A model generated the notes under the pieces. The model worked only from the letters and a program-made list of their open reading frames with translations. It searched no databases and was not told the DNA's origin. A stretch of 64,000 nt of DNA from Arthrobacter gandavensis (GTDB lineage: Bacteria > Actinomycetota > Actinomycetes > Actinomycetales > Micrococcaceae). Position 1 is the first letter of the stretch; every line of letters starts with the position of its first letter. Positions 1 through 64,000 of the stretch are shown here, in pieces. The stretch is taken from contig NZ_VTFU01000005.1 in assembly GCF_009192735.1 (NCBI RefSeq), forward strand, positions 1-64,000, read 5' to 3'. Made by a program: the position numbers and the translations under genes.

Positions 1-197
1 TGCACTAAATTCGAAACCAGCTAAAAAAGTCCTCTCCGCCCACGGGGTGGGCGGAAGAACCAGTTCAACCAATTAAAATAATTGGTATCAATAAACTTGG
101 CACACTATTGAGTTCTCAAACAACAGACTGCTTCCGGCACCGGCAGGCTCAGATCCAGGGGATCTTCCGCTCTGCGTCGCTCCGGAGCAACTTTTCT
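1..197 (-). other. rRNA operon leader (16S gene lies off the left edge)
   Basis: Read on the minus strand, this stretch has the conserved leader and antitermination-like block TTGTTTGAGAACTCAATAGT (within 95-126), typical of Micrococcaceae rrn leaders and 16S-23S spacers. It is followed by an AT-rich hairpin (69-85, stem ccaatta/taattgg) and a GC hairpin (36-54, stem ccgcccac/gtgggcgg). A strong promoter lies just upstream (198-226), so this is more likely the operon leader than an internal spacer. The rRNA genes themselves are outside the window. No protein gene is supported in 1-445. Confidence 0.72.
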
Positions 198-226
198 ATC
201 TTACCGCTCTGGTCTCAGACTGTCAA
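198..226 (-). promoter_or_regulatory. rrn promoter (housekeeping sigma)
   Basis: On the minus strand a perfect -35 TTGACA (221-226) is followed by a 17-bp spacer and the -10 TAAGAT (198-203). This near-consensus promoter directly precedes the rRNA leader. A second, weaker -10-like TAGAGT (317-322) lies further upstream and may mark another rrn promoter. The rest of 227-395 shows nothing else I can name. Confidence 0.75.
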
Positions 227-395
227 AACGGCTGTTTGTCTGTCCGGCGAACCGGATGAAGCTCGAAGCTTCGTGACACTCAGCTGTTCTCGTTGCCTCG
301 ATCAGCGCGGGTATTAACTCTAGCACGGTTTTGGGGCTGGGATAAACACCCTTGCGGGGATCCCGCGCAGCTGCGTCAAGTACCCCACAGTCAAG

Positions 396-430
396 TGCCC
401 CGAGCCGGTCCGGAAGACCGGTTCGGGGCA
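396..430 (-). terminator. terminator-like hairpin after mak-glgB
   Basis: A 15-bp stem (396-410 with 416-430, one G-U pair) and a 5-nt loop lie just past the end of the maltokinase-branching enzyme gene. The T-tract on the minus strand is poor. It lies between the glg operon and the rrn promoter, where it would insulate the two. Confidence 0.5.
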
Positions 431-445
431 GCGCGTCAGGCCCGG

Positions 446-3400
446 TCAGACATCCTTTGGCTTCAGGTACAGCACCCCAAGCGGCGGAACGGTCAGGGTT
501 GCCGATGCGGGCTGTCCGTTGCAGGCGCCCTCCACCCCGGTAACAACACCCATGTTGCCCACTCCGGAACCACCGAATTCTGCGGCGTCGGTATTCAGCG
601 CTTCCACCCACTCGCCGGCCCACGGCAGACCCAACCGGAAGTTCTCGTGCGGGGTGCCGGCAAAGTTGGCGATGCACACGAGCGGGTTGCCCTGGTGGTC
701 GTACCGAATGAACGACAGGGCGTTGCGGGCGCCGTCGTTCTCATTAATCCACTGGAAGCCGGCCGGCTCGTTGTCGCGGTCGAACAGCGCCGGAGTGTTC
801 CGGTAGATCTCGTTCAGCTGCCGGACCAGCAGTTGGACGCCCTTATGCTGCGGGGTATCCGTCAGGTACCAATCCAAGCCGTACTGCTCGGACCATTCAG
901 CTTCCTGGCCGAACTCTGTGCCCATGAAGATCAGCTGCTTGCCCGGGTGCGCCCACTGGAACGCCAGGTAGGCGCGCAGGTTGGCCAGCTGCTGCCAGCG
1001 GTCCCCCGGCATTTTGCGCAGGAGGGATCCCTTGCCGTGCACAACCTCGTCGTGGCTGATCGGCAGCAGGAAGTTCTCCGTATAGGCGTAGACCAGGGAG
1101 AACGTGAGCTTGGCGTGGTGGTACATCCGGTTGATGGGGTCCTCGGACATGTACTCGAGGGTGTCGTGCATCCAGCCCATGTTCCACTTCAGGCCGAACC
1201 CCAGTCCTCCGCTGCTCGTGGGCTGAGTGACTCCGGGGAAAGCGGTGGATTCCTCAGCGATCATCACGATGCCCGGCACCCGGCGGTAGGCGGTGGCGTT
1301 GACTTCCTGGAGGAAGGAAATGGCTTCCAGGTTCTCCCGCCCGCCGAAAGCGTTGGGCCGCCACTGGTCCGCAGGACGCGAATAGTCCAGGTACAGCATG
1401 GAGGCCACGGCGTCCACGCGCAGTCCGTCGATGTGGAACTCTTCCAGCCAATAGATGGCGTTGGCCACCAGGAAGTTCCGGACCTCACGGCGTCCGTAGT
1501 CGAATATCAGCGTGCCCCAGTCCGGCTGCTCGCCGCGGAGCGGATCCCCGTGCTCGTACAGCGTTTGGCCGTCGAACTTCGCCAGCGCCCATTCGTCCTT
1601 GGGGAAGTGTCCGGGCACCCAGTCCAGAATGACGCCGATGCCGGCCTGGTGAAGCTTGTCCACCAGGTAGCGGAAGTCATCCGGATGCCCGAACCGGGCG
1701 GTGGGAGCGAAGTAGGACGTGATCTGGTAGCCCCAGGACCCGCCGAACGGGTGCTCGGCAACCGGCATGAATTCCACATGGGTGAATCCCTGCCAGGTCA
1801 CGTACTCCGCGAGCTGGTCCGCCAGCTGGCGGTAGTCCAGGCCCAGGCGCCACGACCCCAGATGCACCTCATATACGCTCATCGGCGCATTGTGCGGGTC
1901 ACGGGCGGCCCGTGCTTCCATCCACTCGGCGTCCTCGAACTTGTAGGTGGATTCCACGACGCGGGAGCCGGTCAGCGGCGGCACCTCGGTGCCCTGCGCC
2001 ATCGGGTCGGCCTTCTCGCGCCAGATTCCGTCGCTTCCAAGGATTTCGTATTTGTAGCGGGCGCCGGGCTGAACATCCGGGATAAAGATTTCCCATACCC
2101 CTGAGCCGCCCAGGGACCGCATCGCGTTGAGCGTGCCGTCCCAGGCGTTGAAGTCGCCCTTAACGCGCACAGCCTGGGCGTTGGGGGCCCACACTGCAAA
2201 GCTGACACCGTCGATGTCGCCGAGGACGGACTTGTAGTGGTGCAGGTTCGCACCGAGCACCGTCCACAGCTTCTCGTGCCGGCCTTCACCGATGAGATGC
2301 AGATCGATCTCCCCCAGGGATGGCAGGAACCGGTAGGGGTCATCGAAGAGCTGCGGTTCCAAACCCTCATAGGTCACGTCAAGGCGATAGTCGGGAACCT
2401 GGCCGGGCCGGTCGGCCGGAAGGGTGCCAACCCAAATGCCGTTGTACTCGTGCTCAAGGTCCACCCGGCCCGCCGGCGTCACAGCCGTTACGGCTTTCGC
2501 CAGCGGACGCAGGGCGCGGATGGTAACCAAACCCTGCCCATCAACGTGGGCACCCAGAATGGCATGCGGCTGGTAGTAACGTCCCTCGGAAACAGCCTGC
2601 AGGATGTCGGTGGAAACCGGCAGCGGGTTTCGATGCACTGGTGCCGCGCTGACATCCCCCGGAGCGGCGGCGTCCTGAGCCGGTGCGGAAAGGGCCGGTT
2701 CGGGTGACACAGCCCCGGTGTCCGGCTGGGCGGGAAGCGCCGGTTCCGGCGAAGGATTCTTGGCCGCGGAGTCGGGCCGTGGGGTCTTATTCACTGGATT
2801 CTCTTCCTGGCTGCTCGTCCCGTGGGCTTGTTTGCGTGCCTGTTCCAGAATTTGCCGTACGGCAGCAACCGGAACACGGATCCAATCGGGACGATTGCGG
2901 ATTTCATAAACAACTTCGTAAAGGGCCTTGTCCAGCCACAGGGCAAGGTAGAGCGGATCGCTGCGGTTTATCTGCGTGCCGGTTTCCTTTTCGTAACCCC
3001 GCAGGAACGCTTCAGAGGCGGTTGCTGCCCAGCGTGCGGCATCGAGGCCGCGGCGCTGTTGGCTGCGTGATCCGGGGGCTGCCGCTCCGTCGTCCGCATC
3101 GGCGCCTTCGACCAGCGCGACGCCGGCGGCGTAATCGATGGAGCGGAGCATGCCCACCACATCGCGCAGGGGGACGTCGGGGACACTGCGTTCGTCGGCG
3201 GGCCGCAGCGGCTCACCTTCAAAATCGAGGACCATCCAGCCGTGGCCACCAGATTTCAGGACCTGGCCCAGGTGGTAGTCGGCGTGAATTCGCTGGAGAT
3301 TGGGCAGGGTTTCAAGCTCGGAGATTTGCTCGAGCAGATACTCCAGCGGTTGGTCGTACTCCCCCACGTAGCTGCGTGCTTCCTTCCACGCCCAGCGAAT

Positions 3401-4273
3401 CCTGTTGCTCAGGGATTCAAGGAAGTCGGCACGTTCCGCGGCAGTGGGAGGCTGGCTGCCGAACGCCTGCGCCAGTTGCCGGTGGATCCTTCCGGTCACG
3501 GCGCCAAGCTCTTCCGCTTCAGCCGTGAAGTCGGTGCTGCTCAGGGCGGCTGCGGACGCAGTCCGCCAGGCATCCTCACTGTTGGGAATGAACTCCCGCA
3601 GGACGCTCAGGTGCCCGGTCAACCATTCCCCGCCGTCGTCCGCCCGTGGATCCCGCCAGCTGCCGGTGACCCAGCCCAATGTGGCCGGGACATCCTGAGA
3701 GCCCGCGGCCGTGAGTTTGGCGCTGACTTCGACATCGGGGCTTTCGCCCGCAGCCAATACCCGGTAAAACTTCACGATCAGCTGGCTGGGCTCCACCGGC
3801 ACCACCACCGAAGTGTTGGACTGCTCGCCCTTCATCAGTTTGGCGGGCACGGTCTGGTCAAAGGGCTGCCACTCATCGAACCCGCCCAGCGCCACGCCGT
3901 GCGTGTGTCCGTCAAGCGACGGCGACTGGGAGCGCATCAGCTCCAGCCACGCCGTCACGAAGACCGGATCGGCAGCGCCGTCGTAGAGCCAGCGCTCCCC
4001 CGCTTCCTGGTGCTGCGCCCGGCCCAGCAGGGACGAAGCCAGTTCAGGGACTTCGTCCTGGTGATAACTGACGGGCACACTGATGATGTCCGTGCGGTGG
4101 CCGGAGGACACCGCAACAAGGTGGACCTCCAGCTCCACCAATCCCGCGGGATCTTCCAGGCGGATGCCGCCCACCCGGTCCAGGGTCACGTCGCGGCCCT
4201 TCGCAGGGAACCAGCGCTGCGCCGGGAGCCAGGCAGTCAGGAGTTCAGGCAGGGACGGCGTCAGCTGGGTCAT
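446..4273 (-). CDS. glgB: maltokinase - 1,4-alpha-glucan branching enzyme fusion
   Basis: A 1275-residue fusion of two GlgE-pathway enzymes. Residues 1 to about 485 are a maltokinase (Mak/Pep2: maltose + ATP to maltose-1-phosphate), with the kinase-like motif HADYHLGQ (330-337) and DFE (350-352). A Pro/Ala-rich linker (about 490-550) follows, with SPEPAL occurring twice. Residues 555-1275 are a GH13 branching enzyme: a CBM48-type beta-sandwich around 690-770, then a catalytic barrel with the predicted nucleophile Asp954 (LRVDAV), acid/base Glu1007 (IAEE) and Asp1075 (SHDEVVHG). Mak is often separate or fused to TreS; here it is fused to GlgB. The ATG overlaps the treS stop as ATGA, indicating translational coupling. 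It is the last gene of glgE-treS-mak/glgB. Confidence 0.95.
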
Positions 4274-6039
4274 TTCTTCACTGCCTCCGAGATGGGAATC
4301 AGGGGGATCGCTTCGGTCTGGGGCGAGGACATGTTGGACTTTGGCGAACGCAGCCGCAGCCAGTAGAAGTCATGGCTGCCCAGGGTCAGGGTCACCGACC
4401 CGTCCGGCCCGAAGGCGGGGAAGGGCGTTCCGCCGAAAGCGTCCCGCAGGCCGCGGCCGGCATATTCCGGCAGGCTGACCGTGGCCGAGACCGGGTGCTG
4501 GGACAGGTTGAAGATGCAGAACATGACTTCCCCGACCTCTCCCTCGGGGTTGTCCTCCGGCAGTTCACGCAGGAACGCGAGCACGGACTCGGCTTCGGTG
4601 GGCACGTTCCGGTAGGAGCCCAGGCCGAACGCGGGGTGCGTCCGGCGGACCATGATCATTTGCCGGATCCAGTGCAGCAGCGAACTGGAGCTCGCCAGCT
4701 GCGCCTCAACATTCACATGGTTGAAGTGGTAGACCAGCGACTGGACCACCGGCAGGTACAGCTTGCCGGGGTCGGCGGTGGAGAAACCGGCGTTGCGGTC
4801 CGGATTCCACTGCATGGGCGTCCGCGAGGAATCCCGGTCCTCGAGCCAGATGTTGTCGCCCATGCCCAGCTCATCCCCGTAATAGAGGAAGGGACTTCCC
4901 GGCAGTGAAAGCAGCAGCGCATGGATGAGTTCGATTTCCGACCGCGAGTTGTCCAGCAGCGGCGCCAGCCGGCGCCGGATGCCGATGTTGGCACGCATGC
5001 GGGAGTCCGGGGCATACCAGCCGAGCATCGCCTGGCGCTCCTCGTTGGTCACCATCTCCAGGGTCAGCTCGTCGTGGTTGCGCAGGAACGTTCCCCACTG
5101 GGCGCCTGAGGGGATGGCCGGAGTTTCCTCCATGGTCTGGATGATGGGCGCCGCCTTCTGGTCGCGCAGGGCGTAGAAGAGGCGGGGCATGATGGGGAAG
5201 TGGAAAGCCATGTGGCATTCCGCTCCGGTCTCGTCGCCGAAATACTCCACGACCTCGTGCGGCATCTGGTTTGCTTCGGCCACGATGACGCGTCCGGGGT
5301 AGTTTTCATCCACCATGGTGCGCAGGTCCTTGAGGAACCGGTGCGTTGCCGGCAGGTTCTCGCAGTTGGTGCCATCCTCTTCGAAAAGATACGGGATGGC
5401 GTCGGCACGGAAACCGTCGATGCCCTGGTCCAGCCAGAAGCGGACGACGTCGAAGATGGCCTCGACAACCTTGGGGTTCTCAAAGTTGAGGTCAGGCTGG
5501 TGGCTGAAGAACCGGTGCCAGTAGAACTGGCGGCGCACCGGGTCAAAAGCCCAGTTCGACTCTTCGGTGTCCACAAAGATGATGCGCGCGTCTTCGTACT
5601 TCTGGTCCGTGTCCGACCAGACGTAGAAGTCGCCGTAGGGGCCCTCCGGGTCGCTGCGGGATTCTTCGAACCAGGGGTGCTTGTCCGAGGTGTGGTTCAG
5701 CGGCAGGTCAATGATGACCCGCACGCCGCGGGCGTGGGCCTCGGCGACCAGGCGCTTGAAATCGCTGATGGTGCCGAACTCGTCCAGGACATCGTAGTAA
5801 TCCGAGATGTCGTAGCCGCCGTCACGCAGCGGGGATTTGAAGAACGGCGGAAGCCACAGGCAATCCACGCCGAGCCACTGCAGGTAGTCAAGCTTGTCGA
5901 TCAATCCCGTAAAGTCGCCGGAGCCGTCCCCGTTGGCATCTGCGAAACCGCGCACGAGGACTTCGTAGAAGACGGCCTTGCGGTACCAGTGGGGATCATT
6001 GGTGAGCCCGGGAGCGTGCAGCTGAAACGGGTTGGGCAC
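4270..6039 (-). CDS. treS: trehalose synthase / maltose alpha-D-glucosyltransferase
   Basis: A GH13 enzyme of 589 residues that interconverts trehalose and maltose. It feeds maltose to the maltokinase encoded next. The catalytic residues are visible: Asp213 (FRAD), Glu255 (VIVAE) and Asp323 (RNHDE), in the usual order. The N-terminal region ([11 protein letters not shown]) matches the family start. The length is normal for stand-alone TreS and there is no fused maltokinase; that domain sits on GlgB instead. The gene starts with GTG, sharing one base with the glgE stop (TAGTG), and ends in a 4-bp overlap with the fusion gene. The three genes are therefore tightly co-translated. Confidence 0.95.
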
Positions 6040-8090
6040 TAGGAGTTCCTCCGAACTGACAGAATGTGGGCGGGTTCGAAATGGGCGTCCAGTCGGACGT
6101 AGTTGTGAGCTCCCCAGCGCCAGCTCTGGCCGCTGATGAGGTCATCCACCCAATAGGTTCCATCCTCGTTGAAGTCCTGTGGGTCCAGATGCAGGGCTGC
6201 GAGATCCAGCGAAACCGTGCATTCCCGAGCGCTGTGGGGGTCGGTGTTGACCACAATGATCAGGGTGTCCTTGCTCGACGGGTCACCGGGCCGGACCTGC
6301 TTGTGCTTGGAATATGCGACCGTTGCCTCGTCCGTGGTCGAATGCACGGTCAGGTTCTGCAGGTCACCCAGCGCCGGGTGGGTCCGGCGGATTTCGTTCA
6401 GCCGCGTGATGTAGGGCGCCAGGCTGCGGCCCTCGGCCTCAGCCGCGGCGAAATCGCGCTGCTTGTATTCGAATTTCTCGTTGTCGATATATTCCTCGGC
6501 ACCCGGCCGGGCAACATGCTCATACAGCTCGTACCCGGCGTAGACGCCCCACAGCGGGCTGGCCGTGGACGCCAGCGCGGCGCGGATCTTGAAGGCTGCG
6601 GGACCTCCGTACTGCAGGAACTCGGTGAGGATATCCGGGGTGTTGACGAAGAAGTTGGGCCGGAAGAACGCCGCGGTTTCCGACGACACCTCGGTGAAGT
6701 ACTCCTCGAGTTCCTTCCGGGTGTTGCGCCAGGTGAAGTAGGTGTAGGACTGCTGGAATCCGGCCATGCCCAGGGCGTGCATGACGGCGGGGCGGGTGAA
6801 TGCCTCAGCCAGGAAGATCACTTCGGGGTGCTTGTCATTGACGGATTTGATCAGCCATTCCCAGAACCTCAACGGCTTGGTGTGCGGATTATCAACGCGG
6901 AAAATCTTTACGCCGTGACCAATCCACATCAGGACGATTCGCAGTATCTCCTCCGACAGACCGGTGTAGTCGTTGTCGAAGTTCAGCGGATAAATGTCCT
7001 GGTACTTTTTCGGCGGGTTTTCGGCGTAGGCGATTGAGCCGTCCACCCGAGTGGTGAACCATTCCGGATGGCTGCTCACCCACGGGTGGTCCGGCGATGC
7101 CTGGAGCGCAAGGTCAATCGCAACCTCCAGGTTCAGTTCGCGGGCGGTGTCCACAAAGGCATCGAAGTCCTCGAAGGTGCCCAAATCAGGGTGGATGGCG
7201 TCATGTCCGCCGTCCGCGGAGCCAATGGCCCACGGCGAGCCGGGATCCCGGGGTCCGGCCACAAGGGTGTTGTTGGGGCCCTTCCGGTGCGTGGTTCCAA
7301 TCGGATGCACCGGCGGCAGATAGATAACGTCGAAGCCCATGCGTGAAACCCGCTCCAGGCTGCGGGCCGCCGTGCGGAACGTGCCGGAGGTCCATTCGCG
7401 GGTGGTGGGGTCCAGCACCGCGCCTTCGGACCGGGGAAAGAACTCGTACCAAGATCCGCGGCCGGCCAGTTCCCGCTCCACCCGGAGGGGGAAACGGGCG
7501 CTGCTGGTCACCAGGTCCCGAATCGGCTCCCGGCCAATGACGTCGAGCACCGCATCGGAACTTCCTGCGGCAAACCGGTCCTCCACGGGGAGCCCGGAGT
7601 CGGCAAGGGTGTCCGCGGCGGCATTGAAGACTGCGGCGTCCTCCGCGCTGCGTCCAGCGGCGGCGGACCTGAAGAGGGCAACGCCTTCGGCGAGCATCAG
7701 TTCCACGTCGACGCAGGCGGCGATCTTGACCTCGGCGTTGTGGTGCCATGTTCCGTACACGTCGGCCCAGCCTTCGACGGCGAAGCTCCAGTTTCCGGTG
7801 GCTTCCGGCCGGAGCAGCGCGCCCCAGCGGTCCAGCCCAATCCCGACGGGGTGCATGCGGACCCGCTGCACTTCCAGCCCCTCGGGGTCATACAACACAG
7901 CGCTGACGCCCACGAGGTCATGGCCTTCGCGGAACACGGTGGCCCCCACTACGAGGTCTTCACCGGGAATGGCTTTGGCCGGGATGCGGCCGCATTCCAC
8001 CACCGGAGTCACATTGTTGATGGGAATCCGGCCGAACCGGAGTTCCTCAGCGGGCAGGTCTTTGGATGGCATCGCACTGGAACTGGTCAC
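6039..8090 (-). CDS. glgE: alpha-1,4-glucan:maltose-1-phosphate maltosyltransferase
   Basis: A 683-residue GH13 subfamily 3 enzyme. It transfers maltosyl units from maltose-1-phosphate to the non-reducing end of alpha-glucan, in the cytoplasm. An N-terminal domain of about 200 residues (RIPINNVTPVVECGR) precedes the catalytic barrel. The expected nucleophile is Asp400 in FRVDNPHTKP and the acid/base is Glu429 in IFLAEAFTRP; both motifs are characteristic of GlgE. It is first in the glgE-treS-mak/glgB operon and divergent from glgP, with 190 bp between them. The listed GTG start gives six residues before an in-frame ATG at 8072, and either could be used. Confidence 0.95.
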   Translation of the reverse strand: MTSSSAMPSKDLPAEELRFGRIPINNVTPVVECGRIPAKAIPGEDLVVGATVFREGHDLVGVSAVLYDPEGLEVQRVRMHPVGIGLDRWGALLRPEATGNWSFAVEGWADVYGTWHHNAEVKIAACVDVELMLAEGVALFRSAAAGRSAEDAAVFNAAADTLADSGLPVEDRFAAGSSDAVLDVIGREPIRDLVTSSARFPLRVERELAGRGSWYEFFPRSEGAVLDPTTREWTSGTFRTAARSLERVSRMGFDVIYLPPVHPIGTTHRKGPNNTLVAGPRDPGSPWAIGSADGGHDAIHPDLGTFEDFDAFVDTARELNLEVAIDLALQASPDHPWVSSHPEWFTTRVDGSIAYAENPPKKYQDIYPLNFDNDYTGLSEEILRIVLMWIGHGVKIFRVDNPHTKPLRFWEWLIKSVNDKHPEVIFLAEAFTRPAVMHALGMAGFQQSYTYFTWRNTRKELEEYFTEVSSETAAFFRPNFFVNTPDILTEFLQYGGPAAFKIRAALASTASPLWGVYAGYELYEHVARPGAEEYIDNEKFEYKQRDFAAAEAEGRSLAPYITRLNEIRRTHPALGDLQNLTVHSTTDEATVAYSKHKQVRPGDPSSKDTLIIVVNTDPHSARECTVSLDLAALHLDPQDFNEDGTYWVDDLISGQSWRWGAHNYVRLDAHFEPAHILSVRRNS

Positions 8091-8280
8091 AGACTAGACG
8101 TTAGCGACAATCGGGGCAGAATGCTAAGGCAACGTACTTTCCCGTGTTTTCCCGCAGGTGGCACCGCGTATTACGCTATTTCCCCGGCCTGTGCCGAAGC
8201 GAAGCCAGGTGGGCGTCATTTCCCTGATTCTTTGGTCCACCCATCCCCTTTGATGCCGGGTTTGCGCTAGCGTAACCGGG

Positions 8281-10905
8281 GTGAAGGCAATTCGAAGGTT
8301 TACCGTCCGAACAGTCCTCCCCGACAGCATCGCTCCGCTGAGCAAGCTGGCTTCGAACCTGCGGTGGTCGTGGCATGAGCCCACCACGCGGCTTTTCGCT
8401 GACCTCGATCCGGCGGCCTGGGTGGCGAGCGGCCACGATCCGGTCAGGTTCCTCGGATCGGTCAGCCGGGCCAGTCTTGAGCGAATGTCCCAAGACCCCG
8501 GCCTGGTCCAGCGCATCCAGGATCTTGGAGCCGACCTGGACACCTACCTCGATGCTCCCCGCTGGTACCAGAGCCTGGGTGAGGACGCGCCGCGGTCAGT
8601 GGCGTACTTCTCCCCCGAGTACGGGATCAGCGCCGTCCTGCCCCAGTATTCAGGCGGACTTGGCATCCTCGCCGGCGACCACCTCAAAGCCGCGTCCGAT
8701 CTGGGCGTCCCGCTGATCGCCGTCGGCCTGCTGTACCAGGCCGGCTACTTTAAGCAGGCGCTGTCCCGCGACGGATGGCAGCTGGAAACATACCCCGTAC
8801 TGGACCCCAACGGCCTGCCGCTGACCCTGCTGCGGGAGGACGACGGAACGCCGGCACGCGTGAGCCTCCCGCTGCCGAATAACCGCCGGCTCTCCGCGCA
8901 GATTTGGCGCGCCGACGTCGGACGCGTGCCCCTGCTGCTGCTGGATTCCGATGTCACGGGCAACGACGACGCCGCGCGCGGCATCACCGACCGGCTCTAC
9001 GGCGGCGGCGGTGACCATCGGCTGCAGCAGGAACTGCTGCTGGGCATGGGCGGGATCAAGGCGCTGCGCGTTTATGAGCGCCTCACGGGCGCTGCCGGTC
9101 CCGAGGTCTTCCACACCAACGAGGGGCATGCCGGGTTCCTGGGCGTGGAGCGGATCCGCGAATTGATGGATACCGGCATGGGATGGGAAGAAGCCCTGAC
9201 CGTCAGCCGTTCCAACACAGTGTTCACCACCCACACTCCGGTGCCCGCCGGCATTGACCGCTTTGACCAGGCACAGATCCGGCACTTCTTCAACGCCGGT
9301 CTGGCCCAGTCGGTTCCCACCGACAAGGTGCTTGGCCTCGGCTCCGAAAGCTATGAGGGCGGGGATCCCGGGAAGTTCAACATGGCGGTCATGGGGCTGC
9401 GCCTGGCTCAGCGGGCCAATGGGGTGGCCAAGCTCCACGGTGAAGTATCGCGGGAGATGTTCTCCGGCCTGTGGCCCGGCTTCGATGTCTCGGAGGTCCC
9501 GATCACCTCGGTCACCAACGGCGTGCACGTTCCGTCCTGGGTGGATCCGGAACTCACGAAGCTTGCCAGTGAGAAGTTCGGCGTTGCCACGGTCCATGAC
9601 CGGGACTGGGGCCGCGCCTACGAAATCAGCGACCAGGACCTGTGGGAGCTGCGGCGGCGGCTGCGCTCCAATCTGATCACCGACGTCCGCCGGCGGGTGC
9701 GTTCGGCGTGGCGCAAGCGCGGAGCAACGGACCCCGAGCTTGCCTGGACCGAGAATGTCCTGGATCCGGATGTGCTGACCATTGGGTTTGCGCGCCGCGT
9801 GCCCACGTACAAGCGGCTGACCCTGATGCTGCGCGACCCAGCCCGGCTCAAGGCGCTGCTGCTGCATCCCACCCATCCCATCCAGGTGGTGGTGGCCGGT
9901 AAATCCCATCCCGCTGATGAGCAGGGCAAGCGCATGATCCAGGACCTCGTCCGCTTTACTGACGATCCCGAGGTCCGGCACCGCATTGTCTTCCTGCCCA
10001 ACTACGACATTGCGATGGCACGCACGCTGTTCCCCGGCTGCGATGTGTGGCTCAACAATCCGCTGCGTCCACTGGAGGCCTCGGGCACGTCCGGCATGAA
10101 GTCCGCAATCAACGGAGGACTGAACCTTTCGGTGCTGGATGGCTGGTGGGACGAAATGTTCGACGGCGACAACGGCTGGGCGATTCCCTCCGCCAACCCC
10201 ACCAAGGGTGCTTACACCCGCGAGGTCTACAACCCGGACCAGCGGGATGATCTCGAGGCCGCGGCGCTGTACGATCTGCTGGAAAACGCCGTTACTCCCC
10301 TGTTCTACGGGAAGGAGCCGCCCGCTGAGGCCGGGGCCGCCGGGCCATCGGATCCTCCGTCCAACGCGCTGCCGAGCGAGTGGCTGGAAATGGTCAAGCA
10401 CACGCTGGCCGATCTTGGGCCGGCCGTTTCCGCGAACCGCATGCTGCGTGAATACGTGAACCGGCTCTACCGGCCCGCGGGGCAGTCCGGCCGGGCGGCC
10501 TCCGCGGACGGATACTCAGCCGCCAAGGAGCTGGCCGCCTGGATTACCCGCATCCGCGACGGCTGGTCCGGCGTCTCAGTGGAACATGTGGATTCCATTG
10601 GCATCACCGATGATCCGCAAATCGGCGACCGGCTTACCGTGCAGGCGTATGTTTCGCTGGGTTCCCTGCGCCCGGAGGATGTCAGCGTGGAAGTGGCCTA
10701 CGGCAAGGCGCTGGAAAATGACCAGCTCAGCGATCCCCGCACCGAAGAACTGGAACAGGCGGAGGACCTGGGTTCCGGGCGGCATCTTTTCTCCGGCACC
10801 ATCGGCATTGAGCAGGCGGGACCGTTCGGCTACACCGTGCGGGTGCTTCCGGTGCACTCCGGACTCGCGTCGAAGGCCGAGCTCGGCCTGGTGGCGAACG
10901 CCTAG
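8281..10905 (+). CDS. glgP: alpha-glucan (glycogen/maltodextrin) phosphorylase
   Basis: An 874-residue GT35 phosphorylase that releases glucose-1-phosphate from alpha-glucans using pyridoxal phosphate. The PLP lysine is Lys607 in the motif SGTSGMKSAING. The N-terminus (LRWSWHEPTTRLFADLDPAAW) is the actinobacterial long-form type. The start is GTG. It diverges from the glgE operon, so synthesis and breakdown of the same polymer share one 190-bp control region. Its TAG stop sits inside CCTAGG and overlaps the stop of convergent glgX, leaving no space for a terminator. Confidence 0.93.
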   Translation: MKAIRRFTVRTVLPDSIAPLSKLASNLRWSWHEPTTRLFADLDPAAWVASGHDPVRFLGSVSRASLERMSQDPGLVQRIQDLGADLDTYLDAPRWYQSLGEDAPRSVAYFSPEYGISAVLPQYSGGLGILAGDHLKAASDLGVPLIAVGLLYQAGYFKQALSRDGWQLETYPVLDPNGLPLTLLREDDGTPARVSLPLPNNRRLSAQIWRADVGRVPLLLLDSDVTGNDDAARGITDRLYGGGGDHRLQQELLLGMGGIKALRVYERLTGAAGPEVFHTNEGHAGFLGVERIRELMDTGMGWEEALTVSRSNTVFTTHTPVPAGIDRFDQAQIRHFFNAGLAQSVPTDKVLGLGSESYEGGDPGKFNMAVMGLRLAQRANGVAKLHGEVSREMFSGLWPGFDVSEVPITSVTNGVHVPSWVDPELTKLASEKFGVATVHDRDWGRAYEISDQDLWELRRRLRSNLITDVRRRVRSAWRKRGATDPELAWTENVLDPDVLTIGFARRVPTYKRLTLMLRDPARLKALLLHPTHPIQVVVAGKSHPADEQGKRMIQDLVRFTDDPEVRHRIVFLPNYDIAMARTLFPGCDVWLNNPLRPLEASGTSGMKSAINGGLNLSVLDGWWDEMFDGDNGWAIPSANPTKGAYTREVYNPDQRDDLEAAALYDLLENAVTPLFYGKEPPAEAGAAGPSDPPSNALPSEWLEMVKHTLADLGPAVSANRMLREYVNRLYRPAGQSGRAASADGYSAAKELAAWITRIRDGWSGVSVEHVDSIGITDDPQIGDRLTVQAYVSLGSLRPEDVSVEVAYGKALENDQLSDPRTEELEQAEDLGSGRHLFSGTIGIEQAGPFGYTVRVLPVHSGLASKAELGLVANA

Positions 10906-13013
10906 GCGCGGTAGAGGCTGACGGAGTTGGCGGGAAGGATGTCCTTCCCGCCACCGCGGTGCAGCTCGCCGGTGCGGCTTTGACCGTCCGCCGCGGTGCT
11001 CAGGAGCAGCTCGTAGGCATGGTCCTCGTCGCGGACGGCACCGGATCGGTTTAGCGCTTCCGCGTCCGGCAGGACAATCTCCACGTCCTGCAGCGATCCG
11101 TTCAGGACAAACAGGCCGTTCACCTCGCCCGCAGAGGAACCCACCAGCAGCTGGACCACCCGGGTTGAGGGATCCTGCCACTTGTCCTGGGCCATGGGCT
11201 GGCCGTCGGCATCAAACCACAGCAGGGACGTTCCGCGGGAATCGGCCGGGAACCGGTACGGCTGCGATGCCAGGAAGTACCGGCGCAGGCGCAGCAGCGT
11301 GCGGGTAAAGTCCAGCATCGCCTCGGCTTCAGCGTCCAAGTCCCAGTGTGTCCAGGCCATCGGGGTGTCCTGGCAGTAGGCGTTGTTGTTGCCGTGCTGG
11401 GTCCTCCCCAGCTCATCTCCTGCCGTAATCATCGGAACCCCCAATGACATCAGCAGCGTGGCCATGATGTTTCGGGCGCTCTGGCCCCGGCGGGCATTAA
11501 TCCGTTCGTCATCCGTGGGACCTTCGACACCGTGGTTATAGCTGCGGTTGTCGCTGCTGCCGTCCCGGTTGTCCTCGCCGTTGGCCTCGTTGTGCTTGCG
11601 CTCGTAACTGGTCAGGTCTGCCAGGGTGAAGCCGTCATGGGCGGTGACCAGATTGATCGAGGACAGCGCTGTCCGGCCCGAGCCGGCAAACAGGTCCACG
11701 GACCCGGCCAGCGAACCGGCGATCCGGTCCACCGGCCCGCCCGTACCCCCGCCGGCCAGCGCGGCTTGGTCCCGGAGCCAAAAATCGCGCACGGAGTCCC
11801 GGAAGCGGTCATTCCAGTCGGCCCAGCCGGGCGGAAAGTTGCCCGTCTGCCATCCGTCCGGGCCGATGTCCCAAGGTTCGGCGATCAGCTTGATGCCGTT
11901 GAGGACGGGATCGGCGGCCAAAGCAATGAGGAAAGGGTGGCGCCGGTCGAAGCGGCCGTCCGCGCCGCGGCAGAGTGCCGGAGCAAGGTCGAAGCGGAAG
12001 CCGTCCACCTGGTATTCCTGGACCCAGTGGCGCAGGGAGTCCAGTGCCATTTGGATGACGCGGGGTTCACTGAAATCCAGCGTATTTCCGCATCCGGTGG
12101 TGTCGAAGTAGCGGCCCTCGGCGTCGTGGCGGTAATACCTTTCATCACCGAGTCCGCGCCAGCTCAGGGCAGGCTGGTCCTTTTTCCCCTCGGCCGTGTG
12201 GTTGTACACCACGTCCAGGATGACTTCGAGTCCGCCCTCATGCAGTGACCGGATCATTCCCTTGACCTCGTCCTGGACAGCCTTGGGCCCGGCGGCCTGT
12301 GCCGCACGCGTGGCGTATTCCGAATGCGGGGCGAAAAATCCAAGGGTGTTGTAGCCCCAGTAGTTGGTCAGGCCCAGCATCCGCAGGTGTTCTTCGTCCG
12401 TATGGAAGTGGATCGGCAGGAGTTCGATGGCAGTCACCCCAAGGCCCTTGAGGTAATCCACCATGACGGGGTGGCCGAAGCCGGCGTAAGTGCCGCGCAG
12501 CTCTTCAGGGATTTCGGGGTGGAGCATGGTTTGCCCGCGGACGTGCGCCTCATAAATGACCGTGTCCCGCCAGGGGGTGTGCGGTTGCCGCGACGAACCC
12601 CAGTCAAAGGCCGAGTCAACGTGCACCGAGAAGAACAGGGGGACATCGCCTTCGCCCGGCACCTGGTCGATTCCGCGTCCGTACGGATCCAGCAGCAGCT
12701 GGAAGCTGCCCGGCTCGCCGGGCAGCTCCTTTCCCCGGGGCCAGAATCCGTAGCGTGAACCGTAGGACAGTCCGGTGACCCGTCCATGGTGAATGCCGGC
12801 AACGGATTCGCCGAGGGGTTCGGAAGCCCACACGCCCGGCGCCTTCTCGAAGTGGATGTCCATTGCGGACTGGCCCGGAGCATAAATGGACACGTTGACG
12901 GTTCCCGGCACCGCTTCGATGCCGGGAACAGAGTTCTTCACACCAAGTGGGAAGGGCCTGGAGACGCGCCGTGCGGCGGCTTGGCCCTGTGGATCACTCT
13001 TCAGGTCTGCCAT
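10902..13013 (-). CDS. glgX: glycogen debranching enzyme
   Basis: A GH13 isoamylase-type debranching enzyme of 703 residues that hydrolyses alpha-1,6 branches in phosphorylase-limited glycogen. An N-terminal CBM48-like domain (about 20-110) precedes the barrel. The catalytic residues are Asp342 (GFRFDLAP), Glu379 (LIAEPWD) and Asp460 (TAHDGFT). It is slightly shorter at the C-terminus than many GlgX, but all motifs are present. It is convergent with glgP, which supplies its substrate; the two TAG stops overlap by three bases in a CTAG palindrome. Confidence 0.93.
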   Translation of the reverse strand: MADLKSDPQGQAAARRVSRPFPLGVKNSVPGIEAVPGTVNVSIYAPGQSAMDIHFEKAPGVWASEPLGESVAGIHHGRVTGLSYGSRYGFWPRGKELPGEPGSFQLLLDPYGRGIDQVPGEGDVPLFFSVHVDSAFDWGSSRQPHTPWRDTVIYEAHVRGQTMLHPEIPEELRGTYAGFGHPVMVDYLKGLGVTAIELLPIHFHTDEEHLRMLGLTNYWGYNTLGFFAPHSEYATRAAQAAGPKAVQDEVKGMIRSLHEGGLEVILDVVYNHTAEGKKDQPALSWRGLGDERYYRHDAEGRYFDTTGCGNTLDFSEPRVIQMALDSLRHWVQEYQVDGFRFDLAPALCRGADGRFDRRHPFLIALAADPVLNGIKLIAEPWDIGPDGWQTGNFPPGWADWNDRFRDSVRDFWLRDQAALAGGGTGGPVDRIAGSLAGSVDLFAGSGRTALSSINLVTAHDGFTLADLTSYERKHNEANGEDNRDGSSDNRSYNHGVEGPTDDERINARRGQSARNIMATLLMSLGVPMITAGDELGRTQHGNNNAYCQDTPMAWTHWDLDAEAEAMLDFTRTLLRLRRYFLASQPYRFPADSRGTSLLWFDADGQPMAQDKWQDPSTRVVQLLVGSSAGEVNGLFVLNGSLQDVEIVLPDAEALNRSGAVRDEDHAYELLLSTAADGQSRTGELHRGGGKDILPANSVSLYRA

Positions 13014-13040
13014 GCTGCCTCTCGGATGACTCCGCCGTCT

Positions 13041-14042
13041 TTAAGCGGAACGCTGCCGTGAAATTTCGTACAGGCTGATGCCGACTGCCATGGAGGCGTT
13101 CAGTGATTCCATCGCCGAATCAATGGGAATGGAAACGATCTGGTCGCAGTTTTCGCGAACCAGGCGGGACAGCCCCTTGCCCTCGGAACCCACCACAATG
13201 CAGATGGGGTCCTTGGCCAGGACGGTGTTCGGCAGCGAGACGTCGCCGTCTCCGTCCAGGCCCACGACAAAGATGCCCATCTTCTTGAACGCCTTCAGGG
13301 CGTTGTTCAGGTTTCCGGCGCGGGCGACCGGAACACGGACGGCAGCGCCGGCACTGGTCTTCCACGCCGACGCGGTCATGCCCACGGCACGGCGTTCCGG
13401 CACGATGACTCCGTGGGCGCTGAACGCGGACGCGGACCGGATAATCGCGCCAAGGTTGCGCGGGTCGGTGATGCCGTCCAGAGCCACGAACAGCGGGGCG
13501 TTGCGGATGTGCCCCTTCTTCCACGCCTCAATGGTCTCCTGTGCCAGGTCCATCGGGTCTGCATACTCATACGGCGGAATCTGCAGCACGAGGCCCTGGT
13601 GCACGGCCTCGTTGGTCATGCGGTCCAGCTCAGGCTTGTGGGTCTCCATGACGGGCAGGCCGCGGTCCGCCGCCATCTTGAGGGATTCGCGGACGCGGTC
13701 GTCCATGTCGATCCGAACCGCCACGTGCAGTGCCTTGGCGGGAATGCCGGCGCGCAGGGCTTCGACCACCGAGTTGCGGCCGGTGACGACTTCCTCTGCC
13801 ACCTTGCCGCGGACGTTAGTGCCGTTTCGGCCGCCGGCGGCGCGGTTATCGCGGGAGTCGCCGCGCTTGGCAGCTGAGCGCTCAGCCAGCTGCTTGTTCT
13901 TGTACGCCTTGTGATAGGGGCGTTCTTCAGCCTTGGGTGTGGGTCCTTTACCCTCAAGGGCCTTGCGGCCCAATCCACCGGTGCCCCCGCTGGGGCCCTT
14001 TTTGGCTTTACGCATTGCGCCGGGACGTCCGTTGTTGGCCAT
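13041..14042 (-). CDS. rlmB: 23S rRNA (guanosine-2'-O-)-methyltransferase RlmB, SpoU/TrmH family
   Basis: A SpoU-class knotted methyltransferase of 333 residues, expected to methylate the 2'-O of a conserved guanosine in 23S rRNA (G2251 in E. coli numbering). The first 80 or so residues are a basic, low-complexity extension common in actinobacterial members. The substrate-binding domain starts near VTGRNSVVEAL. The catalytic domain shows the three SpoU motifs: DPRNLGAIIRSA, VGSEGKGLSR and SLNASMAVGISLYE near the C-terminus. It lies 132 bp downstream of cysS on the same strand, a neighbourhood usual in actinobacteria. Confidence 0.93.
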   Translation of the reverse strand: MANNGRPGAMRKAKKGPSGGTGGLGRKALEGKGPTPKAEERPYHKAYKNKQLAERSAAKRGDSRDNRAAGGRNGTNVRGKVAEEVVTGRNSVVEALRAGIPAKALHVAVRIDMDDRVRESLKMAADRGLPVMETHKPELDRMTNEAVHQGLVLQIPPYEYADPMDLAQETIEAWKKGHIRNAPLFVALDGITDPRNLGAIIRSASAFSAHGVIVPERRAVGMTASAWKTSAGAAVRVPVARAGNLNNALKAFKKMGIFVVGLDGDGDVSLPNTVLAKDPICIVVGSEGKGLSRLVRENCDQIVSIPIDSAMESLNASMAVGISLYEISRQRSA

Positions 14043-14174
14043 CGATTACACCTTAAACCTAGAAGAAAGCATTACTTCTAGTTTACGCAGGCTCCCGGGC
14101 GGCCGCTGTCCACGCCCGGAAGTGTACTCCCACAGCCAAATTGCGGCTGGATCCGGCCCTTCCTGCCGGCGGGA

Positions 14175-15632
14175 TCAGCCGTTGGCCAGGCTCCAGCGTG
14201 CGCCGTCGGGGGTGTCCTCCACAGTGATCCCGGCCCCGGCGAGCGAGTTCCGGATGGCGTCGGCCCGTGCCCAGTCCTTCGCGGCGCGGGCATCAACCCG
14301 CTGCCGCAGCTGGTCCTGGATGAGGGCGTCCAGGGCGTTGTGCTCCGGACCGCCGGTCCGTGCCGGCTGCTGCACCGCGTCCAGTCCCAGGGCCATGGTC
14401 ATGGTCAGCACGGCGTGCAGCGCGTCCCTGACCCGGTCCGTGTCCCCGTCGGCAAGGGCGGTGTTCCCGGCCCGGACGGTGTCGTGCAGGACCGCCAGCG
14501 CCTGCGGCACGTTGAGGTCATCATCCATGGCTTCCGCGAAGGCCGCCGGCATGGAGCGGTGGGTGTCCAGGACAAAACCGGAATCGCCGGTGCCGTGGAC
14601 CTTCGCCCGTGCCTTGTCGATGAAACCGTCAATGCGTTCGACGGCGGCCGCAGCTTCCTGCAGCGAGGTGGGCCGGTAATCCAGGACGGACCGGTAGTGG
14701 GCCTGTCCCAGGTAGTAGCGGACCACCCGGGGGGAGGCCTGGGACAGCATCTCCGCGGGGCTCACCGTGTTGCCGATGGACTTGGACATCTTCTCGCCTT
14801 CGAAGGTGACCATGCCGTTGTGCATCCAGAAGTTGGCGAAACCGTCCCCGGCGGCCTGCGACTGGGCCATTTCATTTTCGTGATGCGGGAACCGCAAATC
14901 CAGGCCGCCGCCGTGGATGTCGAACTGCGGGCCGAGGTACTTGGTGACCATGGCCGAGCATTCCAGGTGCCAGCCCGGCCGGCCCTTGCCCCAGGGGCTG
15001 TCCCAGGCGGCCGTTTCCGGCTCGCCGTCCTTATGGCCCTTCCACAGCGCGAAGTCCCGCGGGTCGCGCTTGCCGCGCGGGCCGGCGTCGGGCGCTGCCT
15101 GCATGTCAACAATGTTCTGCCGGGTCAGCGAACCGTACCTGTCCCAGGACCGGACGTCGAAGTACACGTCGCCGGAGTCATCCAGGGCAGGGTATGCGTG
15201 ACCGGCGTCGATGAGGCGTGAGATGAGTGCGTGCATTTCCGGAATGTGTCCGGTGGCGCGGGGTTCGTAGGTGGGCCGCTGCACGCCCAGGGTGTCGTAG
15301 GCCTTGGCGAATTCCTGCTCGAAGCGGTAGGCCAGCGCCCACCACTGCTCGTCCGGGACGACGTCACCGGACGGCTCGGCACCCACCGAATCAGCTGCCT
15401 TCGCCAGGATCTTGTCGTCAATGTCCGTGACGTTGCGGACCGTTGTGACGCGGAATCCGCGGAACTGCAGCCAGCGGGTGAGCTGATCAAAAACGATGGC
15501 CGAGCGGATATGGCCCACGTGCGGTTTGCCCTGCACTGTAGCGCCGCAGTAGTAAAGGCTTACCTCGCCCTTTTTGAGCGGGACGAAGTCGCGGATCTGC
15601 GCGGTTGCGGTGTCATAGAATCTCAGGCTCAC
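14175..15632 (-). CDS. cysS: cysteinyl-tRNA synthetase
   Basis: A class I aminoacyl-tRNA synthetase of 485 residues that charges tRNA-Cys. The HIGH signature appears as HVGH (38-41), and Cys29 is the first zinc ligand in YYCG. The other zinc-site region is WHLECSAM with HHENE. The KMSKS loop is exact (281-285), and the C-terminal DALR/anticodon domain is present. It stands in the common ispD-ispF-cysS-rlmB order, 34 bp downstream of ispF. Nothing is unusual in length or motifs. Confidence 0.97.
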
Positions 15633-15666
15633 CGCTCTAGGCTATCGCCTGCCGGGGCCCGGGAGC

Positions 15667-16182
15667 TTAACTGCCGGACAGCAGGGGGTTTTGCACCTGC
15701 ACGACGACGGCGGTGGCCACGGCGGCGATGCCTTCCCCACGCCCGGTGAAGCCGAGGCCGTCGGTGGTGGTGGCCGAGACGCTGACCGGGGCGCCTGCCG
15801 CGCCGCTGAGGACCGCTTCGGCCTCGGCACGGCGCGGCGCAAACTTGGGCCGGTTGCCGATCAGCTGCACTGCCACGTTGCCGATCTCGAATCCGGCGCC
15901 GCGCACGATCCGGGCCGCTTCCTCCAACAGGGTGATGCCGGAGGCGCCGGCGTATTCGGGCCGGTCGGTGCCGAAGTGCGTGCCAAGATCACCCAGGCCG
16001 GCGGCGGAGAACAGGGCATCGGCTGCGGCGTGGGCCACGGGATCGCCGTCGGAGTGACCGGAGAGGCCGCGTTCCCCGTCCCACAGCAGGCCGGCAACCC
16101 ACAGGGGCCGTGGCGCGTCATCGGGCGCGAAGGCGTGCACGTCGACGCCGATTCCGGTGCGGGGAAGGTTCACGGAAGGCAT
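15667..16182 (-). CDS. ispF: 2-C-methyl-D-erythritol 2,4-cyclodiphosphate synthase
   Basis: The MEP-pathway enzyme that cyclises CDP-methylerythritol 2-phosphate; 171 residues. The zinc ligands are visible as Asp14-X-His16 (VDVHAF) and His51 (DGDPVAH). The GHSDGDP motif and the C-terminal [17 protein letters not shown] segment are typical. It starts 3 bp after the ispD stop, so the pair encodes consecutive or near-consecutive steps of isoprenoid precursor synthesis in one operon. Confidence 0.96.
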
Positions 16183-16185
16183 GGA

Positions 16186-16950
16186 TCAGTCCTTAGGGTC
16201 GGTGGAGGTGCGGGCCAGGACGGCTTCAGCAAGCAGCATGTCCATGGGGGTGGTGATTTTCAGGGACAGTTCCGAGCCGTCGACGACGAACACCGCGGCG
16301 CCGAGGGATTCCGCCAGCATGGCATCGTCGGTGACCGCGGCTGCCTGCTCCGCGGTGAACCGGCGGGCTGCCTCGTGGGCGCGCCGCAGCAGTCCGGCAT
16401 CGAACCCCTGCGGAGTCTGGACGGCTCGGAGGGTGGACCGGTCAGGGGTGCCGGTAACCACGCGCGGCGCGATGCCCGCCTGCGCCGAAGTGGTGGGCGC
16501 CGTCGTCTTGACGGTGTCGGTGACGGGTACGGCCGGAATCACCGCTTCCGCCCCCGCAGCCAGCGCGTCAGCAACCCGGGCGAACACGTCCGGCGGCGTC
16601 ATGGCACGGGCGGCATCGTGGACGAGCACGGCATCAAGGTTGGCGGGGAGCGCCTGCAGGGCCGCGTGGACGGAATCGGCCCGGGTGGCACCGCCGTCGA
16701 CGACGGTCAGAGGCGCCCTGAGCGCTGCACCGCGGCAGAGCGAACGCATGACCGTGTCACCGGCCGGAACCGCAACGCTGATGACCGTGGCAATGCCGGA
16801 TGCTTCTATCCCCCGCAGGGCATGGACAAGAAGCGGGACGCCGGCCAGCGGCACCTGGGCCTTGGGGACGCCGTAGCCAAGCCGCTGGCCCGAACCGCCC
16901 GCTACGACAATGACACCGATCCGCTGTTCGCGGGAAACTGGAGAAGACAC
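16186..16950 (-). CDS. ispD: 2-C-methyl-D-erythritol 4-phosphate cytidylyltransferase
   Basis: A nucleotidyltransferase of 254 residues that couples CTP to methylerythritol 4-phosphate in the MEP pathway. The N-terminal signature VVAGGSGQRLG and the following lysine in VPKAQ are the CTP-binding elements, and VHDAARAM holds the metal-binding aspartate. It lies directly upstream of ispF. In many actinobacteria carD precedes it in the same operon; here a hairpin with a T-rich tail separates carD from ispD. Confidence 0.95.
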   Translation of the reverse strand: MSSPVSREQRIGVIVVAGGSGQRLGYGVPKAQVPLAGVPLLVHALRGIEASGIATVISVAVPAGDTVMRSLCRGAALRAPLTVVDGGATRADSVHAALQALPANLDAVLVHDAARAMTPPDVFARVADALAAGAEAVIPAVPVTDTVKTTAPTTSAQAGIAPRVVTGTPDRSTLRAVQTPQGFDAGLLRRAHEAARRFTAEQAAAVTDDAMLAESLGAAVFVVDGSELSLKITTPMDMLLAEAVLARTSTDPKD

Positions 16951-17060
16951 CCCTTCAGCCTAGTGCCCGCGGTTCGGGGGCCGCTCCGCGCGGCATGGTC
17001 CTGACAGCAATGTTGGGGCAGCGCGCGAGGGATGAAGTGCAGGGCCCGAAACCGGGCTTT

Positions 17061-17092
17061 AAAGACAAAATGCCGGTCCGTGAGGACCGGCA
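17061..17092 (-). terminator. intrinsic terminator after carD
   Basis: A perfect 9-bp stem (17071-17079 with 17084-17092) with a 4-nt loop. On the minus strand it is followed by TTTTGTCTTT (17061-17070). This is a good rho-independent terminator for carD and would separate it from ispD-ispF. Confidence 0.75.
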
Positions 17093-17120
17093 GCGTGCCG
17101 TGTGCTGTATTTCTCTGCTG

Positions 17121-17603
17121 TTAGCTTGCCAGAACCTTGTCCAGGACAACTGCGGCCTGGTCTTCGTCCGTCTTTTCAGCCAGCGCCAGCTCCGAAATCA
17201 GAATCTGGCGGGCTTTTGCGAGCATCCGCTTTTCCCCGGCAGACAGTCCGCGGTCGTGGTCGCGGCGCCACAGGTCACGAACGACCTCTGCCACCTTCAC
17301 CACGTCACCGGACGCAAGCTTCTCCAGGTTTGCCTTGTAACGGCGCGACCAGTTGGTGGGTTCTTCAGTAAGCTCGGCGCGCAGCACATCAAAGACATGC
17401 TCCAGGCCTTCCTTACCCACCACATCGCGAACCCCAACGAGGTCAACGTTTTCAGCCGGTACTTCTATGGTCAGATCACCCTGTGCCACCTTAAGCTTGA
17501 GATACATCTTCTCTTCGCCCTTGATGGTCCGCATCTTGATCTCTTCGATCTTCGCGGCACCGTGGTGAGGGTAAACAACTGTTTCGCCAACCTCAAAAAC
17601 CAT
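17121..17603 (-). CDS. carD: CarD-type RNA polymerase-binding transcription regulator
   Basis: 160 residues with the full CarD/CdnL fold. The N-terminal RNA polymerase interaction domain opens with [17 protein letters not shown]. The helical C-terminal DNA-binding region has the [13 protein letters not shown] segment. In mycobacteria CarD binds the RNAP beta subunit and stabilises open complexes, especially at rRNA promoters. It is transcribed on its own with its own terminator, divergent from the lipoprotein gene across 267 bp of non-coding DNA. Confidence 0.95.
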
Positions 17604-17870
17604 GTGGACTTTCCCCTTTCCCAGCCTCTAGTTTACCATGGGTGCGACACGCCGAGAAGAGTTTTCGCAGGTCAGGTACCTGATCGTGACCCGCCTAGGT
17701 ATTATCCGGCCTGCTTCCCGCGTTCCCACCTGCGGCGATGGCTCTGCGGAGGTGCATTTTGAGTCCTCCATGGAAGGGCGAAAATCCAACATTTTCGCTG
17801 TTTGCCGATAGGCTAGGCACAAAAGATAGCCGCAGGTCGCAAGACCGCAATACCCCAGGAGTTTTGTGCT

Positions 17871-18464
17871 GTGAGATTCACACCCAAGAACCGGGCGCAG
17901 CGCGCAGCTGCCGCCGGTGTAATTGCGCTGGCCGTACTGGGAGTCTCCAGCTGCAGTGCCGTGAACGAGCAGGCAACCGTACGCGAATACTCTCCGTCGG
18001 ACGGCATTGTTGAAAATGTCGGCGAAGTGGAGCTGCGCAACATCCTGGTGGTCAGCAACGGCGACGGCGAACCCGGCCGCCTGCTGGGCACAGTGGTCAA
18101 TGCCTCCCCCGACAACGTGGACTTCTCCATGGCAATGGGCGGAACCACGCTGACCTGGAACATTGAGTCCGGTGACAAGATCATCTTCGAAGACGCCGAA
18201 GCTTCCGAGGTGACGGTGCCCAACGTGGACACCGTGCCCGGCACCGGCATCCGCGCGGATGCCAGCAACGGAACCGAAACGGTTCAGCTGAACGTTCCCG
18301 TCGTCGACGGCACTCTGGTGGACTACCGCAAGTACCTGCCGTCGCCGTCCCCCACGCCGCTGGACGTTGCCACCATGGTTCCCTCCGACGAAGCCACGGA
18401 TACCCAGCAGGACACCGGAGCGGACACCGGCACCGCCACCTCCGAGCCGACCGAATCGCAGTAG
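17871..18464 (+). CDS. putative lipoprotein, function unknown
   Basis: 197 residues starting with GTG after an AGGAG ribosome-binding site. A basic N-terminus and hydrophobic segment (about 11-25) end in the lipobox VSSC with Cys28, so the product is probably a membrane-anchored exported lipoprotein. The middle (about 30-150) looks like a beta-rich globular domain. The last 45 residues are Pro/Thr/Asp/Ser-rich and probably disordered. I do not recognise a catalytic motif. It is followed by a strong terminator, so it is likely monocistronic. Similar small lipoproteins near carD or phosphate regulators are common in actinobacteria. Confidence 0.8.
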   Translation: MRFTPKNRAQRAAAAGVIALAVLGVSSCSAVNEQATVREYSPSDGIVENVGEVELRNILVVSNGDGEPGRLLGTVVNASPDNVDFSMAMGGTTLTWNIESGDKIIFEDAEASEVTVPNVDTVPGTGIRADASNGTETVQLNVPVVDGTLVDYRKYLPSPSPTPLDVATMVPSDEATDTQQDTGADTGTATSEPTESQ

Positions 18465-18500
18465 GCTTTCACCCGCGGATCAGCCGCGGATTGCAAGCAC

Positions 18501-18540
18501 CAGGAAGGGACCCGGCGATGCCGGGTCCCTTCCTGTTTTT
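18501..18540 (+). terminator. strong intrinsic terminator
   Basis: A perfect 15-bp stem (18501-18515 with 18521-18535), loop cgatg, then TTTTT. It ends the lipoprotein transcript, and the hairpin may also stop the convergent response regulator transcript. Confidence 0.88.
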
Positions 18541-18589
18541 CGCCTTGTCCTGTTCCCGCCGCCGGCTCACGCGGGCGAGGGTGCCGGAA

Positions 18590-19273
18590 TCAGGTTTCGA
18601 ACTTGTACCCCAGCCCGCGCACTGTCACCAGGTGCCGCGGCAGGGACGGATCCGGCTCGATCTTGCTCCTGAGCCGCTTGACGTGCACGTCCAGCGTTTT
18701 GGTGTCCCCCACGTAGTCGGCTCCCCAGATCCGCTCGATCAGCTGTCCCCGGGTCAACACCCGGCCGGAATTCCGCAGCAGCATCTCCAGCAGCTCGAAC
18801 TCCTTCAGGGGCAGCGGGATGTCCGATCCGTTCACGCTGACCACATGCCGGTCCAGATCCATGCGCACCGGCCCGGCCTCCACCGTGGGGCCCCCCAGGT
18901 CGCCGCCCTCGCCGCCGCGGCGGCGCAGTACTGCCCGGATCCGGGCCAGCAGTTCCCGGGAGCTGTACGGCTTCGTGACATAGTCGTCGGCACCAATCTC
19001 CAGGCCGACCACTTTGTCGATTTCCCCGTCCAGGGCGGTCAGCATAATGACCGGAACATCGGAGCGCTGGCGGATCTGCCGGCAGACCTCGGTGCCCGGC
19101 TGGCCCGGCAGCATCAGGTCCAGCAGAATCAGGTCCGCTCCCCGCCGGTCAAACTCGGCCACGGCGTCGTTGCCGTTGTCCACCACGCATACGTCGAATC
19201 CCTCCCGCCCCAACAGGTAGGAAAGAGGATCACTGAAGGATTCCTCGTCTTCGACTATCAGGATCCTGCTCAA
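18590..19273 (-). CDS. regX3: OmpR/PhoB-family response regulator, RegX3-like
   Basis: 227 residues with an N-terminal receiver domain and a C-terminal winged-helix DNA-binding domain. The acidic pocket is EDEE and the phospho-acceptor is Asp52 in LLDLMLPG; the conserved Lys lies in DYVTKPYS. The winged helix includes RGQLIERIWG and KRLRSKIEPDP. It overlaps the sensor kinase gene by 4 bp. The set with divergent phoU and nearby phosphoglycerate mutase matches the senX3-regX3-phoU-gpm neighbourhood of actinobacteria, so it is inferred to be the phosphate-starvation regulator. Confidence 0.9.
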   Translation of the reverse strand: MSRILIVEDEESFSDPLSYLLGREGFDVCVVDNGNDAVAEFDRRGADLILLDLMLPGQPGTEVCRQIRQRSDVPVIMLTALDGEIDKVVGLEIGADDYVTKPYSSRELLARIRAVLRRRGGEGGDLGGPTVEAGPVRMDLDRHVVSVNGSDIPLPLKEFELLEMLLRNSGRVLTRGQLIERIWGADYVGDTKTLDVHVKRLRSKIEPDPSLPRHLVTVRGLGYKFET

Positions 19274-20490
19274 GCACTGACTCCTTGTTCGTGGCTGCCG
19301 CCCCCGGTTGGGGCAGTTCCGGCCCGGGAAGATGCCGGGCGTTCGTTCCGGCGCTCCGCCGGTTCGGTCGATTCCATTTCCGGCAGCCGAACCGTGAAGG
19401 TTGACCCCTGCCCGGGCTGGGACCAGAGATTGATTTCGCCGCCGTGATTGGTGACGACGTGTTTGACGATGCTCAGGCCCAGGCCGGTTCCGCCGGTGTG
19501 CCGTGACCGCGCACTGTCGACGCGGTAAAACCGTTCGAAGATCCGCTCCTGGTCTTCGGGATGGATGCCCGGACCCTGATCGGTGACGGCGACTTGGGCC
19601 ATGCCGTCGCGGGAACGCAGCCCCACGCCCACCCGGCTTCCGGGCGGTGAATAGCGGATGGCGTTGTCGATCAGGTTGCGCAGGGCCGTGGTCAGCATTT
19701 TCGCGTCGCCGTAGACGGTCCCCTGGACGGCACCGCCGACGACGACCGTCGTGTTCCTGTTCTCCGCGGGCAGCCGGTTGGCCTCCACCGCATCGGCGAC
19801 GAGCTGGTTAATGTCCACCTCGCGGGCGCGGTCCACCATGTCGGTGCTCTGCAGGCGTGAGAGTTCAATGATGTCCTGCACCAGTGCGGTCAGCCGGGAT
19901 GATTCCTTGCTCATTCGTGAGGCAAACCGGCGGACCGCCTCTTCATCTCCGGCGGCGTCATCCAGGGCTTCCGCAAGCAGCGAGATGGCCCCGACCGGGG
20001 TTTTCAACTCATGGGATACGTTGGCAACGAAGTCGTTGCGCACCTCCTCGGTGCGGGCGATTTCGGTGTGGTCGTCCGCCAGGATAAGGATGTATTCCTC
20101 ACCCACTGTTGCCACCCGGACCTGCAGGATGGTGTTTCCCTGGCCCAGGGGCCCCCGCTGCAGTTCCAGCTGCCGCTCCTCGATGACACCGTCGCGGCGG
20201 ACCCTCGCCGTCAGGGCGAGCAGTTCGGGCGGAACGAGCGTATGGCCGCGGACGAGCCCAAAGGCGTAGGCGCCCGGGCTGGCCCGGACCACGCCGTCGA
20301 CGGCGTCCACCACAATGTAGGCGCGTCCGATGGCGGCCAGCACTTCGGCGGCTCCGTCGGGGATGGCCGGTTCATCACCGGCGGCCAGCTCCCGGCGCTG
20401 GCGGCGGCTGGCACCATAGGCGAGCACGCCGGACACTCCCACGGCCAGGCCGAGGATTCCGGCAATCAGGCCCAGCAATACAGGATTCAC
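19270..20490 (-). CDS. senX3: sensor histidine kinase, SenX3-like
   Basis: 406 residues with one N-terminal membrane segment (about 4-28), a PAS-like region (about 45-145), a HisKA domain with phospho-acceptor His160 (NVSHELKTP) and an HATPase_c domain. The ATPase boxes are present as NLIDNAIRYS, DQGPGIHPEDQ and GGTGLGLSIVKH. A single transmembrane helix with no extracellular sensor fits PhoR/SenX3-type kinases that take their signal from the Pst-PhoU system. It is translationally coupled to the regulator and divergent from phoU. Confidence 0.9.
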   Translation of the reverse strand: MNPVLLGLIAGILGLAVGVSGVLAYGASRRQRRELAAGDEPAIPDGAAEVLAAIGRAYIVVDAVDGVVRASPGAYAFGLVRGHTLVPPELLALTARVRRDGVIEERQLELQRGPLGQGNTILQVRVATVGEEYILILADDHTEIARTEEVRNDFVANVSHELKTPVGAISLLAEALDDAAGDEEAVRRFASRMSKESSRLTALVQDIIELSRLQSTDMVDRAREVDINQLVADAVEANRLPAENRNTTVVVGGAVQGTVYGDAKMLTTALRNLIDNAIRYSPPGSRVGVGLRSRDGMAQVAVTDQGPGIHPEDQERIFERFYRVDSARSRHTGGTGLGLSIVKHVVTNHGGEINLWSQPGQGSTFTVRLPEMESTEPAERRNERPASSRAGTAPTGGGSHEQGVSA

Positions 20491-20550
20491 TCTCCTAGCT
20501 TAGGCTGACCGCCGGGACGCCGGAGGACCCGCGGTGGCATAAGTCCCTCC

Positions 20551-20594
20551 GTTAAACTAACGTTCATCTGAAGATGCCCAACGGTTAACCCCCA
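20551..20594 (+). promoter_or_regulatory. candidate Pho-box: four 11-bp direct repeat units
   Basis: Four consecutive 11-bp blocks start at 20551, 20562, 20573 and 20584. Three begin GTTAA, GTTCA and GTTAA; the third block is degenerate (GATGC). An 11-nt periodicity with GTTCA-like cores is the known layout of actinobacterial PhoP/Pho boxes. It lies between divergent senX3/regX3 and phoU, so binding by the adjacent regulator is a reasonable inference. Confidence 0.5.
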
Positions 20595-20670
20595 CCTGTA
20601 ATCCTGCCAATACGGCTGTGACATGCAGCGGGAACGTTGGACGAGTGCTGCACAAGTGAAAGGACCCGAA

Positions 20671-21333
20671 GTGCGTAAGGTTTTTCAGGCCGAGCTTCAT
20701 CAGATTGGCGAAGAGCTAACCCAGATTTCCGAGCTCGTCACCGAAGCGATGCAGAAAGCCACCCTCGCCTTCGAAGGTGCGGACACCGAGTTGGCGCAGG
20801 ACGTCATCGCTGCCGACGCGCGCATTGACTTCCTCCAGAATGACCTCGACGAGCGTGCCATCGACATCCTTGCCCTGCAGGGTCCCGTCGCGAGCGACCT
20901 GCGCATGATCGTGGGATCCCTGCGCATGAGCGCCTCCCTGGAGCGGATGGGGGATCTGGCCCGGCACATCGCCCAGCTCGCCCGCCTGCGCTACCCCGAG
21001 CAGGTTGTTCCCGAACCGATGGTGGAAACGTTCAGCGAGATGGCACGGCTCGACATCCGTATTTCGGAGCTGCTCACGGAGCTCCTCGAGACCCGGAACC
21101 TGGATCTGAGCACTGAAATCTACGCCTGCAACTCACGCATCAATGAGCTGCACGCCGGAGTGTTCAAGGCTGTGGCATCCCCCGACTGGCAGGTCTCGGC
21201 GGTCAGCACGGTGGACCTGACCCTGGCGAGCCGCTACTTTGAACGCTTTGCCGACCACGGCGTTTCGGTGACCCGGAAGGTCAATTACCTCGTCACCGGC
21301 GAGTGGCAGCCGCTTTCGGAGTCCAGCCGCTAA
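20671..21333 (+). CDS. phoU: phosphate signalling regulator PhoU
   Basis: 220 residues of all-helical PhoU, with two repeated three-helix halves: the first contains DARIDFLQNDLDERAID and SLRMSASLERMGDLARH, the second NSRINELHAG and YFERFADHG. PhoU links the Pst transporter to the phosphate sensor kinase and represses its activity in high phosphate. The start chosen is GTG at 20671 (VRKVFQAEL) because AAAGGA lies just upstream. An in-frame ATG 48 bp earlier lacks a site and would add non-conserved sequence. It is divergent from the senX3/regX3 pair. Confidence 0.93.
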   Translation: MRKVFQAELHQIGEELTQISELVTEAMQKATLAFEGADTELAQDVIAADARIDFLQNDLDERAIDILALQGPVASDLRMIVGSLRMSASLERMGDLARHIAQLARLRYPEQVVPEPMVETFSEMARLDIRISELLTELLETRNLDLSTEIYACNSRINELHAGVFKAVASPDWQVSAVSTVDLTLASRYFERFADHGVSVTRKVNYLVTGEWQPLSESSR

Positions 21334-21386
21334 GCGTCAGGCTGCGGCGTCAGGCAACGGAGCCTTATAAGAAAAAAGACTTATGA

Positions 21387-21458
21387 GTCTTAGCAACAAA
21401 CAGTGTCTTAGCAACAGACAGTGTCTTAGCAACAAACAGTGTCTTAGCAACAAACAGT
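21387..21458. repeat. four tandem copies of an 18-bp repeat
   Basis: The unit gtcttagcaacaaacagt occurs four times head to tail (21387-21404, 21405-21422, 21423-21440, 21441-21458). The only mismatch is a single A to G in copy two. The array sits in the 3' untranslated region of phoU, directly before its terminator. The base composition is far more AT-rich than the neighbours. There are no spacers, so it is not a CRISPR array. Confidence 0.95.
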
Positions 21459-21486
21459 AAAGGGCGGCCCCGAGGGGCCGCCCTTT
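21459..21486. terminator. bidirectional terminator between phoU and gpmA
   Basis: A 13-bp perfect stem (21459-21471 with 21474-21486), with A residues on one side and TTT on the other. It lies between the convergent ends of phoU and gpmA and could serve both. Confidence 0.75.
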
Positions 21487-21504
21487 AGCGTTGCAGGACT
21501 GGTG

Positions 21505-22254
21505 TTACTTCTTGCCCTGGTTGGCCACGGCCTTGATGGATGCCGCTGCCGCCTCCGGATCCAGGTAGGTGCCGCCGGCCTTCACCGGCTTCAGGTCCTC
21601 GTCCAGTTCGTAGACCAGCGGAATGCCGGTGGGAATGTTGACGGCCGCGATGTCGGCGTCGCTGATCCCGTCCAGGTGCTTCACCAGGGCGCGCAGTGAG
21701 TTGCCGTGAGCGGCGATCATGACCGTCTTGCCGGTCTTGATGTCAGCGGAGATGTCCGATTCCCAGTACGGCAGGAACCGCTCGAGGACGTCCTTGAGGC
21801 ACTCGGTGCGGGGCAGCTCGTCCTGCGAAAGGTCGGCATACCGGGGATCGTGCGCCTGCGAAAAGTCGCTGTCATCGGGCAGGGGCGGCGGCGGAGTGTC
21901 GTAGGAACGGCGCCACAGCATGAACTGCTCTTCACCGTACTCAGCGAGGGTTTGCGCCTTGTCCTTGCCCTGCAGGGCTCCGTAGTGGCGCTCATTCAGG
22001 CGCCAGCTGCGCTTCACATCAATCCAGATGCGGTCTGCGGCACCCAAGGCGATGTTGGCGGTGTTAATGGCCCGCTGCAGGCGGGAGGTGTAGAGGATGT
22101 CCGGCAGAAGATCATTCTCCACCAGCAGCTCGCCGCCGCGGAGGGCTTCGGCCCGGCCGAGGTCCGTCAGATCCACGTCCACCCAGCCGGTGAACAGGTT
22201 CTTTTCATTCCATTCGCTCTGGCCGTGGCGCAGAAGGATCAGTTTGTAAGTCAT
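21505..22254 (-). CDS. gpmA: 2,3-bisphosphoglycerate-dependent phosphoglycerate mutase
   Basis: A glycolytic enzyme of 249 residues interconverting 3- and 2-phosphoglycerate. The phospho-histidine is His10 in [10 protein letters not shown]. The active-site motifs [11 protein letters not shown] and [11 protein letters not shown] are complete. The start is taken at the second of two close ATGs (22254 rather than 22263), because [11 protein letters not shown] is the usual family N-terminus; neither has a clear Shine-Dalgarno. Longer upstream readings are not conserved. A gpm gene next to the senX3/regX3 pair is a known actinobacterial arrangement. Confidence 0.95.
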
Positions 22255-22360
22255 ATATGTCATGGTAACGGAGGACCCGCGGCGCAGGGCAGGCGGAGGT
22301 GCGCTAAGCGCCGTGCAGGGCACCATGTCCTGCCGGACTCCCGCCGACGCGTAACATTGT

Positions 22361-23164
22361 TTGGTGCAAAAGCCGCAAAAACCCGTAGGAAATGTGACCC
22401 GGGGCACTACAAACCCCAACAGATTGCGGCGGGTGGACCGTTGGCTGGCGGGACCGCAGGGTTGGCGGCTGCGCCGGGCCGCGGATCCACTCATCGTCGA
22501 TCTTGGTTACGGCGCCGCCCCCACCACCGCCGTCGAGCTCCACTCCCGGCTCGGCCGCATCCGGGCGGATGTCGACGTCGTGGGCATCGAAATAGACCCG
22601 GCACGGGTTCGGTCAGCAAAATCGCTGGAGCGGTCGGGGCTGTCTTTTCGGCAGGGGGGCTTCGAACTGCCGGTGGACGGACGCCGGCCGGTGATGGTCC
22701 GCGCGTTTAATGTCCTGCGCCAGTACTCCGAGGACGAGTACGGCGCCCACTGGGACATGGTCCGGTCCCGGCTGGCGGACGGCGGCATCTTCGTCGACGG
22801 CACCTGCGATGAAATTGGCAGGCGCTCCACGTGGGTGGAACTGGATTCCACTGGTCCGCTGTCGCTGAGTATCTCGCTGCGTTTCGGTGCCTTCACGCTG
22901 CCGTCGGATGTGGCCGAGCGGCTGCCCAAGGCGCTGATTCACCGCAATGTTCCGGGCGAGAAAGTCCACGCCCTGCTGCAGGCCATGGACCAAGCCTGGC
23001 TGCAGGCGGCCCCACAGGCCTCCTATGGCAACCGGCAGCGCTGGATGGCCATGTGCGCCGATCTCCGCGCGTCGGGCTGGCCCCTGCTGACCGGACCGGC
23101 CCGGTGGCGCCTGGGAGAAATCACCGTGGCATGGAGCGCCGTGGCGCCGGGGCGAAAAGAGTAA
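22361..23164 (+). CDS. class I SAM-dependent methyltransferase-like protein
   Basis: 267 residues beginning with GTG. A glycine-containing SAM-binding segment ([15 protein letters not shown], about 46-60) is followed by an acidic strand end ([10 protein letters not shown]), as in Rossmann-fold methyltransferases. The basic N-terminus and the C-terminal third ([16 protein letters not shown]) are not typical of a characterised subgroup. The substrate cannot be told from the sequence. It is divergent from gpmA across about 105 bp and convergent with the next gene. Confidence 0.75.
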
Positions 23165-23167
23165 GCG

Positions 23168-23488
23168 CTACCAGCGCCCGTAAGGGCCTGAGGACCCCCG
23201 GCCGGAACCGTTGACGGAGGGCTTCACATCCGCAAGGTACACACATGCGGCAACAAGCCCTGCCAGCGTGAACGGCAGCAGGGAACCCGGGCTCAGGGTG
23301 CCGAGAACGCCCACCGCGGTGGCTGCTCCGGTCATGCCCAGCCAAAAACCCTTGGTCCGCTTGCCGGTGGCCTCGAAAACCGCTGGCTTGCGCCGCACGG
23401 CATCGGAAAACGCCCAGAGCGCAATCACCAGCGTGGTCAGGCCCAGGGCCTGGTAAAACAGCGGCTCGATGAGGAAGACGTAAATCAC
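23168..23488 (-). CDS. small membrane protein, DUF2516-like
   Basis: 106 residues with three hydrophobic segments (about 3-27, 48-66 and 69-88) and a short Gly/Ser-rich tail. Composition, length and the segment ALWAFSDAVRRKPAVFEATGK resemble actinobacterial DUF2516 proteins, whose function is unknown. The stop lies 3 bp past the end of the convergent methyltransferase gene. It is 9 bp downstream of the PLP enzyme on the same strand and is probably co-transcribed with it. Confidence 0.75.
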   Translation of the reverse strand: MIYVFLIEPLFYQALGLTTLVIALWAFSDAVRRKPAVFEATGKRTKGFWLGMTGAATAVGVLGTLSPGSLLPFTLAGLVAACVYLADVKPSVNGSGRGSSGPYGRW

Positions 23489-23497
23489 TGCTTCAGC

Positions 23498-24682
23498 CTA
23501 CCGTGCCAGCGCCTGGGCGAGGTCAGCCCAGAGATCTTCGGCGCTCTCGATGCCCACCGACAGCCGCAGCAGGTTTTCGGGCACCGACAGGGGCTCGGCC
23601 GGCTGGCGGCGGCGCCGCTCGATCAGCGACTCCACTCCCCCCAGCGATGTGGCCGGAAGCCACAGGCGCACCTTCTCGGCGACCGCTTCCGCCGCCGCTG
23701 CGCCTCCGGCAACTTCAATGCAGAGGATGGAGCCGAATCCGTCCATCTGCTTGGCGGCGCGCTCATGCCCCGCGTCCCCGGGAAGTCCGGGGTAGCGGAC
23801 CGCCTCCACGGCGGGATGATCCACCAGCCGCCGGGCCAGCAGCCCGGCGGTTTCCTGCGAGCGCTGGACCCGGAGCGCCAGGGTCCGCAGTCCGCGCAGC
23901 GCCAGCCACACCTCAAAAGGACCGGCCACGGAGCCGTGCAGTGAACGGTAATTGAGCAGGCGTGCCCGCAGGTCTTCGTTCGAGGTGGCGAGCGCTCCCA
24001 GCACCACGTCGGAGTGTCCGGCAAGATACTTCGTGACGGAGTGGAGCACGACGTCGGCGCCAAGCTCGAACGGACGGGTCACCAAGGGAGTGGAAAAGGT
24101 GTTGTCGGCAACAACCACTGCGCCGGCCTCGTGCGCTGCCCGTGCCAGGACGTCGATTTCCGCCACCTCGAGCATCGGGTTGGTGGGGCTTTCGATCCAC
24201 AGCATGCTGGCCGGCCCGGAGTCCTCCCCGGTTTCCGCCGCGGAACCGCGCAGTGCCGCCAGCACCTCCTCAGTGTCGGCAATGTCGACCGTCCGGACCG
24301 TGAACCTGCCGTTGGCCGCTTCCCCGGCCGCCAGGAGCAGGGAACCCTGATAACTGTGCCGCGGCATCACCAGGACGCCGCCAACGGGCACCAGGGACAG
24401 TGCTGCCGCAACCGCGGCAAGGCCGGAGGCAAAGACCAGCGCCGGAAGTTCCGCTCCCTCGAGTTCGGAAAGCGCCTCTTCAAACGGGTCCCAGGTGGGG
24501 TTGGAAAAGCGGCCGTAGACCCGCTCCCCCGCTGCCGGAGTGCCGGTGCCGTGGAAAGTGGAGGAGAGCACGATGGGCGGATTGACCGGAGCATCCGGCT
24601 CCCGTGCGGGACGGCCCGCGGTAACGGCAACGGTTTCCGGGGAGAGGTTCGCGGGGGAAGGAAAGGTCGGCTCGGAGCTCAT
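23498..24682 (-). CDS. Cys/Met metabolism PLP-dependent enzyme (cystathionine gamma-synthase-like)
   Basis: 394 residues of the trans-sulfuration fold type I family. The PLP lysine is Lys218 in HSVTKYLAGHSD. Asp193 (VADNTFSTPL) contacts the pyridine nitrogen, and Tyr56 in the RVYGRFSNPT motif contacts the phosphate. The family includes cystathionine gamma-synthase, cystathionine gamma-lyase and methionine gamma-lyase; sequence alone does not settle which. No other sulfur genes are adjacent. It is divergent from tmk. Confidence 0.88.
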   Translation of the reverse strand: MSSEPTFPSPANLSPETVAVTAGRPAREPDAPVNPPIVLSSTFHGTGTPAAGERVYGRFSNPTWDPFEEALSELEGAELPALVFASGLAAVAAALSLVPVGGVLVMPRHSYQGSLLLAAGEAANGRFTVRTVDIADTEEVLAALRGSAAETGEDSGPASMLWIESPTNPMLEVAEIDVLARAAHEAGAVVVADNTFSTPLVTRPFELGADVVLHSVTKYLAGHSDVVLGALATSNEDLRARLLNYRSLHGSVAGPFEVWLALRGLRTLALRVQRSQETAGLLARRLVDHPAVEAVRYPGLPGDAGHERAAKQMDGFGSILCIEVAGGAAAAEAVAEKVRLWLPATSLGGVESLIERRRRQPAEPLSVPENLLRLSVGIESAEDLWADLAQALAR

Positions 24683-24806
24683 CTGTTCAGCCTAGTGCGC
24701 AGCTCTCCCCGGTGCGCGGCCGCAACGCAGTCCCGGCGTAATATGTCGCGCGGACCTGGCCTGGACCCCGCCCCGGGCTCCCAGCTGAACTGGGTAGGCT
24801 AGGCGG

Positions 24807-25457
24807 GTGAGTATTTCTAGTTCCTCCGCGCGCCCGCCCGGTCTCTTCATTGCGTTTGAAGGCGGCGACGGCGCCGGCAAGTCCACCCAGGCTGAAAAGC
24901 TCACTGCGGCGCTGGAAACAGCGGGCCGAACTGTGGTGCGCACCCGCGAGCCCGGCGGAACCCCGGTGGGGGAACAGCTCCGCTCACTGGTGCTGGAGCA
25001 CGGCAACGGCGAGATCGATGCCCGCACCGAGGCCCTGATCTTTGCCGCATCCCGGGCCGCCCACGTCGCCCAGGTGATCCGCCCGGCCGTGGAGCGCGGC
25101 GACGTGGTGGTGTGTGACCGCTTTATCGACAGCTCGGTGGCATACCAGGGTTCCGGCCGCTCGCTGGGCACCGAGGAGGTCCGCCAGCTGAACATCTGGG
25201 CAACCGAAGGCTTGTCCCCGGACCTCACCGTGCTCCTCGACGTCGAACCCGAACAGGGCAGGCAGCGCCGCACGGCCAATGAAGCGGTGGAGGACCGGCT
25301 GGAATCCGAGCCGGATTCCTTCCACCTGCGCATCCGCCGGGCGTTCCTGGAACAGGCCCGCAATGATCCGGCACGTTACCTGGTGCTCGACGCCGGGCGG
25401 CCGGTGGACGAGCTGGCCGAGACCATTGTGGCCCGGGTCAAGGAGCTGCTGCCGTGA
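24807..25457 (+). CDS. tmk: thymidylate kinase
   Basis: 216 residues; phosphorylates dTMP to dTDP. The P-loop FEGGDGAGKST is near residue 18. The DR(F/Y) motif appears as DRFIDSSVAYQG, and REPGGTP is the substrate loop. The start GTG follows the intergenic region shared with the divergent PLP enzyme. The stop overlaps the holB start as GTGA, so the two are translationally coupled, a common bacterial pairing. Confidence 0.96.
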   Translation: MSISSSSARPPGLFIAFEGGDGAGKSTQAEKLTAALETAGRTVVRTREPGGTPVGEQLRSLVLEHGNGEIDARTEALIFAASRAAHVAQVIRPAVERGDVVVCDRFIDSSVAYQGSGRSLGTEEVRQLNIWATEGLSPDLTVLLDVEPEQGRQRRTANEAVEDRLESEPDSFHLRIRRAFLEQARNDPARYLVLDAGRPVDELAETIVARVKELLP

Positions 25458-26596
25458 GCGTTTGGGACGATCTGCAGGGCCAGGCCCCGGTGGTGGAACA
25501 GCTGCGGCGCGGCGCGGCGCAGGCAACCCCCAACCACGCCTGGCTGTTCACCGGTCCGCCCGGTTCCGGCCGGTCCAATGCCGCCCGGGCCTTTGCCGCC
25601 GCACTGCTGTGTGATGCCCCTGATCCCGCGCTGCGCGGCTGCGGGGAATGCAAGGCCTGCCGCACGGTGCTGGCCGGTTCCCATGCAGACGTCACCTCCG
25701 TCACCACTGAGAAGGTGACCATCAGCATCGAAGAGGCGCGGGAGCTGGTGCGCAAGGCCCAGGACAAGCCGTCAACGGGCCGCTGGCGCGTCATCATCGT
25801 GGAGGACGCCGACCGGATGCAGGAGCGAAGCACCAACGTGCTGCTCAAGGCGATCGAGGAGCCGCCGCCCCGGACCATCTGGCTGCTGTGCGCCCCGAGC
25901 CCCGGCGACGTCCTGGTCACCATCCGCTCGCGCTGCCGCGCGGTCAGCCTTCGCCTGCCTCCCGTGGAGGACGTTGCCGACCTCCTCGTGCGCCGGGACG
26001 GCATCGACCCGGAAGTTGCCCGCAACGCCGCCCGGGCCGCGCAAAGCCACATCGGCATTGCCAAGCGGCTGGCCACCGACGAAGGCGCCCGCACCAGGAG
26101 GGAATCCATCGTGCGGCTTCCGCTGTCCCTGCGGAACGTCTCCGGAGCCATGAAGGCCGCAGCCGATCTTGTGGCGCTGGCCGAGGCCGAAGCCACGAGC
26201 TCCTTTGAGCAGCGTGACGCCGCCGAACGGCAGGCACTGCTGACGTCGCTCGGCGTCTCGGAAACCGGGGCCGTGCCGCCGTCGATCCGCAGCCAGGTGA
26301 AGCGGCTGGAGGAGGATCAGGTGCGCCGCGCCAAACGCTCCAAGAATGACTACTTTGACCGGGCGCTCACCGATTTGCTGTCCTTTTACCGGGACGTCCT
26401 GATGCTCCAGCTTGGCAGCGGAGACAGCCTGGTCAATGAAAACCTGCGCCGCGAGCTGACCGAGTACGCCAACCACGGTTCGCCGGAACAGACGCTGCTG
26501 CGCATGGAGGAGATCACTGTGGTCCGGCGGCGCCTGGTTTCCACGAACGTGGCCCCGCTGCTGGCCATAGAGGCGATGGCGGTTAGCCTGTTATGA
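25454..26596 (+). CDS. holB: DNA polymerase III subunit delta'
   Basis: 380 residues of the clamp-loader AAA+ family. The P-loop region reads GPPGSGRS, with Arg in place of the Walker A lysine, as expected for delta', which does not hydrolyse ATP. A cysteine cluster for zinc binding is present (CDAPDPALRGCGECKAC). The SRC motif appears as RSRCRAVS. It partners the tau/gamma subunits in loading the beta clamp. It is coupled to tmk by a 4-bp overlap. Confidence 0.94.
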   Translation: MSVWDDLQGQAPVVEQLRRGAAQATPNHAWLFTGPPGSGRSNAARAFAAALLCDAPDPALRGCGECKACRTVLAGSHADVTSVTTEKVTISIEEARELVRKAQDKPSTGRWRVIIVEDADRMQERSTNVLLKAIEEPPPRTIWLLCAPSPGDVLVTIRSRCRAVSLRLPPVEDVADLLVRRDGIDPEVARNAARAAQSHIGIAKRLATDEGARTRRESIVRLPLSLRNVSGAMKAAADLVALAEAEATSSFEQRDAAERQALLTSLGVSETGAVPPSIRSQVKRLEEDQVRRAKRSKNDYFDRALTDLLSFYRDVLMLQLGSGDSLVNENLRRELTEYANHGSPEQTLLRMEEITVVRRRLVSTNVAPLLAIEAMAVSLL

Positions 26597-26657
26597 CAGC
26601 GTTGGACTGACCAAAGCCCGACCCTTCCCCGCAACCTCCCCGTCCCCAGGAGCATCG

Positions 26658-28235
26658 ATGACCCCGGCCAGCCGCTATTCCCGACTCGCGCTGGCTGCAG
26701 CGTCCGCCGTCGTCGTACTCGCCGGCATGACGGCCTGCACCGGTGAGGATTCGGCGGAGGAACCCAGTACCGCCCCGCAGTCCGGCAGCACATCCTCAGC
26801 CGATGCCGGGGTTATTGGTGATGTTCCCGAAGACCTGCTGCCCTATTACGGCCAGGAGGTCAGCTGGGGCGGCTGTGATGCCGGAATCGGGGACGGATTC
26901 CGGTGTGCCACCGTGGAGGTGCCGATGAATTACGCGGACCCCGCCGGAGAGAGCATTGACCTGGCCGTCATCCTGGCCGAGTCCGAGGGCAGCGCGCGGG
27001 GAACGATCCTCGTGAATCCCGGCGGGCCGGGCGGCTCCGGTTACGATGTCGTCGGCGAGAACCTCCAGGGCATCACCACGGAGCGGCTCCGGGAGAACTT
27101 CAACTTCCTGGGCTTCGATCCCCGCGGCGTCGCCCGCTCCACTCCCATTCAGTGCCTGACCGACGAAGAACTGGATGAGGAGCGCGCTGAGTACAACGAC
27201 CCCTCGACCCCGTCCGGGCTTGCTGCCTCACGGGAAAGCGCCCAGGAACTGGCCGCTAAGTGCGGCGAAAAGTCCGGGGCGGTCCTGGGCTTTGTGGACA
27301 CCGTGAGTGCGGCCCGGGACATGGACATTCTCCGGGCTGTCGCCGGTGATGAGAAGCTGAATTACCTGGGCTTTTCCTACGGAACGTTCCTCGGCGCAAC
27401 CTACGCGGAGCTGTTCCCCGGGAACGTGGGCAGGATGGTGCTCGACGGCGGATTGGATCCGGCTGCGAGCAACGAGGAAATCACGCTGGGACAGGCCGAA
27501 GGCTTCGAAAAGGCGATCCGGGCGTATGTGGAGGATTGCCTGTCCTCGGGCAACTGCCCGCTGTCCGGCACTCCGGAGCAGGCCATCGAGACCATCCGCA
27601 CCCTGATCGCCTCCGTGGAAGCCAGTCCGATGACCGCGAAGGACGGCCGGACAGTGACGGTTGCCACCTTCGTCAGCGGCTTCATCCTGCCGCTGTACAA
27701 CGACCAGAACTGGCCGGTGCTGACCCAGGCCCTCGATGCCGCCCTGCAGGGAGATCCCTCCCTCATGCTCCGGCTTGCCGACCTCAGCGCCGAGCGGGAG
27801 CTTGACGGAACCTACGCGTCCAACAGCACCGTGGTGTTCAGCGCCATCAATTGCCTGGATTATCCGATGACCAGCGACGATCAGCAGATGCGCCGCGATG
27901 CCGAGGAACTGGAGCAGGCATCCCCCACCATCGGCAAGTACCTCGGCTACGGGGGCATCACCTGCGAGGCATGGCCGTACGAAGCCGTCAATAAACCGCA
28001 TGAGATCAAGGCCTCCGGGGCCGATGACCTGCTGGTCATCGGAACCACGGGAGATCCGGCCACCCCCTACGAGTGGTCTGTGTCGCTCGCCGAGCAGATG
28101 GAATCCGCCACGCTCGTCACCTGGGAAGGTGAAGGGCACACCGCGTACGGCCGCGGGAACGAGTGCATTGCCGACATCGTGGACGATTACTTTATAAACG
28201 GCACGGTTCCCGCCGAGGACACCGTCTGTTCCTAA
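26658..28235 (+). CDS. secreted alpha/beta-hydrolase peptidase (tripeptidyl aminopeptidase-like lipoprotein)
   Basis: 525 residues. The N-terminal signal peptide ends in a lipobox-like MTAC (Cys27), followed by a Ser/Thr-rich spacer, so the protein is probably exported and lipid-anchored. The alpha/beta hydrolase domain has an oxyanion region NPGGPGGSG and nucleophile Ser240 in GFSYG. A predicted Asp466 (TTGDPATP) and His494 (GEGHTAYG) complete the triad in a TAP-like C-terminal domain. This matches Streptomyces tripeptidyl aminopeptidases that trim peptides outside the cell. The gene starts 61 bp after holB and may have its own promoter. Confidence 0.88.
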   Translation: MTPASRYSRLALAAASAVVVLAGMTACTGEDSAEEPSTAPQSGSTSSADAGVIGDVPEDLLPYYGQEVSWGGCDAGIGDGFRCATVEVPMNYADPAGESIDLAVILAESEGSARGTILVNPGGPGGSGYDVVGENLQGITTERLRENFNFLGFDPRGVARSTPIQCLTDEELDEERAEYNDPSTPSGLAASRESAQELAAKCGEKSGAVLGFVDTVSAARDMDILRAVAGDEKLNYLGFSYGTFLGATYAELFPGNVGRMVLDGGLDPAASNEEITLGQAEGFEKAIRAYVEDCLSSGNCPLSGTPEQAIETIRTLIASVEASPMTAKDGRTVTVATFVSGFILPLYNDQNWPVLTQALDAALQGDPSLMLRLADLSAERELDGTYASNSTVVFSAINCLDYPMTSDDQQMRRDAEELEQASPTIGKYLGYGGITCEAWPYEAVNKPHEIKASGADDLLVIGTTGDPATPYEWSVSLAEQMESATLVTWEGEGHTAYGRGNECIADIVDDYFINGTVPAEDTVCS

Positions 28236-28294
28236 GCGTTTCTTTTTGGCGGCAGCCCCTTGCCGCCCTTACTCAGCCGACGTAGCTTTTACTC

Positions 28295-28921
28295 ATGCAG
28301 GTAAAACCGGTGTCGGTCACCGGGGCCGCCCGGCGGTCCCAGATCATCGGCGCAACAGTGGCGGTGATCGCCGAACAGGGATATGACCGCGCTTCCTTTG
28401 CGCGGATCGCGGAGCGGGCCGGGATCTCCAGCACCCGGCTCATCTCCTATCACTTTGCCGGAAAGTCCGAGCTGATGGCCGCCGTGGCGTCCGACGTCAT
28501 CTCCTCGGTGGGTTCCTGGACAGGACAAGCCGTGCACGCCGAGCCAACGGCAGCCGGACAGCTGCGCGCCTACATCGACGCCACCGTGCAGTTCATTGAC
28601 CGCCACCGGGACGAAATGGCCGCGCTGACCGGAATCCTGCTCGCGGGCGCCCTGGAGTACTCAGCGGACGACGACGGCGCCGCGGGCGCCCCCTTGGAGG
28701 AGATCCTGCGCCGCGGGCAGGCGGCGGGGGAATTCCGGTCCTTCGACCCCCTCGTGATGGCAGCCGCCATCCAGCGCTGCGTTGACGGGCTGCCGTTCCT
28801 GCTCCAGCGCGAACCGGACCTGGACTGCGGCCGGTATGCGGCGGAACTGGTCACGCTCTTCGAGCTGGGGACCACGGCCGCCCCCGGAACGGGACCGATC
28901 CCGGAAGGCGCCCCGCAGTGA
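28295..28921 (+). CDS. TetR/AcrR-family transcriptional regulator
   Basis: 208 residues with an N-terminal helix-turn-helix (about 18-60: FARIAERAGISSTRLISYHFAGKSEL across the recognition region) and a variable helical C-terminal ligand domain. Its stop overlaps the next gene by 4 bp, so it probably controls, or is co-made with, the membrane protein that follows. The ATG at 28295 has a weak ribosome site; GTG at 28310 is an alternative. Confidence 0.88.
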   Translation: MQVKPVSVTGAARRSQIIGATVAVIAEQGYDRASFARIAERAGISSTRLISYHFAGKSELMAAVASDVISSVGSWTGQAVHAEPTAAGQLRAYIDATVQFIDRHRDEMAALTGILLAGALEYSADDDGAAGAPLEEILRRGQAAGEFRSFDPLVMAAAIQRCVDGLPFLLQREPDLDCGRYAAELVTLFELGTTAAPGTGPIPEGAPQ

Positions 28922-29631
28922 CCCGAAACCCAGCGGCATCCCGGGGCACCGGCACCGGCAACAAGTCCACGCCCCGCCGCTGGATGTTCGTCGTCCTGCG
29001 CCTGCTGGCGGGGTTCCTGCTGCCCCTGGCGGTGTTTTACGGCCTGCGGGCCGCCGGGGTCAGTGAATACGCCGCTCTGCTGGCCGGCACAGCGGTGTCC
29101 CTGGCTGACACTGCTGTCGGCCTCGCACGCCAGCGCAGCATTAATCCGCTGACCCTGTTCGTGATCTGTTTGATGGTCTTCAGCACCGCGGTGTCCCTGC
29201 TGGCCGGCGACGTGCGGTTCCTGCTGGCGCGCGGAGCATGGGCCACCGGGCTTGCCGGGTTGTGGTTCGTGGCCAGCTCCTTCACCCGCAGCCCCCTGTT
29301 CTATCTGTTCAGCCGTCCCCTCCTGGAAGGCCGGTTTGGCTGGCCCGCCCGTTGGGACACGCTCTGGGAACGATTGCCGCGGTTCCGCCGGGTATGGCGG
29401 GTCAGCGGCATCATCGGGGGCGTGGCGCTGCTGCTTGACTGCGGCCTGCGGATCCTGATGGCCTACACCCTGCCCGTGGACAGCGTTCCGCTCCTGTCCA
29501 CCGCGTTGTCCGCCGCCACCAGTGTGCTGCTGATCGCTGCGGTCAATATCTACTATCAGGTGACCGGTGCGGCCCGGAAATGGTCCAGCTTCTACGCCGA
29601 CGCCCCGGCCGGACCCAACCCCTCGTTTTGA
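28918..29631 (+). CDS. integral membrane protein, VC0807-like family
   Basis: 237 residues with about six hydrophobic segments (near 24-42, 48-64, 74-95, 99-117, 158-180 and 188-208) and a basic N-terminus. Similar proteins in actinobacteria are annotated as VC0807-family membrane proteins with no established function, typically beside a TetR regulator. The GTG start overlaps the regulator stop as GTGA. It could be a small transporter or enzyme responding to the regulator's ligand, but no motif proves this. Confidence 0.75.
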   Translation: MTRNPAASRGTGTGNKSTPRRWMFVVLRLLAGFLLPLAVFYGLRAAGVSEYAALLAGTAVSLADTAVGLARQRSINPLTLFVICLMVFSTAVSLLAGDVRFLLARGAWATGLAGLWFVASSFTRSPLFYLFSRPLLEGRFGWPARWDTLWERLPRFRRVWRVSGIIGGVALLLDCGLRILMAYTLPVDSVPLLSTALSAATSVLLIAAVNIYYQVTGAARKWSSFYADAPAGPNPSF

Positions 29632-29654
29632 CCAGCCGCCCTGCGGCATATAAA
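29628..29654 (+). promoter_or_regulatory. putative tRNA-Thr promoter
   Basis: -35 TTGACC (29628-29633), a 15-bp spacer and -10 TATAAA (29649-29654) lie about 45 bp before the tRNA. The -35 overlaps the stop codon of the membrane protein gene. The spacing is slightly short. Confidence 0.5.
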
Positions 29655-29698
29655 GTTGTTCCTTGTGGATTCTGGCCGTTAGCGGACTGATGAAGCCC

Positions 29699-29771
29699 GC
29701 CTCCTTAGCTCAGTTGGTAGAGCGTCTCACTCGTAATGAGAAGGTCGCCAGTTCGATTCTGGCAGGAGGCT
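29699..29771 (+). tRNA. tRNA-Thr (anticodon CGU)
   Basis: The complete cloverleaf folds: acceptor gcctcct/aggaggc, D arm gctc/gagc, anticodon stem tctca/tgaga with loop ctcgtaa (anticodon CGU, reads ACG), T arm gccag/ctggc with ttcgatt, and discriminator T. The CCA end is not encoded. A strong terminator follows. It stands at the boundary of the flagellar locus. Confidence 0.97.
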
Positions 29772-29785
29772 CCGCAGCAAAAACG

Positions 29786-29827
29786 AAAAATCCCCTGGAA
29801 ACTCATCGGAGTTCCGGGGGATTTTTT
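29786..29827 (+). terminator. terminator of tRNA-Thr
   Basis: A long stem (29786-29804 with 29809-29826), one G-U pair and one bulged A, ends in TTTTTT. It follows the tRNA by 14 bp. Confidence 0.85.
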
Positions 29828-29877
29828 ATTGGGAGAAAACTCTGCGGCAGACCCCCCGTGCTCGGGGACGCGGCAGA

Positions 29878-29980
29878 ACAGGTGGCCACCCGGGCCAATG
29901 GTATGACTCTCACTGAGACACGCGCCCAACACGGCCAGCGCGCTGGCCCGGGTTGTTGCCCGCCGTTTCAGGCCACCTGT
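29878..29980. repeat. interrupted inverted repeat downstream of csrA
   Basis: acaggtggcc (29878-29887) pairs with ggccacctgt (29971-29980), and the adjoining acccgggcca (29888-29897) pairs with tggcccgggt (29944-29953). The right arm is broken by 17 nt. A perfect palindrome ggccagcgcgctggcc lies inside at the inner right arm. The region between the tRNA terminator and csrA (29832-30005) has no gene, so this may be a structured 3' end of the csrA transcript or a small RNA. Confidence 0.6.
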
Positions 29981-30005
29981 CAAAGCTAAACGTTAGCGGA
30001 GTCCC

Positions 30006-30275
30006 TTACGGCTCATCGAGCGGCACGGAGGGCTTCCGGGCCGCCGGCCTGGAGGAGAGCATGGCTTTGATGCGCTCTTCGGCGTCGGGGGCCGTGTCGA
30101 CAGCAGCAACATTGGCTTCCTCCACGGCGCGCAGGACCTCCTGCCGCTGGATCTTCACTCCCCGGGGAGCATCAATGCCGATGCGCACGCCGTCGCCCCG
30201 CCCTTCAAGGACGGTGATGACGATATCGTCTCCGATCAGGATCTGTTCGCCTGATTTGCGCGTTAGGACCAGCAT
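30006..30275 (-). CDS. csrA: carbon storage regulator CsrA (flagellar translational repressor)
   Basis: 89 residues, longer than the 61-74 usual because of an acidic, Pro-rich C-terminal tail. The RNA-binding core is intact: [16 protein letters not shown], then [18 protein letters not shown] with the conserved arginine. In Gram-positive flagellated bacteria CsrA blocks flagellin translation by binding GGA motifs in the leader and is relieved by FliW; fliW lies at the other end of this locus. There is no Shine-Dalgarno, and a TAGAGT -10-like element ends 6 nt before the ATG, so the mRNA could be leaderless. Last gene of the minus-strand flagellar run. Confidence 0.95.
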
Positions 30276-30357
30276 TGGCCCACTCTATCCCACAGCCCTG
30301 CCGGAGCCGCGGACAGTGATGACCCCAGTGACTTCCCCAGCCCCGTCACCCGACACA

Positions 30358-31284
30358 TCATGACAGCACCGGAGCCGGAGCCGGTCCCCCGTCGAGCCAG
30401 CCGATGGGCAGGCCCAGCGCGTTAACGGTCTGCGGGGTTGCCGTCGCTTCGAGGCCTTCCACCGCGAGCGCCTCCACGTTGGCGGCGGTCCTCACCGCAC
30501 CCACCCAGGCAGCTGTGTCATCAGGTTTCCGGCCGGCATCAGCCACCACCCAGAGCTGGTCGGCGGACAACGCCGCAACCAGCGTCGCATGCCGCCCCAG
30601 TTCAGTGGCACCGCGGCCCAGACTGTAGGCGAGGAAGATTCCGTAGCCGCCCATCACCCCGGCGGCCCGCGCTGCGGCCACGGCACGCCGGTCGCCGGCC
30701 ATGACGACGTCGTCGGGAGTCACCAGTCCGGCGGCGCGGACACCGGAAGCCCCTGCGCCGACGGCACGGGACATGGAGCGGCACACTTCCAGTGGGTCCT
30801 CCCCCAGTCCCACCACGATCACGAGGTCTCCTGCTCCGGACAGCGGGGCCGGAGCGGGCCGGACGCGCTGCGCCGGCTCCGGAACCGAAATCAGCGCCAC
30901 AGGTTCCGCCGGGACGTCGGCGGTTTCAGTGCTGAACGTCAGGGTGTCCATGAGCTCCGCAAAGGCAGGCGATGCCGTGGACACGACGGCTGACCGTTCG
31001 GCGGCGGGATCCTGAAGGCGCGCTTCGGCCTGCTCGGCCCGGTCCAGCAATGCTGCGATTCCGGCATCCTTATGCGCGTCGGGCTCCCCCGGTGCGCGGC
31101 GGCGGCCGCGGGGCGGGAGCTGTACCGTCACCTCATAGTGGTGGCGGGCGAGGAACCCGCCGATGCCTCCGACGGTCACCTTTTCGGCGGCGATAATCCG
31201 TGCACGCGGGCCGTGTTCGGCCAGCACCTGTGCCTTCAGCGCCTCAATCGACGGACCTTCAAGCTGAAATCGTCTCGGTTCCAC
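30358..31284 (-). CDS. FlhF-like protein lacking a GTP-binding P-loop
   Basis: 308 residues from a GTG at 31284, which overlaps the end of flhA by 26 bp; longer readings run through flhA in another frame. The N-terminus (RRFQLEGPSIEALKAQVLAEHGP shared in type, then a glycine-rich FLARHHYEV segment) resembles the FlhF N-terminal domain. The C-terminal end (LPIGWLDGG) corresponds to the SRP-GTPase PISY region. However, where FlhF has GPTGVGKTT, this protein reads VVGLGEDPLEVC (about 157-168), with no GKT. It is probably a non-GTPase relative that has kept a place next to flhA. Assignment to FlhF is by position and weak similarity. Confidence 0.68.
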   Translation of the reverse strand: MEPRRFQLEGPSIEALKAQVLAEHGPRARIIAAEKVTVGGIGGFLARHHYEVTVQLPPRGRRRAPGEPDAHKDAGIAALLDRAEQAEARLQDPAAERSAVVSTASPAFAELMDTLTFSTETADVPAEPVALISVPEPAQRVRPAPAPLSGAGDLVIVVGLGEDPLEVCRSMSRAVGAGASGVRAAGLVTPDDVVMAGDRRAVAAARAAGVMGGYGIFLAYSLGRGATELGRHATLVAALSADQLWVVADAGRKPDDTAAWVGAVRTAANVEALAVEGLEATATPQTVNALGLPIGWLDGGPAPAPVLS

Positions 31285-33307
31285 GGACCACCCCCACTGT
31301 CTCAATGCTGACGTTAGCCGCTGTGACCTCCGAATACGAAAGGACCGGCAGCCCGCCCGTTTGTGGCGCCACCATCCGGCGGATGGCCGGCCGCAGGGCC
31401 GGGGCACACACGAGCACCGCCGCGTACCCGGCGTTTTCCGCTGCGGCAACCGCCGCCTTCAGGGACACCATGACTGCATCGATCCGCGCCGGGTCCAGCA
31501 GGATTTGGGTGCCCTGGTCCGATGGACGCAGGGCCTCCAGCATGGTCTGCTCCAGGCCGGGGTCGATCATGATGACGCGCAGCACGTTCCGGTCGATGTA
31601 CTGGGCGGTCAGGGCCGGGCCCAGTGCCTGGCGGGCCACTTCCACCAGCTGCTCGGGATCCGGGGAGATCTTGGCCCGCAGCAGCAGGGACTCGTAGATG
31701 CGCGGAAGGTCGTTGATGGGGATCTGTTCGGCCAGCAGCCCCTGCAGCACCCGCTGCACCTCGGCCAGCGACATCACGCCCGGAATGAGCTCGTCCACGG
31801 CGGAGGGGTTCACCTGCTTGACCCCTTCAGTCAGGATCCGCACATCCTCGCGGGACAGCAGCCGGGCGGCATTGGCGGTGATGACGGCGGAAAGGTGCGT
31901 CACCAGCACCGAAACCCTGTCGATCACGGTCGCGCCGGACATCTCCGCCGCGTGGCGCATTTCGTTCGGCACCCACTTGCCGGCGAGGCCGAAGACCGGT
32001 TCCACGGTGGCGGTTCCGGGCAGGCCCTCGAGGTGGTCCCCCAGGGCCAGGACCTTGCCGGCGGGCGCTTCGCCGCGTCCCGCCTCCACGCCCGCAATGC
32101 GGATGACATAGGTGGCGGAGGGAAGATCCACGCTGTCCCGGGTGCGCACGGGAGGGACCACAATGCCCAGTTCCAGGGCGATCTTCCGCCGCAGCGAGCG
32201 GACCCGGGCCAGGAGGTCGTCCGAGCCGCCCGTGACAATGCCCACCAGGTCCGGAGCCAGCATGATTTCCAGTGCGTGGACCCGCATCTGTTCGATCAGG
32301 TCCTCCGTGGTTTCCGCCGGTGGTTCATTGAGCTGGGCCAGGGCGGTTTCCTTGCTGGCTTCCTCGGCGGCCTCGCTGACCTTGATCCGCTGGGAGATAA
32401 AGATGAGCAGCGCACCAATGATGATGAACGGGATCTTCGGCATCCCAGGGATCAGCGCCATCACGATGGCTGCGCCGCCGGCAATCATCAGCGCGTTGCG
32501 GGACTGGCTCAGCTGGGCCGAGGCGGTGGACCCCATGTCCGCTTCGGCGTTGGAGCGCGTCACGATCATGCCGGTGGAAACGGCCATCAGCAGCGCCGGT
32601 ATCTGGGTGACGAGGCCGTCACCGATGGTCAGCAGGCTGTAGGTGCCCACTGATTCGCCGATGTCCATGCCGCGCTGGAGCATGCCGATGGCGATGCCGC
32701 CGATGAGGTTGATGATGATGATGATCAGGCCGGCAATCGCGTCGCCCTTGACGAACTTTGAGGCACCGTCCATGGCTCCGTAGAAGTCGGCCTCGGCGGA
32801 CACCTCGGCCCGCCGCTCCCGTGCCTGCGTGTCGGTGATCAGACCCGCATTCAGGTCGGCGTCGATGGCCATCTGCTTGCCCGGCATGGCGTCCAGGGTG
32901 AAGCGGGCGCCCACTTCGGCAACGCGCTCCGCACCCTTGGTCACGACCACGAACTGGATGACAACCAGGATCAGGAAGATCACGGCACCGATAATCAGTG
33001 AACCGTTGACGGCCACGTGTCCGAAGGCTTCGATGACCTGCCCGGCGTAGCCCTCCCCCAGCACCAGCCGCGTGGACGCAACGTTCAGGCCCAGCCGGAA
33101 CAGTGTGGCCACGAGCAGGAGCGAGGGGAACACTGAGAAGTCCAGCGGCTTGCGCACGAACATCGTGGTCAGCAGGATGACCAGGGCCAGCAGGATGTTG
33201 ATGATGATCAGGATGTCCAGCAGGCCGGCGGGGATCGGAACAACCAGCAGCAGGATGATGCCAATGACGCCTACGGGTACTGCCATTTTGACGAGGTTCG
33301 ACTTCAC
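31259..33307 (-). CDS. flhA: flagellar export gate protein FlhA
   Basis: 682 residues. The N-terminal half (to about 320) is membrane-embedded with several clear helices, for example VPVGVIGIILLLVVPIPAGLLD. The FHIPEP-family cytoplasmic linker contains DAMPGKQMAIDADLNAG, a diagnostic segment. The C-terminal half is the soluble nonamer-ring domain that docks chaperone-substrate complexes. It starts with GTG overlapping the flhB stop (GTGA). It forms the export gate with FlhB, FliP, FliQ and FliR, encoded just upstream. Confidence 0.97.
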   Translation of the reverse strand: MKSNLVKMAVPVGVIGIILLLVVPIPAGLLDILIIINILLALVILLTTMFVRKPLDFSVFPSLLLVATLFRLGLNVASTRLVLGEGYAGQVIEAFGHVAVNGSLIIGAVIFLILVVIQFVVVTKGAERVAEVGARFTLDAMPGKQMAIDADLNAGLITDTQARERRAEVSAEADFYGAMDGASKFVKGDAIAGLIIIIINLIGGIAIGMLQRGMDIGESVGTYSLLTIGDGLVTQIPALLMAVSTGMIVTRSNAEADMGSTASAQLSQSRNALMIAGGAAIVMALIPGMPKIPFIIIGALLIFISQRIKVSEAAEEASKETALAQLNEPPAETTEDLIEQMRVHALEIMLAPDLVGIVTGGSDDLLARVRSLRRKIALELGIVVPPVRTRDSVDLPSATYVIRIAGVEAGRGEAPAGKVLALGDHLEGLPGTATVEPVFGLAGKWVPNEMRHAAEMSGATVIDRVSVLVTHLSAVITANAARLLSREDVRILTEGVKQVNPSAVDELIPGVMSLAEVQRVLQGLLAEQIPINDLPRIYESLLLRAKISPDPEQLVEVARQALGPALTAQYIDRNVLRVIMIDPGLEQTMLEALRPSDQGTQILLDPARIDAVMVSLKAAVAAAENAGYAAVLVCAPALRPAIRRMVAPQTGGLPVLSYSEVTAANVSIETVGVVRGTETISA

Positions 33308-34434
33308 GTCGCCGCCTTACGGTGGATGGGTCTGGAAGTAGCGGGGGGTGTCTGCGGGGCCGCCATGGTGTGCACGCCGGATGTTGAGCCGCGGCTCTTC
33401 AGGGCCATGACGAAGGCCAGGATCCGGGCGACCGCGTTGTAGAGGTCCGGCGGGATCTCCTGGCCCAGTTCGCAGGCCGCATGCAGTGCGCGTGCCAGCG
33501 GTATGTCGCGGACCATGGGGACCTGCTGCGTTTCAGCTTCCTCGCGGATTCGGGTGGCGATGTTTCCGGCTCCTTTGGCCACCACCCGCGGTGCTGATTT
33601 TCCGGGCTCGTATTTCAGGGCCACGGCCACGTGTGTCGGATTAACCAGAACGACGTCGGCGTCGGCAACCGCGGCAATCATGCGGTTTCTGCTCATGGCC
33701 AGCTGCCGCGAACGGCGCTGGGACTTGATCAGCGGGTCGCCTTCCATGTTCTTGTTTTCATCCTTCACCTCTTTGAGGGTCATTCGGGTCTTTTTTCGGT
33801 TCCGCTTCTGGACCACGAAAATATCCGCAACGGCCAGGACCAGACCGGCGGCAACGGCAGCCTGCAGCAGCGATCCCGTTCCCCCGGCAGCGGCTTCCAG
33901 GACCGAGGACACCGGCAGTCCGCCGGCTGTCGTGAGCACCGGCATCAGACCCTGGATCACCATGTACAGGACCAGTCCCACCACCGCGGTCTTCAACAGG
34001 GCTTTTACCCCCTGCCACAGCGCCTGCGTGCCGAACACGCGCTTCATTCCGTTGACCAGGTTGAACTGCTCGAACTTGCCCTTGAACTTCTTGAAGTGGA
34101 TGCCACCCTGCAGGGCCGCGGTCAGGAGGACCGCGGCCGCAACAACACCCAGCAGCGGTCCCAGAATGAATCCGAGCGCCCCCAGCCCCTCCCCCAGCAG
34201 GGTCAGTGCCAGCAGCGGATCGGGGTTTGCGGTGATCGCGTCCACTCCCAGCAGCCCTTCGGACCCGGCCTGAGCGCCGCGGTTGATGGTCATCGGCATC
34301 ATCAGGGCCGCGACTCCCACCCCAATCCATGCCGTGAGGTCCTCCGAGCGGGACAGCTGGCCCTTGGAGCGCACTTCCTTCATGCGCTTGGGAGTGGCTT
34401 GCTCGGTCCGTTCTCCGGTGCCTTCCTCCGCCAC
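33304..34434 (-). CDS. flhB: flagellar export switch protein FlhB
   Basis: 376 residues with four membrane helices in the N-terminal 210 and a cytoplasmic C-domain. The autocleavage motif NPTH is at 265-268 (VLVNPTHVAVAL), needed for the switch from rod/hook to filament export. A Pro/Thr/Arg-rich tail extends past the usual end. The GTG start follows directly on the fliR stop and the end overlaps flhA. Confidence 0.97.
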   Translation of the reverse strand: MAEEGTGERTEQATPKRMKEVRSKGQLSRSEDLTAWIGVGVAALMMPMTINRGAQAGSEGLLGVDAITANPDPLLALTLLGEGLGALGFILGPLLGVVAAAVLLTAALQGGIHFKKFKGKFEQFNLVNGMKRVFGTQALWQGVKALLKTAVVGLVLYMVIQGLMPVLTTAGGLPVSSVLEAAAGGTGSLLQAAVAAGLVLAVADIFVVQKRNRKKTRMTLKEVKDENKNMEGDPLIKSQRRSRQLAMSRNRMIAAVADADVVLVNPTHVAVALKYEPGKSAPRVVAKGAGNIATRIREEAETQQVPMVRDIPLARALHAACELGQEIPPDLYNAVARILAFVMALKSRGSTSGVHTMAAPQTPPATSRPIHRKAAT

Positions 34435-35193
34435 CTAGCCCACTCCCGTCAGGGCCCTGACCGCCTGCTGCGTGATGGCGGCAACAAGGCGCGGCAGGGC
34501 AACGAAGACCACTCCGGCCAGCGTCAGCGTGAGCAGGATCTTCAGGGGGAAGCCCAGGGCAAAGGCATTTAGTGCCGGTGCCACTCTGGTCAGCAGCCCC
34601 AGCCCGGCGTCCGCCAGGAACAGGACCACCAGCAGCGGACCGGCAATCTGCACCGCTGCCACGAACATCTGGGACACCCCTGAGACCAGGGCGGACACCG
34701 GATCGGCCAGGGCTATTCCTCCTCCGAGCGGCAGGGCCGTGAAGCTGCGGACCAGCCCGCCGATGATCAGCTGGTAGCCGTCCGAGGCGAAGAGCAGGGC
34801 CAGCGCGGTCAGCTGGAAGAGGCGGGTGAACTGGGCGCCGTTGACCATGGACTGCGGGTCGAAGGCCTGGGCCAGGCTGAACCCGCCAAAGAGGTCTATC
34901 AGGTTTCCCGCGGACTGCAGGGCGGCGAAAATGACCAGCACCAGGAATCCCAGCACGAATCCCACTCCCAGTTCCAGCACCAGTGCCGTGAAGTACGCTG
35001 CCGTGCCGAGCGAGGTGTAGCCCTCGCTGGCCACCGGTGCGACGGCCAGAGCGAGTCCGATGCCCAGCATGGCCTTAACCCGCGCGGGGATGGCGTTGTA
35101 GGAAAAGGGCGGTGCCACCACCAGGAACGCGACCATGCGGGCGCCGGCCAGCATGACCGCCTCCAGCCACTCCTGGTTGACACTGATGCCCAT
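34435..35193 (-). CDS. fliR: flagellar export protein FliR
   Basis: 252 residues, very hydrophobic, with about six membrane helices, for example GVGFVLGFLVLVIFAAL and ILLTLTLAGVVFVALPRL. The ATG at 35193 overlaps the fliQ stop (TGATG); an upstream in-frame ATG would run through fliQ in another frame and was not used. It packs with FliP and FliQ in the export gate core. Confidence 0.95.
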   Translation of the reverse strand: MGISVNQEWLEAVMLAGARMVAFLVVAPPFSYNAIPARVKAMLGIGLALAVAPVASEGYTSLGTAAYFTALVLELGVGFVLGFLVLVIFAALQSAGNLIDLFGGFSLAQAFDPQSMVNGAQFTRLFQLTALALLFASDGYQLIIGGLVRSFTALPLGGGIALADPVSALVSGVSQMFVAAVQIAGPLLVVLFLADAGLGLLTRVAPALNAFALGFPLKILLTLTLAGVVFVALPRLVAAITQQAVRALTGVG

Positions 35194-35468
35194 CAGCCGC
35201 CGCCCAGCAGGTGCGGAATCCTGGCAAACATTTCGTTGGTGAAGGAGACCATCTCGGAGATCATCCAATGCCCGCACACCAGCAGGGCGATGCCGACGGC
35301 GATGGCCTTGGGCACGAAGGAGAGGGTCACTTCCTGGATTTGGGTGATGGATTGGACCAGGGACACCGCAAAACCCACGACGAGCGCGGTGATGAGCACC
35401 GGTGCCGACAGCTTCGCGGCCACCCAGAGCCCCTGAAGCCCGATGTCCAGGACCGAATTGGTATCCAT
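35193..35468 (-). CDS. fliQ: flagellar export protein FliQ
   Basis: 91 residues with two membrane helices (about 16-38 and 52-73), the normal FliQ size and layout. The segment SLVQSITQIQEVTLSFVPKA between and into the second helix is highly characteristic. The start and stop each share one base with a neighbour (TGATG with fliP and with fliR). Confidence 0.96.
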   Translation of the reverse strand: MDTNSVLDIGLQGLWVAAKLSAPVLITALVVGFAVSLVQSITQIQEVTLSFVPKAIAVGIALLVCGHWMISEMVSFTNEMFARIPHLLGGG

Positions 35469-36319
35469 CAGGTACCGCCCTGATAGCTGTTGATGAGGGA
35501 GGTGATGATCAGTCCCCAGCCGTCCACCAGGATGAAGAGCAGGATCTTGAACGGCAGCGAAATCATCACCGGCGGGAGCATCATCATGCCCATGGACATG
35601 AGGGCCGCGGACACCACCAGGTCAATGACCAGGAACGGAATGAAGATGACGAAACCGATGATGAAGGCTGCGCGCAGCTCGGAAATCATGAAGGCGGGAA
35701 TCAGCGTCAGCAGTGGAACGTCCTGCGGGCTCTCCGGGTTTTCACGGTTCGCCGCCCGGGTCATGAGCGCCACGTCTTCTTCCCGGGTGTGCGCCAGCAT
35801 GAACTGCTGCAGGGGTCCGGAGCCGGTGTCCAATGCACCGTCAAAGGTCAGTTCCCCGTTAAGGAAGGGTTGCACGGCCAGCGTATTAATCTCCGCCAGG
35901 ACCGGCCCCATGATGAACAGGGACAGGAACAGGGCCAGTCCGGCCAACACCTGGTTCGGGGGGATTGACGGCAGCGACAGGGCGTTGCGGGTCATGGCCA
36001 GCACCACGAAGATCTTCGTGAAGGAGGTCATCATCAGCAGCAGCGCCGGGGCCACCGACAGCAGGGTGATCCCGATCAGTGTGACCACCGCGGTGGATGG
36101 TCCGCCGTCGGCACCGTTAATGTCGATGCTCAGGCCTTCGCCGTCGTCGGGCGCGGAAGGGTCGGTGGGGGCCGCAGGATCCGCGGGCGGCAGCGGGTCG
36201 AAGGTCACGGCGTGGGACGGAGCCGCAGCGGCCAGCGAAAGTGCCAGCAGAATGCCGAACACAACGATGGCGAGGGCAAGGAACCCGGCAAGCCGCGGAC
36301 GGTGGAGTGCGGCCTTCAC
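35468..36319 (-). CDS. fliP: flagellar export protein FliP
   Basis: 283 residues: a leading signal-like hydrophobic segment (about 12-33), a Pro/Asp-rich stretch, then the conserved core with helices at TVVTLIGITLLSVAPALLLM and beyond. FliP signatures are clear: TSFTKIFVVLAMTRNALSL and MGMMMLPPVMISLPFKILLF. It starts with GTG overlapping the fliO stop. Confidence 0.96.
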   Translation of the reverse strand: MKAALHRPRLAGFLALAIVVFGILLALSLAAAAPSHAVTFDPLPPADPAAPTDPSAPDDGEGLSIDINGADGGPSTAVVTLIGITLLSVAPALLLMMTSFTKIFVVLAMTRNALSLPSIPPNQVLAGLALFLSLFIMGPVLAEINTLAVQPFLNGELTFDGALDTGSGPLQQFMLAHTREEDVALMTRAANRENPESPQDVPLLTLIPAFMISELRAAFIIGFVIFIPFLVIDLVVSAALMSMGMMMLPPVMISLPFKILLFILVDGWGLIITSLINSYQGGT

Positions 36320-36777
36320 CCGTTCCTGCCCCGGCGGAGGGCAGCGGCGGTCTGCCGCCAGGTGGCGGGCGAAAGGACGGAGCCGGCCAGAAGCGGATTC
36401 CCGGCGTCCGGCTGGCCGTTCAGGGCGTGGGCCGGTCCCTCGGCGCGGCGCCGCGGGCCGGTGCTGCGCTGGCCCGGGTTATGGACCGCCGCTTCAAGGT
36501 GCGCCGCGAAGCTGGCCTGCGGCGGGAGCTCCGCCTCGGAGGTGTGCAGGACGTTCACTGAAGCTTCGGTGACACCGAGCAGGAAGCGCTGGCCGCCGGT
36601 TTCCATCACCACCACCGATGCCTTGGGGGTGATGGCCTGCCGGGACACGACGCGGACCAGCGGCTCGGCGCCGGCGGCCCGCGCGCTGCGGGTCAGCCGC
36701 CGTTGGAACCACCAGACCAGGGCCAGGACCGCACCGAGCGACACCACGACCCGGAGGATCAGGGCGAGTGTTTCCAC
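36316..36777 (-). CDS. fliO: flagellar biosynthesis protein FliO
   Basis: 153 residues: one N-terminal membrane helix (about 4-24), a basic segment, then a small beta domain with QAITPKASVVVMETGGQRFLLGV, the typical FliO pattern. The C-terminal half is low-complexity and rich in Arg, Pro and Ala. FliO assists FliP ring assembly. It begins directly after the fliN stop and overlaps fliP by 4 bp. Confidence 0.88.
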   Translation of the reverse strand: METLALILRVVVSLGAVLALVWWFQRRLTRSARAAGAEPLVRVVSRQAITPKASVVVMETGGQRFLLGVTEASVNVLHTSEAELPPQASFAAHLEAAVHNPGQRSTGPRRRAEGPAHALNGQPDAGNPLLAGSVLSPATWRQTAAALRRGRNG

Positions 36778-37473
36778 CTAGCTGAGGCCTTCGGCAACGT
36801 CGAGGATCTTGGTGATGCGGACGGCGTAGTCCTGGTCGATGACCACCACCTCGCCGTTGGCGATCAGGCGCCCGTTCAGGAGGATGTCGGCGGGCGCTCC
36901 GGCGGAACGGTCAAGTTCCACCACCCGTCCCGGTTCCAGGTTCAGGACGTCACGGACGGCCATCCGGGTGTGGCCAATGGCCACGGTCAACGCCATTTCG
37001 ACGTTGTTAATCCGGCTGAGCTTGCCGGCCATGGCTGCGTCATTGGCGGTCCCGTGGGGGGTGTCGCGCAGGCGGATGGCAAACCATCCGGCGCGGCCCT
37101 CGTGCCCGTGCAGTTCAAAGACCACCGTGGACGGGTGGCTGAAGAGCGCTGAAGCGTCATCAATGTGGGTGTCGCCCAGGACGCCGACGCCGAGTGTCGA
37201 GCCCGCGGCCTCCAGCGCCGGGCGCAGGATGTCCGCTTCCGACAGGAACGGGGACGGGGAACCGGCGATGTCGGCAAGCGGCGTGCTGCTGTCGAGCACC
37301 AGCGCCAGATCCGCTGATTCGGACCCGACGAAGGACGCTGTGACGGCCTGGGCCACTTCCTCGAGCGGCATGCCGCTGCCGGGAAACGGCAGCGGCTCCA
37401 ACACGATGGAGGTGGGCAGCAGACGGACAAGCGCCGATGCGGCGTCGGTGTGCAGGGATGTGGGGATGCTCAT
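36778..37473 (-). CDS. fliN: flagellar motor switch protein FliN (long form)
   Basis: 231 residues. The C-terminal 80 (about 150-231) are a SpoA/FliN domain with VEMALTVAIGHTRMAVRDVLNLEPG and NGEVVVIDQDYAVRITKI, the standard signature. The N-terminal 145 residues are extra relative to the 130-residue enterobacterial FliN and recall FliY-type switch proteins, though no clear CheC phosphatase motif is seen. Its start overlaps the fliM stop by 4 bp. Confidence 0.92.
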   Translation of the reverse strand: MSIPTSLHTDAASALVRLLPTSIVLEPLPFPGSGMPLEEVAQAVTASFVGSESADLALVLDSSTPLADIAGSPSPFLSEADILRPALEAAGSTLGVGVLGDTHIDDASALFSHPSTVVFELHGHEGRAGWFAIRLRDTPHGTANDAAMAGKLSRINNVEMALTVAIGHTRMAVRDVLNLEPGRVVELDRSAGAPADILLNGRLIANGEVVVIDQDYAVRITKILDVAEGLS

Positions 37474-38387
37474 TTTTTACTCTCCTCGGTACTGACGATG
37501 ACGCCGGCCAGGCGTGAACCGCTGGAACCTGCCGCGGCCTGGGCCAACCGGTGGCCTCCAACCGTGACGTTCAGCGGGCGGTGGCGGGGATGGCCCAGGT
37601 TCAGGACATCGCCGACGGCAAGATTCAGGACCATTGCCGGTTTCACCGGGATGGAATCCAGCTGCAGCAGGACCTCCACCGGGACGTGGGCGAGTTGCCC
37701 GCGGATCAGTTCCGCCGGCGGCGCTGAGGATCCGGTGCTTCCCACGGGGTCGAGCTGGGGCAGCAGGGCGCCGGCCGGAATGGCAACAGTGGCCGGGGCC
37801 ACGTTGTCACCCACCACCATTTCGAAGGTCGCCACGATCATGGGGTCGGCCGACGCCGCTGCCTGGGCAAACTGGGAGTTGTACTGGATGGACGCCGGGG
37901 TCATTGGCGAGCGCAGTAGCGTTCCCAGGGAATAGTGCAGACCGTCCAGGGCATCATCCATGATGCGTCCCAGGAGCGCCTGTTCGATTTGCGTGAACTT
38001 CCGTTCCGGCGCCGCAATGGCCCCGGTGGCTCCAAGCATGTGTCCCACCCAGGACAGAGCGGCCGGGGTGGGGAACTGGATAACGGCCTTGGCCCCGATG
38101 TTGGGAACGTTGAACAGGACCATTCCGGTGACGGCCGGCAGCCCGGCGGCGTATTCGTCGTAACTGAGGATCTCCACCCGTTCGCTGGTCACCTGGGACA
38201 GCACCCGGACCTTGGCGGTCAGCTGGGTGCCCCATTGGCGGGCAAAGGTGTCGAAGGCCATCTCCAGTACCCGGGCGTGCTCCCGGGCCAGGGTGGTGGG
38301 ACGGCGGAAATCGTAGGCCTCCGGGGAGGCGGCGTCTGCGGGCACGCCAAGGGCAGTTGTTTCATGATGGACCGTCACAAGTGCCAC
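37470..38387 (-). CDS. fliM: flagellar motor switch protein FliM
   Basis: 305 residues. FliM core features include YDFRRPTTLAREHARVLEMAFDTFARQW, a CheC-like middle domain and a C-terminal SpoA domain (VLNLAVGDVLNLGHPRHRPLNV). The N-terminal CheY-binding motif is not obvious, in keeping with the absence of chemotaxis genes here. The listed GTG at 38387 lies on the last base of a FliA-type -10; a second in-frame GTG at 38378 sits about where transcription from that promoter should begin. If the promoter is used, the shorter form on a leaderless mRNA is likely. Confidence 0.93.
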   Translation of the reverse strand: MALVTVHHETTALGVPADAASPEAYDFRRPTTLAREHARVLEMAFDTFARQWGTQLTAKVRVLSQVTSERVEILSYDEYAAGLPAVTGMVLFNVPNIGAKAVIQFPTPAALSWVGHMLGATGAIAAPERKFTQIEQALLGRIMDDALDGLHYSLGTLLRSPMTPASIQYNSQFAQAAASADPMIVATFEMVVGDNVAPATVAIPAGALLPQLDPVGSTGSSAPPAELIRGQLAHVPVEVLLQLDSIPVKPAMVLNLAVGDVLNLGHPRHRPLNVTVGGHRLAQAAAGSSGSRLAGVIVSTEESKK

Positions 38388-38413
38388 TATCGGCAGCGGG
38401 TCCGGAGGCGTAA
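38387..38413 (-). promoter_or_regulatory. FliA-type promoter for fliM and export genes
   Basis: On the minus strand TTAC (38410-38413) is separated by exactly 15 bp from GCCGATAG (38387-38394). The spacing and -10 are identical to the sites before fliC, flgN and flgB. It lies in the 60-bp gap between motB and fliM. Confidence 0.7.
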
Positions 38414-38447
38414 GCCGTTCACCCCGGCTTTCGGGTGTGCCGCCCGG

Positions 38448-39383
38448 CTAGTGCTGCCCGCCGGCTGGCTGCACGGCGGGCTGAGTGGCGGACGGGGTGG
38501 CGGAGGGCTGCGGGGCCGGCTGTCCGGCCGCAGGCTCGCCGGAGACGATTCCGGGAATCAGCTGCCGGACCTCTTCGGTCTGCCCCGACAGCACCACAAT
38601 GTCCACCCGGCGGTTCTGTGCCAGCTCAGCCGATGATGTGCCCGGCGTCAGCGGGCGGGATTCCCCGAAGCCGACAGCCTTGACGCGGCTGAAGTCCACG
38701 CCTGATTCCTCCACCAGGTAGCGCAGCACCTTCACGGCGCGGGACGAGGAGAGCTCCCAGTCCAGTGCGTCGTCCGTGATCTGGCGAACCTGTGCGGTGT
38801 GTCCCTCCACTGAGGCGTGATAGGAGGTGGGGGCAACAATCGGGCCGATGGTCTCCAGGACTGTGACGGCCTGATCGGTGAGATCGGCGGCATCAGGGGC
38901 GAAGAACATTTCGGAGCTCACCAGCCGGATGGTCAGGCCGCGGTCGTCGATTTCGAACCGCACCGTGTCCTGCAGACCCTTCTCCTGAAGACCTGCCCTG
39001 ATCCGTTCCTGGAGTTCGGTCAGGTCCTGGACCTCGGCGGCGGCAAGCGCTGCGGGATCGGTGGCGTCCGGAATTTCGAGGTCCGACTCCCCGGCGCCGG
39101 GCAGGCCGGCGTCCGGCTCAAGGATTTCCTTGTCGTCCACCTGCTCCGGCGTGGCGATGATCCCGACGGCGGTGTCCACCGTGTTGGATTCCACCGCGCC
39201 GAAGCCGGTGGCCAGGGACTCCCGGAGCTGTTCGAATTTTTTCTGGTCCACTGTGGACATGGCGAACAGGACGATGAACATGCACATGAGCACCGTCACC
39301 ATGTCCATATAGGAAGCCATCCAGCGTTCGTCGGGGTGGTTTTCCTCATCCTCTTTGGGCCGACGGCGCCGCGGGGCGCTCAT
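38448..39383 (-). CDS. motB: flagellar stator protein MotB
   Basis: 311 residues: a short basic cytoplasmic N-terminus, a single membrane helix (about 24-45) with the proton-binding Asp27 (SYMDMVTVL), a plug and linker region, and an OmpA-like peptidoglycan-binding domain with VEGHTAQVRQ and VGFGESRP. The last 30 residues are Pro/Ala/Gln-rich. It forms the stator with MotA and is coupled by a 4-bp overlap. The gap to fliM is where fliL is often found; fliL is not there. Confidence 0.95.
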   Translation of the reverse strand: MSAPRRRRPKEDEENHPDERWMASYMDMVTVLMCMFIVLFAMSTVDQKKFEQLRESLATGFGAVESNTVDTAVGIIATPEQVDDKEILEPDAGLPGAGESDLEIPDATDPAALAAAEVQDLTELQERIRAGLQEKGLQDTVRFEIDDRGLTIRLVSSEMFFAPDAADLTDQAVTVLETIGPIVAPTSYHASVEGHTAQVRQITDDALDWELSSSRAVKVLRYLVEESGVDFSRVKAVGFGESRPLTPGTSSAELAQNRRVDIVVLSGQTEEVRQLIPGIVSGEPAAGQPAPQPSATPSATQPAVQPAGGQH

Positions 39384-40186
39384 GCCGCCTCTTTGGTGTC
39401 TTTGATCTTGGGTTCTTTCGGTTCTTTCGCGTCGGCCAGGGCGTGGGCGGGGACCATGGCCCGCAGCCGCTCGCCGAGCAGTCTAGGCTGGCTCCCGGCC
39501 TGCAGGGCGAGGACTCCCTCCATGAGCAGGACCATTTCATCGGCTTCCAGGTCCGCCAGCCGCTTCAACCGGGTGCTGATCGGAAGCCAGAGGAAGTTCG
39601 CCGAAAGCAGGCCCCACAGGGTGGCGACAAAAGCCGTGGCAATCATCGGTCCCAGCGTTGCCGGCGTGTCCAGGTTTTCCAGCACGTGGGTCAGCGACAC
39701 CACGGTGCCGATGATGCCGATTGTCGGGGCGTAGCCGCCGAGTGCGTTGTAGAACTTGACGGGCACCTTGTCGGTGGCTGTCTTTGTGGCGATCTCGTCT
39801 TCGAGCAGGACCCGCAGTTCCTCGCCGTCGGTGCCGTCGGCAATGTTCTGGAGGGCAGTGCGCAGAAAAGGATTTTCCGCTTCCCCGGCGTCCTTTTCCA
39901 GGGCCAGCAGCCCTTCACTGCGGGCCTTTTCGGCCAGCGAGACCACGGAGGCGATGGTGACCCGTGGGTCGGGTGTCTTGCCCGTGAAGGCGCGGGGCAG
40001 GGCCTTGATGGACAGGATGAAGTCCTTGAGCGTCCCGCCCGCAAGGCCCACTGCCAGCGTCGCCCCAAACACGAGGATCATGGGTGCCGGCAGAAGGATG
40101 GCCGTGACGTGGGAGCCCTCAAGGGTGATCATCGCGTAAAGCGACCCAAAGGCCAGAACCAGCCCGATGATTGTTGCGGGATCCAT
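39380..40186 (-). CDS. motA: flagellar stator protein MotA
   Basis: 268 residues with four membrane helices (about 5-22, 27-50, 152-172, 180-202) and a large cytoplasmic loop. The third and fourth helices contain the expected GIIGTVVSLTHVLENLD and TAFVATLWGLLSANFLWLP pattern. A Lys/Glu-rich C-tail follows. It is the stator channel partner of MotB. The start shares one base with the flbD stop (TAATG). Confidence 0.96.
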   Translation of the reverse strand: MDPATIIGLVLAFGSLYAMITLEGSHVTAILLPAPMILVFGATLAVGLAGGTLKDFILSIKALPRAFTGKTPDPRVTIASVVSLAEKARSEGLLALEKDAGEAENPFLRTALQNIADGTDGEELRVLLEDEIATKTATDKVPVKFYNALGGYAPTIGIIGTVVSLTHVLENLDTPATLGPMIATAFVATLWGLLSANFLWLPISTRLKRLADLEADEMVLLMEGVLALQAGSQPRLLGERLRAMVPAHALADAKEPKEPKIKDTKEAA

Positions 40187-40509
40187 TACATTTTCCTAGG
40201 ACGAAGTGGCACGGTAACGCCTGCCGGGCGGCTCTCGCCGGAGCGCCCGGGATCAGTGTCGGTGGCGGAGGGAACGAGGCCCAGGGGCTGCCCGGGCCGG
40301 AAGTCGCCAGGCGGGATGTCGCGGGCCATGGAAATCACCCGGGCACGGTAGCCGGCAATCAGCTCGATGACTTCGGCGAGGCTTTCGGTGACGATGTATT
40401 TGGCGCCGTCGACCATCACCAGAGTGGTGTCCGGGGTGGAATGGATCCGCTCTATGAGGTCCGGATTAATGGCGAACCGGGCATCGTTCAGCCGTGTAAG
40501 AACAATCAT
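40186..40509 (-). CDS. flbD: FlbD/SwrD-type flagellar protein
   Basis: 107 residues. The first 65 match FlbD/SwrD (MIVLTRLNDARFAINPDL and TLVMVDGAKYIVTES), a small cytoplasmic protein encoded before motA in many Gram-positive flagellar loci and linked to motor power in Bacillus. The last 40 residues are a Pro/Gly/Arg-rich extension. First gene of the flbD-motA-motB unit; a FliA-like promoter lies 47 bp upstream. Confidence 0.9.
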   Translation of the reverse strand: MIVLTRLNDARFAINPDLIERIHSTPDTTLVMVDGAKYIVTESLAEVIELIAGYRARVISMARDIPPGDFRPGQPLGLVPSATDTDPGRSGESRPAGVTVPLRPRKM

Positions 40510-40555
40510 GAGCCCGTCCCGGTCGTAGAGCTGGCTTCAAGAGCCATCACTTCTA

Positions 40556-40582
40556 CAGTCGGCTTCCCGGCGCTGTTCGTTA
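40556..40582 (-). promoter_or_regulatory. FliA-type promoter for flbD-motA-motB
   Basis: On the minus strand TAAC (40579-40582) is spaced exactly 15 bp from GCCGACTG (40556-40563), six of eight matching the GCCGATAG of the other sites. It starts immediately after the T-tract of the flgE terminator, so a new transcript can begin where the previous one ends. Confidence 0.6.
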
Positions 40583-40633
40583 GGAAGAGAAAAGCCTCAC
40601 CGGTCCCCTGATGTAGATGGACCGGTGAGGCTT
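40583..40633 (-). terminator. terminator after flgE
   Basis: A perfect 15-bp stem (40592-40606 with 40619-40633), 12-nt loop, followed on the minus strand by TTTTCTCTT. It splits the flagellar run into an upstream unit (flgB to flgE) and a downstream unit starting at flbD. Confidence 0.85.
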
Positions 40634-40638
40634 GTCAC

Positions 40639-41805
40639 TTAGCGCTTGAGGTTTGTCAGTTCCTGCAGGACCTCATCGGAGGTGGTGATGATTCGTGCGT
40701 TGGCCTGGAAGCCGCGCTGGGCGACAATCAGGTTGGTGAATTCCTGGGAAAGGTCCACATTGGACATTTCCAGGGAGCCGGCGGCAACGGCGCCGTTGCC
40801 GCCCACACCGGGACCGCCCACCACTGCCGCACCGGAGTTGGCCGTGGCGACATACGACGAGCCGCCAATCTTTTCGAGTCCGCCCGGGTTGGTGAATCCT
40901 GCCAGCACGATGCGTCCCAGCGCCTGCTTGGATCCGTTGGAGAAGGAGCCGACAAGCGTTCCGTCCGCAGCCATCGACCAGGAATCCAGGGTTCCGGCGC
41001 TGCGGCCGTTCTGGGATGAGACGGCAACCGTGTCGACGTCTGCGTAACCGGTGATGGCGGAGAGGTCCACTGCAACACCGCCAACGGTGAGGACCGCATC
41101 CGCAGGAGCGTTGAGTTTACCGGCGGTGAAGGCCAAGGGCACAGTCGTTGCATCCTTCGCTGAGACGTCCCAGCCGTCGGCGGTGCGTGTGAAGGTTACC
41201 GGCAGGGACGAGGATTCGCCGTTGGCGTTGAAGACCTCCAGGTCCCGGACAAGCTTGGTGCCGGGATCGGCGTCTTCGGGCAGGTTTCCGGTGAGTGCCG
41301 CATTGGTGGTTGCGGCTGCCGGTGCAATGGCACCGGAGGGAATGGTGAGGTCGGTGAGCGCGCCGCCGGCGGCGACGACGCCGTCGGCCGCTCCCCAGCC
41401 CTGGACCAGGCTGCCGTCGGCGGTGACCAGCCGGCCGCTGGCATCAACGTTGAAGGATCCGGCGCGGGTGTACTGGGTCTGGCCGCCCTGGCGGGTGACG
41501 AAGAAGCCGTCGCCGTCAATCATCATGTCGGTGCCGCGGCCGGTGGCCTGTGCCGAGCCCTGCGCGAAGTTGGTGCTGATGCCCGCTACCTGCACGCCCA
41601 ACCCAACCTGTGCTGGGTTTCCACCGCCGGCGTCGGCCCCCGGGGCGGTGGCGCCCTGTGTGAGCTGCGACAGCGTGTCCTGGAACTGGACCGCCGTGGC
41701 CTTGTAGCCGGAGGTGTTGACGTTGGCGATGTTGTTGCCGGTGACGTCAAGCATGGTCTGGTGCGAACGAAGTCCGGATATGCCGGAGTACAGGGAACGG
41801 AGCAT
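40639..41805 (-). CDS. flgE: flagellar hook protein FlgE
   Basis: 388 residues. The N-terminal rod/hook domain LRSLYSGISGLRSHQTMLDVTGNNIANVNT is shared with axial proteins. The D1 start is MIDGDGFFVTR, a middle D2 domain follows, and the C-terminus is QRGFQANARIITTSDEVLQEL. It polymerises into the hook outside the cell. It is the only long axial basal-body protein in the window; no flgG or flgF is seen. A terminator follows 6 bp after the stop. Confidence 0.95.
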   Translation of the reverse strand: MLRSLYSGISGLRSHQTMLDVTGNNIANVNTSGYKATAVQFQDTLSQLTQGATAPGADAGGGNPAQVGLGVQVAGISTNFAQGSAQATGRGTDMMIDGDGFFVTRQGGQTQYTRAGSFNVDASGRLVTADGSLVQGWGAADGVVAAGGALTDLTIPSGAIAPAAATTNAALTGNLPEDADPGTKLVRDLEVFNANGESSSLPVTFTRTADGWDVSAKDATTVPLAFTAGKLNAPADAVLTVGGVAVDLSAITGYADVDTVAVSSQNGRSAGTLDSWSMAADGTLVGSFSNGSKQALGRIVLAGFTNPGGLEKIGGSSYVATANSGAAVVGGPGVGGNGAVAAGSLEMSNVDLSQEFTNLIVAQRGFQANARIITTSDEVLQELTNLKR

Positions 41806-41817
41806 GGGAAACGCCTT

Positions 41818-42345
41818 TCAGCTATTAAGAACGGGAGGTAGGGAAGAACCGGGCGCTGCAGCGGGAGTTTCCCCGTCAGGATCCGGAGTTGGAGCCGGTG
41901 GTGATACAGGGGATGGTTCCGCGGGCGGAACCACCGAAGAGTCGACGACGCCGGAGATCCAGTCGAGCTGGATTTCCTTGCCGCCCACGGTGACGGTCGG
42001 CACTGCGTTGACGAAGGAAACCGAAGTGGCAACTCCGGTCACTTCCACACCGTCGGGACCGGTGTAGCTCACGGTCCGGCCGATGAGGGCGGCTGCGGAT
42101 GTGCGCATCTGCAGGGAGAAGTTTTCCTCGTCCAGCCCGGCCATGGTGGTCAGCTGCTCCATCATGGCCAGTTCAGTGGTCTGGGAGATCATCTGGTTGG
42201 TGTCCATGGGCGAGCTGGGGTCCTGGTTGCGCAGCTGGGTCACCAGAAGGTGCATAAAGACCTCGCTGTCCATGGTCTGCTTCGGGTTACGCACGGCTTC
42301 AGCGGTTTGGACGCCGCTGGACGGTGACACTGCCTCAATGGGCAC
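41818..42345 (-). CDS. flgD: flagellar hook capping protein FlgD
   Basis: 175 residues. The conserved N-terminal block MDSEVFMHLLVTQLRNQDPSSPMD and MEQLTTMAGLDE identify FlgD, the scaffold that caps the growing hook. The C-terminal part is short compared with enterobacterial FlgD, lacking most of the Tudor/Fn3 region, and ends in a Pro-rich tail. It lies 12 bp upstream of flgE and 21 bp downstream of fliK. Confidence 0.93.
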   Translation of the reverse strand: MPIEAVSPSSGVQTAEAVRNPKQTMDSEVFMHLLVTQLRNQDPSSPMDTNQMISQTTELAMMEQLTTMAGLDEENFSLQMRTSAAALIGRTVSYTGPDGVEVTGVATSVSFVNAVPTVTVGGKEIQLDWISGVVDSSVVPPAEPSPVSPPAPTPDPDGETPAAAPGSSLPPVLNS

Positions 42346-42366
42346 GGGTGTTTCTCCTCTTCGTGT

Positions 42367-44181
42367 TCATGCCATGACATCCAGGGCGGTGGTCGCGCCG
42401 GTGAACCCGGAACGTGGGGGTGAAGTTTCATGGCGCCCGGTCTGCACCGGGGCGTTCGCCGCTTCCTCAGCCGGAGCGGCGGGTGTCCTGCCGTTGCGCT
42501 CATCAGCTTGCGCCGCGCCGCCCCCGGGGTTGTTCCCGGGGAAGTTCTGGTCAGAAAGCGTCAGCGTTGCCGATGGCCCGGGGTTGCCGCCGGCCAAATC
42601 CCGCCGCAGATCCACGAGAATATGCCGCAGCGCGTCCCGAGCCGTTTCCGTGGGGGCAAACATTTCCACGCGTACGCCCTCGCTGCTGATCACGGCGCGG
42701 ACCGTCACCGGCCCCAGGTTCTCCGGGGTCACGCTGAGCGTCAGGACGTGTTCACCGGAACCGGCCGCGGCCAGCCGGACCAGCGGCTGGGAAACCTGGT
42801 TCAGCAGCGCCTGGGGAGGAGCGGTTGCAGGTGCGCTGGCGGCCGGGACTGCGGCTGGGACTGCGGCAGGGGCCGCCATGGGGGCGGGGGCAACCGGCGG
42901 CTGCACCACTGCTGCATCCCTGGCCGAAACCTCGAGCCCGGCAACCCCGGAAGCTGCCGCGGCCGATACCGGCGCCACACGCGCAGTCCCGGCCGCGGCC
43001 TGGGGTGCCCCGCTGGCCGGAACCAGTGGGACAGGCACGCCCGAAAGTGCTGCAGCCGGCAGAGCGGGCTCTCCCTCGGCCGCCATGGGGGCGGGGGCCA
43101 CCGGCGGCTGCACCACTGCTGCATTTCTGGCCGAAACCTCGAGCCCGGCAAACCCGGAGGCTGCCGCAGCCGATACCGGCGCCATGCGCGCAGTTCCGCC
43201 GGTGTCCTGAGCCGAGCCGTCCAGTGAGACAGACGCGCCCGGAAGCGGTGTCCGGCCCGGCAGCGCGGGCGAAGCAGGAAGTGTGGCTCCACCCGGCAGT
43301 GTGGGTGAAGCGGGTGCAGCCGGTGCAGACACAACTGCGGGAGCAGCCGGCACCTGTTGTTCCTGCGCGGCGGGCAGTGCCGTGGCCGGCGGCAAAACTG
43401 GCGGCGCGGCTGGCGGCGCGGCTGGCAGCGCGGCTAGCAGCGCGATGCCCGTCGGTGCAGCTGACGGTCCGGTTGCCGGCACCGAGGTGGCTGCTGCCGC
43501 GGGGTGGACCGGGGTGGGAAGCGGTGCGGCGGCGTTGGGGTTCGAAGCCCCTGAGCCGGTACCTGGGGCTGCCCCTGAGCCGGCGGTTGCGGCTGCCCCT
43601 GACCCGGCGGTTGCGGCTGCCCCTGACCCGGCGCTGCTAAGGCGGGGATCCTGCTCTGCGGGAACAGAAGACCCGGCAACAGAGGATTCCGCTGCAGAAG
43701 ACACTGCAGAAGACCCGGCAACAGAGGATCCGGTCACCGGCACTCCAACAACGGCAGCTTCGGCGACGGGTTCAGCGCCGGAGCCCGGAGCGGGAGATGC
43801 TCCGGGCAGTCCGGTCTCGCCCTCCAGCATCTGCAGCGGCTCCCGGAAGTACCAGCCGATCAGCGACCGGGCCGGGTTGAGCCTGGAACCGTCCCCGCTC
43901 TCCACGGGTGCCGCAGGTTCGGCTCCCTCGCCAGCGGCTTCGGGCTGCGCTGCTGCCTCGGGAGAGGCAGAGACAGAAGCCGAGGGATGGGCAGACGCGG
44001 ATGCGGATGCAGCGTTCTCCCCAGGTGCCCCGGCACCGGATACGGCTCCGGCAGCCAATTCCCCTGCAACAGCGGCAAAGGCCGCCGCGGATGCAGAGGT
44101 TCGGCCCGAAGGTGCCGAACTGCCCGAGTCAGCCCGGGGCGGCACTCCGGCAGCGGTGGTGAAGCCCGTAGTCAGGCTCAT
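42367..44181 (-). CDS. fliK: flagellar hook-length control protein FliK
   Basis: 604 residues, mostly Ala/Pro/Gly/Ser-rich low-complexity sequence, as expected for a secreted molecular ruler. The C-terminal Flg_hook domain (about 470-560) has LTLSVTPENLGPVTVRAVI and the export-gate contact region. A 40-residue block (AAAASG-AGLEVSAR-AAVVQPP type) occurs twice, 69 residues apart, encoded by a 120-bp near-perfect DNA duplication. Shorter Ser/Ala repeats occur around 150-210. Position between flgD and the export ATPase genes supports the call. Confidence 0.9.
   Translation of the reverse strand: MSLTTGFTTAAGVPPRADSGSSAPSGRTSASAAAFAAVAGELAAGAVSGAGAPGENAASASASAHPSASVSASPEAAAQPEAAGEGAEPAAPVESGDGSRLNPARSLIGWYFREPLQMLEGETGLPGASPAPGSGAEPVAEAAVVGVPVTGSSVAGSSAVSSAAESSVAGSSVPAEQDPRLSSAGSGAAATAGSGAAATAGSGAAPGTGSGASNPNAAAPLPTPVHPAAAATSVPATGPSAAPTGIALLAALPAAPPAAPPVLPPATALPAAQEQQVPAAPAVVSAPAAPASPTLPGGATLPASPALPGRTPLPGASVSLDGSAQDTGGTARMAPVSAAAASGFAGLEVSARNAAVVQPPVAPAPMAAEGEPALPAAALSGVPVPLVPASGAPQAAAGTARVAPVSAAAASGVAGLEVSARDAAVVQPPVAPAPMAAPAAVPAAVPAASAPATAPPQALLNQVSQPLVRLAAAGSGEHVLTLSVTPENLGPVTVRAVISSEGVRVEMFAPTETARDALRHILVDLRRDLAGGNPGPSATLTLSDQNFPGNNPGGGAAQADERNGRTPAAPAEEAANAPVQTGRHETSPPRSGFTGATTALDVMA
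42871..42990. repeat. 120-bp duplication in fliK, copy 1
   Basis: In-frame direct repeat inside fliK; copy 2 is at 43078-43197, offset 207 bp (69 codons). The two copies differ at about a dozen positions. Confidence 0.9.
43078..43197. repeat. 120-bp duplication in fliK, copy 2
   Basis: Second copy of the in-frame repeat at 42871-42990. It encodes the same Ala/Val/Pro-rich block, so the ruler part of FliK has grown by duplication. Confidence 0.9.
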
Positions 44182-44882
44182 GAGAATGCTCCTGTCAGTG
44201 AGGCTTGGGCCGCGCGTGCGGCTGCCACGGCGTCGGACACGGCGTCGGACACCGCGGCGGAGGTGGCAGCGGAAGCCGGCGCTTCGGTGGGCAGGATCCG
44301 CCGGATGGTGGTCAGGTTGGCGTCGGTTTCCCAGGCGTCACGGATTTGGATGGTCTGGCCCGGCTGCGGGGCGTCAACGGCCTTGCCGTTACCCAGATAG
44401 ATGGCCACGTGGCCGCCGTCGTGGCTGATCAGCAGGTCACCGGGCTGGGCCTGGGCCATGGAATCCACCTTGGTGCCGGAGTTCATCTGGTCCCAGGTAA
44501 CCCGGGGCAGCGAATAGCCCAGATCCTTGTAGACGTTTTGGACAAAAGATGAGCAGTCCAGCCCCACGGCCGGATCATTTCCGCCCCAGACGTACGGCAG
44601 TCCCAGATACTTCTGCACTGCGTCCAAAACCTTGCCCGCGGCAGCCGTGCCAGTTCCGGATACGGCACCAGTTGCTGACGCAGCTGTGGCACCCGGCGCG
44701 CCCGACGTGCCGGTGAGGGCAGCCAGAGTTGCGGCGAAATCCCCGCTGTTTCCGCCGGCGGACGCCGTCGACAAATTGACCGGGGCGGCCGGCGCCGATA
44801 CTGCGGCTGCGGGCGCGGCGGAGAGCTGCTGCAGCGTGCTGCGGATTTCCCCCACGCGTCCTATTGCATCGGTCATGCTCAT
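44178..44882 (-). CDS. NlpC/P60 peptidoglycan hydrolase within the flagellar operon
   Basis: 234 residues. A C40 cysteine-peptidase domain (about 83-195) has catalytic Cys110 in LDCSSFVQNVY and His158 in GGHVAIYLG; the third polar position appears to be Asp170. The N-terminal 80 residues are Ala/Gly/Ser-rich with no signal peptide or membrane helix. It overlaps fliJ and fliK by 4 bp each, so it is fully embedded in the export operon. The inferred role is to open peptidoglycan for rod passage, replacing the muramidase part of FlgJ. Export may be through the flagellar apparatus itself. Confidence 0.88.
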   Translation of the reverse strand: MSMTDAIGRVGEIRSTLQQLSAAPAAAVSAPAAPVNLSTASAGGNSGDFAATLAALTGTSGAPGATAASATGAVSGTGTAAAGKVLDAVQKYLGLPYVWGGNDPAVGLDCSSFVQNVYKDLGYSLPRVTWDQMNSGTKVDSMAQAQPGDLLISHDGGHVAIYLGNGKAVDAPQPGQTIQIRDAWETDANLTTIRRILPTEAPASAATSAAVSDAVSDAVAAARAAQASLTGAFS

Positions 44883-45313
44883 GACATGGCTTCCTTCTGC
44901 CGGCGCTGCCAGGCGGTACCCGCCAGCTCGTCCAGAACCGTTTGTTCCGTCCGTAGATCTTCGGCAGCAACAAAGCCCGCGTGCCGTGCTTCCAGTTTTT
45001 CCAGTCCGACGGATTCGGCACGGGCAGCCGAATAAACGGTCTGTGCCGCCGCTGCGTCGGATTCCAGCCGGGACCCCAGTGCGGCGAGATCCGCCAGCAT
45101 GGCCCGGGAGGAGGCCCGGGCCGCTGCGACGGCATGCATGGTGGCACTGTCGGTGGCCATCACCGGGCTCTCCGTCAGCGACAGGTACGCTTCTGCCTGC
45201 TCGTCAGCGGTCTCCCGGACACGGGTGTTGGCAGCTGCAAGCTTTGCTGCGGCAGCCTCTTCCTGGAGCCGCCGCAGCCTCAGCAGCCCGGCCAGGGGAA
45301 AGACGCGGCTCAT
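44879..45313 (-). CDS. fliJ: flagellar export protein FliJ
   Basis: 144 residues, almost entirely alpha-helical and Ala/Glu/Arg-rich, the coiled-coil hairpin pattern of the FliJ stalk that links the FliI ATPase to FlhA. The N-terminus FPLAGLLRLRRLQEE is FliJ-like. The start is ATG 45313, overlapping the fliI stop (ATGA), rather than a longer in-frame ATG inside fliI. Divergent in sequence, so position carries much of the assignment. Confidence 0.82.
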   Translation of the reverse strand: MSRVFPLAGLLRLRRLQEEAAAAKLAAANTRVRETADEQAEAYLSLTESPVMATDSATMHAVAAARASSRAMLADLAALGSRLESDAAAAQTVYSAARAESVGLEKLEARHAGFVAAEDLRTEQTVLDELAGTAWQRRQKEAMS

Positions 45314-46641
45314 CGGGGGCTCTCCAGCATGCGGACCAGTTGATGGAGCTGGACCCATGCGGCGTCGGCAGGGGCCTGCTCATCCATGCCCTGCTGAAGG
45401 AAGTTGTTGATGGCATCCTGATGATCCACCGCGGCATCAACCATCGGGTTCGAGCCGCGCTGGTAAGCGCCCACATCCAGCAGATCCTGCGCTGCGCGGC
45501 GGGCCGCCAGGACCTTCCGGAGTGTTCCGGCCGCCTGCCGGTTCTCCCGGGCGGCAACGCGTGATGCAACACGCGAGATCGAGCCCAGTGCGTCCACAGA
45601 GGGAAAGTGGCCGGACACGGCGAGCTTCCGGTCCAGCACCACGTGGCCGTCGAGGATCGATCGGGCGGCGTCGGCAATCGGTTCGTTGTGGTCATCGCCG
45701 TCGACCAAGACGGTGTAGATTCCGGTCACCGATCCCTGTTCGCCCGTGCCGGCCCGTTCCAGCAGCTGCGCCAGGAGGGAAAAGGTGGAGGGCGGATAGC
45801 CCCGGGTCGCCGGCGGCTCGCCCGCGGACAGGCCAATTTCGCGCTGCGCCATCGCGACGCGGGTCAGTGAGTCCATCATCAGCACGACGTCGGAACCGCC
45901 CTCGCGAAACGACTCGGCAATGCGGGTGGCCAGGAAGGCAGCCCGCAGCCGCACTACGGCCGGCTCGTCGGATGTTGAGACAACGACGACGGACCGGGCC
46001 AGGCCTTCGGGGCCGAGATCGTCTTCGAGGAATTCGCGGACCTCACGGCCGCGCTCCCCCACCAAGGCAATGACGGAAACCTCGGCGTCCGTCCCCCGGG
46101 CGATCATGGACAGCAGCGAGGATTTACCGACTCCGGAGCCGGCGAACAGCCCCATGCGCTGTCCTTTTCCTACGGTGGTCAAGGTGTCCATGACACGCAC
46201 GCCCAGCTGCAGGGGGGTGGTGATCCTCGCCCGCTGCATGGCATGCGGACTTTCGTTGTCGAGCGGCACCCGCGGTCCGCTGAGCAGCGGACCCTTGCCG
46301 TCAATGGGGTTACCGAGTCCGTCGATGACGCGGCCCAGCAAGCCGTTCCCGGTGGGAACCAGCAGCGGCCGGCCGAGCGACCGGGCCGGAGTGCCCGCGG
46401 ACAGCCCCACGACACGCCCGTACGGCATGCAGCGGATGCTGTCCCGGCTGGCCGCGACAACCTCGGCATGGATGGCCGCGGTTCCTTCGCCGACAGTCAC
46501 GACGTCGCCCACTCCGGCGTCGAGCCCGGTGATATCCAGGCCAAGTCCCAAGACGGAGGCAACGGAACCGACCCGCTGGGGAGCCGCGGCATGCAGCGCC
46601 TGGGCGAAACGCGGCGAGCGGCGGCAGGCAGTGTTCATCAC
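45310..46641 (-). CDS. fliI: flagellum-specific ATPase FliI
   Basis: 443 residues of the F1-like type III secretion ATPase family. Walker A is GLFAGSGVGKSS with Lys173, and Walker B is VVLMMDSLTRVAMAQREIGL. The DQ/EPP region reads LSAGEPPATRGYPPSTFS. It energises unfolding and export of flagellar subunits with FliH and FliJ. The first two codons are GTG ATG; either start keeps an overlap with the fliH stop. Confidence 0.97.
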   Translation of the reverse strand: MMNTACRRSPRFAQALHAAAPQRVGSVASVLGLGLDITGLDAGVGDVVTVGEGTAAIHAEVVAASRDSIRCMPYGRVVGLSAGTPARSLGRPLLVPTGNGLLGRVIDGLGNPIDGKGPLLSGPRVPLDNESPHAMQRARITTPLQLGVRVMDTLTTVGKGQRMGLFAGSGVGKSSLLSMIARGTDAEVSVIALVGERGREVREFLEDDLGPEGLARSVVVVSTSDEPAVVRLRAAFLATRIAESFREGGSDVVLMMDSLTRVAMAQREIGLSAGEPPATRGYPPSTFSLLAQLLERAGTGEQGSVTGIYTVLVDGDDHNEPIADAARSILDGHVVLDRKLAVSGHFPSVDALGSISRVASRVAARENRQAAGTLRKVLAARRAAQDLLDVGAYQRGSNPMVDAAVDHQDAINNFLQQGMDEQAPADAAWVQLHQLVRMLESPR

Positions 46642-47252
46642 GGTGTGCCGCCTGAAAGTGCGGACCGTGCCCGGGCAACGGCGGAGGCCAGTGTGGCGTC
46701 CAGGTAGCCATGGGTGAAATCAGTGACGGCGTCGCCGGGGTTCAGCGACGGGTCAGCCTTCAGCCGGACGTCGGCGGCGGAGATCGTTTCCAAATCCAGG
46801 GCGGCCAGGTCGCTCGGATGCAGGCGCACCGCCCGGACCTCGTTGCGGGGCACGTTTGCCAGGGCACGTGCCAGCGCGGCCCTCGCCGATGTTTCGGAGT
46901 CCTGCAGTTCCTGGCCGAGCAGTGCTTCCGCCAGTTCCACCGCTGCTGCCTCCAGATCCTCCTGGATCGTTGCGGCAGCAGGGATGACTGACTGTTCCAG
47001 GCTGCGCACCGCCCGGTTGAGCGCATCGACGGCACGGCGGATCTCGTCCCGTCCGGCGGCCAGTGCTGCTTTGTTGTCGGCGATCAGCCGGGCGCGGAGT
47101 TGTTCCGTTTCGGCCGCGGCTGCCCGGAGTCCCGCGGCATAACCGGAGGCGTGTCCGCGGGCCTGTTCCTGGGCGTTGCCCCGGGGAACGCTCAGGTCCT
47201 CCAGCGCGGGGTACGTCATGCGGGAATAGGCCGGAGCCGGTTCAACTAACAT
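46638..47252 (-). CDS. fliH: flagellar assembly protein FliH
   Basis: 204 residues from the ATG at 47252 (MLVEPAPAY), which overlaps the fliG stop by 11 bp; longer readings run through fliG. The N-terminal region is extended and the helical middle (about 35-120) is Ala/Arg/Glu-rich. The C-terminal domain (VRAVRLHPSDLAAL and VRLKADPSLNPGDAV) fits FliH/YscL peripheral-stalk proteins, which bind FliI. Confidence 0.88.
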   Translation of the reverse strand: MLVEPAPAYSRMTYPALEDLSVPRGNAQEQARGHASGYAAGLRAAAAETEQLRARLIADNKAALAAGRDEIRRAVDALNRAVRSLEQSVIPAAATIQEDLEAAAVELAEALLGQELQDSETSARAALARALANVPRNEVRAVRLHPSDLAALDLETISAADVRLKADPSLNPGDAVTDFTHGYLDATLASAVARARSALSGGTP

Positions 47253-48339
47253 ATTCTTCCTCATCCGCGTGGCGCACAGTGATGACACCCTGGGCCTCAA
47301 GGTCACGGATGACGCGCACAATGGTGGCGCGCGCCTCCTCCACCTGCGAGAGCCGGGCCGGGCCCGAGGCCCTGATTTCGTCGTCGAGCATCTCCCGGTT
47401 GCGTTCGGAAACGTTGGTCCGGATGCTGTCGGTGACGTTGTCGGGGGCACCCTTCATCGCCAGTGCCAGGATCGTGACATCGATCCCGCGCAGCACAAGC
47501 TGGACGTCGCGGCGTTCCAGCTTGACGAGGTCAGCAAAGGTCAGCATCCGTGAGCGGACTTCCTCTGCCAGTTCGGGGTCGCGGGCCTCCAGGGCATCCA
47601 GAAGTGCCCGCTCCGTGGCAGCGTCCGCACGGTTGATGATGTCCACCAGCGGCTGGATGCCGCCTACGGCATTGGCGGTGTCCCGTGCCGCGCCGACGGC
47701 GGCGGCACGCTCCCGCAGTGTGTCAGCGACAATGCGCACGGCTTCAGGCGTTGCCCGGGACATCGTGGCGATCGCCTGGGCCACGTCGGCCCGCATGGTG
47801 CTGTTCAAGCCCGCGAGGATGGCGGACGCATGCTGCGGGCGCAGGTGCGCCAGCACGAGGGCAACCGTCTGGGCCAGTTCCCCCTCCAGCAGGGAAACGA
47901 TCTGCGCCGGTTCTGCCCGCTCCAGGAAATCGAAGGACGCCCCGGCCAGGGACGAGGCGAGCCGGTCCATGACGCCGGAGGCGCGTTCGCTGCCAAAGGA
48001 AGCTTCCAGGATTCCCATGGCGACATCGCGTCCGCCGTGGGCGAGGTGTTTTCCCTCGGCGGTGAGCTCGTGGAAGTCCAGCAGGATCCGTTCCGCGACG
48101 TCCGGGGACACCCGCTTCATCCGGACGATTTCCGCTGCGATCTCCTGGGCTTCGGCTTCGGTGAACTGTTTCAGCACACCGGCGGCGCGGCCGGTATCCA
48201 TCTGCATGAGCACGATGGCGGCCCTGCGGGCTCCGCTCATGGCAGCGACTGCCGCGGCTGCGGGGTCGGCGGCGGCGTCAGGGCCCTGTACCTGGGCGAC
48301 GGCGGTGGTTACCGGAGCGGCAGTTGTGGTGTCACTCAT
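47242..48339 (-). CDS. fliG: flagellar motor switch protein FliG
   Basis: 365 residues with a disordered Ala-rich lead (about 1-30), then the FliG N, middle and C domains. The C-terminal torque helix region includes LVKLERRDVQLVLRGIDVTILALAMKGA, the family hallmark with alternating charged residues. It binds the MS ring protein FliF and transmits torque from MotA. It overlaps fliF by 4 bp. Confidence 0.96.
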   Translation of the reverse strand: MSDTTTAAPVTTAVAQVQGPDAAADPAAAAVAAMSGARRAAIVLMQMDTGRAAGVLKQFTEAEAQEIAAEIVRMKRVSPDVAERILLDFHELTAEGKHLAHGGRDVAMGILEASFGSERASGVMDRLASSLAGASFDFLERAEPAQIVSLLEGELAQTVALVLAHLRPQHASAILAGLNSTMRADVAQAIATMSRATPEAVRIVADTLRERAAAVGAARDTANAVGGIQPLVDIINRADAATERALLDALEARDPELAEEVRSRMLTFADLVKLERRDVQLVLRGIDVTILALAMKGAPDNVTDSIRTNVSERNREMLDDEIRASGPARLSQVEEARATIVRVIRDLEAQGVITVRHADEEEYVS

Positions 48340-49952
48340 GCGGGCTGTCCTTCATCCATGAACGTGCGCAGGTATTCGGCCGTGCGGGCGGGGTCCTGTC
48401 CCGCGAGGGCATCGACCTCCACGCGCTTGCGTTCCGTGGAATCCCTGGTGATGGGCACAATGGGAATGCCCGCAGTGTCCGTGGACATGCTGATTGCCGT
48501 GGTGGCGGGTTCGCTCTGGCCAATCATGGCCAGCTTGGTGGCCGGTGCCAGCGGATCAAGCTCCGGCAGCTCGCCAATGTCGATGGCCTCGCGGTTTTGG
48601 CGGCGGGAACGCACCGCGTAGAACACCATGAGCAGGAGCACGGCGAGAACAATTCCGGCGGCCTGGATGATGTTGTTCACCAGTTGGGCGCGGCGCTCTT
48701 CGGCGGCGGCATCCGCGGCGGCCGACAGCGCGTCCTGGGCAGCCTGGGCTCCCCCGGTGTTGAAGGCCACCATCTCCACTGTCAGCTGGTCTCCGCGTTC
48801 GGCATTGATGCCGGCGGCCGTAGCCACGAGGGCTTCAACGTTGCCCAGGTTCAGGCCGGCGGCCGCTTCTGCGTTCAGGGCCACTGACACGGTTTGGCGG
48901 TTCAGGGCTCCGGCGGGGATTTCGCGGGTTTCGGTGACCTTGTTGACCGCGTTGTTGCGGGTGCTGGTCTCGGAGTTGAAGGTTCCGTCACCGTTGCCGT
49001 CATTGGGAACGGCGATGTTGTCCGGGCCCAGGACGCCGGCGGCGCCGCCGGCCGCCCCACCGGCGTAAGCCTCAGTGGTGGTGGCTTCATTCAGGGCGGG
49101 AGCGTTTTCCGGGCTGGTGAAGGATTCCTCCACGCGGTTGGCGGATTCGTAGCTCATGTCGGCGGCGACAGCCACGGTGGCGTTGCCGGGTCCCACAACG
49201 CGGTCCAGCATGGTCTGCACCGATGTTGACACGCGTTCCTCATAGTCCGAGGACTGCTTGTCCGCTGATCCGGTGGCGCCCACGCCGACGGCGGAAAGGA
49301 CGGTTCCGGCCGAGTCGATCACTGCAACGTTGGTGGCGTCCATGCCGTCAATCGATGCCGAGGTCAGGTGCACGATGGCCTGGATCTGGTCAGTTCCCAG
49401 AGTGACGCCGTTCTCGGTCTCCACGAACACCGAAGCGGTTGGGTCCGCCTTTTCGGAGACAAAGACTGTGTCTTCCGGAATCGCGAGCTGAACGGTTGCG
49501 GCTTTCACGCCGTCGAGCGCTCCCACTGTTTTCGCCAGCTCGCCTTCCAGCGCCCGCTTGTAGGTGACGGACTGCTGGAATTCGGAGGAGGTGACGCCCA
49601 TGTCATCCAGCAGCGAATAGCCGCCGGTGGACGACGCCGGGAGGCCGGCGCCCGCGGCTTTCAGCCGCTGGTCATAGACGTTTGCCTCAGGCACCATGAC
49701 CGTGCCGCCGCCGTTGGCGATCTCGTAGGGGACGCCGTCGGTCTTGAGCTGTTCCACAATGGTGTTCGCGTCCGACGCTGACAGGCCGGAAAAGAGCGGG
49801 GTGTACGCCGGTTTGGTGAGCCAGCTGGTCAGCATGACGATCCCCAGGGCCAGTACGGCCACGCCGATGATGGTGATTGTTTTCTGCGCCAGGGAAAAGC
49901 TGCGCACCGTTTCGCCGATTCGTCCGAAAGCGGCGTTCATGGGACGCGCCAT
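48336..49952 (-). CDS. fliF: flagellar MS-ring protein FliF
   Basis: 538 residues with two membrane helices (about 24-44 and 435-457) flanking a large YscJ-like ring-building region; LFSGLSASDANTIVEQLKTDGVPYEI is typical. The C-terminal cytoplasmic tail that binds FliG is present. It shares one base with the fliE stop (TGATG). Confidence 0.97.
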   Translation of the reverse strand: MARPMNAAFGRIGETVRSFSLAQKTITIIGVAVLALGIVMLTSWLTKPAYTPLFSGLSASDANTIVEQLKTDGVPYEIANGGGTVMVPEANVYDQRLKAAGAGLPASSTGGYSLLDDMGVTSSEFQQSVTYKRALEGELAKTVGALDGVKAATVQLAIPEDTVFVSEKADPTASVFVETENGVTLGTDQIQAIVHLTSASIDGMDATNVAVIDSAGTVLSAVGVGATGSADKQSSDYEERVSTSVQTMLDRVVGPGNATVAVAADMSYESANRVEESFTSPENAPALNEATTTEAYAGGAAGGAAGVLGPDNIAVPNDGNGDGTFNSETSTRNNAVNKVTETREIPAGALNRQTVSVALNAEAAAGLNLGNVEALVATAAGINAERGDQLTVEMVAFNTGGAQAAQDALSAAADAAAEERRAQLVNNIIQAAGIVLAVLLLMVFYAVRSRRQNREAIDIGELPELDPLAPATKLAMIGQSEPATTAISMSTDTAGIPIVPITRDSTERKRVEVDALAGQDPARTAEYLRTFMDEGQPA

Positions 49953-50257
49953 CAGGCCTGCATCCGCATGATCTCGTTGAAGGCGTCAACGGCCTTGTTG
50001 CGGACTCCGGCCACCAGTTCCAGGGTGACCTGGGCGCGCGTGGAGGCAATGGTGGCGCTGTGAATATCGTCGAGGTCGCCGGTCACGGCCTGCACCGCAA
50101 GGCTCTTCGAGGTCGCCTGCAGCTGTGCAATGTTGTCCACGGCTCCGGTCAGGGACGCGGCGAAGGCCGATCCATCGGTGGATGCCGTCGCCGGCAGCGC
50201 GTCAAGATAGCTGGTGGGGGCTACACCGGAGATGGCCGGAATGGGGGGAACGGGCAT
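49952..50257 (-). CDS. fliE: flagellar hook-basal body junction protein FliE
   Basis: 101 residues, the normal size. The conserved C-terminal helices ASTRAQVTLELVAGVRNKAV and DAFNEIMRMQ are diagnostic. FliE connects the MS ring to the rod and is the first exported axial protein. It is encoded directly between flgC and fliF with one-base overlaps on both sides. Confidence 0.95.
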   Translation of the reverse strand: MPVPPIPAISGVAPTSYLDALPATASTDGSAFAASLTGAVDNIAQLQATSKSLAVQAVTGDLDDIHSATIASTRAQVTLELVAGVRNKAVDAFNEIMRMQA

Positions 50258-50649
50258 CAGGAGCGTCCAATCTGGAGAGCAGCTTCATACGTGGATTTGG
50301 CGCGGTCCACCACGGCGGCATTTGCTTCATAGCCGCGCTGCGCCAGGATGAGGTTGCTCATCTGTTCGGACATGTCGATATCCGGGTAGCGGACGTAACC
50401 GTCAGCGTCCGCAAGAGCGTGGTCGGGCTGGTAGACCATCCGGCCCTCGGCGTCTCCGTACTCGACGCCTGATACGTAGACGCCGCTGACGCCCTGGCCT
50501 TCCTGGGCCACTACGTAGCGGGCTTGGAAAGCGGACCCGTCGGTGCGGGAGACGTTGTTGGCGTTGGCCAGGTTGTCCGAAACGGCGTCGAGCCACTTGC
50601 GGTGAGTCGTCAGCCCGGTGGCGGCAATGCCGATGGCGTCAAAGGTCAT
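50257..50649 (-). CDS. flgC: flagellar basal-body rod protein FlgC
   Basis: 130 residues: N-terminal rod domain with TGLTTHRKWLDAVSDNLANANN, a short middle, and a C-terminal YPDIDMSEQMSNLILAQRGYEANAAV segment typical of FlgC. The start overlaps the flgB stop as ATGA. Confidence 0.96.
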   Translation of the reverse strand: MTFDAIGIAATGLTTHRKWLDAVSDNLANANNVSRTDGSAFQARYVVAQEGQGVSGVYVSGVEYGDAEGRMVYQPDHALADADGYVRYPDIDMSEQMSNLILAQRGYEANAAVVDRAKSTYEAALQIGRS

Positions 50650-50990
50650 GACTGTGTCCTCAGCGCGGTGCGGAGGGAGTTCGCTTCTCCGCCGACGGCC
50701 TGCGTGGCGAATTGGTACCGCAGCACCGTGTCGATGTTGGAGAGGGTTTCGGTGTCGAGGTTGACGTTGCTGCCGTCCAACCGCGTAGGTTCCATTGACC
50801 GTTCCGTAGTGGCTTTTGCGACGCCGGAGCCGGCACGGACGGAGCTGGCCAATGCAGCTTCAAAACTTACCCGCTGGGCCTGATAGCCCGGGGTGTTCAC
50901 ATTCGCAATGTTGTTTGCAATGGTGCGTTGACGCAGAGCCAACCCGTCAAGGGCGCTTTGCAGCGCAATTGAGGACACGGAATCGAACAC
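50646..50990 (-). CDS. flgB: flagellar basal-body rod protein FlgB
   Basis: 114 residues, proximal rod subunit, with the N-terminal motif LQSALDGLALRQRTIANNIANVNTPGYQ. First gene of the long minus-strand unit flgB-flgC-fliE-fliF-fliG-fliH-fliI-fliJ-C40-fliK-flgD-flgE. A FliA-type promoter lies about 80 bp upstream. Confidence 0.96.
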   Translation of the reverse strand: MFDSVSSIALQSALDGLALRQRTIANNIANVNTPGYQAQRVSFEAALASSVRAGSGVAKATTERSMEPTRLDGSNVNLDTETLSNIDTVLRYQFATQAVGGEANSLRTALRTQS

Positions 50991-51066
50991 GGAAAAACCC
51001 GTTCTCGCTGAGGGACAGTGCGGCCGATCCGTGGCCTGGAAATGAGCATTCCTTGCTCGATAGTGG

Positions 51067-51093
51067 CTATCGGCCTATCCGACAGGTATGTAA
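51067..51093 (-). promoter_or_regulatory. FliA-type promoter for the flgB operon
   Basis: Minus strand: TTAC (51090-51093), exactly 15 bp, GCCGATAG (51067-51074). It leaves a leader of roughly 70 nt before flgB. The intergenic DNA 51094-51169 shows no other element I can name. Confidence 0.75.
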
Positions 51094-51169
51094 GTAGTTT
51101 CTCCAAGTAATTAAGACGCAATTACAGGTAGTTTGAGTTTTGCTTCCGAGTACTTAGCGGATGCCCGGA

Positions 51170-51517
51170 TTAACCCGCCACATCCAAATACACAGCAGCC
51201 GCCGAAGGACCGGGAACGCTGCGGATTAGTTCGGCCTGCCGCCGGTTTGTCCGGGCCTCCCCGCGGAGCTGGATGTAGGCCCTTTCCTGGGCCTTGGCCA
51301 GAAGGCGGGCACGCGGCATCAGCTCGGCGGGCAGTGGCCCCAGATTCAGTGCGGGCTGCCACGTCAGTGCTAGTTCACGTGCCTGGACCGAGACCATTTC
51401 CGCCGGTTCCCGGAAAACCTCCAGGTTGTCTTCGAGTTCGGTGAGCACCCGCTCCCACAGGGCCAGGTTCCCGGCGGCTTCATCGGAGAGGTCCGGGCCG
51501 ATCGCTTCAGCCGACAC
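51170..51517 (-). CDS. small helical protein, possible FliT-like chaperone
   Basis: 115 residues, predicted mainly helical, encoded directly after fliS with an 11-bp overlap and a good GGAGG site before its GTG. FliT, the export chaperone for the cap protein FliD, is commonly encoded here, and size and helical character fit; the sequence shows no firm FliT signature. It is the last gene of the fliC-fliD-fliS group. Confidence 0.7.
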   Translation of the reverse strand: MSAEAIGPDLSDEAAGNLALWERVLTELEDNLEVFREPAEMVSVQARELALTWQPALNLGPLPAELMPRARLLAKAQERAYIQLRGEARTNRRQAELIRSVPGPSAAAVYLDVAG

Positions 51518-51941
51518 CGAGGGTGCCTCCGGCGTTCAACGGCGCTGACGTTTGTGCAGGCACCTGTGCCGCGGCTTCATGCCATGCCAGGCGCAGCGGC
51601 TCCAGCAGGTCGATGCACTCGCGGGTTCGCTCCGGGCTGCGGTGGATATTGGCATCCATCATGGTGGTCAGGCTGTAGGCGTAGAGGGCCTTGAGGTTTT
51701 CGGCCCCGTCCCAGATGTCAGTCTTCAGCGTGCCCGTGAGCTCCGAGACGATGGCCTGCGCATGCACCAGGTTCTCCGATGCCACCGCCCAGTTTCCGGA
51801 CAGCTGGGCAGCTTCGGCTCGGCTCAGGTCCAGCAGGAGACGGTCGTAGAGCATGGTCAGCAGCCGTGCGGGTGTTGCGGACATGACGGCATTACGGGCG
51901 TATTCGGCGCGCTTGGCTGCCATTCCGTAGGTCAGGTTCAT
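51507..51941 (-). CDS. fliS: flagellin export chaperone FliS
   Basis: 144 residues. FliS features: an N-terminal Tyr-containing segment (YARNAVMSATPARLLTMLYDRLLLDL) and the four-helix bundle with LYAYSLTTMMDANI. It binds flagellin before export. The ATG at 51941 overlaps the fliD stop as ATGA; a longer in-frame reading runs through fliD and was rejected. Confidence 0.95.
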   Translation of the reverse strand: MNLTYGMAAKRAEYARNAVMSATPARLLTMLYDRLLLDLSRAEAAQLSGNWAVASENLVHAQAIVSELTGTLKTDIWDGAENLKALYAYSLTTMMDANIHRSPERTRECIDLLEPLRLAWHEAAAQVPAQTSAPLNAGGTLGVG

Positions 51942-53299
51942 TTCTTGCTTCCTGAAGTGAAGTTCAGCGAATCGATCTGGGATGTCAGCCATTCCTGCTG
52001 TGACTGCAACTGGCCCAGCTTTACTTCCAAGTTGGACCACACGCTCTGCAGAGTGGACTGGCGGGATGCGAGCCGGCGGTCCCAGTCCTCGATCTGTGTG
52101 GTGAGGGACCGGACTTCGGATTCCTGGCCCTTGATCCGCTGGGTGATCGTGCCGTCGTATTTGTCCGATGCCGTTTTACCGGCTGCTTCCACCCGGCCGG
52201 CAATGGTTTGCAGGGTCGCCTGGGTCTTGCCCGGATCGGCGGCCAGGGCTGCGGCGAACTTCTCGGCGTCGAACTCCACCGTGCCGTCCTTGGTGATCAC
52301 AATGCCGATCTCCGACGGCGACCGGCCGTCCACCGGAGACGTCGCGGCGGTCATCATGCTCTGCTTGATGTCGCGGACGCCCGAGTCACCCGTGAAGAGG
52401 CCGCCGGTGGCCTGTGTGGTGCCCGACGACGTGGAGGTGGTGACGGCAGCATTGCGGTTGATGTAGGAAAAGATATCCACGAGGCCGGCCACCAGTTTGG
52501 AGGCGACGTCGGTGACGGCCTTGTCATCGCGGACCACGGTCAGCGTGACGGGCGTATCCGAGGCGGAGGTGACCGTAACGTCCACACCCGGCATGAGGCC
52601 GGTGAAAGTATTGGTCGGGGAGGAAATGGTGGTTTCAGCACCGGGCACGCCGGCCCAGAGGGTGACTTCGGCGTTGCGGGCGGCCTTCAGCACCATTCCC
52701 CCGCCGGCTGTGCTGAACGGATCGGTGCCGTTGGCGGTGACGCTGAACCCGGCATCGGATCCGGTGGCGGTGGACGTGAGCTGGATGCGGTATTGGGTCG
52801 CCCCGGCGGTGTCTACTCCGGCCGCGATCTTGACGGCGGTGACGCCCTTGTTGGCCTTGTTGACCTCGGAGACCACTTCGTCGAGGGACTTGCCGTCCAC
52901 GTTGAGGGTGGTGGATGTTCCGGCGGCGCTGATGGTGATTTCGGTGGCATCCGTGGGCCAGGAGGTCAGGGCTGCGGAGAGGCTGACCTGCGCCGATGCG
53001 GTCTGTTTGACCACCATGTCCAGGGATCCCGCGGCTGCACCGGCCGTGACGGCGGCGGTGACTTTGTCCGAGCTGCTGGCTGCGGTGTAGAGGTCGGTTC
53101 CGGCCGGTTTGGCGGTTTTTCCGGCGGCCTCGGCCATGACGGCCATTTTGGTGTTCAGCTGCTGCAGGGCGCTGACGAACGTCTGGCTGGCGGCCACCTT
53201 GGTCTTCAGGATGTTCTGCGGGCGCGCTTCGATCTGCATGAGACTGGCGATCATCTCAGTGGTCTTCAGGCCGCTGATGAGGCCATCGATTCCTGCCAT
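51938..53299 (-). CDS. fliD: flagellar filament capping protein FliD
   Basis: 453 residues. The N-terminal GLISGLKTTEMIASLMQIEARP and the C-terminal helical region (LTTQIEDWDRRLASRQ) form the conserved D0/D1 parts. The middle is a variable beta-rich domain facing outward. An AGGAG site precedes the ATG. It caps the filament tip so flagellin can fold into place. Confidence 0.95.
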   Translation of the reverse strand: MAGIDGLISGLKTTEMIASLMQIEARPQNILKTKVAASQTFVSALQQLNTKMAVMAEAAGKTAKPAGTDLYTAASSSDKVTAAVTAGAAAGSLDMVVKQTASAQVSLSAALTSWPTDATEITISAAGTSTTLNVDGKSLDEVVSEVNKANKGVTAVKIAAGVDTAGATQYRIQLTSTATGSDAGFSVTANGTDPFSTAGGGMVLKAARNAEVTLWAGVPGAETTISSPTNTFTGLMPGVDVTVTSASDTPVTLTVVRDDKAVTDVASKLVAGLVDIFSYINRNAAVTTSTSSGTTQATGGLFTGDSGVRDIKQSMMTAATSPVDGRSPSEIGIVITKDGTVEFDAEKFAAALAADPGKTQATLQTIAGRVEAAGKTASDKYDGTITQRIKGQESEVRSLTTQIEDWDRRLASRQSTLQSVWSNLEVKLGQLQSQQEWLTSQIDSLNFTSGSKK

Positions 53300-53344
53300 G
53301 TGTGCTGATCTCCTAGGACTGATACGGATGAGGCAGGTGATGAA

Positions 53345-53390
53345 CCGGCGGCGGAGAGTGTGAGGTCCAAGTCAGTTTCTCCGCCGCCGG
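53345..53390 (-). terminator. hairpin between fliC and fliD
   Basis: A 13-bp perfect stem (53345-53357 with 53378-53390) and a 20-nt loop. The tail has only TTCAT, so it may attenuate rather than stop transcription, keeping flagellin mRNA in excess over fliD. The 53300-53441 gap holds no gene and no clear second promoter. Confidence 0.5.
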
Positions 53391-53441
53391 CGGTCATTCA
53401 CCTGCCGGTAACGCTGGTGGTGCTAGTTGTTGCGACTGCTA

Positions 53442-54269
53442 CTACTGCAGGAGCTGCATCACGCCGGAGTTCATCTGGTTGGCCTGGGACAGCATTGCGG
53501 TGCCGGCCTGGGACAGGATCTGCGAACGGGTGAAGTTGGCCATTTCCGAAGCCATGTCAGTGTCGCGGATACGGGATCCGGCGGCGGACAGGTTCTCGAT
53601 GGACACGTTCAGGCTCTTCGTTACCGACTCCAGGCGGTTCTGGGATGCACCCAGCTCGGAGCGTGCGCCGGAGACGTTTTTGATCTGGGTGTCCAAGGCA
53701 GTGATCGAAGTAGCTGCGTTCGCAGCGGAGTCGAACGTCAGGCCTGCAACAGCGGTCGCGACCGTGGCGATGTTCGTCAGGTCCACGGTGATCTGGTCAT
53801 TGGCTGCTACGCCGCCGGCACCAACCTGGAAGGTCAGGGTCGGGCTGGAGCCGTCCAACAGTTCGATTCCGTTGAAGTTTGTCGAAGCACTAATCCGGGT
53901 AAGTTCCTCGGAAAGAGCCGTGACCTCGGTCTGGATCGCGGTGCGTGAATCTGCGTTGTTCGAGTCGTTACCGGCCTGGACAGCCAGGTCGCGGACACGG
54001 TTCAGGATGGAGTGGACCTCGGTCAGGGCGCCTTCAGCGGTCTGAATGACGCTGATGCCGTCCTGGGCGTTGCGTGCTGCCTGGGTCATGCCGGAAACCT
54101 GGTTCTTCAGGCCTTCGGAGATCGCCAGACCGGCTGCATCGTCAGCTGCACGGTTGATCCGCAGACCGCTGGAAAGCTTCTCCAGGGACTTGGACTGTGC
54201 ATTCTGGTTCAGCGTCAAGTTGCGGTACGCGTTGTTTGAAGCGGTGTTGGTGTTGATTGTGAAACCCAT
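53442..54269 (-). CDS. fliC: flagellin
   Basis: 275 residues, a short flagellin consisting of the D0/D1 coiled-coil parts with a small central domain. N-terminal: INTNTASNNAYRNLTLNQ and LSSGLRINRAADDAAGLAI. C-terminal: DTDMASEMANFTRSQILSQAG. The start at 54269 has GGAGG 8 nt upstream. The leader carries two possible CsrA sites, and a FliA-type promoter lies at 54330-54356. Only one flagellin gene is present in the window. Confidence 0.97.
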   Translation of the reverse strand: MGFTINTNTASNNAYRNLTLNQNAQSKSLEKLSSGLRINRAADDAAGLAISEGLKNQVSGMTQAARNAQDGISVIQTAEGALTEVHSILNRVRDLAVQAGNDSNNADSRTAIQTEVTALSEELTRISASTNFNGIELLDGSSPTLTFQVGAGGVAANDQITVDLTNIATVATAVAGLTFDSAANAATSITALDTQIKNVSGARSELGASQNRLESVTKSLNVSIENLSAAGSRIRDTDMASEMANFTRSQILSQAGTAMLSQANQMNSGVMQLLQ

Positions 54270-54277
54270 GATGTATT

Positions 54278-54317
54278 CCTCCGTGAGTGGGCTGTACTGA
54301 CCAGCCCATCCATGGGC
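54278..54317 (-). promoter_or_regulatory. candidate double CsrA site in the flagellin leader
   Basis: In the predicted fliC mRNA leader a hairpin with stem GCCCA/TGGGC presents TGGA in its loop (54304-54317). A second GGA pair lies in the Shine-Dalgarno CGGAGGA (54278-54282 core). Two GGA sites, one in a loop and one over the ribosome site, is the layout known for flagellin mRNA repression by CsrA in Bacillus. That CsrA binds here is inference. Confidence 0.5.
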
Positions 54318-54329
54318 CGGCAACCATAG

Positions 54330-54356
54330 CTATCGGCGGAGGATCATCAGGTGTTA
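54330..54356 (-). promoter_or_regulatory. FliA-type promoter of fliC
   Basis: Minus strand: TAAC (54353-54356), 15 bp, GCCGATAG (54330-54337). Flagellin genes are the standard FliA target, which makes this the reference for the other four sites. Confidence 0.82.
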
Positions 54357-54397
54357 GGAGTTCTGCACAAGTTGTTTTTTGATTCCCTGCCAAAGGC

Positions 54398-55276
54398 TTA
54401 GGCGGGCATGCGGCCGGAATCGGCCAGCGGAGCGCGCGGAGGGAAATGCTCGCGCGTGATGCCGCCGATGGTCCGGTCCGCCATGGTGGACAAATAGGCG
54501 GCCCGGCGTGCCGGCGCAATGCGGGACTGCACCGGAGGAACGACGTCGTCGTCCGTGTAATGGGCGCCCAAACCGTCACGGAGGAGGCGGACAGCCTCAG
54601 CGCGCTGCTGGGAAACCGCGGAATGGGTGGCCCCCAGCTCAGCCGCCAAATCCTTGACGCTGCGGTCGTGAAAGTAGACTTGTTCCACGATGTACCGCAT
54701 TTTGGGCGGCAGGGCGGAGACGGCGGCCTGCAGATACTTCAGGCGCTCCGCTGCCAAGAGGGATCCCTCGGGTGACGGAAGCGTTGTCGCCAGGAAGTCG
54801 ATGGTGGACTCGTCGAGGCTGGAAACGGTGCGCGATGCATCCGCCAGCGCGTCCTGCGCCACCGATGGCTCCACCCCAAGGGCCGAGGCAATCTCGCCCA
54901 CAGCGGGAGTGCGGCCCAGGGCAGCGGTCAGGGTTTCCTTGACCGCGAGGGTTTCCTTGATCCGGCGGCGTGCGGTTCTGGTGGCCCAGTCCACCGACCG
55001 CATTTCATCGGCAAAAGCGCCAATGATGCGGCGGCGGGCATACGCACCGAAAGGAACACCCAGTTCAGGATTAAAGGAATCAGCGGACATGATCAAAGCC
55101 ACGGATCCGGCCGACGCAAGGTCATCCCGGGAGAGGTGCGTTGCTTTTGCGCATGTTTCAGAGACAAGATAACCAACCAGTGGAAGATTTTCGACTACGA
55201 GACGGTTGCGTTCAAGACGATTCAATTTTTGCGGACCCCCAAGCCCTTGTGACAGACAAATATGTACCTGGCACAT
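54398..55276 (-). CDS. fliA: flagellar sigma factor FliA (sigma-28 family)
   Basis: 292 residues from the first ATG. Sigma region 2 appears as LPLVGYLVSE through GVPFGAYARRRIIGAFADEMR, region 3 as LGRTPAVGEIASALGV, and region 4 as DRSVKDLAAELGATHSAVSQQR with its helix-turn-helix. Architecture is that of group 3 FliA factors. A C-terminal extension of about 50 residues is extra. The start is uncertain: a TTG about 17 codons on has a G-rich ribosome-like site. It is divergent from flgN. No flgM anti-sigma gene is visible nearby. Confidence 0.9.
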   Translation of the reverse strand: MCQVHICLSQGLGGPQKLNRLERNRLVVENLPLVGYLVSETCAKATHLSRDDLASAGSVALIMSADSFNPELGVPFGAYARRRIIGAFADEMRSVDWATRTARRRIKETLAVKETLTAALGRTPAVGEIASALGVEPSVAQDALADASRTVSSLDESTIDFLATTLPSPEGSLLAAERLKYLQAAVSALPPKMRYIVEQVYFHDRSVKDLAAELGATHSAVSQQRAEAVRLLRDGLGAHYTDDDVVPPVQSRIAPARRAAYLSTMADRTIGGITREHFPPRAPLADSGRMPA

Positions 55277-55337
55277 GGCTTAGGGCTGAGACCCACTAAA
55301 AACCCCACGCGCGAGCGTATACCGTGAAAGATACCAC

Positions 55338-55364
55338 TAACATTGCGGGCCGAAGTGCCGATAG
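55338..55364 (+). promoter_or_regulatory. FliA-type promoter of flgN-flgK-flgL-fliW
   Basis: Plus strand: TAAC (55338-55341), 15 bp, GCCGATAG (55357-55364), identical to the fliC promoter. It lies in the 166-bp region divergent from fliA. Confidence 0.82.
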
Positions 55365-55442
55365 TGACGGACAACGGATAAATCGTTATGTTTTGCCGGA
55401 AATTTTGGACATTACAAGATCAATTGAGGGAGGTGAGTGGAG

Positions 55443-55928
55443 ATGGGTACCCAGAAATTGTCTGCACTTCTCTGGGAAGAACGCGAGTTGCTGGAGCTGC
55501 TCGTTTTCAAGCTTGAAGAAGAACAGCTCCTGCTCACCTCCGGTAAAAGCCGCTGGCTGCAGCATGCCACGCGTGAAGTGGAGCAGGTGCTGGAGCGCCT
55601 GCGGGCAGCGGCCCTCGGCCGGACGGTCGCTGTGGCAGCACTGGCCCAGGACTGGGGGACTGCCGAAGACGCCACCCTGCGCGAGTTGGTGGCTGCGGCT
55701 CCGCCCGGGCCATGGACCGAGATCTTCGCCGGACACCTGCAGGCCATGACGGACCTGACCATCAAGATCCGCGAGCTGAGGGACACCAATGAGCAGTTCC
55801 TGCGGGCCGCGGCGCGCTCTGCCCAGGAAACCCTCGCCGGCTTGAACTCCGAAAACGGCACCTACACCGCGTCCGGCTCCACCGCCGTGTCCACTGCCGG
55901 TGCCCGCCTCGTTGACCAGCAACTTTAA
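55443..55928 (+). CDS. flgN: FlgN-like export chaperone
   Basis: 161 residues, mainly helical and Leu/Glu-rich: LSALLWEERELLELLVFKLEEEQ, the FlgN leading helix pattern. FlgN delivers FlgK and FlgL to the export gate; both are encoded directly downstream. The ATG at 55443 is chosen over the GTG at 55437 because GGGAGGTGAG gives it proper spacing. First gene of the plus-strand flagellar unit. Confidence 0.88.
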   Translation: MGTQKLSALLWEERELLELLVFKLEEEQLLLTSGKSRWLQHATREVEQVLERLRAAALGRTVAVAALAQDWGTAEDATLRELVAAAPPGPWTEIFAGHLQAMTDLTIKIRELRDTNEQFLRAAARSAQETLAGLNSENGTYTASGSTAVSTAGARLVDQQL

Positions 55929-55949
55929 CCCCGAAGGACCAAACTCCTG

Positions 55950-57353
55950 ATGAGTACATTCAGCGGCCTGAATACCGCATACACGGCACTGACCGCTGCC
56001 CGCAGGGGGCTGGACGTCATCGGGCAGAATGTCGCCAACGCCAATACGCCCGGGTACACCCGGCAGCGGTTGGAAACATCAGCCACGGCGCCGCTGTCAT
56101 CCACCGGGTTCAGCACCGGTCCCCGGGTGGGGCAGGGCGTCACAGTGGACGGCATTGCCCGGCTCGGGAGCATGCAGCTGGACGCCCGCGTACGCGCCAC
56201 CACCGCGGTGTCCGGTTTTTCCGCGGTGCGCGCCAATGCGCTTTCCGCCCTGGAAGTCAGCCTCAATGAACCCGGCGACAACGGCATCTCGGCGTCCCTG
56301 GACAACTTTTGGGCCGCGTGGCAGGGCGTATCGAATAAGCCGGGCGATCCGGCCGCAGCCGAGGTTCTCCTGAACGAAGCTGCAACCGTGGCCAGCCGCA
56401 TTTCCTCCGGCTACCTCTCCGTGGCGAACCAGTTCAAGGACGTGCGCTCGGACCTGACCTCCATGGCGGATGAGCTGAACACCGCCGGAGCACAGCTTGC
56501 CAGCCTCAATGGAGCGATCCGTTCCGCGCTGTCCAACGGCGGCTCCGTTAACGAACTCCTGGACCAGCGGAACGCCCTGGCGTCCACGGTCGCCGCGCTG
56601 GCCGGCGGAACCGTCCGCGAGGGCGCCGACGGGATGGCGGACATCCTGGTGGAGGGCAATGCCTTTGTCACCGGCGAGGTTTTCCGGCCGGTGGAAGTTA
56701 CCGGCGGCACGGCTTTGGGCGACGACCCGGTCCGGTTGGTGTGGAGCCACCGGAAAGGTGACTCCGTGGCGCTGTCCAGCGGGGAAATGGCCGGTGCCCT
56801 GAGCCTGCTGGCACCGGGCGCCGATCTGGACAAGGCTGCTGCGTCGTACAACGCGCTGGCCGAAAAACTCGCGTCAACGGTCAACGCAGTGCACAGCACG
56901 GGAACCGCGCCCGGCGACGGCACACCGGGCAGCACCACCGGACTGGACTTCTTTGGCTTCGACGCCGGACAGCCGGCCCTGAGCCTGCACATCATTCCGA
57001 CCAGTGCCTCCGGGATTGCCGCCGGAAACGGCACCGGCGGGTTCGACGGATCCATTGCGGACAAGATCTCCCAGCTGGGCACCTCCGCCGACTCCCCCGA
57101 CAAAACGTGGTCGGCCTTTGTCTCGGGCACCGGAGCCGCTGCCCGCAGCGAAATGCAGCAGGCCAAGCTTGCCGGGATTGCCGCGTCAAGCGCCGTCGGA
57201 CTGCAGCTGGCCAATTCCTCGGTGGACCTGGACGAGGAAAACATGAACCTGCTGGCGTACCAGCATGCTTATCAGGGCGCCGCCCGCGTCATGAGCGCCA
57301 TTGACGAAATGCTTGACACCCTGATTAACCGCACCGGAATTGTCGGAAGGTAA
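55950..57353 (+). CDS. flgK: flagellar hook-associated protein FlgK
   Basis: 467 residues. N-terminal axial domain LNTAYTALTAARRGLDVIGQ and NVANANTPGYTRQR. An internal LNDLIDQRN-type motif appears as NELLDQRNALAS. C-terminal: VDLDEENMNLLAYQHAYQGA. It forms the hook-filament junction nearest the hook. A GAAGGA site precedes the ATG. Confidence 0.96.
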   Translation: MSTFSGLNTAYTALTAARRGLDVIGQNVANANTPGYTRQRLETSATAPLSSTGFSTGPRVGQGVTVDGIARLGSMQLDARVRATTAVSGFSAVRANALSALEVSLNEPGDNGISASLDNFWAAWQGVSNKPGDPAAAEVLLNEAATVASRISSGYLSVANQFKDVRSDLTSMADELNTAGAQLASLNGAIRSALSNGGSVNELLDQRNALASTVAALAGGTVREGADGMADILVEGNAFVTGEVFRPVEVTGGTALGDDPVRLVWSHRKGDSVALSSGEMAGALSLLAPGADLDKAAASYNALAEKLASTVNAVHSTGTAPGDGTPGSTTGLDFFGFDAGQPALSLHIIPTSASGIAAGNGTGGFDGSIADKISQLGTSADSPDKTWSAFVSGTGAAARSEMQQAKLAGIAASSAVGLQLANSSVDLDEENMNLLAYQHAYQGAARVMSAIDEMLDTLINRTGIVGR

Positions 57354-57356
57354 CCC

Positions 57357-58244
57357 GTGATCACCCGCACCACCAACCAGACCCTGGCCCGCAGCGCCCA
57401 GCAGAACCTGCAGGCGAATATGTCGCGCATGGCCAAGCTCCAGGAACAGGTTTCCTCCTCCACCGCCATCACCCGGCCCTCGGACAACCCGGCCGGAACC
57501 GCGGACGCCCTGAAGGTCCGGGCCGAAATCCGGGCCAACGCCCAGTACAGCTCCAATATCAACGACGCCGACGGGTGGCTTACCACTGTGGATTCCGCGC
57601 TGGACAACACCACGGACCTGATGCGCCGCATCAAGGACCTGGCACTCCGGGGCGCCAGCGCCGGGTTGTCACCGGCGAACAGGGATGCGGTCGCCACTGA
57701 GCTGGAGGGCCTGAAGAAGGATCTGCTCAAGGAAGCCAACACCACGTTTGCCGGGCGGAGCGTCTTCGCCGGAAACTCCGATGCCAAGGGTGCTTTCACT
57801 GAGGTAAATGGTGAACTCGTCCACAGCGGTTCGGGTGCGGGAGTGATGCGCCGGGTCGACGGCGGCGCGCCGGTTCGGGTCGACGCCGACGGGTCCGCCG
57901 TTTTCGGCTCCGGTGCCGGTTCCGTCTTCGCACTGGTCGACAGCCTCGCGGCCGACCTGCGCTTGGGGGCGGATGTGACGGGCCACCTGGCATCCATCGA
58001 TGCCCGCGCCAACACGATCCTTTCGCGCCATACCGAGGTGGGGGTCCGGCACGCGGCCGTCCTCAAGGCACGGGACACCAATCTGGAGCAGACGGTGAGC
58101 CTGGAAGCCCGGCGCTCGGGCATCGAGGACCTGGACACCGCCAAGGTGATCCTGGACCTGAAGCTGCAGGAGCTTTCCTACCAGACCGCCCTTTCGGTCA
58201 CCGCACGGGCGCTGCAGCCCACCCTCATGGACTTCCTGCGATGA
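57357..58244 (+). CDS. flgL: flagellar hook-associated protein FlgL
   Basis: 295 residues, flagellin-like ends: N-terminal LARSAQQNLQANMSRMAKLQEQ and SSSTAITRPSDNPAGTADAL; C-terminal LSYQTALSVTARALQPTLMDFL. It is the second junction protein. The start is GTG, 3 bp after the flgK stop, and the end overlaps fliW as ATGA. Confidence 0.95.
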   Translation: MITRTTNQTLARSAQQNLQANMSRMAKLQEQVSSSTAITRPSDNPAGTADALKVRAEIRANAQYSSNINDADGWLTTVDSALDNTTDLMRRIKDLALRGASAGLSPANRDAVATELEGLKKDLLKEANTTFAGRSVFAGNSDAKGAFTEVNGELVHSGSGAGVMRRVDGGAPVRVDADGSAVFGSGAGSVFALVDSLAADLRLGADVTGHLASIDARANTILSRHTEVGVRHAAVLKARDTNLEQTVSLEARRSGIEDLDTAKVILDLKLQELSYQTALSVTARALQPTLMDFLR

Positions 58245-58636
58245 GCGTTCGCACAACGTTCCTCGCTCCCCCGCCGGGCTTTGCCCCTGAGGTGAATTTC
58301 CTCTTGTCAGCTGTGGACGGCGCGGACGGCCTGTACTCGCTGAAGTCGGAACACAGCGGCGGCGCCGAGGGCCTCCGGCTGTTCGTGCTGGACGCGGCTG
58401 TCTACCTGCCCGGATACCAGCCGGAAATCAGCGAAGACCAGCGGCACCAGCTCGACCTTGCCGACGCCGGCGAAGCCCGGGTCCTCGTCGTCGCCAACTC
58501 CACGGAGGCGGGCACCACGGTCAATCTGCTTGCACCCATTGTGCTGAACACCAGGACGCAGCACTGCGCGCAGGTCATCCTCGACGGGCAGGACTGGCCG
58601 GTCCGGGTCCCCCTGGAGGAAGCCGCTGCCGCCTAA
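58241..58636 (+). CDS. fliW: flagellar assembly factor FliW
   Basis: 131 residues matching FliW: GLYSLKSE and LRLFVLDAAVYLPGYQPEIS, then TTVNLLAPIVLNTRTQ and the closing VILDGQDWPVRVPL. FliW binds flagellin and, when free, antagonises CsrA, so flagellin synthesis is matched to secretion. csrA, usually adjacent, is about 28 kb away at the other end of the locus. It is coupled to flgL by a 4-bp overlap and ends before a very strong terminator. Confidence 0.93.
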   Translation: MSVRTTFLAPPPGFAPEVNFLLSAVDGADGLYSLKSEHSGGAEGLRLFVLDAAVYLPGYQPEISEDQRHQLDLADAGEARVLVVANSTEAGTTVNLLAPIVLNTRTQHCAQVILDGQDWPVRVPLEEAAAA

Positions 58637-58681
58637 GGGCATCCCAGCCGCAGCCAATCAAGGTTGCCAATAGAGGCAGCC

Positions 58682-58726
58682 CCAAAAGGGGCGCAACACC
58701 CGGTGCGGGTGTTGCGCCCCTTTTGG
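58682..58726. terminator. bidirectional terminator closing the flagellar locus
   Basis: A perfect 21-bp stem (58682-58702 with 58706-58726) and a 3-nt loop, with AAAA and TTTT within the arms. It lies between convergent fliW and the aldo/keto reductase gene. Confidence 0.9.
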
Positions 58727-58740
58727 CGCGCCTGACGCTA

Positions 58741-59577
58741 TTAGGCGAAGTCGGCCGTGGCCGGGTCCGCGCCGTAGCGGGTGCCGTTGTCGAGGCCGTT
58801 GATGGCTTCGATGTCCTCATCGGAGAGCTTGACGTTCAGCGCCTCCCAGTTTTCCTTGATCCGGGACTCTGTGACGGACTTGGGGATCACGATGCTGCCC
58901 AGGGCCAGGTGCCAGGCGATGACAACCTGGGCCGGGGTGGCGCCGTCGTACTTGGCCGCAATCTCGGCCAGCTTCGGGTCCTCGAGCAGGCCCTTGCCGG
59001 AGCCCAGCGGGGACCAGGACTCGTGCAGGATGTTGTGCTTGGCTTCGAAGGCGCGCAGCTCGGCCTGGTTCAGGTACGGGTGCGTCTCTACCTGGTTCAG
59101 CACGGGCACAACGCCGGTGGCGTCGATGATTTCCTGCAGTGCCTCAACGGTGAAGTTGCAGACACCGATGGACTTGACTCGCCCCTGCTTCTGCAGCTCG
59201 ATCAGGGCCTTCCAGGTGTCCACGTACTTGTTCTGCTTGGGCTGCAGCCAGTGGATGAGGTACAGGTCCAGGGTTTCCAGACCCAGTCGCTCCATCGACG
59301 CGTCGAATGCCTTGAGGGTCTCTTCGTAGCCCTGGTCCGCGTTCCAGACCTTAGTGGTGATGAACATGTCCTCGCGCGGGACGGACGTGGCGGCGATGGC
59401 GCGGCCGACGCCGGCCTCGTTGCCGTAGATCTTGGCGGTGTCGATGTGGCGGTAGCCAACTTCGAAGGCCTGCCCCACAACCTTTTCGGCCACTGAATCC
59501 TCGACCTGCCACACTCCGTAGCCAAGCTGGGGAATGGTGTTGCCGTCATTGAAAGTCACAAGCGGTGATGTAGTCAT
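58741..59577 (-). CDS. aldo/keto reductase
   Basis: 278 residues of the NADPH-dependent AKR superfamily, most like the AKR5 (2,5-diketo-gluconate reductase-like) branch. The catalytic tetrad is complete: Asp46 and Tyr51 (DTAKIYGNE), Lys76 (TTKVWN) and His109 (LIHW). The C-terminal cofactor motif is VIPKSVTESRIKEN. The physiological substrate is unknown. It is a single gene read toward the flagellar terminator. Confidence 0.93.
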   Translation of the reverse strand: MTTSPLVTFNDGNTIPQLGYGVWQVEDSVAEKVVGQAFEVGYRHIDTAKIYGNEAGVGRAIAATSVPREDMFITTKVWNADQGYEETLKAFDASMERLGLETLDLYLIHWLQPKQNKYVDTWKALIELQKQGRVKSIGVCNFTVEALQEIIDATGVVPVLNQVETHPYLNQAELRAFEAKHNILHESWSPLGSGKGLLEDPKLAEIAAKYDGATPAQVVIAWHLALGSIVIPKSVTESRIKENWEALNVKLSDEDIEAINGLDNGTRYGADPATADFA

Positions 59578-59683
59578 TGGCCTATCCTTGCAAAGGACCG
59601 GCCCAAATCCGCTTTCCGTGACGTGTCTATGCTGGACGCGAAATATCCCGCGGCCGTATTCCCGGTTTCGAGAAAAGTTGCGG

Positions 59684-60151
59684 TTATTTGGGCGTATCGG
59701 CGGCGGCTTTTATGGCCCGCTCCGCTTCCAGCACGTCCTCGGCCACCAGCTGTGCCCGCCGGTGGACGTTCTCCAGCCCCGCGGAGGCAAAGCCCCACCG
59801 TTCGCTGTCCAGGCGCGACATGGCTGCCGCCTCGGCGGTTGCCGCCAGGGAGTTGCCGCTGCGCGAAAGCGCGCGGTGCACGGCTATGAGGGCGCCGGGA
59901 ATGTCCTGCCCGTTGCTCGGCAGGCGCCGCTGGGCGCTGACGCACACTTCGCGGACTCTGGGCAGCAGCTCCGACAAGCCGTTGGCCACGGTCACCAGCT
60001 CGTTGTACACGGCGTCGTCCTCCACGCCCTCCAGCATTTGGTGGTAGCGGTCCAGGCCGCGGGTGAAGCGGTCATGGGCGCGCCGCCACACACCCTTCCC
60101 GAGCTGGGTGTCATCTTTCCGCCCCTGCCGGGCGGCTGCAAAAAGTGCCAT
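59684..60151 (-). CDS. conserved hypothetical protein next to bpa
   Basis: 155 residues, predicted all-helical, with no signal peptide or membrane segment. Segments such as WRRAHDRFTRGLDRYHQMLEG and VYNELVTVANGLSELLPRVR suggest a helical bundle. I do not recognise a function. It begins 5 bp after the bpa stop, so it is almost certainly co-transcribed with the proteasome activator. Confidence 0.78.
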   Translation of the reverse strand: MALFAAARQGRKDDTQLGKGVWRRAHDRFTRGLDRYHQMLEGVEDDAVYNELVTVANGLSELLPRVREVCVSAQRRLPSNGQDIPGALIAVHRALSRSGNSLAATAEAAAMSRLDSERWGFASAGLENVHRRAQLVAEDVLEAERAIKAAADTPK

Positions 60152-60156
60152 GGGTC

Positions 60157-60906
60157 CTACAGGTACTGGCCGGGACCGGCGTGCGGTTCAGGTTGGGCGG
60201 AGGAACGGGTTGGTACGGAGGGATCGGCGGGCCGGGGCTCGCCGTTGTCACCGACGACGACGCCGGGTGCCAACACGGTGCCCGGCGGCAACTGCCGCAG
60301 CTGCAGCCGGGAGGCCAGCTGCTGGTTGGCGGTCTGCTGCGCCGCTATGGCGGTCTGGATGCCGCGGAACAGCCCTTCAAGCCAGCCAACCATCTGGGCC
60401 TGCGCAATCCGCAGTTCAGCGTCTGTGGGCACGCTGTCATCAAGGAACGGAAGGTTCACCCGGTGGAGTTCTTCCACCAGTTCGGGCGCGAGCCCGTCCT
60501 CCAGTTCGCGGAGCGAGCGTGCGTGGATCTCCGCCAAACGGTTTCGGGCGGCATCATCGAGCGGGGCGTTGCGGACTTCTTCGAGAAGCTGCTTGATCAT
60601 TGTGCCGATCCGCATCACCTTGGCGGGTTCATCCACCAGGTCGCGGAGTTTCGCCGGACCGGAGCTGCCCTCGCCGCCGCGTCCGTGCCTGTCGGATTCC
60701 GTGCCGCCGTTGTCCGGCACGGCGGGGGTATTGCTGTCCCCGCGCGCTGCCGAAGAATCGCCGCCGGCGGCCGGTGTGCGCACCGGCGGATTGCTGGACG
60801 GCGTTTCACCGTGCGGGGTGCCGTGATTAGAGGATGGTGATGAAGTGTCGGAACCGGGCGCAGGCGCTACATCCGGCCGGGCGGCGGATCCGTTCTCGTC
60901 AGTCAT
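60157..60906 (-). CDS. bpa: bacterial proteasome activator Bpa/PafE
   Basis: 249 residues. The core (about 86-200) contains PAKVMRIGTMIKQLLEEVR, LRELEDGLAPEL and ELRIAQAQMVGWLEGLF, which match mycobacterial PafE (Rv3780) closely. The last four residues are GQYL, the C-terminal motif that docks into the 20S proteasome alpha ring. The N-terminal 80 residues are a Pro/Ser/Gly-rich, probably disordered extension longer than in mycobacteria. Bpa opens the proteasome gate for ATP-independent degradation. The 20S genes must be elsewhere. Confidence 0.92.
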   Translation of the reverse strand: MTDENGSAARPDVAPAPGSDTSSPSSNHGTPHGETPSSNPPVRTPAAGGDSSAARGDSNTPAVPDNGGTESDRHGRGGEGSSGPAKLRDLVDEPAKVMRIGTMIKQLLEEVRNAPLDDAARNRLAEIHARSLRELEDGLAPELVEELHRVNLPFLDDSVPTDAELRIAQAQMVGWLEGLFRGIQTAIAAQQTANQQLASRLQLRQLPPGTVLAPGVVVGDNGEPRPADPSVPTRSSAQPEPHAGPGQYL

Positions 60907-60949
60907 GCATTAATGCTCTCATGGTTGGGGTTGTTTGCCCGGTGCGGGG

Positions 60950-61210
60950 TCAGCTTTCCAGCTCATCCTCGCGGATTCGTGCATACTCGCCGTCCGGCCC
61001 CAGCCCGGCCGCGTGCTGTCCGGCGTTGAGTTGCCCGGGCAGGTAGGGCCGGTTTTCGGCTTCCACTCCGTCGGGCGCTTCTCCCGGCGGGAGATTGACG
61101 TCGTCGGCTAAATGTTCGTCCTCGCTGCCCGTGTCCGGAGTGGGGATGCTGATGTCCCCGCGCAGGTGCTCGTCTTCGGGCAGATCCTCATAATTCCGAT
61201 GTGTTGCCAT
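60950..61210 (-). CDS. small acidic hypothetical protein
   Basis: 86 residues, strongly acidic and Pro/Gly-rich, probably disordered. A motif of the form EDEHL followed by an acidic/Leu-Pro segment occurs twice (near residues 12 and 31). The start ATG at 61210 gives MATHRNYEDL; longer readings lack support. No homologous family is recognised. It lies 43 bp upstream of bpa on the same strand. Confidence 0.6.
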   Translation of the reverse strand: MATHRNYEDLPEDEHLRGDISIPTPDTGSEDEHLADDVNLPPGEAPDGVEAENRPYLPGQLNAGQHAAGLGPDGEYARIREDELES

Positions 61211-61305
61211 GCTCCACCGTAGGCGCCGGCGCGGGCCCCGCTCAAGGCCGGGAAACATAAGGACGCATCGCCGGTTTCCTGCACTGCGAAGGACCGCGAG
61301 GCAGC

Positions 61306-61340
61306 ACGACGGCGGCACCCAAGGCGGGTGCCGCCGTCGT
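61306..61340 (-). terminator. hairpin after ybdD
   Basis: A perfect 15-bp stem (61306-61320 with 61326-61340) and a 5-nt loop downstream of the cstA-ybdD unit. There is no T-tract, so termination is likely but not certain. Confidence 0.5.
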
Positions 61341-61387
61341 CGTCACCGGTGGCTACAGCTGCAGCGGACCCGGCATGGGGAGCCCGT

Positions 61388-61585
61388 TTAGCAGCAGCGG
61401 CCTTCGGGGTTGGAGTCCTGCCGGTCCATCTTGTCCTTCCAGAACTCCCGCTCCGTCAGCGGCGCGGAAGCGCAGCCGGAGGACTGGTGGAAGGCCACAT
61501 ACTTTTGGTACGCGTCCTCCCCCATGACGTCCCGGAAGAACCGCACGAAACCGCGCAGCCCGTCCTTTACCGTGCCCGTGCTCAT
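61388..61585 (-). CDS. ybdD: YbdD/YjiX family protein
   Basis: 65 residues, the usual size. Family features: GFVRFFRDVMGEDAYQKYVAFH and the charged EREFWKDKMDRQD, ending in Cys-Cys. Such proteins are encoded directly after cstA-type pyruvate/peptide transporters and probably accompany them. The ATG at 61585 overlaps the cstA stop (ATGA). Confidence 0.9.
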   Translation of the reverse strand: MSTGTVKDGLRGFVRFFRDVMGEDAYQKYVAFHQSSGCASAPLTEREFWKDKMDRQDSNPEGRCC

Positions 61586-63873
61586 GAGTGTGCCTTCCGG
61601 ACAACCTTCCGGTCCGCCGGGAGCGCATCCCACTGTGCCTGGATTTCTTTTTCGGCAGGTGTCGCCAGGAAGCCCGCGGGTGCGAACATCCTGGAGGCAA
61701 CGGCCGGATCCTCGGCGCTGGGCGAACCGCCGGCACGGAAGGAGCGGATGCTGGCCATGACTGCGGTGATGATGACGATGATCGCCAGCGTCACGAACAC
61801 AATGGACAGCGTGCCCTGGATGAAGGTGTTGCGGACCACGGCTTCCATGGCTTCCACGGTCTTGGCGGTGCCGAAGCTGGTTTCGCCCCGCTCAAGGGCG
61901 CCCTTGAAGGCATTGTGCTGCGCCCAGTAGCCAACGGCCGGAACCGGGCTGAAGATCTTATACATCGAGGCGGTGATGGTCACCACTGACGCGAAGGCCA
62001 GCGGCAGCACCACGATCCAGATGTACTTGAAGACGTTCTTCTTTGCCAGGATCGCCAGGCAGATGGCGAGGGCAATCGCTGCCAGCAGCTGGTTGGCGAT
62101 GCCGAAGAGCGGGAACAGGGTGTTGATCCCGCCCAGCGGGTCCGTGACCCCCATGATCAGGATCGAGCCCCAACCTCCCACCATGACGGCGGTACAGATC
62201 CAGGCTCCGGTTCGCCAGCCGGTGTCACGGAACTTCGGAATGAAGTTGCCGATGGAGTCCTGCAGCATGAAGCGGGCCACGCGGGTTCCGGCGTCGACGG
62301 CGGTGAGGATGAACAGGGCCTCGAACATGATGGCGAAGTGGTACCAGAACGCCATCATCGAGGAGCCGCCAATCAGGCTCTGCATGATCTGGGCCAGGCC
62401 GACGGCGAGGGTTGGCGCGCCGCCGGTGCGCGAGACGATGGATTCCTCGCCCACATTTGAAGCCATGTTGGTGAGCATGTCCGGAGTGAGGTTCACGCCG
62501 GCCAGGCCCAGGCTGTTCACGAACGCGACGGCGCCTTCCACGGTGCCGCCGGTGGCGGCTGCGGAGGAGTTCATGGCGAAGTAGATGCCGCGGTCAATGG
62601 AGATGGCTGCGACCAGGGCCATGATGGCCACGAAGGATTCCATCAGCATGCCGCCGTAGCCAATGAAGCGGGTCTGGCGTTCCTTCTCGATCATCTTCGG
62701 CGTGGTGCCGGAGGCGATCAGGGCGTGGAACCCGGACAGCGCACCGCAGGCGATGGTGACGAAGAGGAACGGGAAGAGCGGTCCGGCCACGACGGGTCCG
62801 TTGTCCGCGGAAGCGAACTCGCTGATTGCGGGGACGGTGATCTCGGGACGGACGATGATGATGGCGACCGCCAGCATCACGATGGTGCCCACCTTCATGA
62901 AGGTGGAGAGGTAGTCACGCGGGGCCAGCAGCAGCCAGACCGGAAGCACCGCTGCAATGAAGCCGTAAATGATGATGCCCCAGGCGATGACGGTCTTGTC
63001 CAGGGTCAGGGCGTCACCCAGTGGGGTGTCGGCGATCATGCCGCCGCCGATGATGGCCAGCAGGAGCAGGACAAAGCCGATGATGGACACTTCGGTGACC
63101 TTGCCCGGCCGCAGGAAGCGCAGGTAGACACCCATGAACAGCGCAATCGGAATGGTCATGCCCACTGAGAAGACGCCCCAGGGGCTTTCCGCGAGGGCGT
63201 TCACGACCACCAGGGCGAGGATCGCCACGATGATGATCATGATGGTCAGCGTGGCAATCAGGGCTGCGGTGCCGCCCACTCGGCCCAGCTCCTCGCGGGC
63301 CATCTGGCCCAGGGACCGTCCGCCGCGGCGCATGGAGAAGAACATGACCAGGTAATCCTGGACGGCGCCGGCCAGGACGACGCCGATGATGATCCAGATA
63401 GTGCCGGGCAGGTACCCCATTTGCGCGGCCAGGACCGGGCCCACCAGGGGCCCGGCGCCGGCAATCGCGGCAAAGTGGTGGCCGTACAGCACCCGGCGGT
63501 CCGTGGCGGCATAGTCCTTGCCGTCGGCCTTGTACTCCGCGGGTGTGGCCCGCCGGTCATTGGGCTGCAGGAGTTTGCGCTCAATGAACTTGGAGTAGAA
63601 GCGGTACGCGATGAAATACGTGCACACTGCTGCGAAAACGAACCAGATGGCGTTCACGGTTTCGCCGCGGACCAGTGCCAGCATGTACCAGCTGACGCCG
63701 CCCAGCAGGGCGATGCCGGACCAGATGGCGATCTTCAGCGGCGTCCAGCGGCGGTCTTCGGCTTCCGCAATTTCGGGGTCCACCGCAACCGGTGGAAGGT
63801 CTGGATCCTGCACCAGGACGTCACTGTCCTCAGGCTGCCCGGGGGCAGCCCGGCGCCGGTGATTCTCGCTCAT
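61582..63873 (-). CDS. cstA: carbon starvation protein CstA (peptide/pyruvate transporter family)
   Basis: 763 residues with about 16-18 membrane helices. CstA hallmarks: YGHHFAAIAGAGPLVGPVLAAQ, DYLVMFFSMRRGGRSLGQ and GFHALIASGTTPKMIEKE. In enterobacteria CstA proteins take up peptides, and the paralogue BtsT takes up pyruvate; the substrate here is not decided by sequence. Co-translated with ybdD. An AAAGG site precedes the ATG. Confidence 0.95.
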   Translation of the reverse strand: MSENHRRRAAPGQPEDSDVLVQDPDLPPVAVDPEIAEAEDRRWTPLKIAIWSGIALLGGVSWYMLALVRGETVNAIWFVFAAVCTYFIAYRFYSKFIERKLLQPNDRRATPAEYKADGKDYAATDRRVLYGHHFAAIAGAGPLVGPVLAAQMGYLPGTIWIIIGVVLAGAVQDYLVMFFSMRRGGRSLGQMAREELGRVGGTAALIATLTIMIIIVAILALVVVNALAESPWGVFSVGMTIPIALFMGVYLRFLRPGKVTEVSIIGFVLLLLAIIGGGMIADTPLGDALTLDKTVIAWGIIIYGFIAAVLPVWLLLAPRDYLSTFMKVGTIVMLAVAIIIVRPEITVPAISEFASADNGPVVAGPLFPFLFVTIACGALSGFHALIASGTTPKMIEKERQTRFIGYGGMLMESFVAIMALVAAISIDRGIYFAMNSSAAATGGTVEGAVAFVNSLGLAGVNLTPDMLTNMASNVGEESIVSRTGGAPTLAVGLAQIMQSLIGGSSMMAFWYHFAIMFEALFILTAVDAGTRVARFMLQDSIGNFIPKFRDTGWRTGAWICTAVMVGGWGSILIMGVTDPLGGINTLFPLFGIANQLLAAIALAICLAILAKKNVFKYIWIVVLPLAFASVVTITASMYKIFSPVPAVGYWAQHNAFKGALERGETSFGTAKTVEAMEAVVRNTFIQGTLSIVFVTLAIIVIITAVMASIRSFRAGGSPSAEDPAVASRMFAPAGFLATPAEKEIQAQWDALPADRKVVRKAHS

Positions 63874-64000
63874 GGGGTTTACCTTTGCTTGCGGTAATGA
63901 CTCGGAAGGACCGGCAGTGGAACCGGCCGGGAGAACGGAAAACCCCGTACTCCTGCCCCCGAGATTAGCAGTGCAAATGTGATCCCCTCCACACCGCAGG
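63874..64000. other. non-coding right edge, upstream of cstA
   Basis: 127 bp upstream of cstA. It should contain the cstA promoter; I see only weak elements and no convincing operator. Confidence 0.5.

Follow-up and report, generated by a model that had tools for sequence, protein, structure and literature searches.

Does the flagellar locus of this Arthrobacter genome answer to a single transcriptional switch or to a staged cascade? Textbook flagellar control consists of staged transcription gated by FlgM export; in E. coli and Salmonella, FliA serves the late genes after FlgM has been exported, and the basal-body genes belong to FlhDC class 2. The window, that is, the whole 64,000-nucleotide stretch of DNA analyzed here, contains five FliA-type promoter sequences that had been picked out in a first-pass annotation, and a check of the sequence confirmed all of their coordinates and strands. 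The annotation had taken them to be FliA promoters that define the whole locus, early rod and export-gate genes included; FliA recognition and coverage of early, middle and late operons are supported by comparison at the sequence level, because the exact sites are confined to the locus within this genome, the sites recur in all 24 genus loci and their presence is tied to fliA.

The candidate promoter of fliC (TAAC-N15-GCCGATAG; 54330..54356, minus strand) precedes an ATG at 54269, and that of flgN-flgK-flgL-fliW (55338..55364, plus strand) is exact in all 24 genus loci. The site of flgB (51067..51093, minus strand; gene start 50990) recurs in the same 24 loci at 10–12 of 12 positions and heads the operon flgB-flgC-fliE-fliF-fliG-fliH-fliI-fliJ-nlpC-fliK-flgD-flgE (40639..50990, minus strand), which was assigned from profile matches, several of them below curated cut-offs, with flgB named by its rod domain and gene order. 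A fourth site (38387..38413, minus strand) stands ahead of fliM-fliN-fliO-fliP-fliQ-fliR-flhB-flhA, of which fliN to flhA (31259..37473, minus strand) encode switch and export-gate components; profiles matched fliN, fliO, fliP, flhB and flhA (fliO, flhB and flhA below curated cut-offs), and fliQ and fliR were assigned solely by gene order and length. The fifth, with the degenerate −10 GCCGACTG, precedes flbD-motA-motB (40556..40582, minus strand). The locus also holds csrA (30006..30275, minus strand; NCBIfam NF002469, 73.4 bits against a cut-off of 73) and fliW (58241..58636, plus strand; Pfam FliW, E 1.5e-19). The five promoters head all structural-gene operons found in the locus, fliA and csrA being excepted; the claim that the set defines the whole locus holds for the structural operons, including the early flgB and fliM operons, and fails for fliA and csrA, which have no site.

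The pattern TWAC-N15-GCCGATAG occurs four times in the window (0.00 expected, 100 shuffles) and four times exactly in the whole 3.72 Mb genome, every time in the flagellar locus, and its reversed control gave three exact matches genome-wide. With one mismatch permitted the signal is lost (9 matches in the genome versus 19 for the reversed control), and the one-mismatch matches outside the locus (L006–L009) were dropped as real sites because the control pattern yields more. A looser pattern, TWA-N16-GCCGAWA, found five matches in the genome versus 12 for its control, namely the same four and C4:1731, which was rejected as a FliA target since no coding-looking gene lies ahead of it on the same strand.

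All five promoters were found in 24 of 24 syntenic genus loci, the window included, with spacers whose sequence drifts. Spacing is N15 at 119 of 120 sites, the exception being the fliC site of one relative (G016, N16). At these 119 N15 sites, which were chosen by a score of at least 10/12, the −35 bases are T (119), A or T, A (119) and C (119), and the −10 bases are G (116), C (113), C (119), G (119), A (119), T (95), A (116) and finally G (89) or A (30); only G was counted as a match at the last base when genus loci and peptidase sites were scored. Information per column reaches 1.9–2.1 bits in the boxes, a value inflated by their selection on score, compared with 0.5–1.1 in the spacers and 0.7–1.6 in the flanks. 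The first-pass annotation had raised the possibility of equally many matches elsewhere; in 29 genus genomes, 59 of the 76 exact sites lie in the flagellar locus, 13 stand before a reprolysin-like peptidase gene and four lie elsewhere, and the reversed control gave 11. As a whole regulon, the set is therefore incomplete in most genus relatives, where the peptidase gene also carries a site. Upstream of fliA (25 genomes) and csrA (24 genomes), the best FliA-site scores are only 7–9 and 6–9 of 12, respectively, and none of the internal genes of the genus loci has a site at 11/12. Scores of 10/12 are unspecific, occurring ahead of flgE in 5/24 and fliD in 4/24 genus loci and ahead of flgC in 19 of 63 loci from a wider set.

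We consider it likely that FliA starts all five structural-operon transcripts and that fliA itself is FliA-independent, so that initiation would be flat below fliA and ordering would come later; both FliA binding and simultaneity are read here from sequence. FliA-containing polymerase would initiate the flgB..flgE transcript (rod, MS ring, export ATPase and hook), the fliM..flhA transcript (C ring and export gate) and the flbD-motA-motB, fliC-fliD-fliS-orf and flgN-flgK-flgL-fliW transcripts, while fliA would not need FliA for its own transcription, which may start at an extended −10 promoter opposite that of flgN. The five operons would come on together, and order would be imposed afterwards by export-substrate switching and probably by CsrA/FliW acting on fliC translation. 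The classical tiered arrangement, in which FliA sites stand ahead of late genes only, is not seen: unlike in E. coli and Salmonella, the flgB and fliM operons share sites of the fliC and flgN type, and FlgM was not found. The FlgM profile (PF04316), which could miss a short divergent anti-sigma factor, matched in none of the 29 genus genomes and was positive in four of the 14 control genomes, including E. coli and B. subtilis; one section of PMC10746217 likewise describes FlgM as missing from later actinobacterial classes. As no FlgM was found, FliA need not await completion of the hook–basal body, and the operons should start together. With all structural operons apparently under one sigma factor and FlgM undetectable, these bacteria offer a direct test of what transcriptional staging is worth. 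The flat hierarchy first suggested for the locus stands as promoter architecture only, a later translational tier being likely.

One alternative, which we regard as unlikely, is that tiers are hidden: the early operons would have a second, FliA-independent promoter, used to build the basal body ahead of the rest, and would only be boosted later through their FliA sites. Early flagellar operons of enteric bacteria and Bacillus do have a FliA-independent promoter. A sigma-70 promoter scan of 40000–59000, with fliM outside, gave no match versus 1.7 expected, and weakly conserved actinobacterial housekeeping promoters, like other promoter types, could escape it. Such staging fits poorly with the FliA box ahead of both flgB and fliM in 24/24 genus loci, with a fliM site that touches the start codon directly behind motB, and with the lack of any FlgM match in the 29 genus genomes to make a late tier.

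The position of the fliM site deserves attention in its own right. The start of fliM (37470..38378, minus strand; Pfam FliM) is taken to be the GTG at 38378. Of 54 loci examined, 50 have a site scoring at least 11/12 (24 in the genus, 26 in genomes from 13 other genera, G or A being accepted at the last base), and in 50 of these 50 the GTG begins at the ninth base after the −10. A Shine–Dalgarno-like string lies between the two in only 1/50. The fliM mRNA is predicted to be leaderless, its 5′ end probably coinciding with the GTG, and would be translated as such. The longer fliM open frame (305 aa), extending back into the −10, would suit a downstream translation start or a transcript start upstream, inside motB; in view of the invariant distance and the near absence of Shine–Dalgarno-like strings, we think either of these improbable. 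The constant distance points to leaderless initiation as a conserved trait of the export-gate operon.

Which sigma factor reads these sites? The fliA gene (54398..55225, minus strand; 275 aa) matches TIGR02479 (E 2.9e-31) and Pfam Sigma70 regions 2 and 4, and alignment indicates that its start is probably the TTG at 55225, not the ATG at 55276. FliA_WhiG (TIGR02479) is its best NCBIfam match, yet at 109.7 bits against a curated cut-off of 189.6; Sigma70 regions 2 and 4 score above the Pfam cut-offs and region 3 below. Across the genus, the sites track the presence of this gene: at least two exact sites occur in 24 of the 25 genomes that carry a fliA orthologue and in none of the four without one, which have 0, 1, 0 and 0 (the single site being that of G018). 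Use of the sites by another FliA/WhiG-like factor could be imagined from three more FliA_WhiG profile matches in the genome and from the same promoter specificity of WhiG, as given in part of PMC8325347; because the sites follow the fliA orthologue, even though G002 and G018 keep distant sigma matches, this seems very improbable.

Transcription of fliA itself would need another route, and autoregulation through its own FliA site was rejected, none being present in 25 genomes. A possible fliA promoter, with the extended −10 TGGTATCTT (55328..55336, minus strand), abuts the −35 of the flgN FliA promoter, and TGGTATNTT is found there in 23 of 25 genus genomes (not G004 or G007). As an extended −10 occurs at the same place in only 16/63 wider loci, this fliA promoter is a genus-level guess. 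The fliA mRNA leader can form a hairpin with a WCUCAG loop (55283..55294, minus strand); the loop is present in 25/25 genomes, and pairs 1–6 are formed in 19, 19, 12, 17, 17 and 15 of 19 distinct leaders, counted without a shuffle control. An Rfam search of 54100–55500, which includes the leader, gave no match. A CsrA-like GGA in this leader was discarded as unconserved, both GGA and GGG being seen.

The flbD site is the weakest of the five, and its support is comparative. Its motif, TAAC-N15-GCCGACTG, has two exact matches genome-wide, one of them elsewhere, versus three for the reversed control, and alone it is not significant. Over the 24 genus loci the −10 is GCCGAAAG in 21 and GCCGAATG in 2, GCCGACTG being that of the window; the site scores at least 10/12 in all 24 (11/12 in 21), 46–50 nt from the start codon. 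Between flgE and the flbD promoter lies a terminator-like hairpin followed by TTTTCTCTT (40592..40634, minus strand; the fold of 40583–40640 has −35.1 kcal/mol, z −7.45). It is hardly credible that chance produced any of the five sites, flbD being the likeliest case: the repeated exact motif, its control and the 10/12 scores elsewhere in the locus would allow it, but a site of at least 10/12 recurs in 24/24 genus loci and in all 28 other family genomes with an flbD match, and in the window it follows that strong hairpin. In a pattern scan, the hairpin at 40592..40634 was not among the results; the stretch ahead of the flgB promoter has no unusual fold (z 0.10).

Beyond the genus, FliA matches were found in 98 family genomes, 77 of them non-genus, from which 30 were hand-picked for fliM and flbD; a wider set of loci was also assembled, with 79 of 80 used after L191 (a record titled Vibrio cholerae, 61% match, probably contamination) had been left out. 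Thirteen of the 79 are genus members (L138–L149 and L151); fliC, flgB and flgN are all present in 12 of the 13, and loci with a gene not found or a start unplaced were dropped gene by gene. Scans of the wider loci, the non-genus genomes and the peptidase genes took the best among spacings 11–19, and in the first two G or A was accepted at the last base. On this basis, the flgB site is present at 11/12 or more (N15 or N16) in 63/63 loci, 12 being genus members, the fliC site at 10/12 or more in 67/68 (64 N15, 3 N16) and the flgN site at 11/12 or more in 63/71, the other eight scoring below 11/12; without the 12 genus members, the counts are 51/51, 55/56 and 51/59, respectively. In the non-genus family genomes, the fliM site reaches at least 11/12 in 26 of 30, with none found in G046, G058, G126 and G155, and the flbD site reaches at least 11/12 in 23 of the 28 with an flbD match.

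The spacing of exactly 15 emphasized in the first-pass annotation is correct for the five sites of the window and for nearly all genus sites; outside the genus it gives way, flgB having N16 in 25/63 wider loci. It is also no peculiarity of the locus. The sigma-28 consensus quoted in part of PMC2859248, TAAAGTTT-n11-GCCGATAA, equals TAAA-N15-GCCGATAA, and N15 is thus canonical sigma-28 geometry. The genus sites, TWAC-N15-GCCGATAR, agree with this E. coli/Salmonella form (−35 TAA(A), about 15 nt, −10 GCCGATAA) save at the fourth −35 base, which is C here and A there.

If initiation is flat, where might order be imposed? The fliC leader contains a CsrA-site-like hairpin with GGA in its loop (54301..54320, minus strand) and a second GGA at the Shine–Dalgarno sequence near 54277–54283; hairpin and Shine–Dalgarno are present in 24/24 genus fliC leaders. 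Under a strict stem rule satisfied by 1.7% of shuffles, the GGA hairpin occurs in 35/67 wider fliC leaders (23/55 outside the genus). Its pairing is kept in 96.4% of cells over 14 distinct leaders (of 24, the distinct ones picked by eye), 19 of 500 shuffles being as high, and 4/6 pairs are invariant. The single-sequence MFE fold of the window's leader favors a different hairpin (z −1.28). Both csrA and fliW are present in the window's locus; csrA occurs in 24/24 genus loci, and fliW was seen in 6/24, many fetched stretches having ended before or at fliW. A translational tier, with CsrA/FliW acting on fliC, is likely from these features. The arrangement resembles the Hag–FliW–CsrA system of B. 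subtilis, in which, according to parts of PMC6529632, CsrA occludes the hag Shine–Dalgarno and FlgM acts alongside CsrA. Unlike B. subtilis, the Arthrobacter genus genomes yielded no FlgM, and CsrA, by predicted binding, would be the main flagellin check.

The basic idea of a flat scheme is not new, a similar one being known from Actinoplanes. For Actinoplanes missouriensis, Jang et al. in 2016 reportedly mapped starts with a single conserved promoter and suggested that synthesis is simultaneous; this precedent limits the surprise. A single conserved promoter type ahead of all flagellar operons, csrA and fliA excepted, likewise marks 24/24 genus loci. The literature searched gave no Actinoplanes promoter consensus. 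Parts of PMC13293333 and PMC11064477 describe three FliA-family factors acting in sporangium development in A. missouriensis; the Arthrobacter locus differs in its one FliA, another −35, a leaderless-looking fliM and, in most genus relatives, a peptidase target. In another actinobacterium, Rubrobacter radiotolerans, the WhiG regulon also involves a sigma factor of the flagellar clade and similar promoters (TAAA/GCCGATAA), 12 of 20 predicted sites lying upstream of mapped starts in the portion of PMC8325347 that treats them; WhiG differs in its link to genes for type IV pili and c-di-GMP and in having the anti-sigma factor RsiG.

A broader scheme may be offered more tentatively, as one that we would not yet bet on. 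The FliA of Micrococcales would be the sole switch of the flagellum, and in most of the genus also of a probably secreted metallopeptidase, for which it could be kept after flagellum loss; the checkpoint would, in the absence of FlgM, have shifted downstream to the fliC leader, where CsrA/FliW would act; and, since the promoters of fliA and flgN abut, FliA polymerase would block fliA, giving negative feedback. G004 is the candidate case of loss: fliA and the peptidase gene are present, and flhA, sought genome-wide, was not found. Its fliA shows no sign of decay by dN/dS (0.08–0.14 against six others; 0.04–0.16 in six other pairs), a comparison limited by nearly saturated synonymous sites and by a loss that may have happened too recently to show. 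The peptidase, which is reprolysin-like and probably secreted, could illustrate cleanly how a flagellar sigma factor serves another function where the flagellum is gone, and a FliA-type site stands ahead of its gene in 20 of the 22 genus genomes that have it.

All five FliA-type promoters, before fliC, flgN, flgB, flbD and fliM, were confirmed when the sequence was re-read, at the positions that the first-pass annotation had assigned to them. The flgB promoter heads flgB-flgC-fliE-fliF-fliG-fliH-fliI-fliJ-(NlpC/P60 protein)-fliK-flgD-flgE, the flbD promoter flbD-motA-motB, the fliM promoter fliM-fliN-fliO-fliP-fliQ-fliR-flhB-flhA, the fliC promoter fliC-fliD-fliS-orf115, and the divergent flgN promoter flgN-flgK-flgL-fliW. 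Several of these names rest on profile matches under curated cut-offs. For fliQ and fliR the only basis was gene order and length, and fliC was assigned without a profile scan; orf115 has no Pfam match. Thus, the genes for rod, MS ring, C ring, export gate, hook, stator and filament all lie behind a FliA-type site. Between flgE and the flbD promoter, folding gives a strong terminator-like hairpin (-35.1 kcal/mol, z -7.45), so a separate promoter is probably required for the stator unit. No FliA-type site was found upstream of csrA, which lies about 1 kb beyond flhA, or of fliA, which lies between fliC and flgN. The flhA-csrA gap (30276-31258) is overlapped by a 363-aa frame without a Pfam match.

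The proposal of a flat hierarchy, with one FliA promoter type for all operons, is supported as promoter architecture, early operons included. One conserved promoter reportedly serves the whole Actinoplanes flagellar cluster, a finding ascribed to Jang et al. in 2016. An excerpt of PMC8325347 describes Actinoplanes flagellar genes as directed by WhiG-like flagellar sigma factors. Given the Actinoplanes precedent, the flat scheme is in itself not new in kind; for Arthrobacter or Micrococcales, it appeared in no title among the matches listed from the open-licence literature.

A whole-genome scan (3,722,081 bases) found four exact matches to TWAC-N15-GCCGATAG, all inside the flagellar locus; an excerpt of PMC2859248 gives the sigma-28 consensus as TAAAGTTT-n11-GCCGATAA. 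The flbD variant has two exact matches genome-wide and is weak by itself. Its -10 box is GCCGAAAG in 21 of 24 genus loci, the window's copy being the most degenerate, and we regard this site as convincing by comparison with relatives, not alone. Among 29 genomes of the genus, the window's own included, 25 carry a fliA orthologue (73-100% identity). Equally many matches at random positions were not seen: the exact pattern occurred 76 times in the 29 genomes, with 59 occurrences inside the flagellar locus, 13 before one peptidase gene and four elsewhere, against 11 matches for the reversed control pattern. Each of the 24 locus-bearing genomes (window included) has at least two exact sites, the four genomes without fliA have 0, 1, 0 and 0, and G004, a genome with fliA and no locus, has none.

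All five promoters were found in 24/24 syntenic genus loci, with N15 at 119 of 120 sites. Information per column was 1.9-2.1 bits in the boxes, which were picked by score, 0.5-1.1 in the spacers and 0.7-1.6 in the flanks. The spacing scan of these loci gave 59 N15 sites matching 12/12 box positions and 56 matching 11/12; N10-N14, N17 and N18 gave none at 12/12 and at most four at 11/12 per spacing, N16 one at 12/12, N19 thirteen and N20 two at 11/12. The claim of a rigid 15-nt spacer thus holds within the genus but fails beyond it, where the spacer is 15 or 16, as shown by a wider set of 79 of 80 named loci from Micrococcaceae, Microbacteriaceae, Occultella and others (13 being genus members). 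In this set, a site scoring 11/12 or better lies upstream of flgB in 63/63 loci (38 N15, 25 N16), of fliC in 54/68 (67/68 at 10/12 or better) and of flgN in 63/71; minus the 12 genus members having these genes, the counts are 51/51, 42/56 (55/56 at 10/12) and 51/59. No upstream site of at least 11/12 was found there for fliA, fliD, fliS, flgC, fliE, fliF, flgK or flgL, and flgC scored 10/12 in 19/63. Within the family but outside the genus, sites of at least 11/12 precede fliM in 26/30 genomes and flbD in 23/28 (28/28 at 10/12). The sites before flgB and fliM suggest that early operons were under FliA before the genus arose, a state that is perhaps ancestral in the order. The locus left out (L191, FliA match 61%) comes from a record that is titled Vibrio cholerae yet surfaced among Arthrobacter ones, and is probably contamination.

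In all 50 fliM sites scoring at least 11/12 (from 54 loci: 24 of the genus and 30 others, 26 of which qualified, from 13 further genera), the ninth base past the -10 box is the first of a GTG. The first of the eight intervening bases is always T, the others vary, and a Shine-Dalgarno-like string occurs in 1/50. This fixed distance would be expected if fliM transcription begins at the start codon, in which case the mRNA would be leaderless. At 38376-38387 of the window, the annotated fliM frame opens within the -10 box (38387), and its start is more likely at 38378.

The FlgM profile matched in 0/29 genus genomes and in 4/14 control genomes, including E. coli and B. subtilis; an excerpt of PMC10746217 describes later actinobacterial classes as lacking FlgM. 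Both csrA and fliW are located in the flagellar locus, and the fliC leader (-10 to ATG, 59-61 nt) carries in 24/24 genus genomes a hairpin GGCCC-AYGGAN-GGGCC with GGA in its loop, ending GGGCU in the window, and a second GGA within ACGGAGGA. Among 14 distinct leaders, the hairpin pairs are formed in 96.4% of cells, a value attained in 19 of 500 shuffles, and four of six pairs are invariant; folded singly, the window's leader prefers another hairpin. In the wider set, 35/67 leaders (23/55 outside the genus) meet a strict stem rule, versus 1.7% of shuffles. As B. subtilis CsrA blocks the hag Shine-Dalgarno region and FliW releases it (excerpt of PMC6529632), the csrA, fliW and GGA leader found here make a translational checkpoint on fliC likely.

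The fliA upstream region would be the single decision point for the entire promoter set. Translation of fliA probably starts at TTG (55225). TGGTATNTT adjoins the -35 of the divergent flgN promoter in 23/25 genus genomes, and a WCUCAG-loop hairpin occurs in the fliA leader in 25/25, its six pairs being formed in 19, 19, 12, 17, 17 and 15 of 19 distinct leaders, counts that carry no shuffle control. Rfam gave no match in 54100-55500. In the leader (55225-55340), the GGGGGUCC Shine-Dalgarno region could pair with GGRC upstream.

Outside the flagellar locus, a large reprolysin-like metallopeptidase with FG-GAP repeats (loci L104-L113, L116-L137), probably secreted judging by eye from its hydrophobic N-terminus, occurs in 22/25 genomes with fliA and 0/4 without (Fisher p 0.0015, kinship ignored); the window's genome, G006 and G022 gave no match. 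An N15 site of at least 11/12 precedes it in 20/22, its end lying 73-117 nt before the match; the exceptions are G013, which lacks a site, and G017, where the site is irregular. G004 has no flhA match genome-wide and no flagellar gene besides fliA within 33 kb around it, and keeps an intact fliA, the fliA leader, and the peptidase with its FliA-type site, which suggests that FliA persisted in this genome after the flagellum was lost. By eye, an apparent relic flgN promoter is followed by a terminator-like hairpin (L102, about 34150-35200 of G004:C11). The gene beyond it also adjoins the window's locus (58741-59577), where it is presumably an aldo/keto reductase. Second FliA-like sigma factors, with 47% (L053, G021:C2:130215-130994) and 45% identity (L054, G001:C2:136566-137339), sit on a smaller contig in two genomes carrying the main fliA as well.
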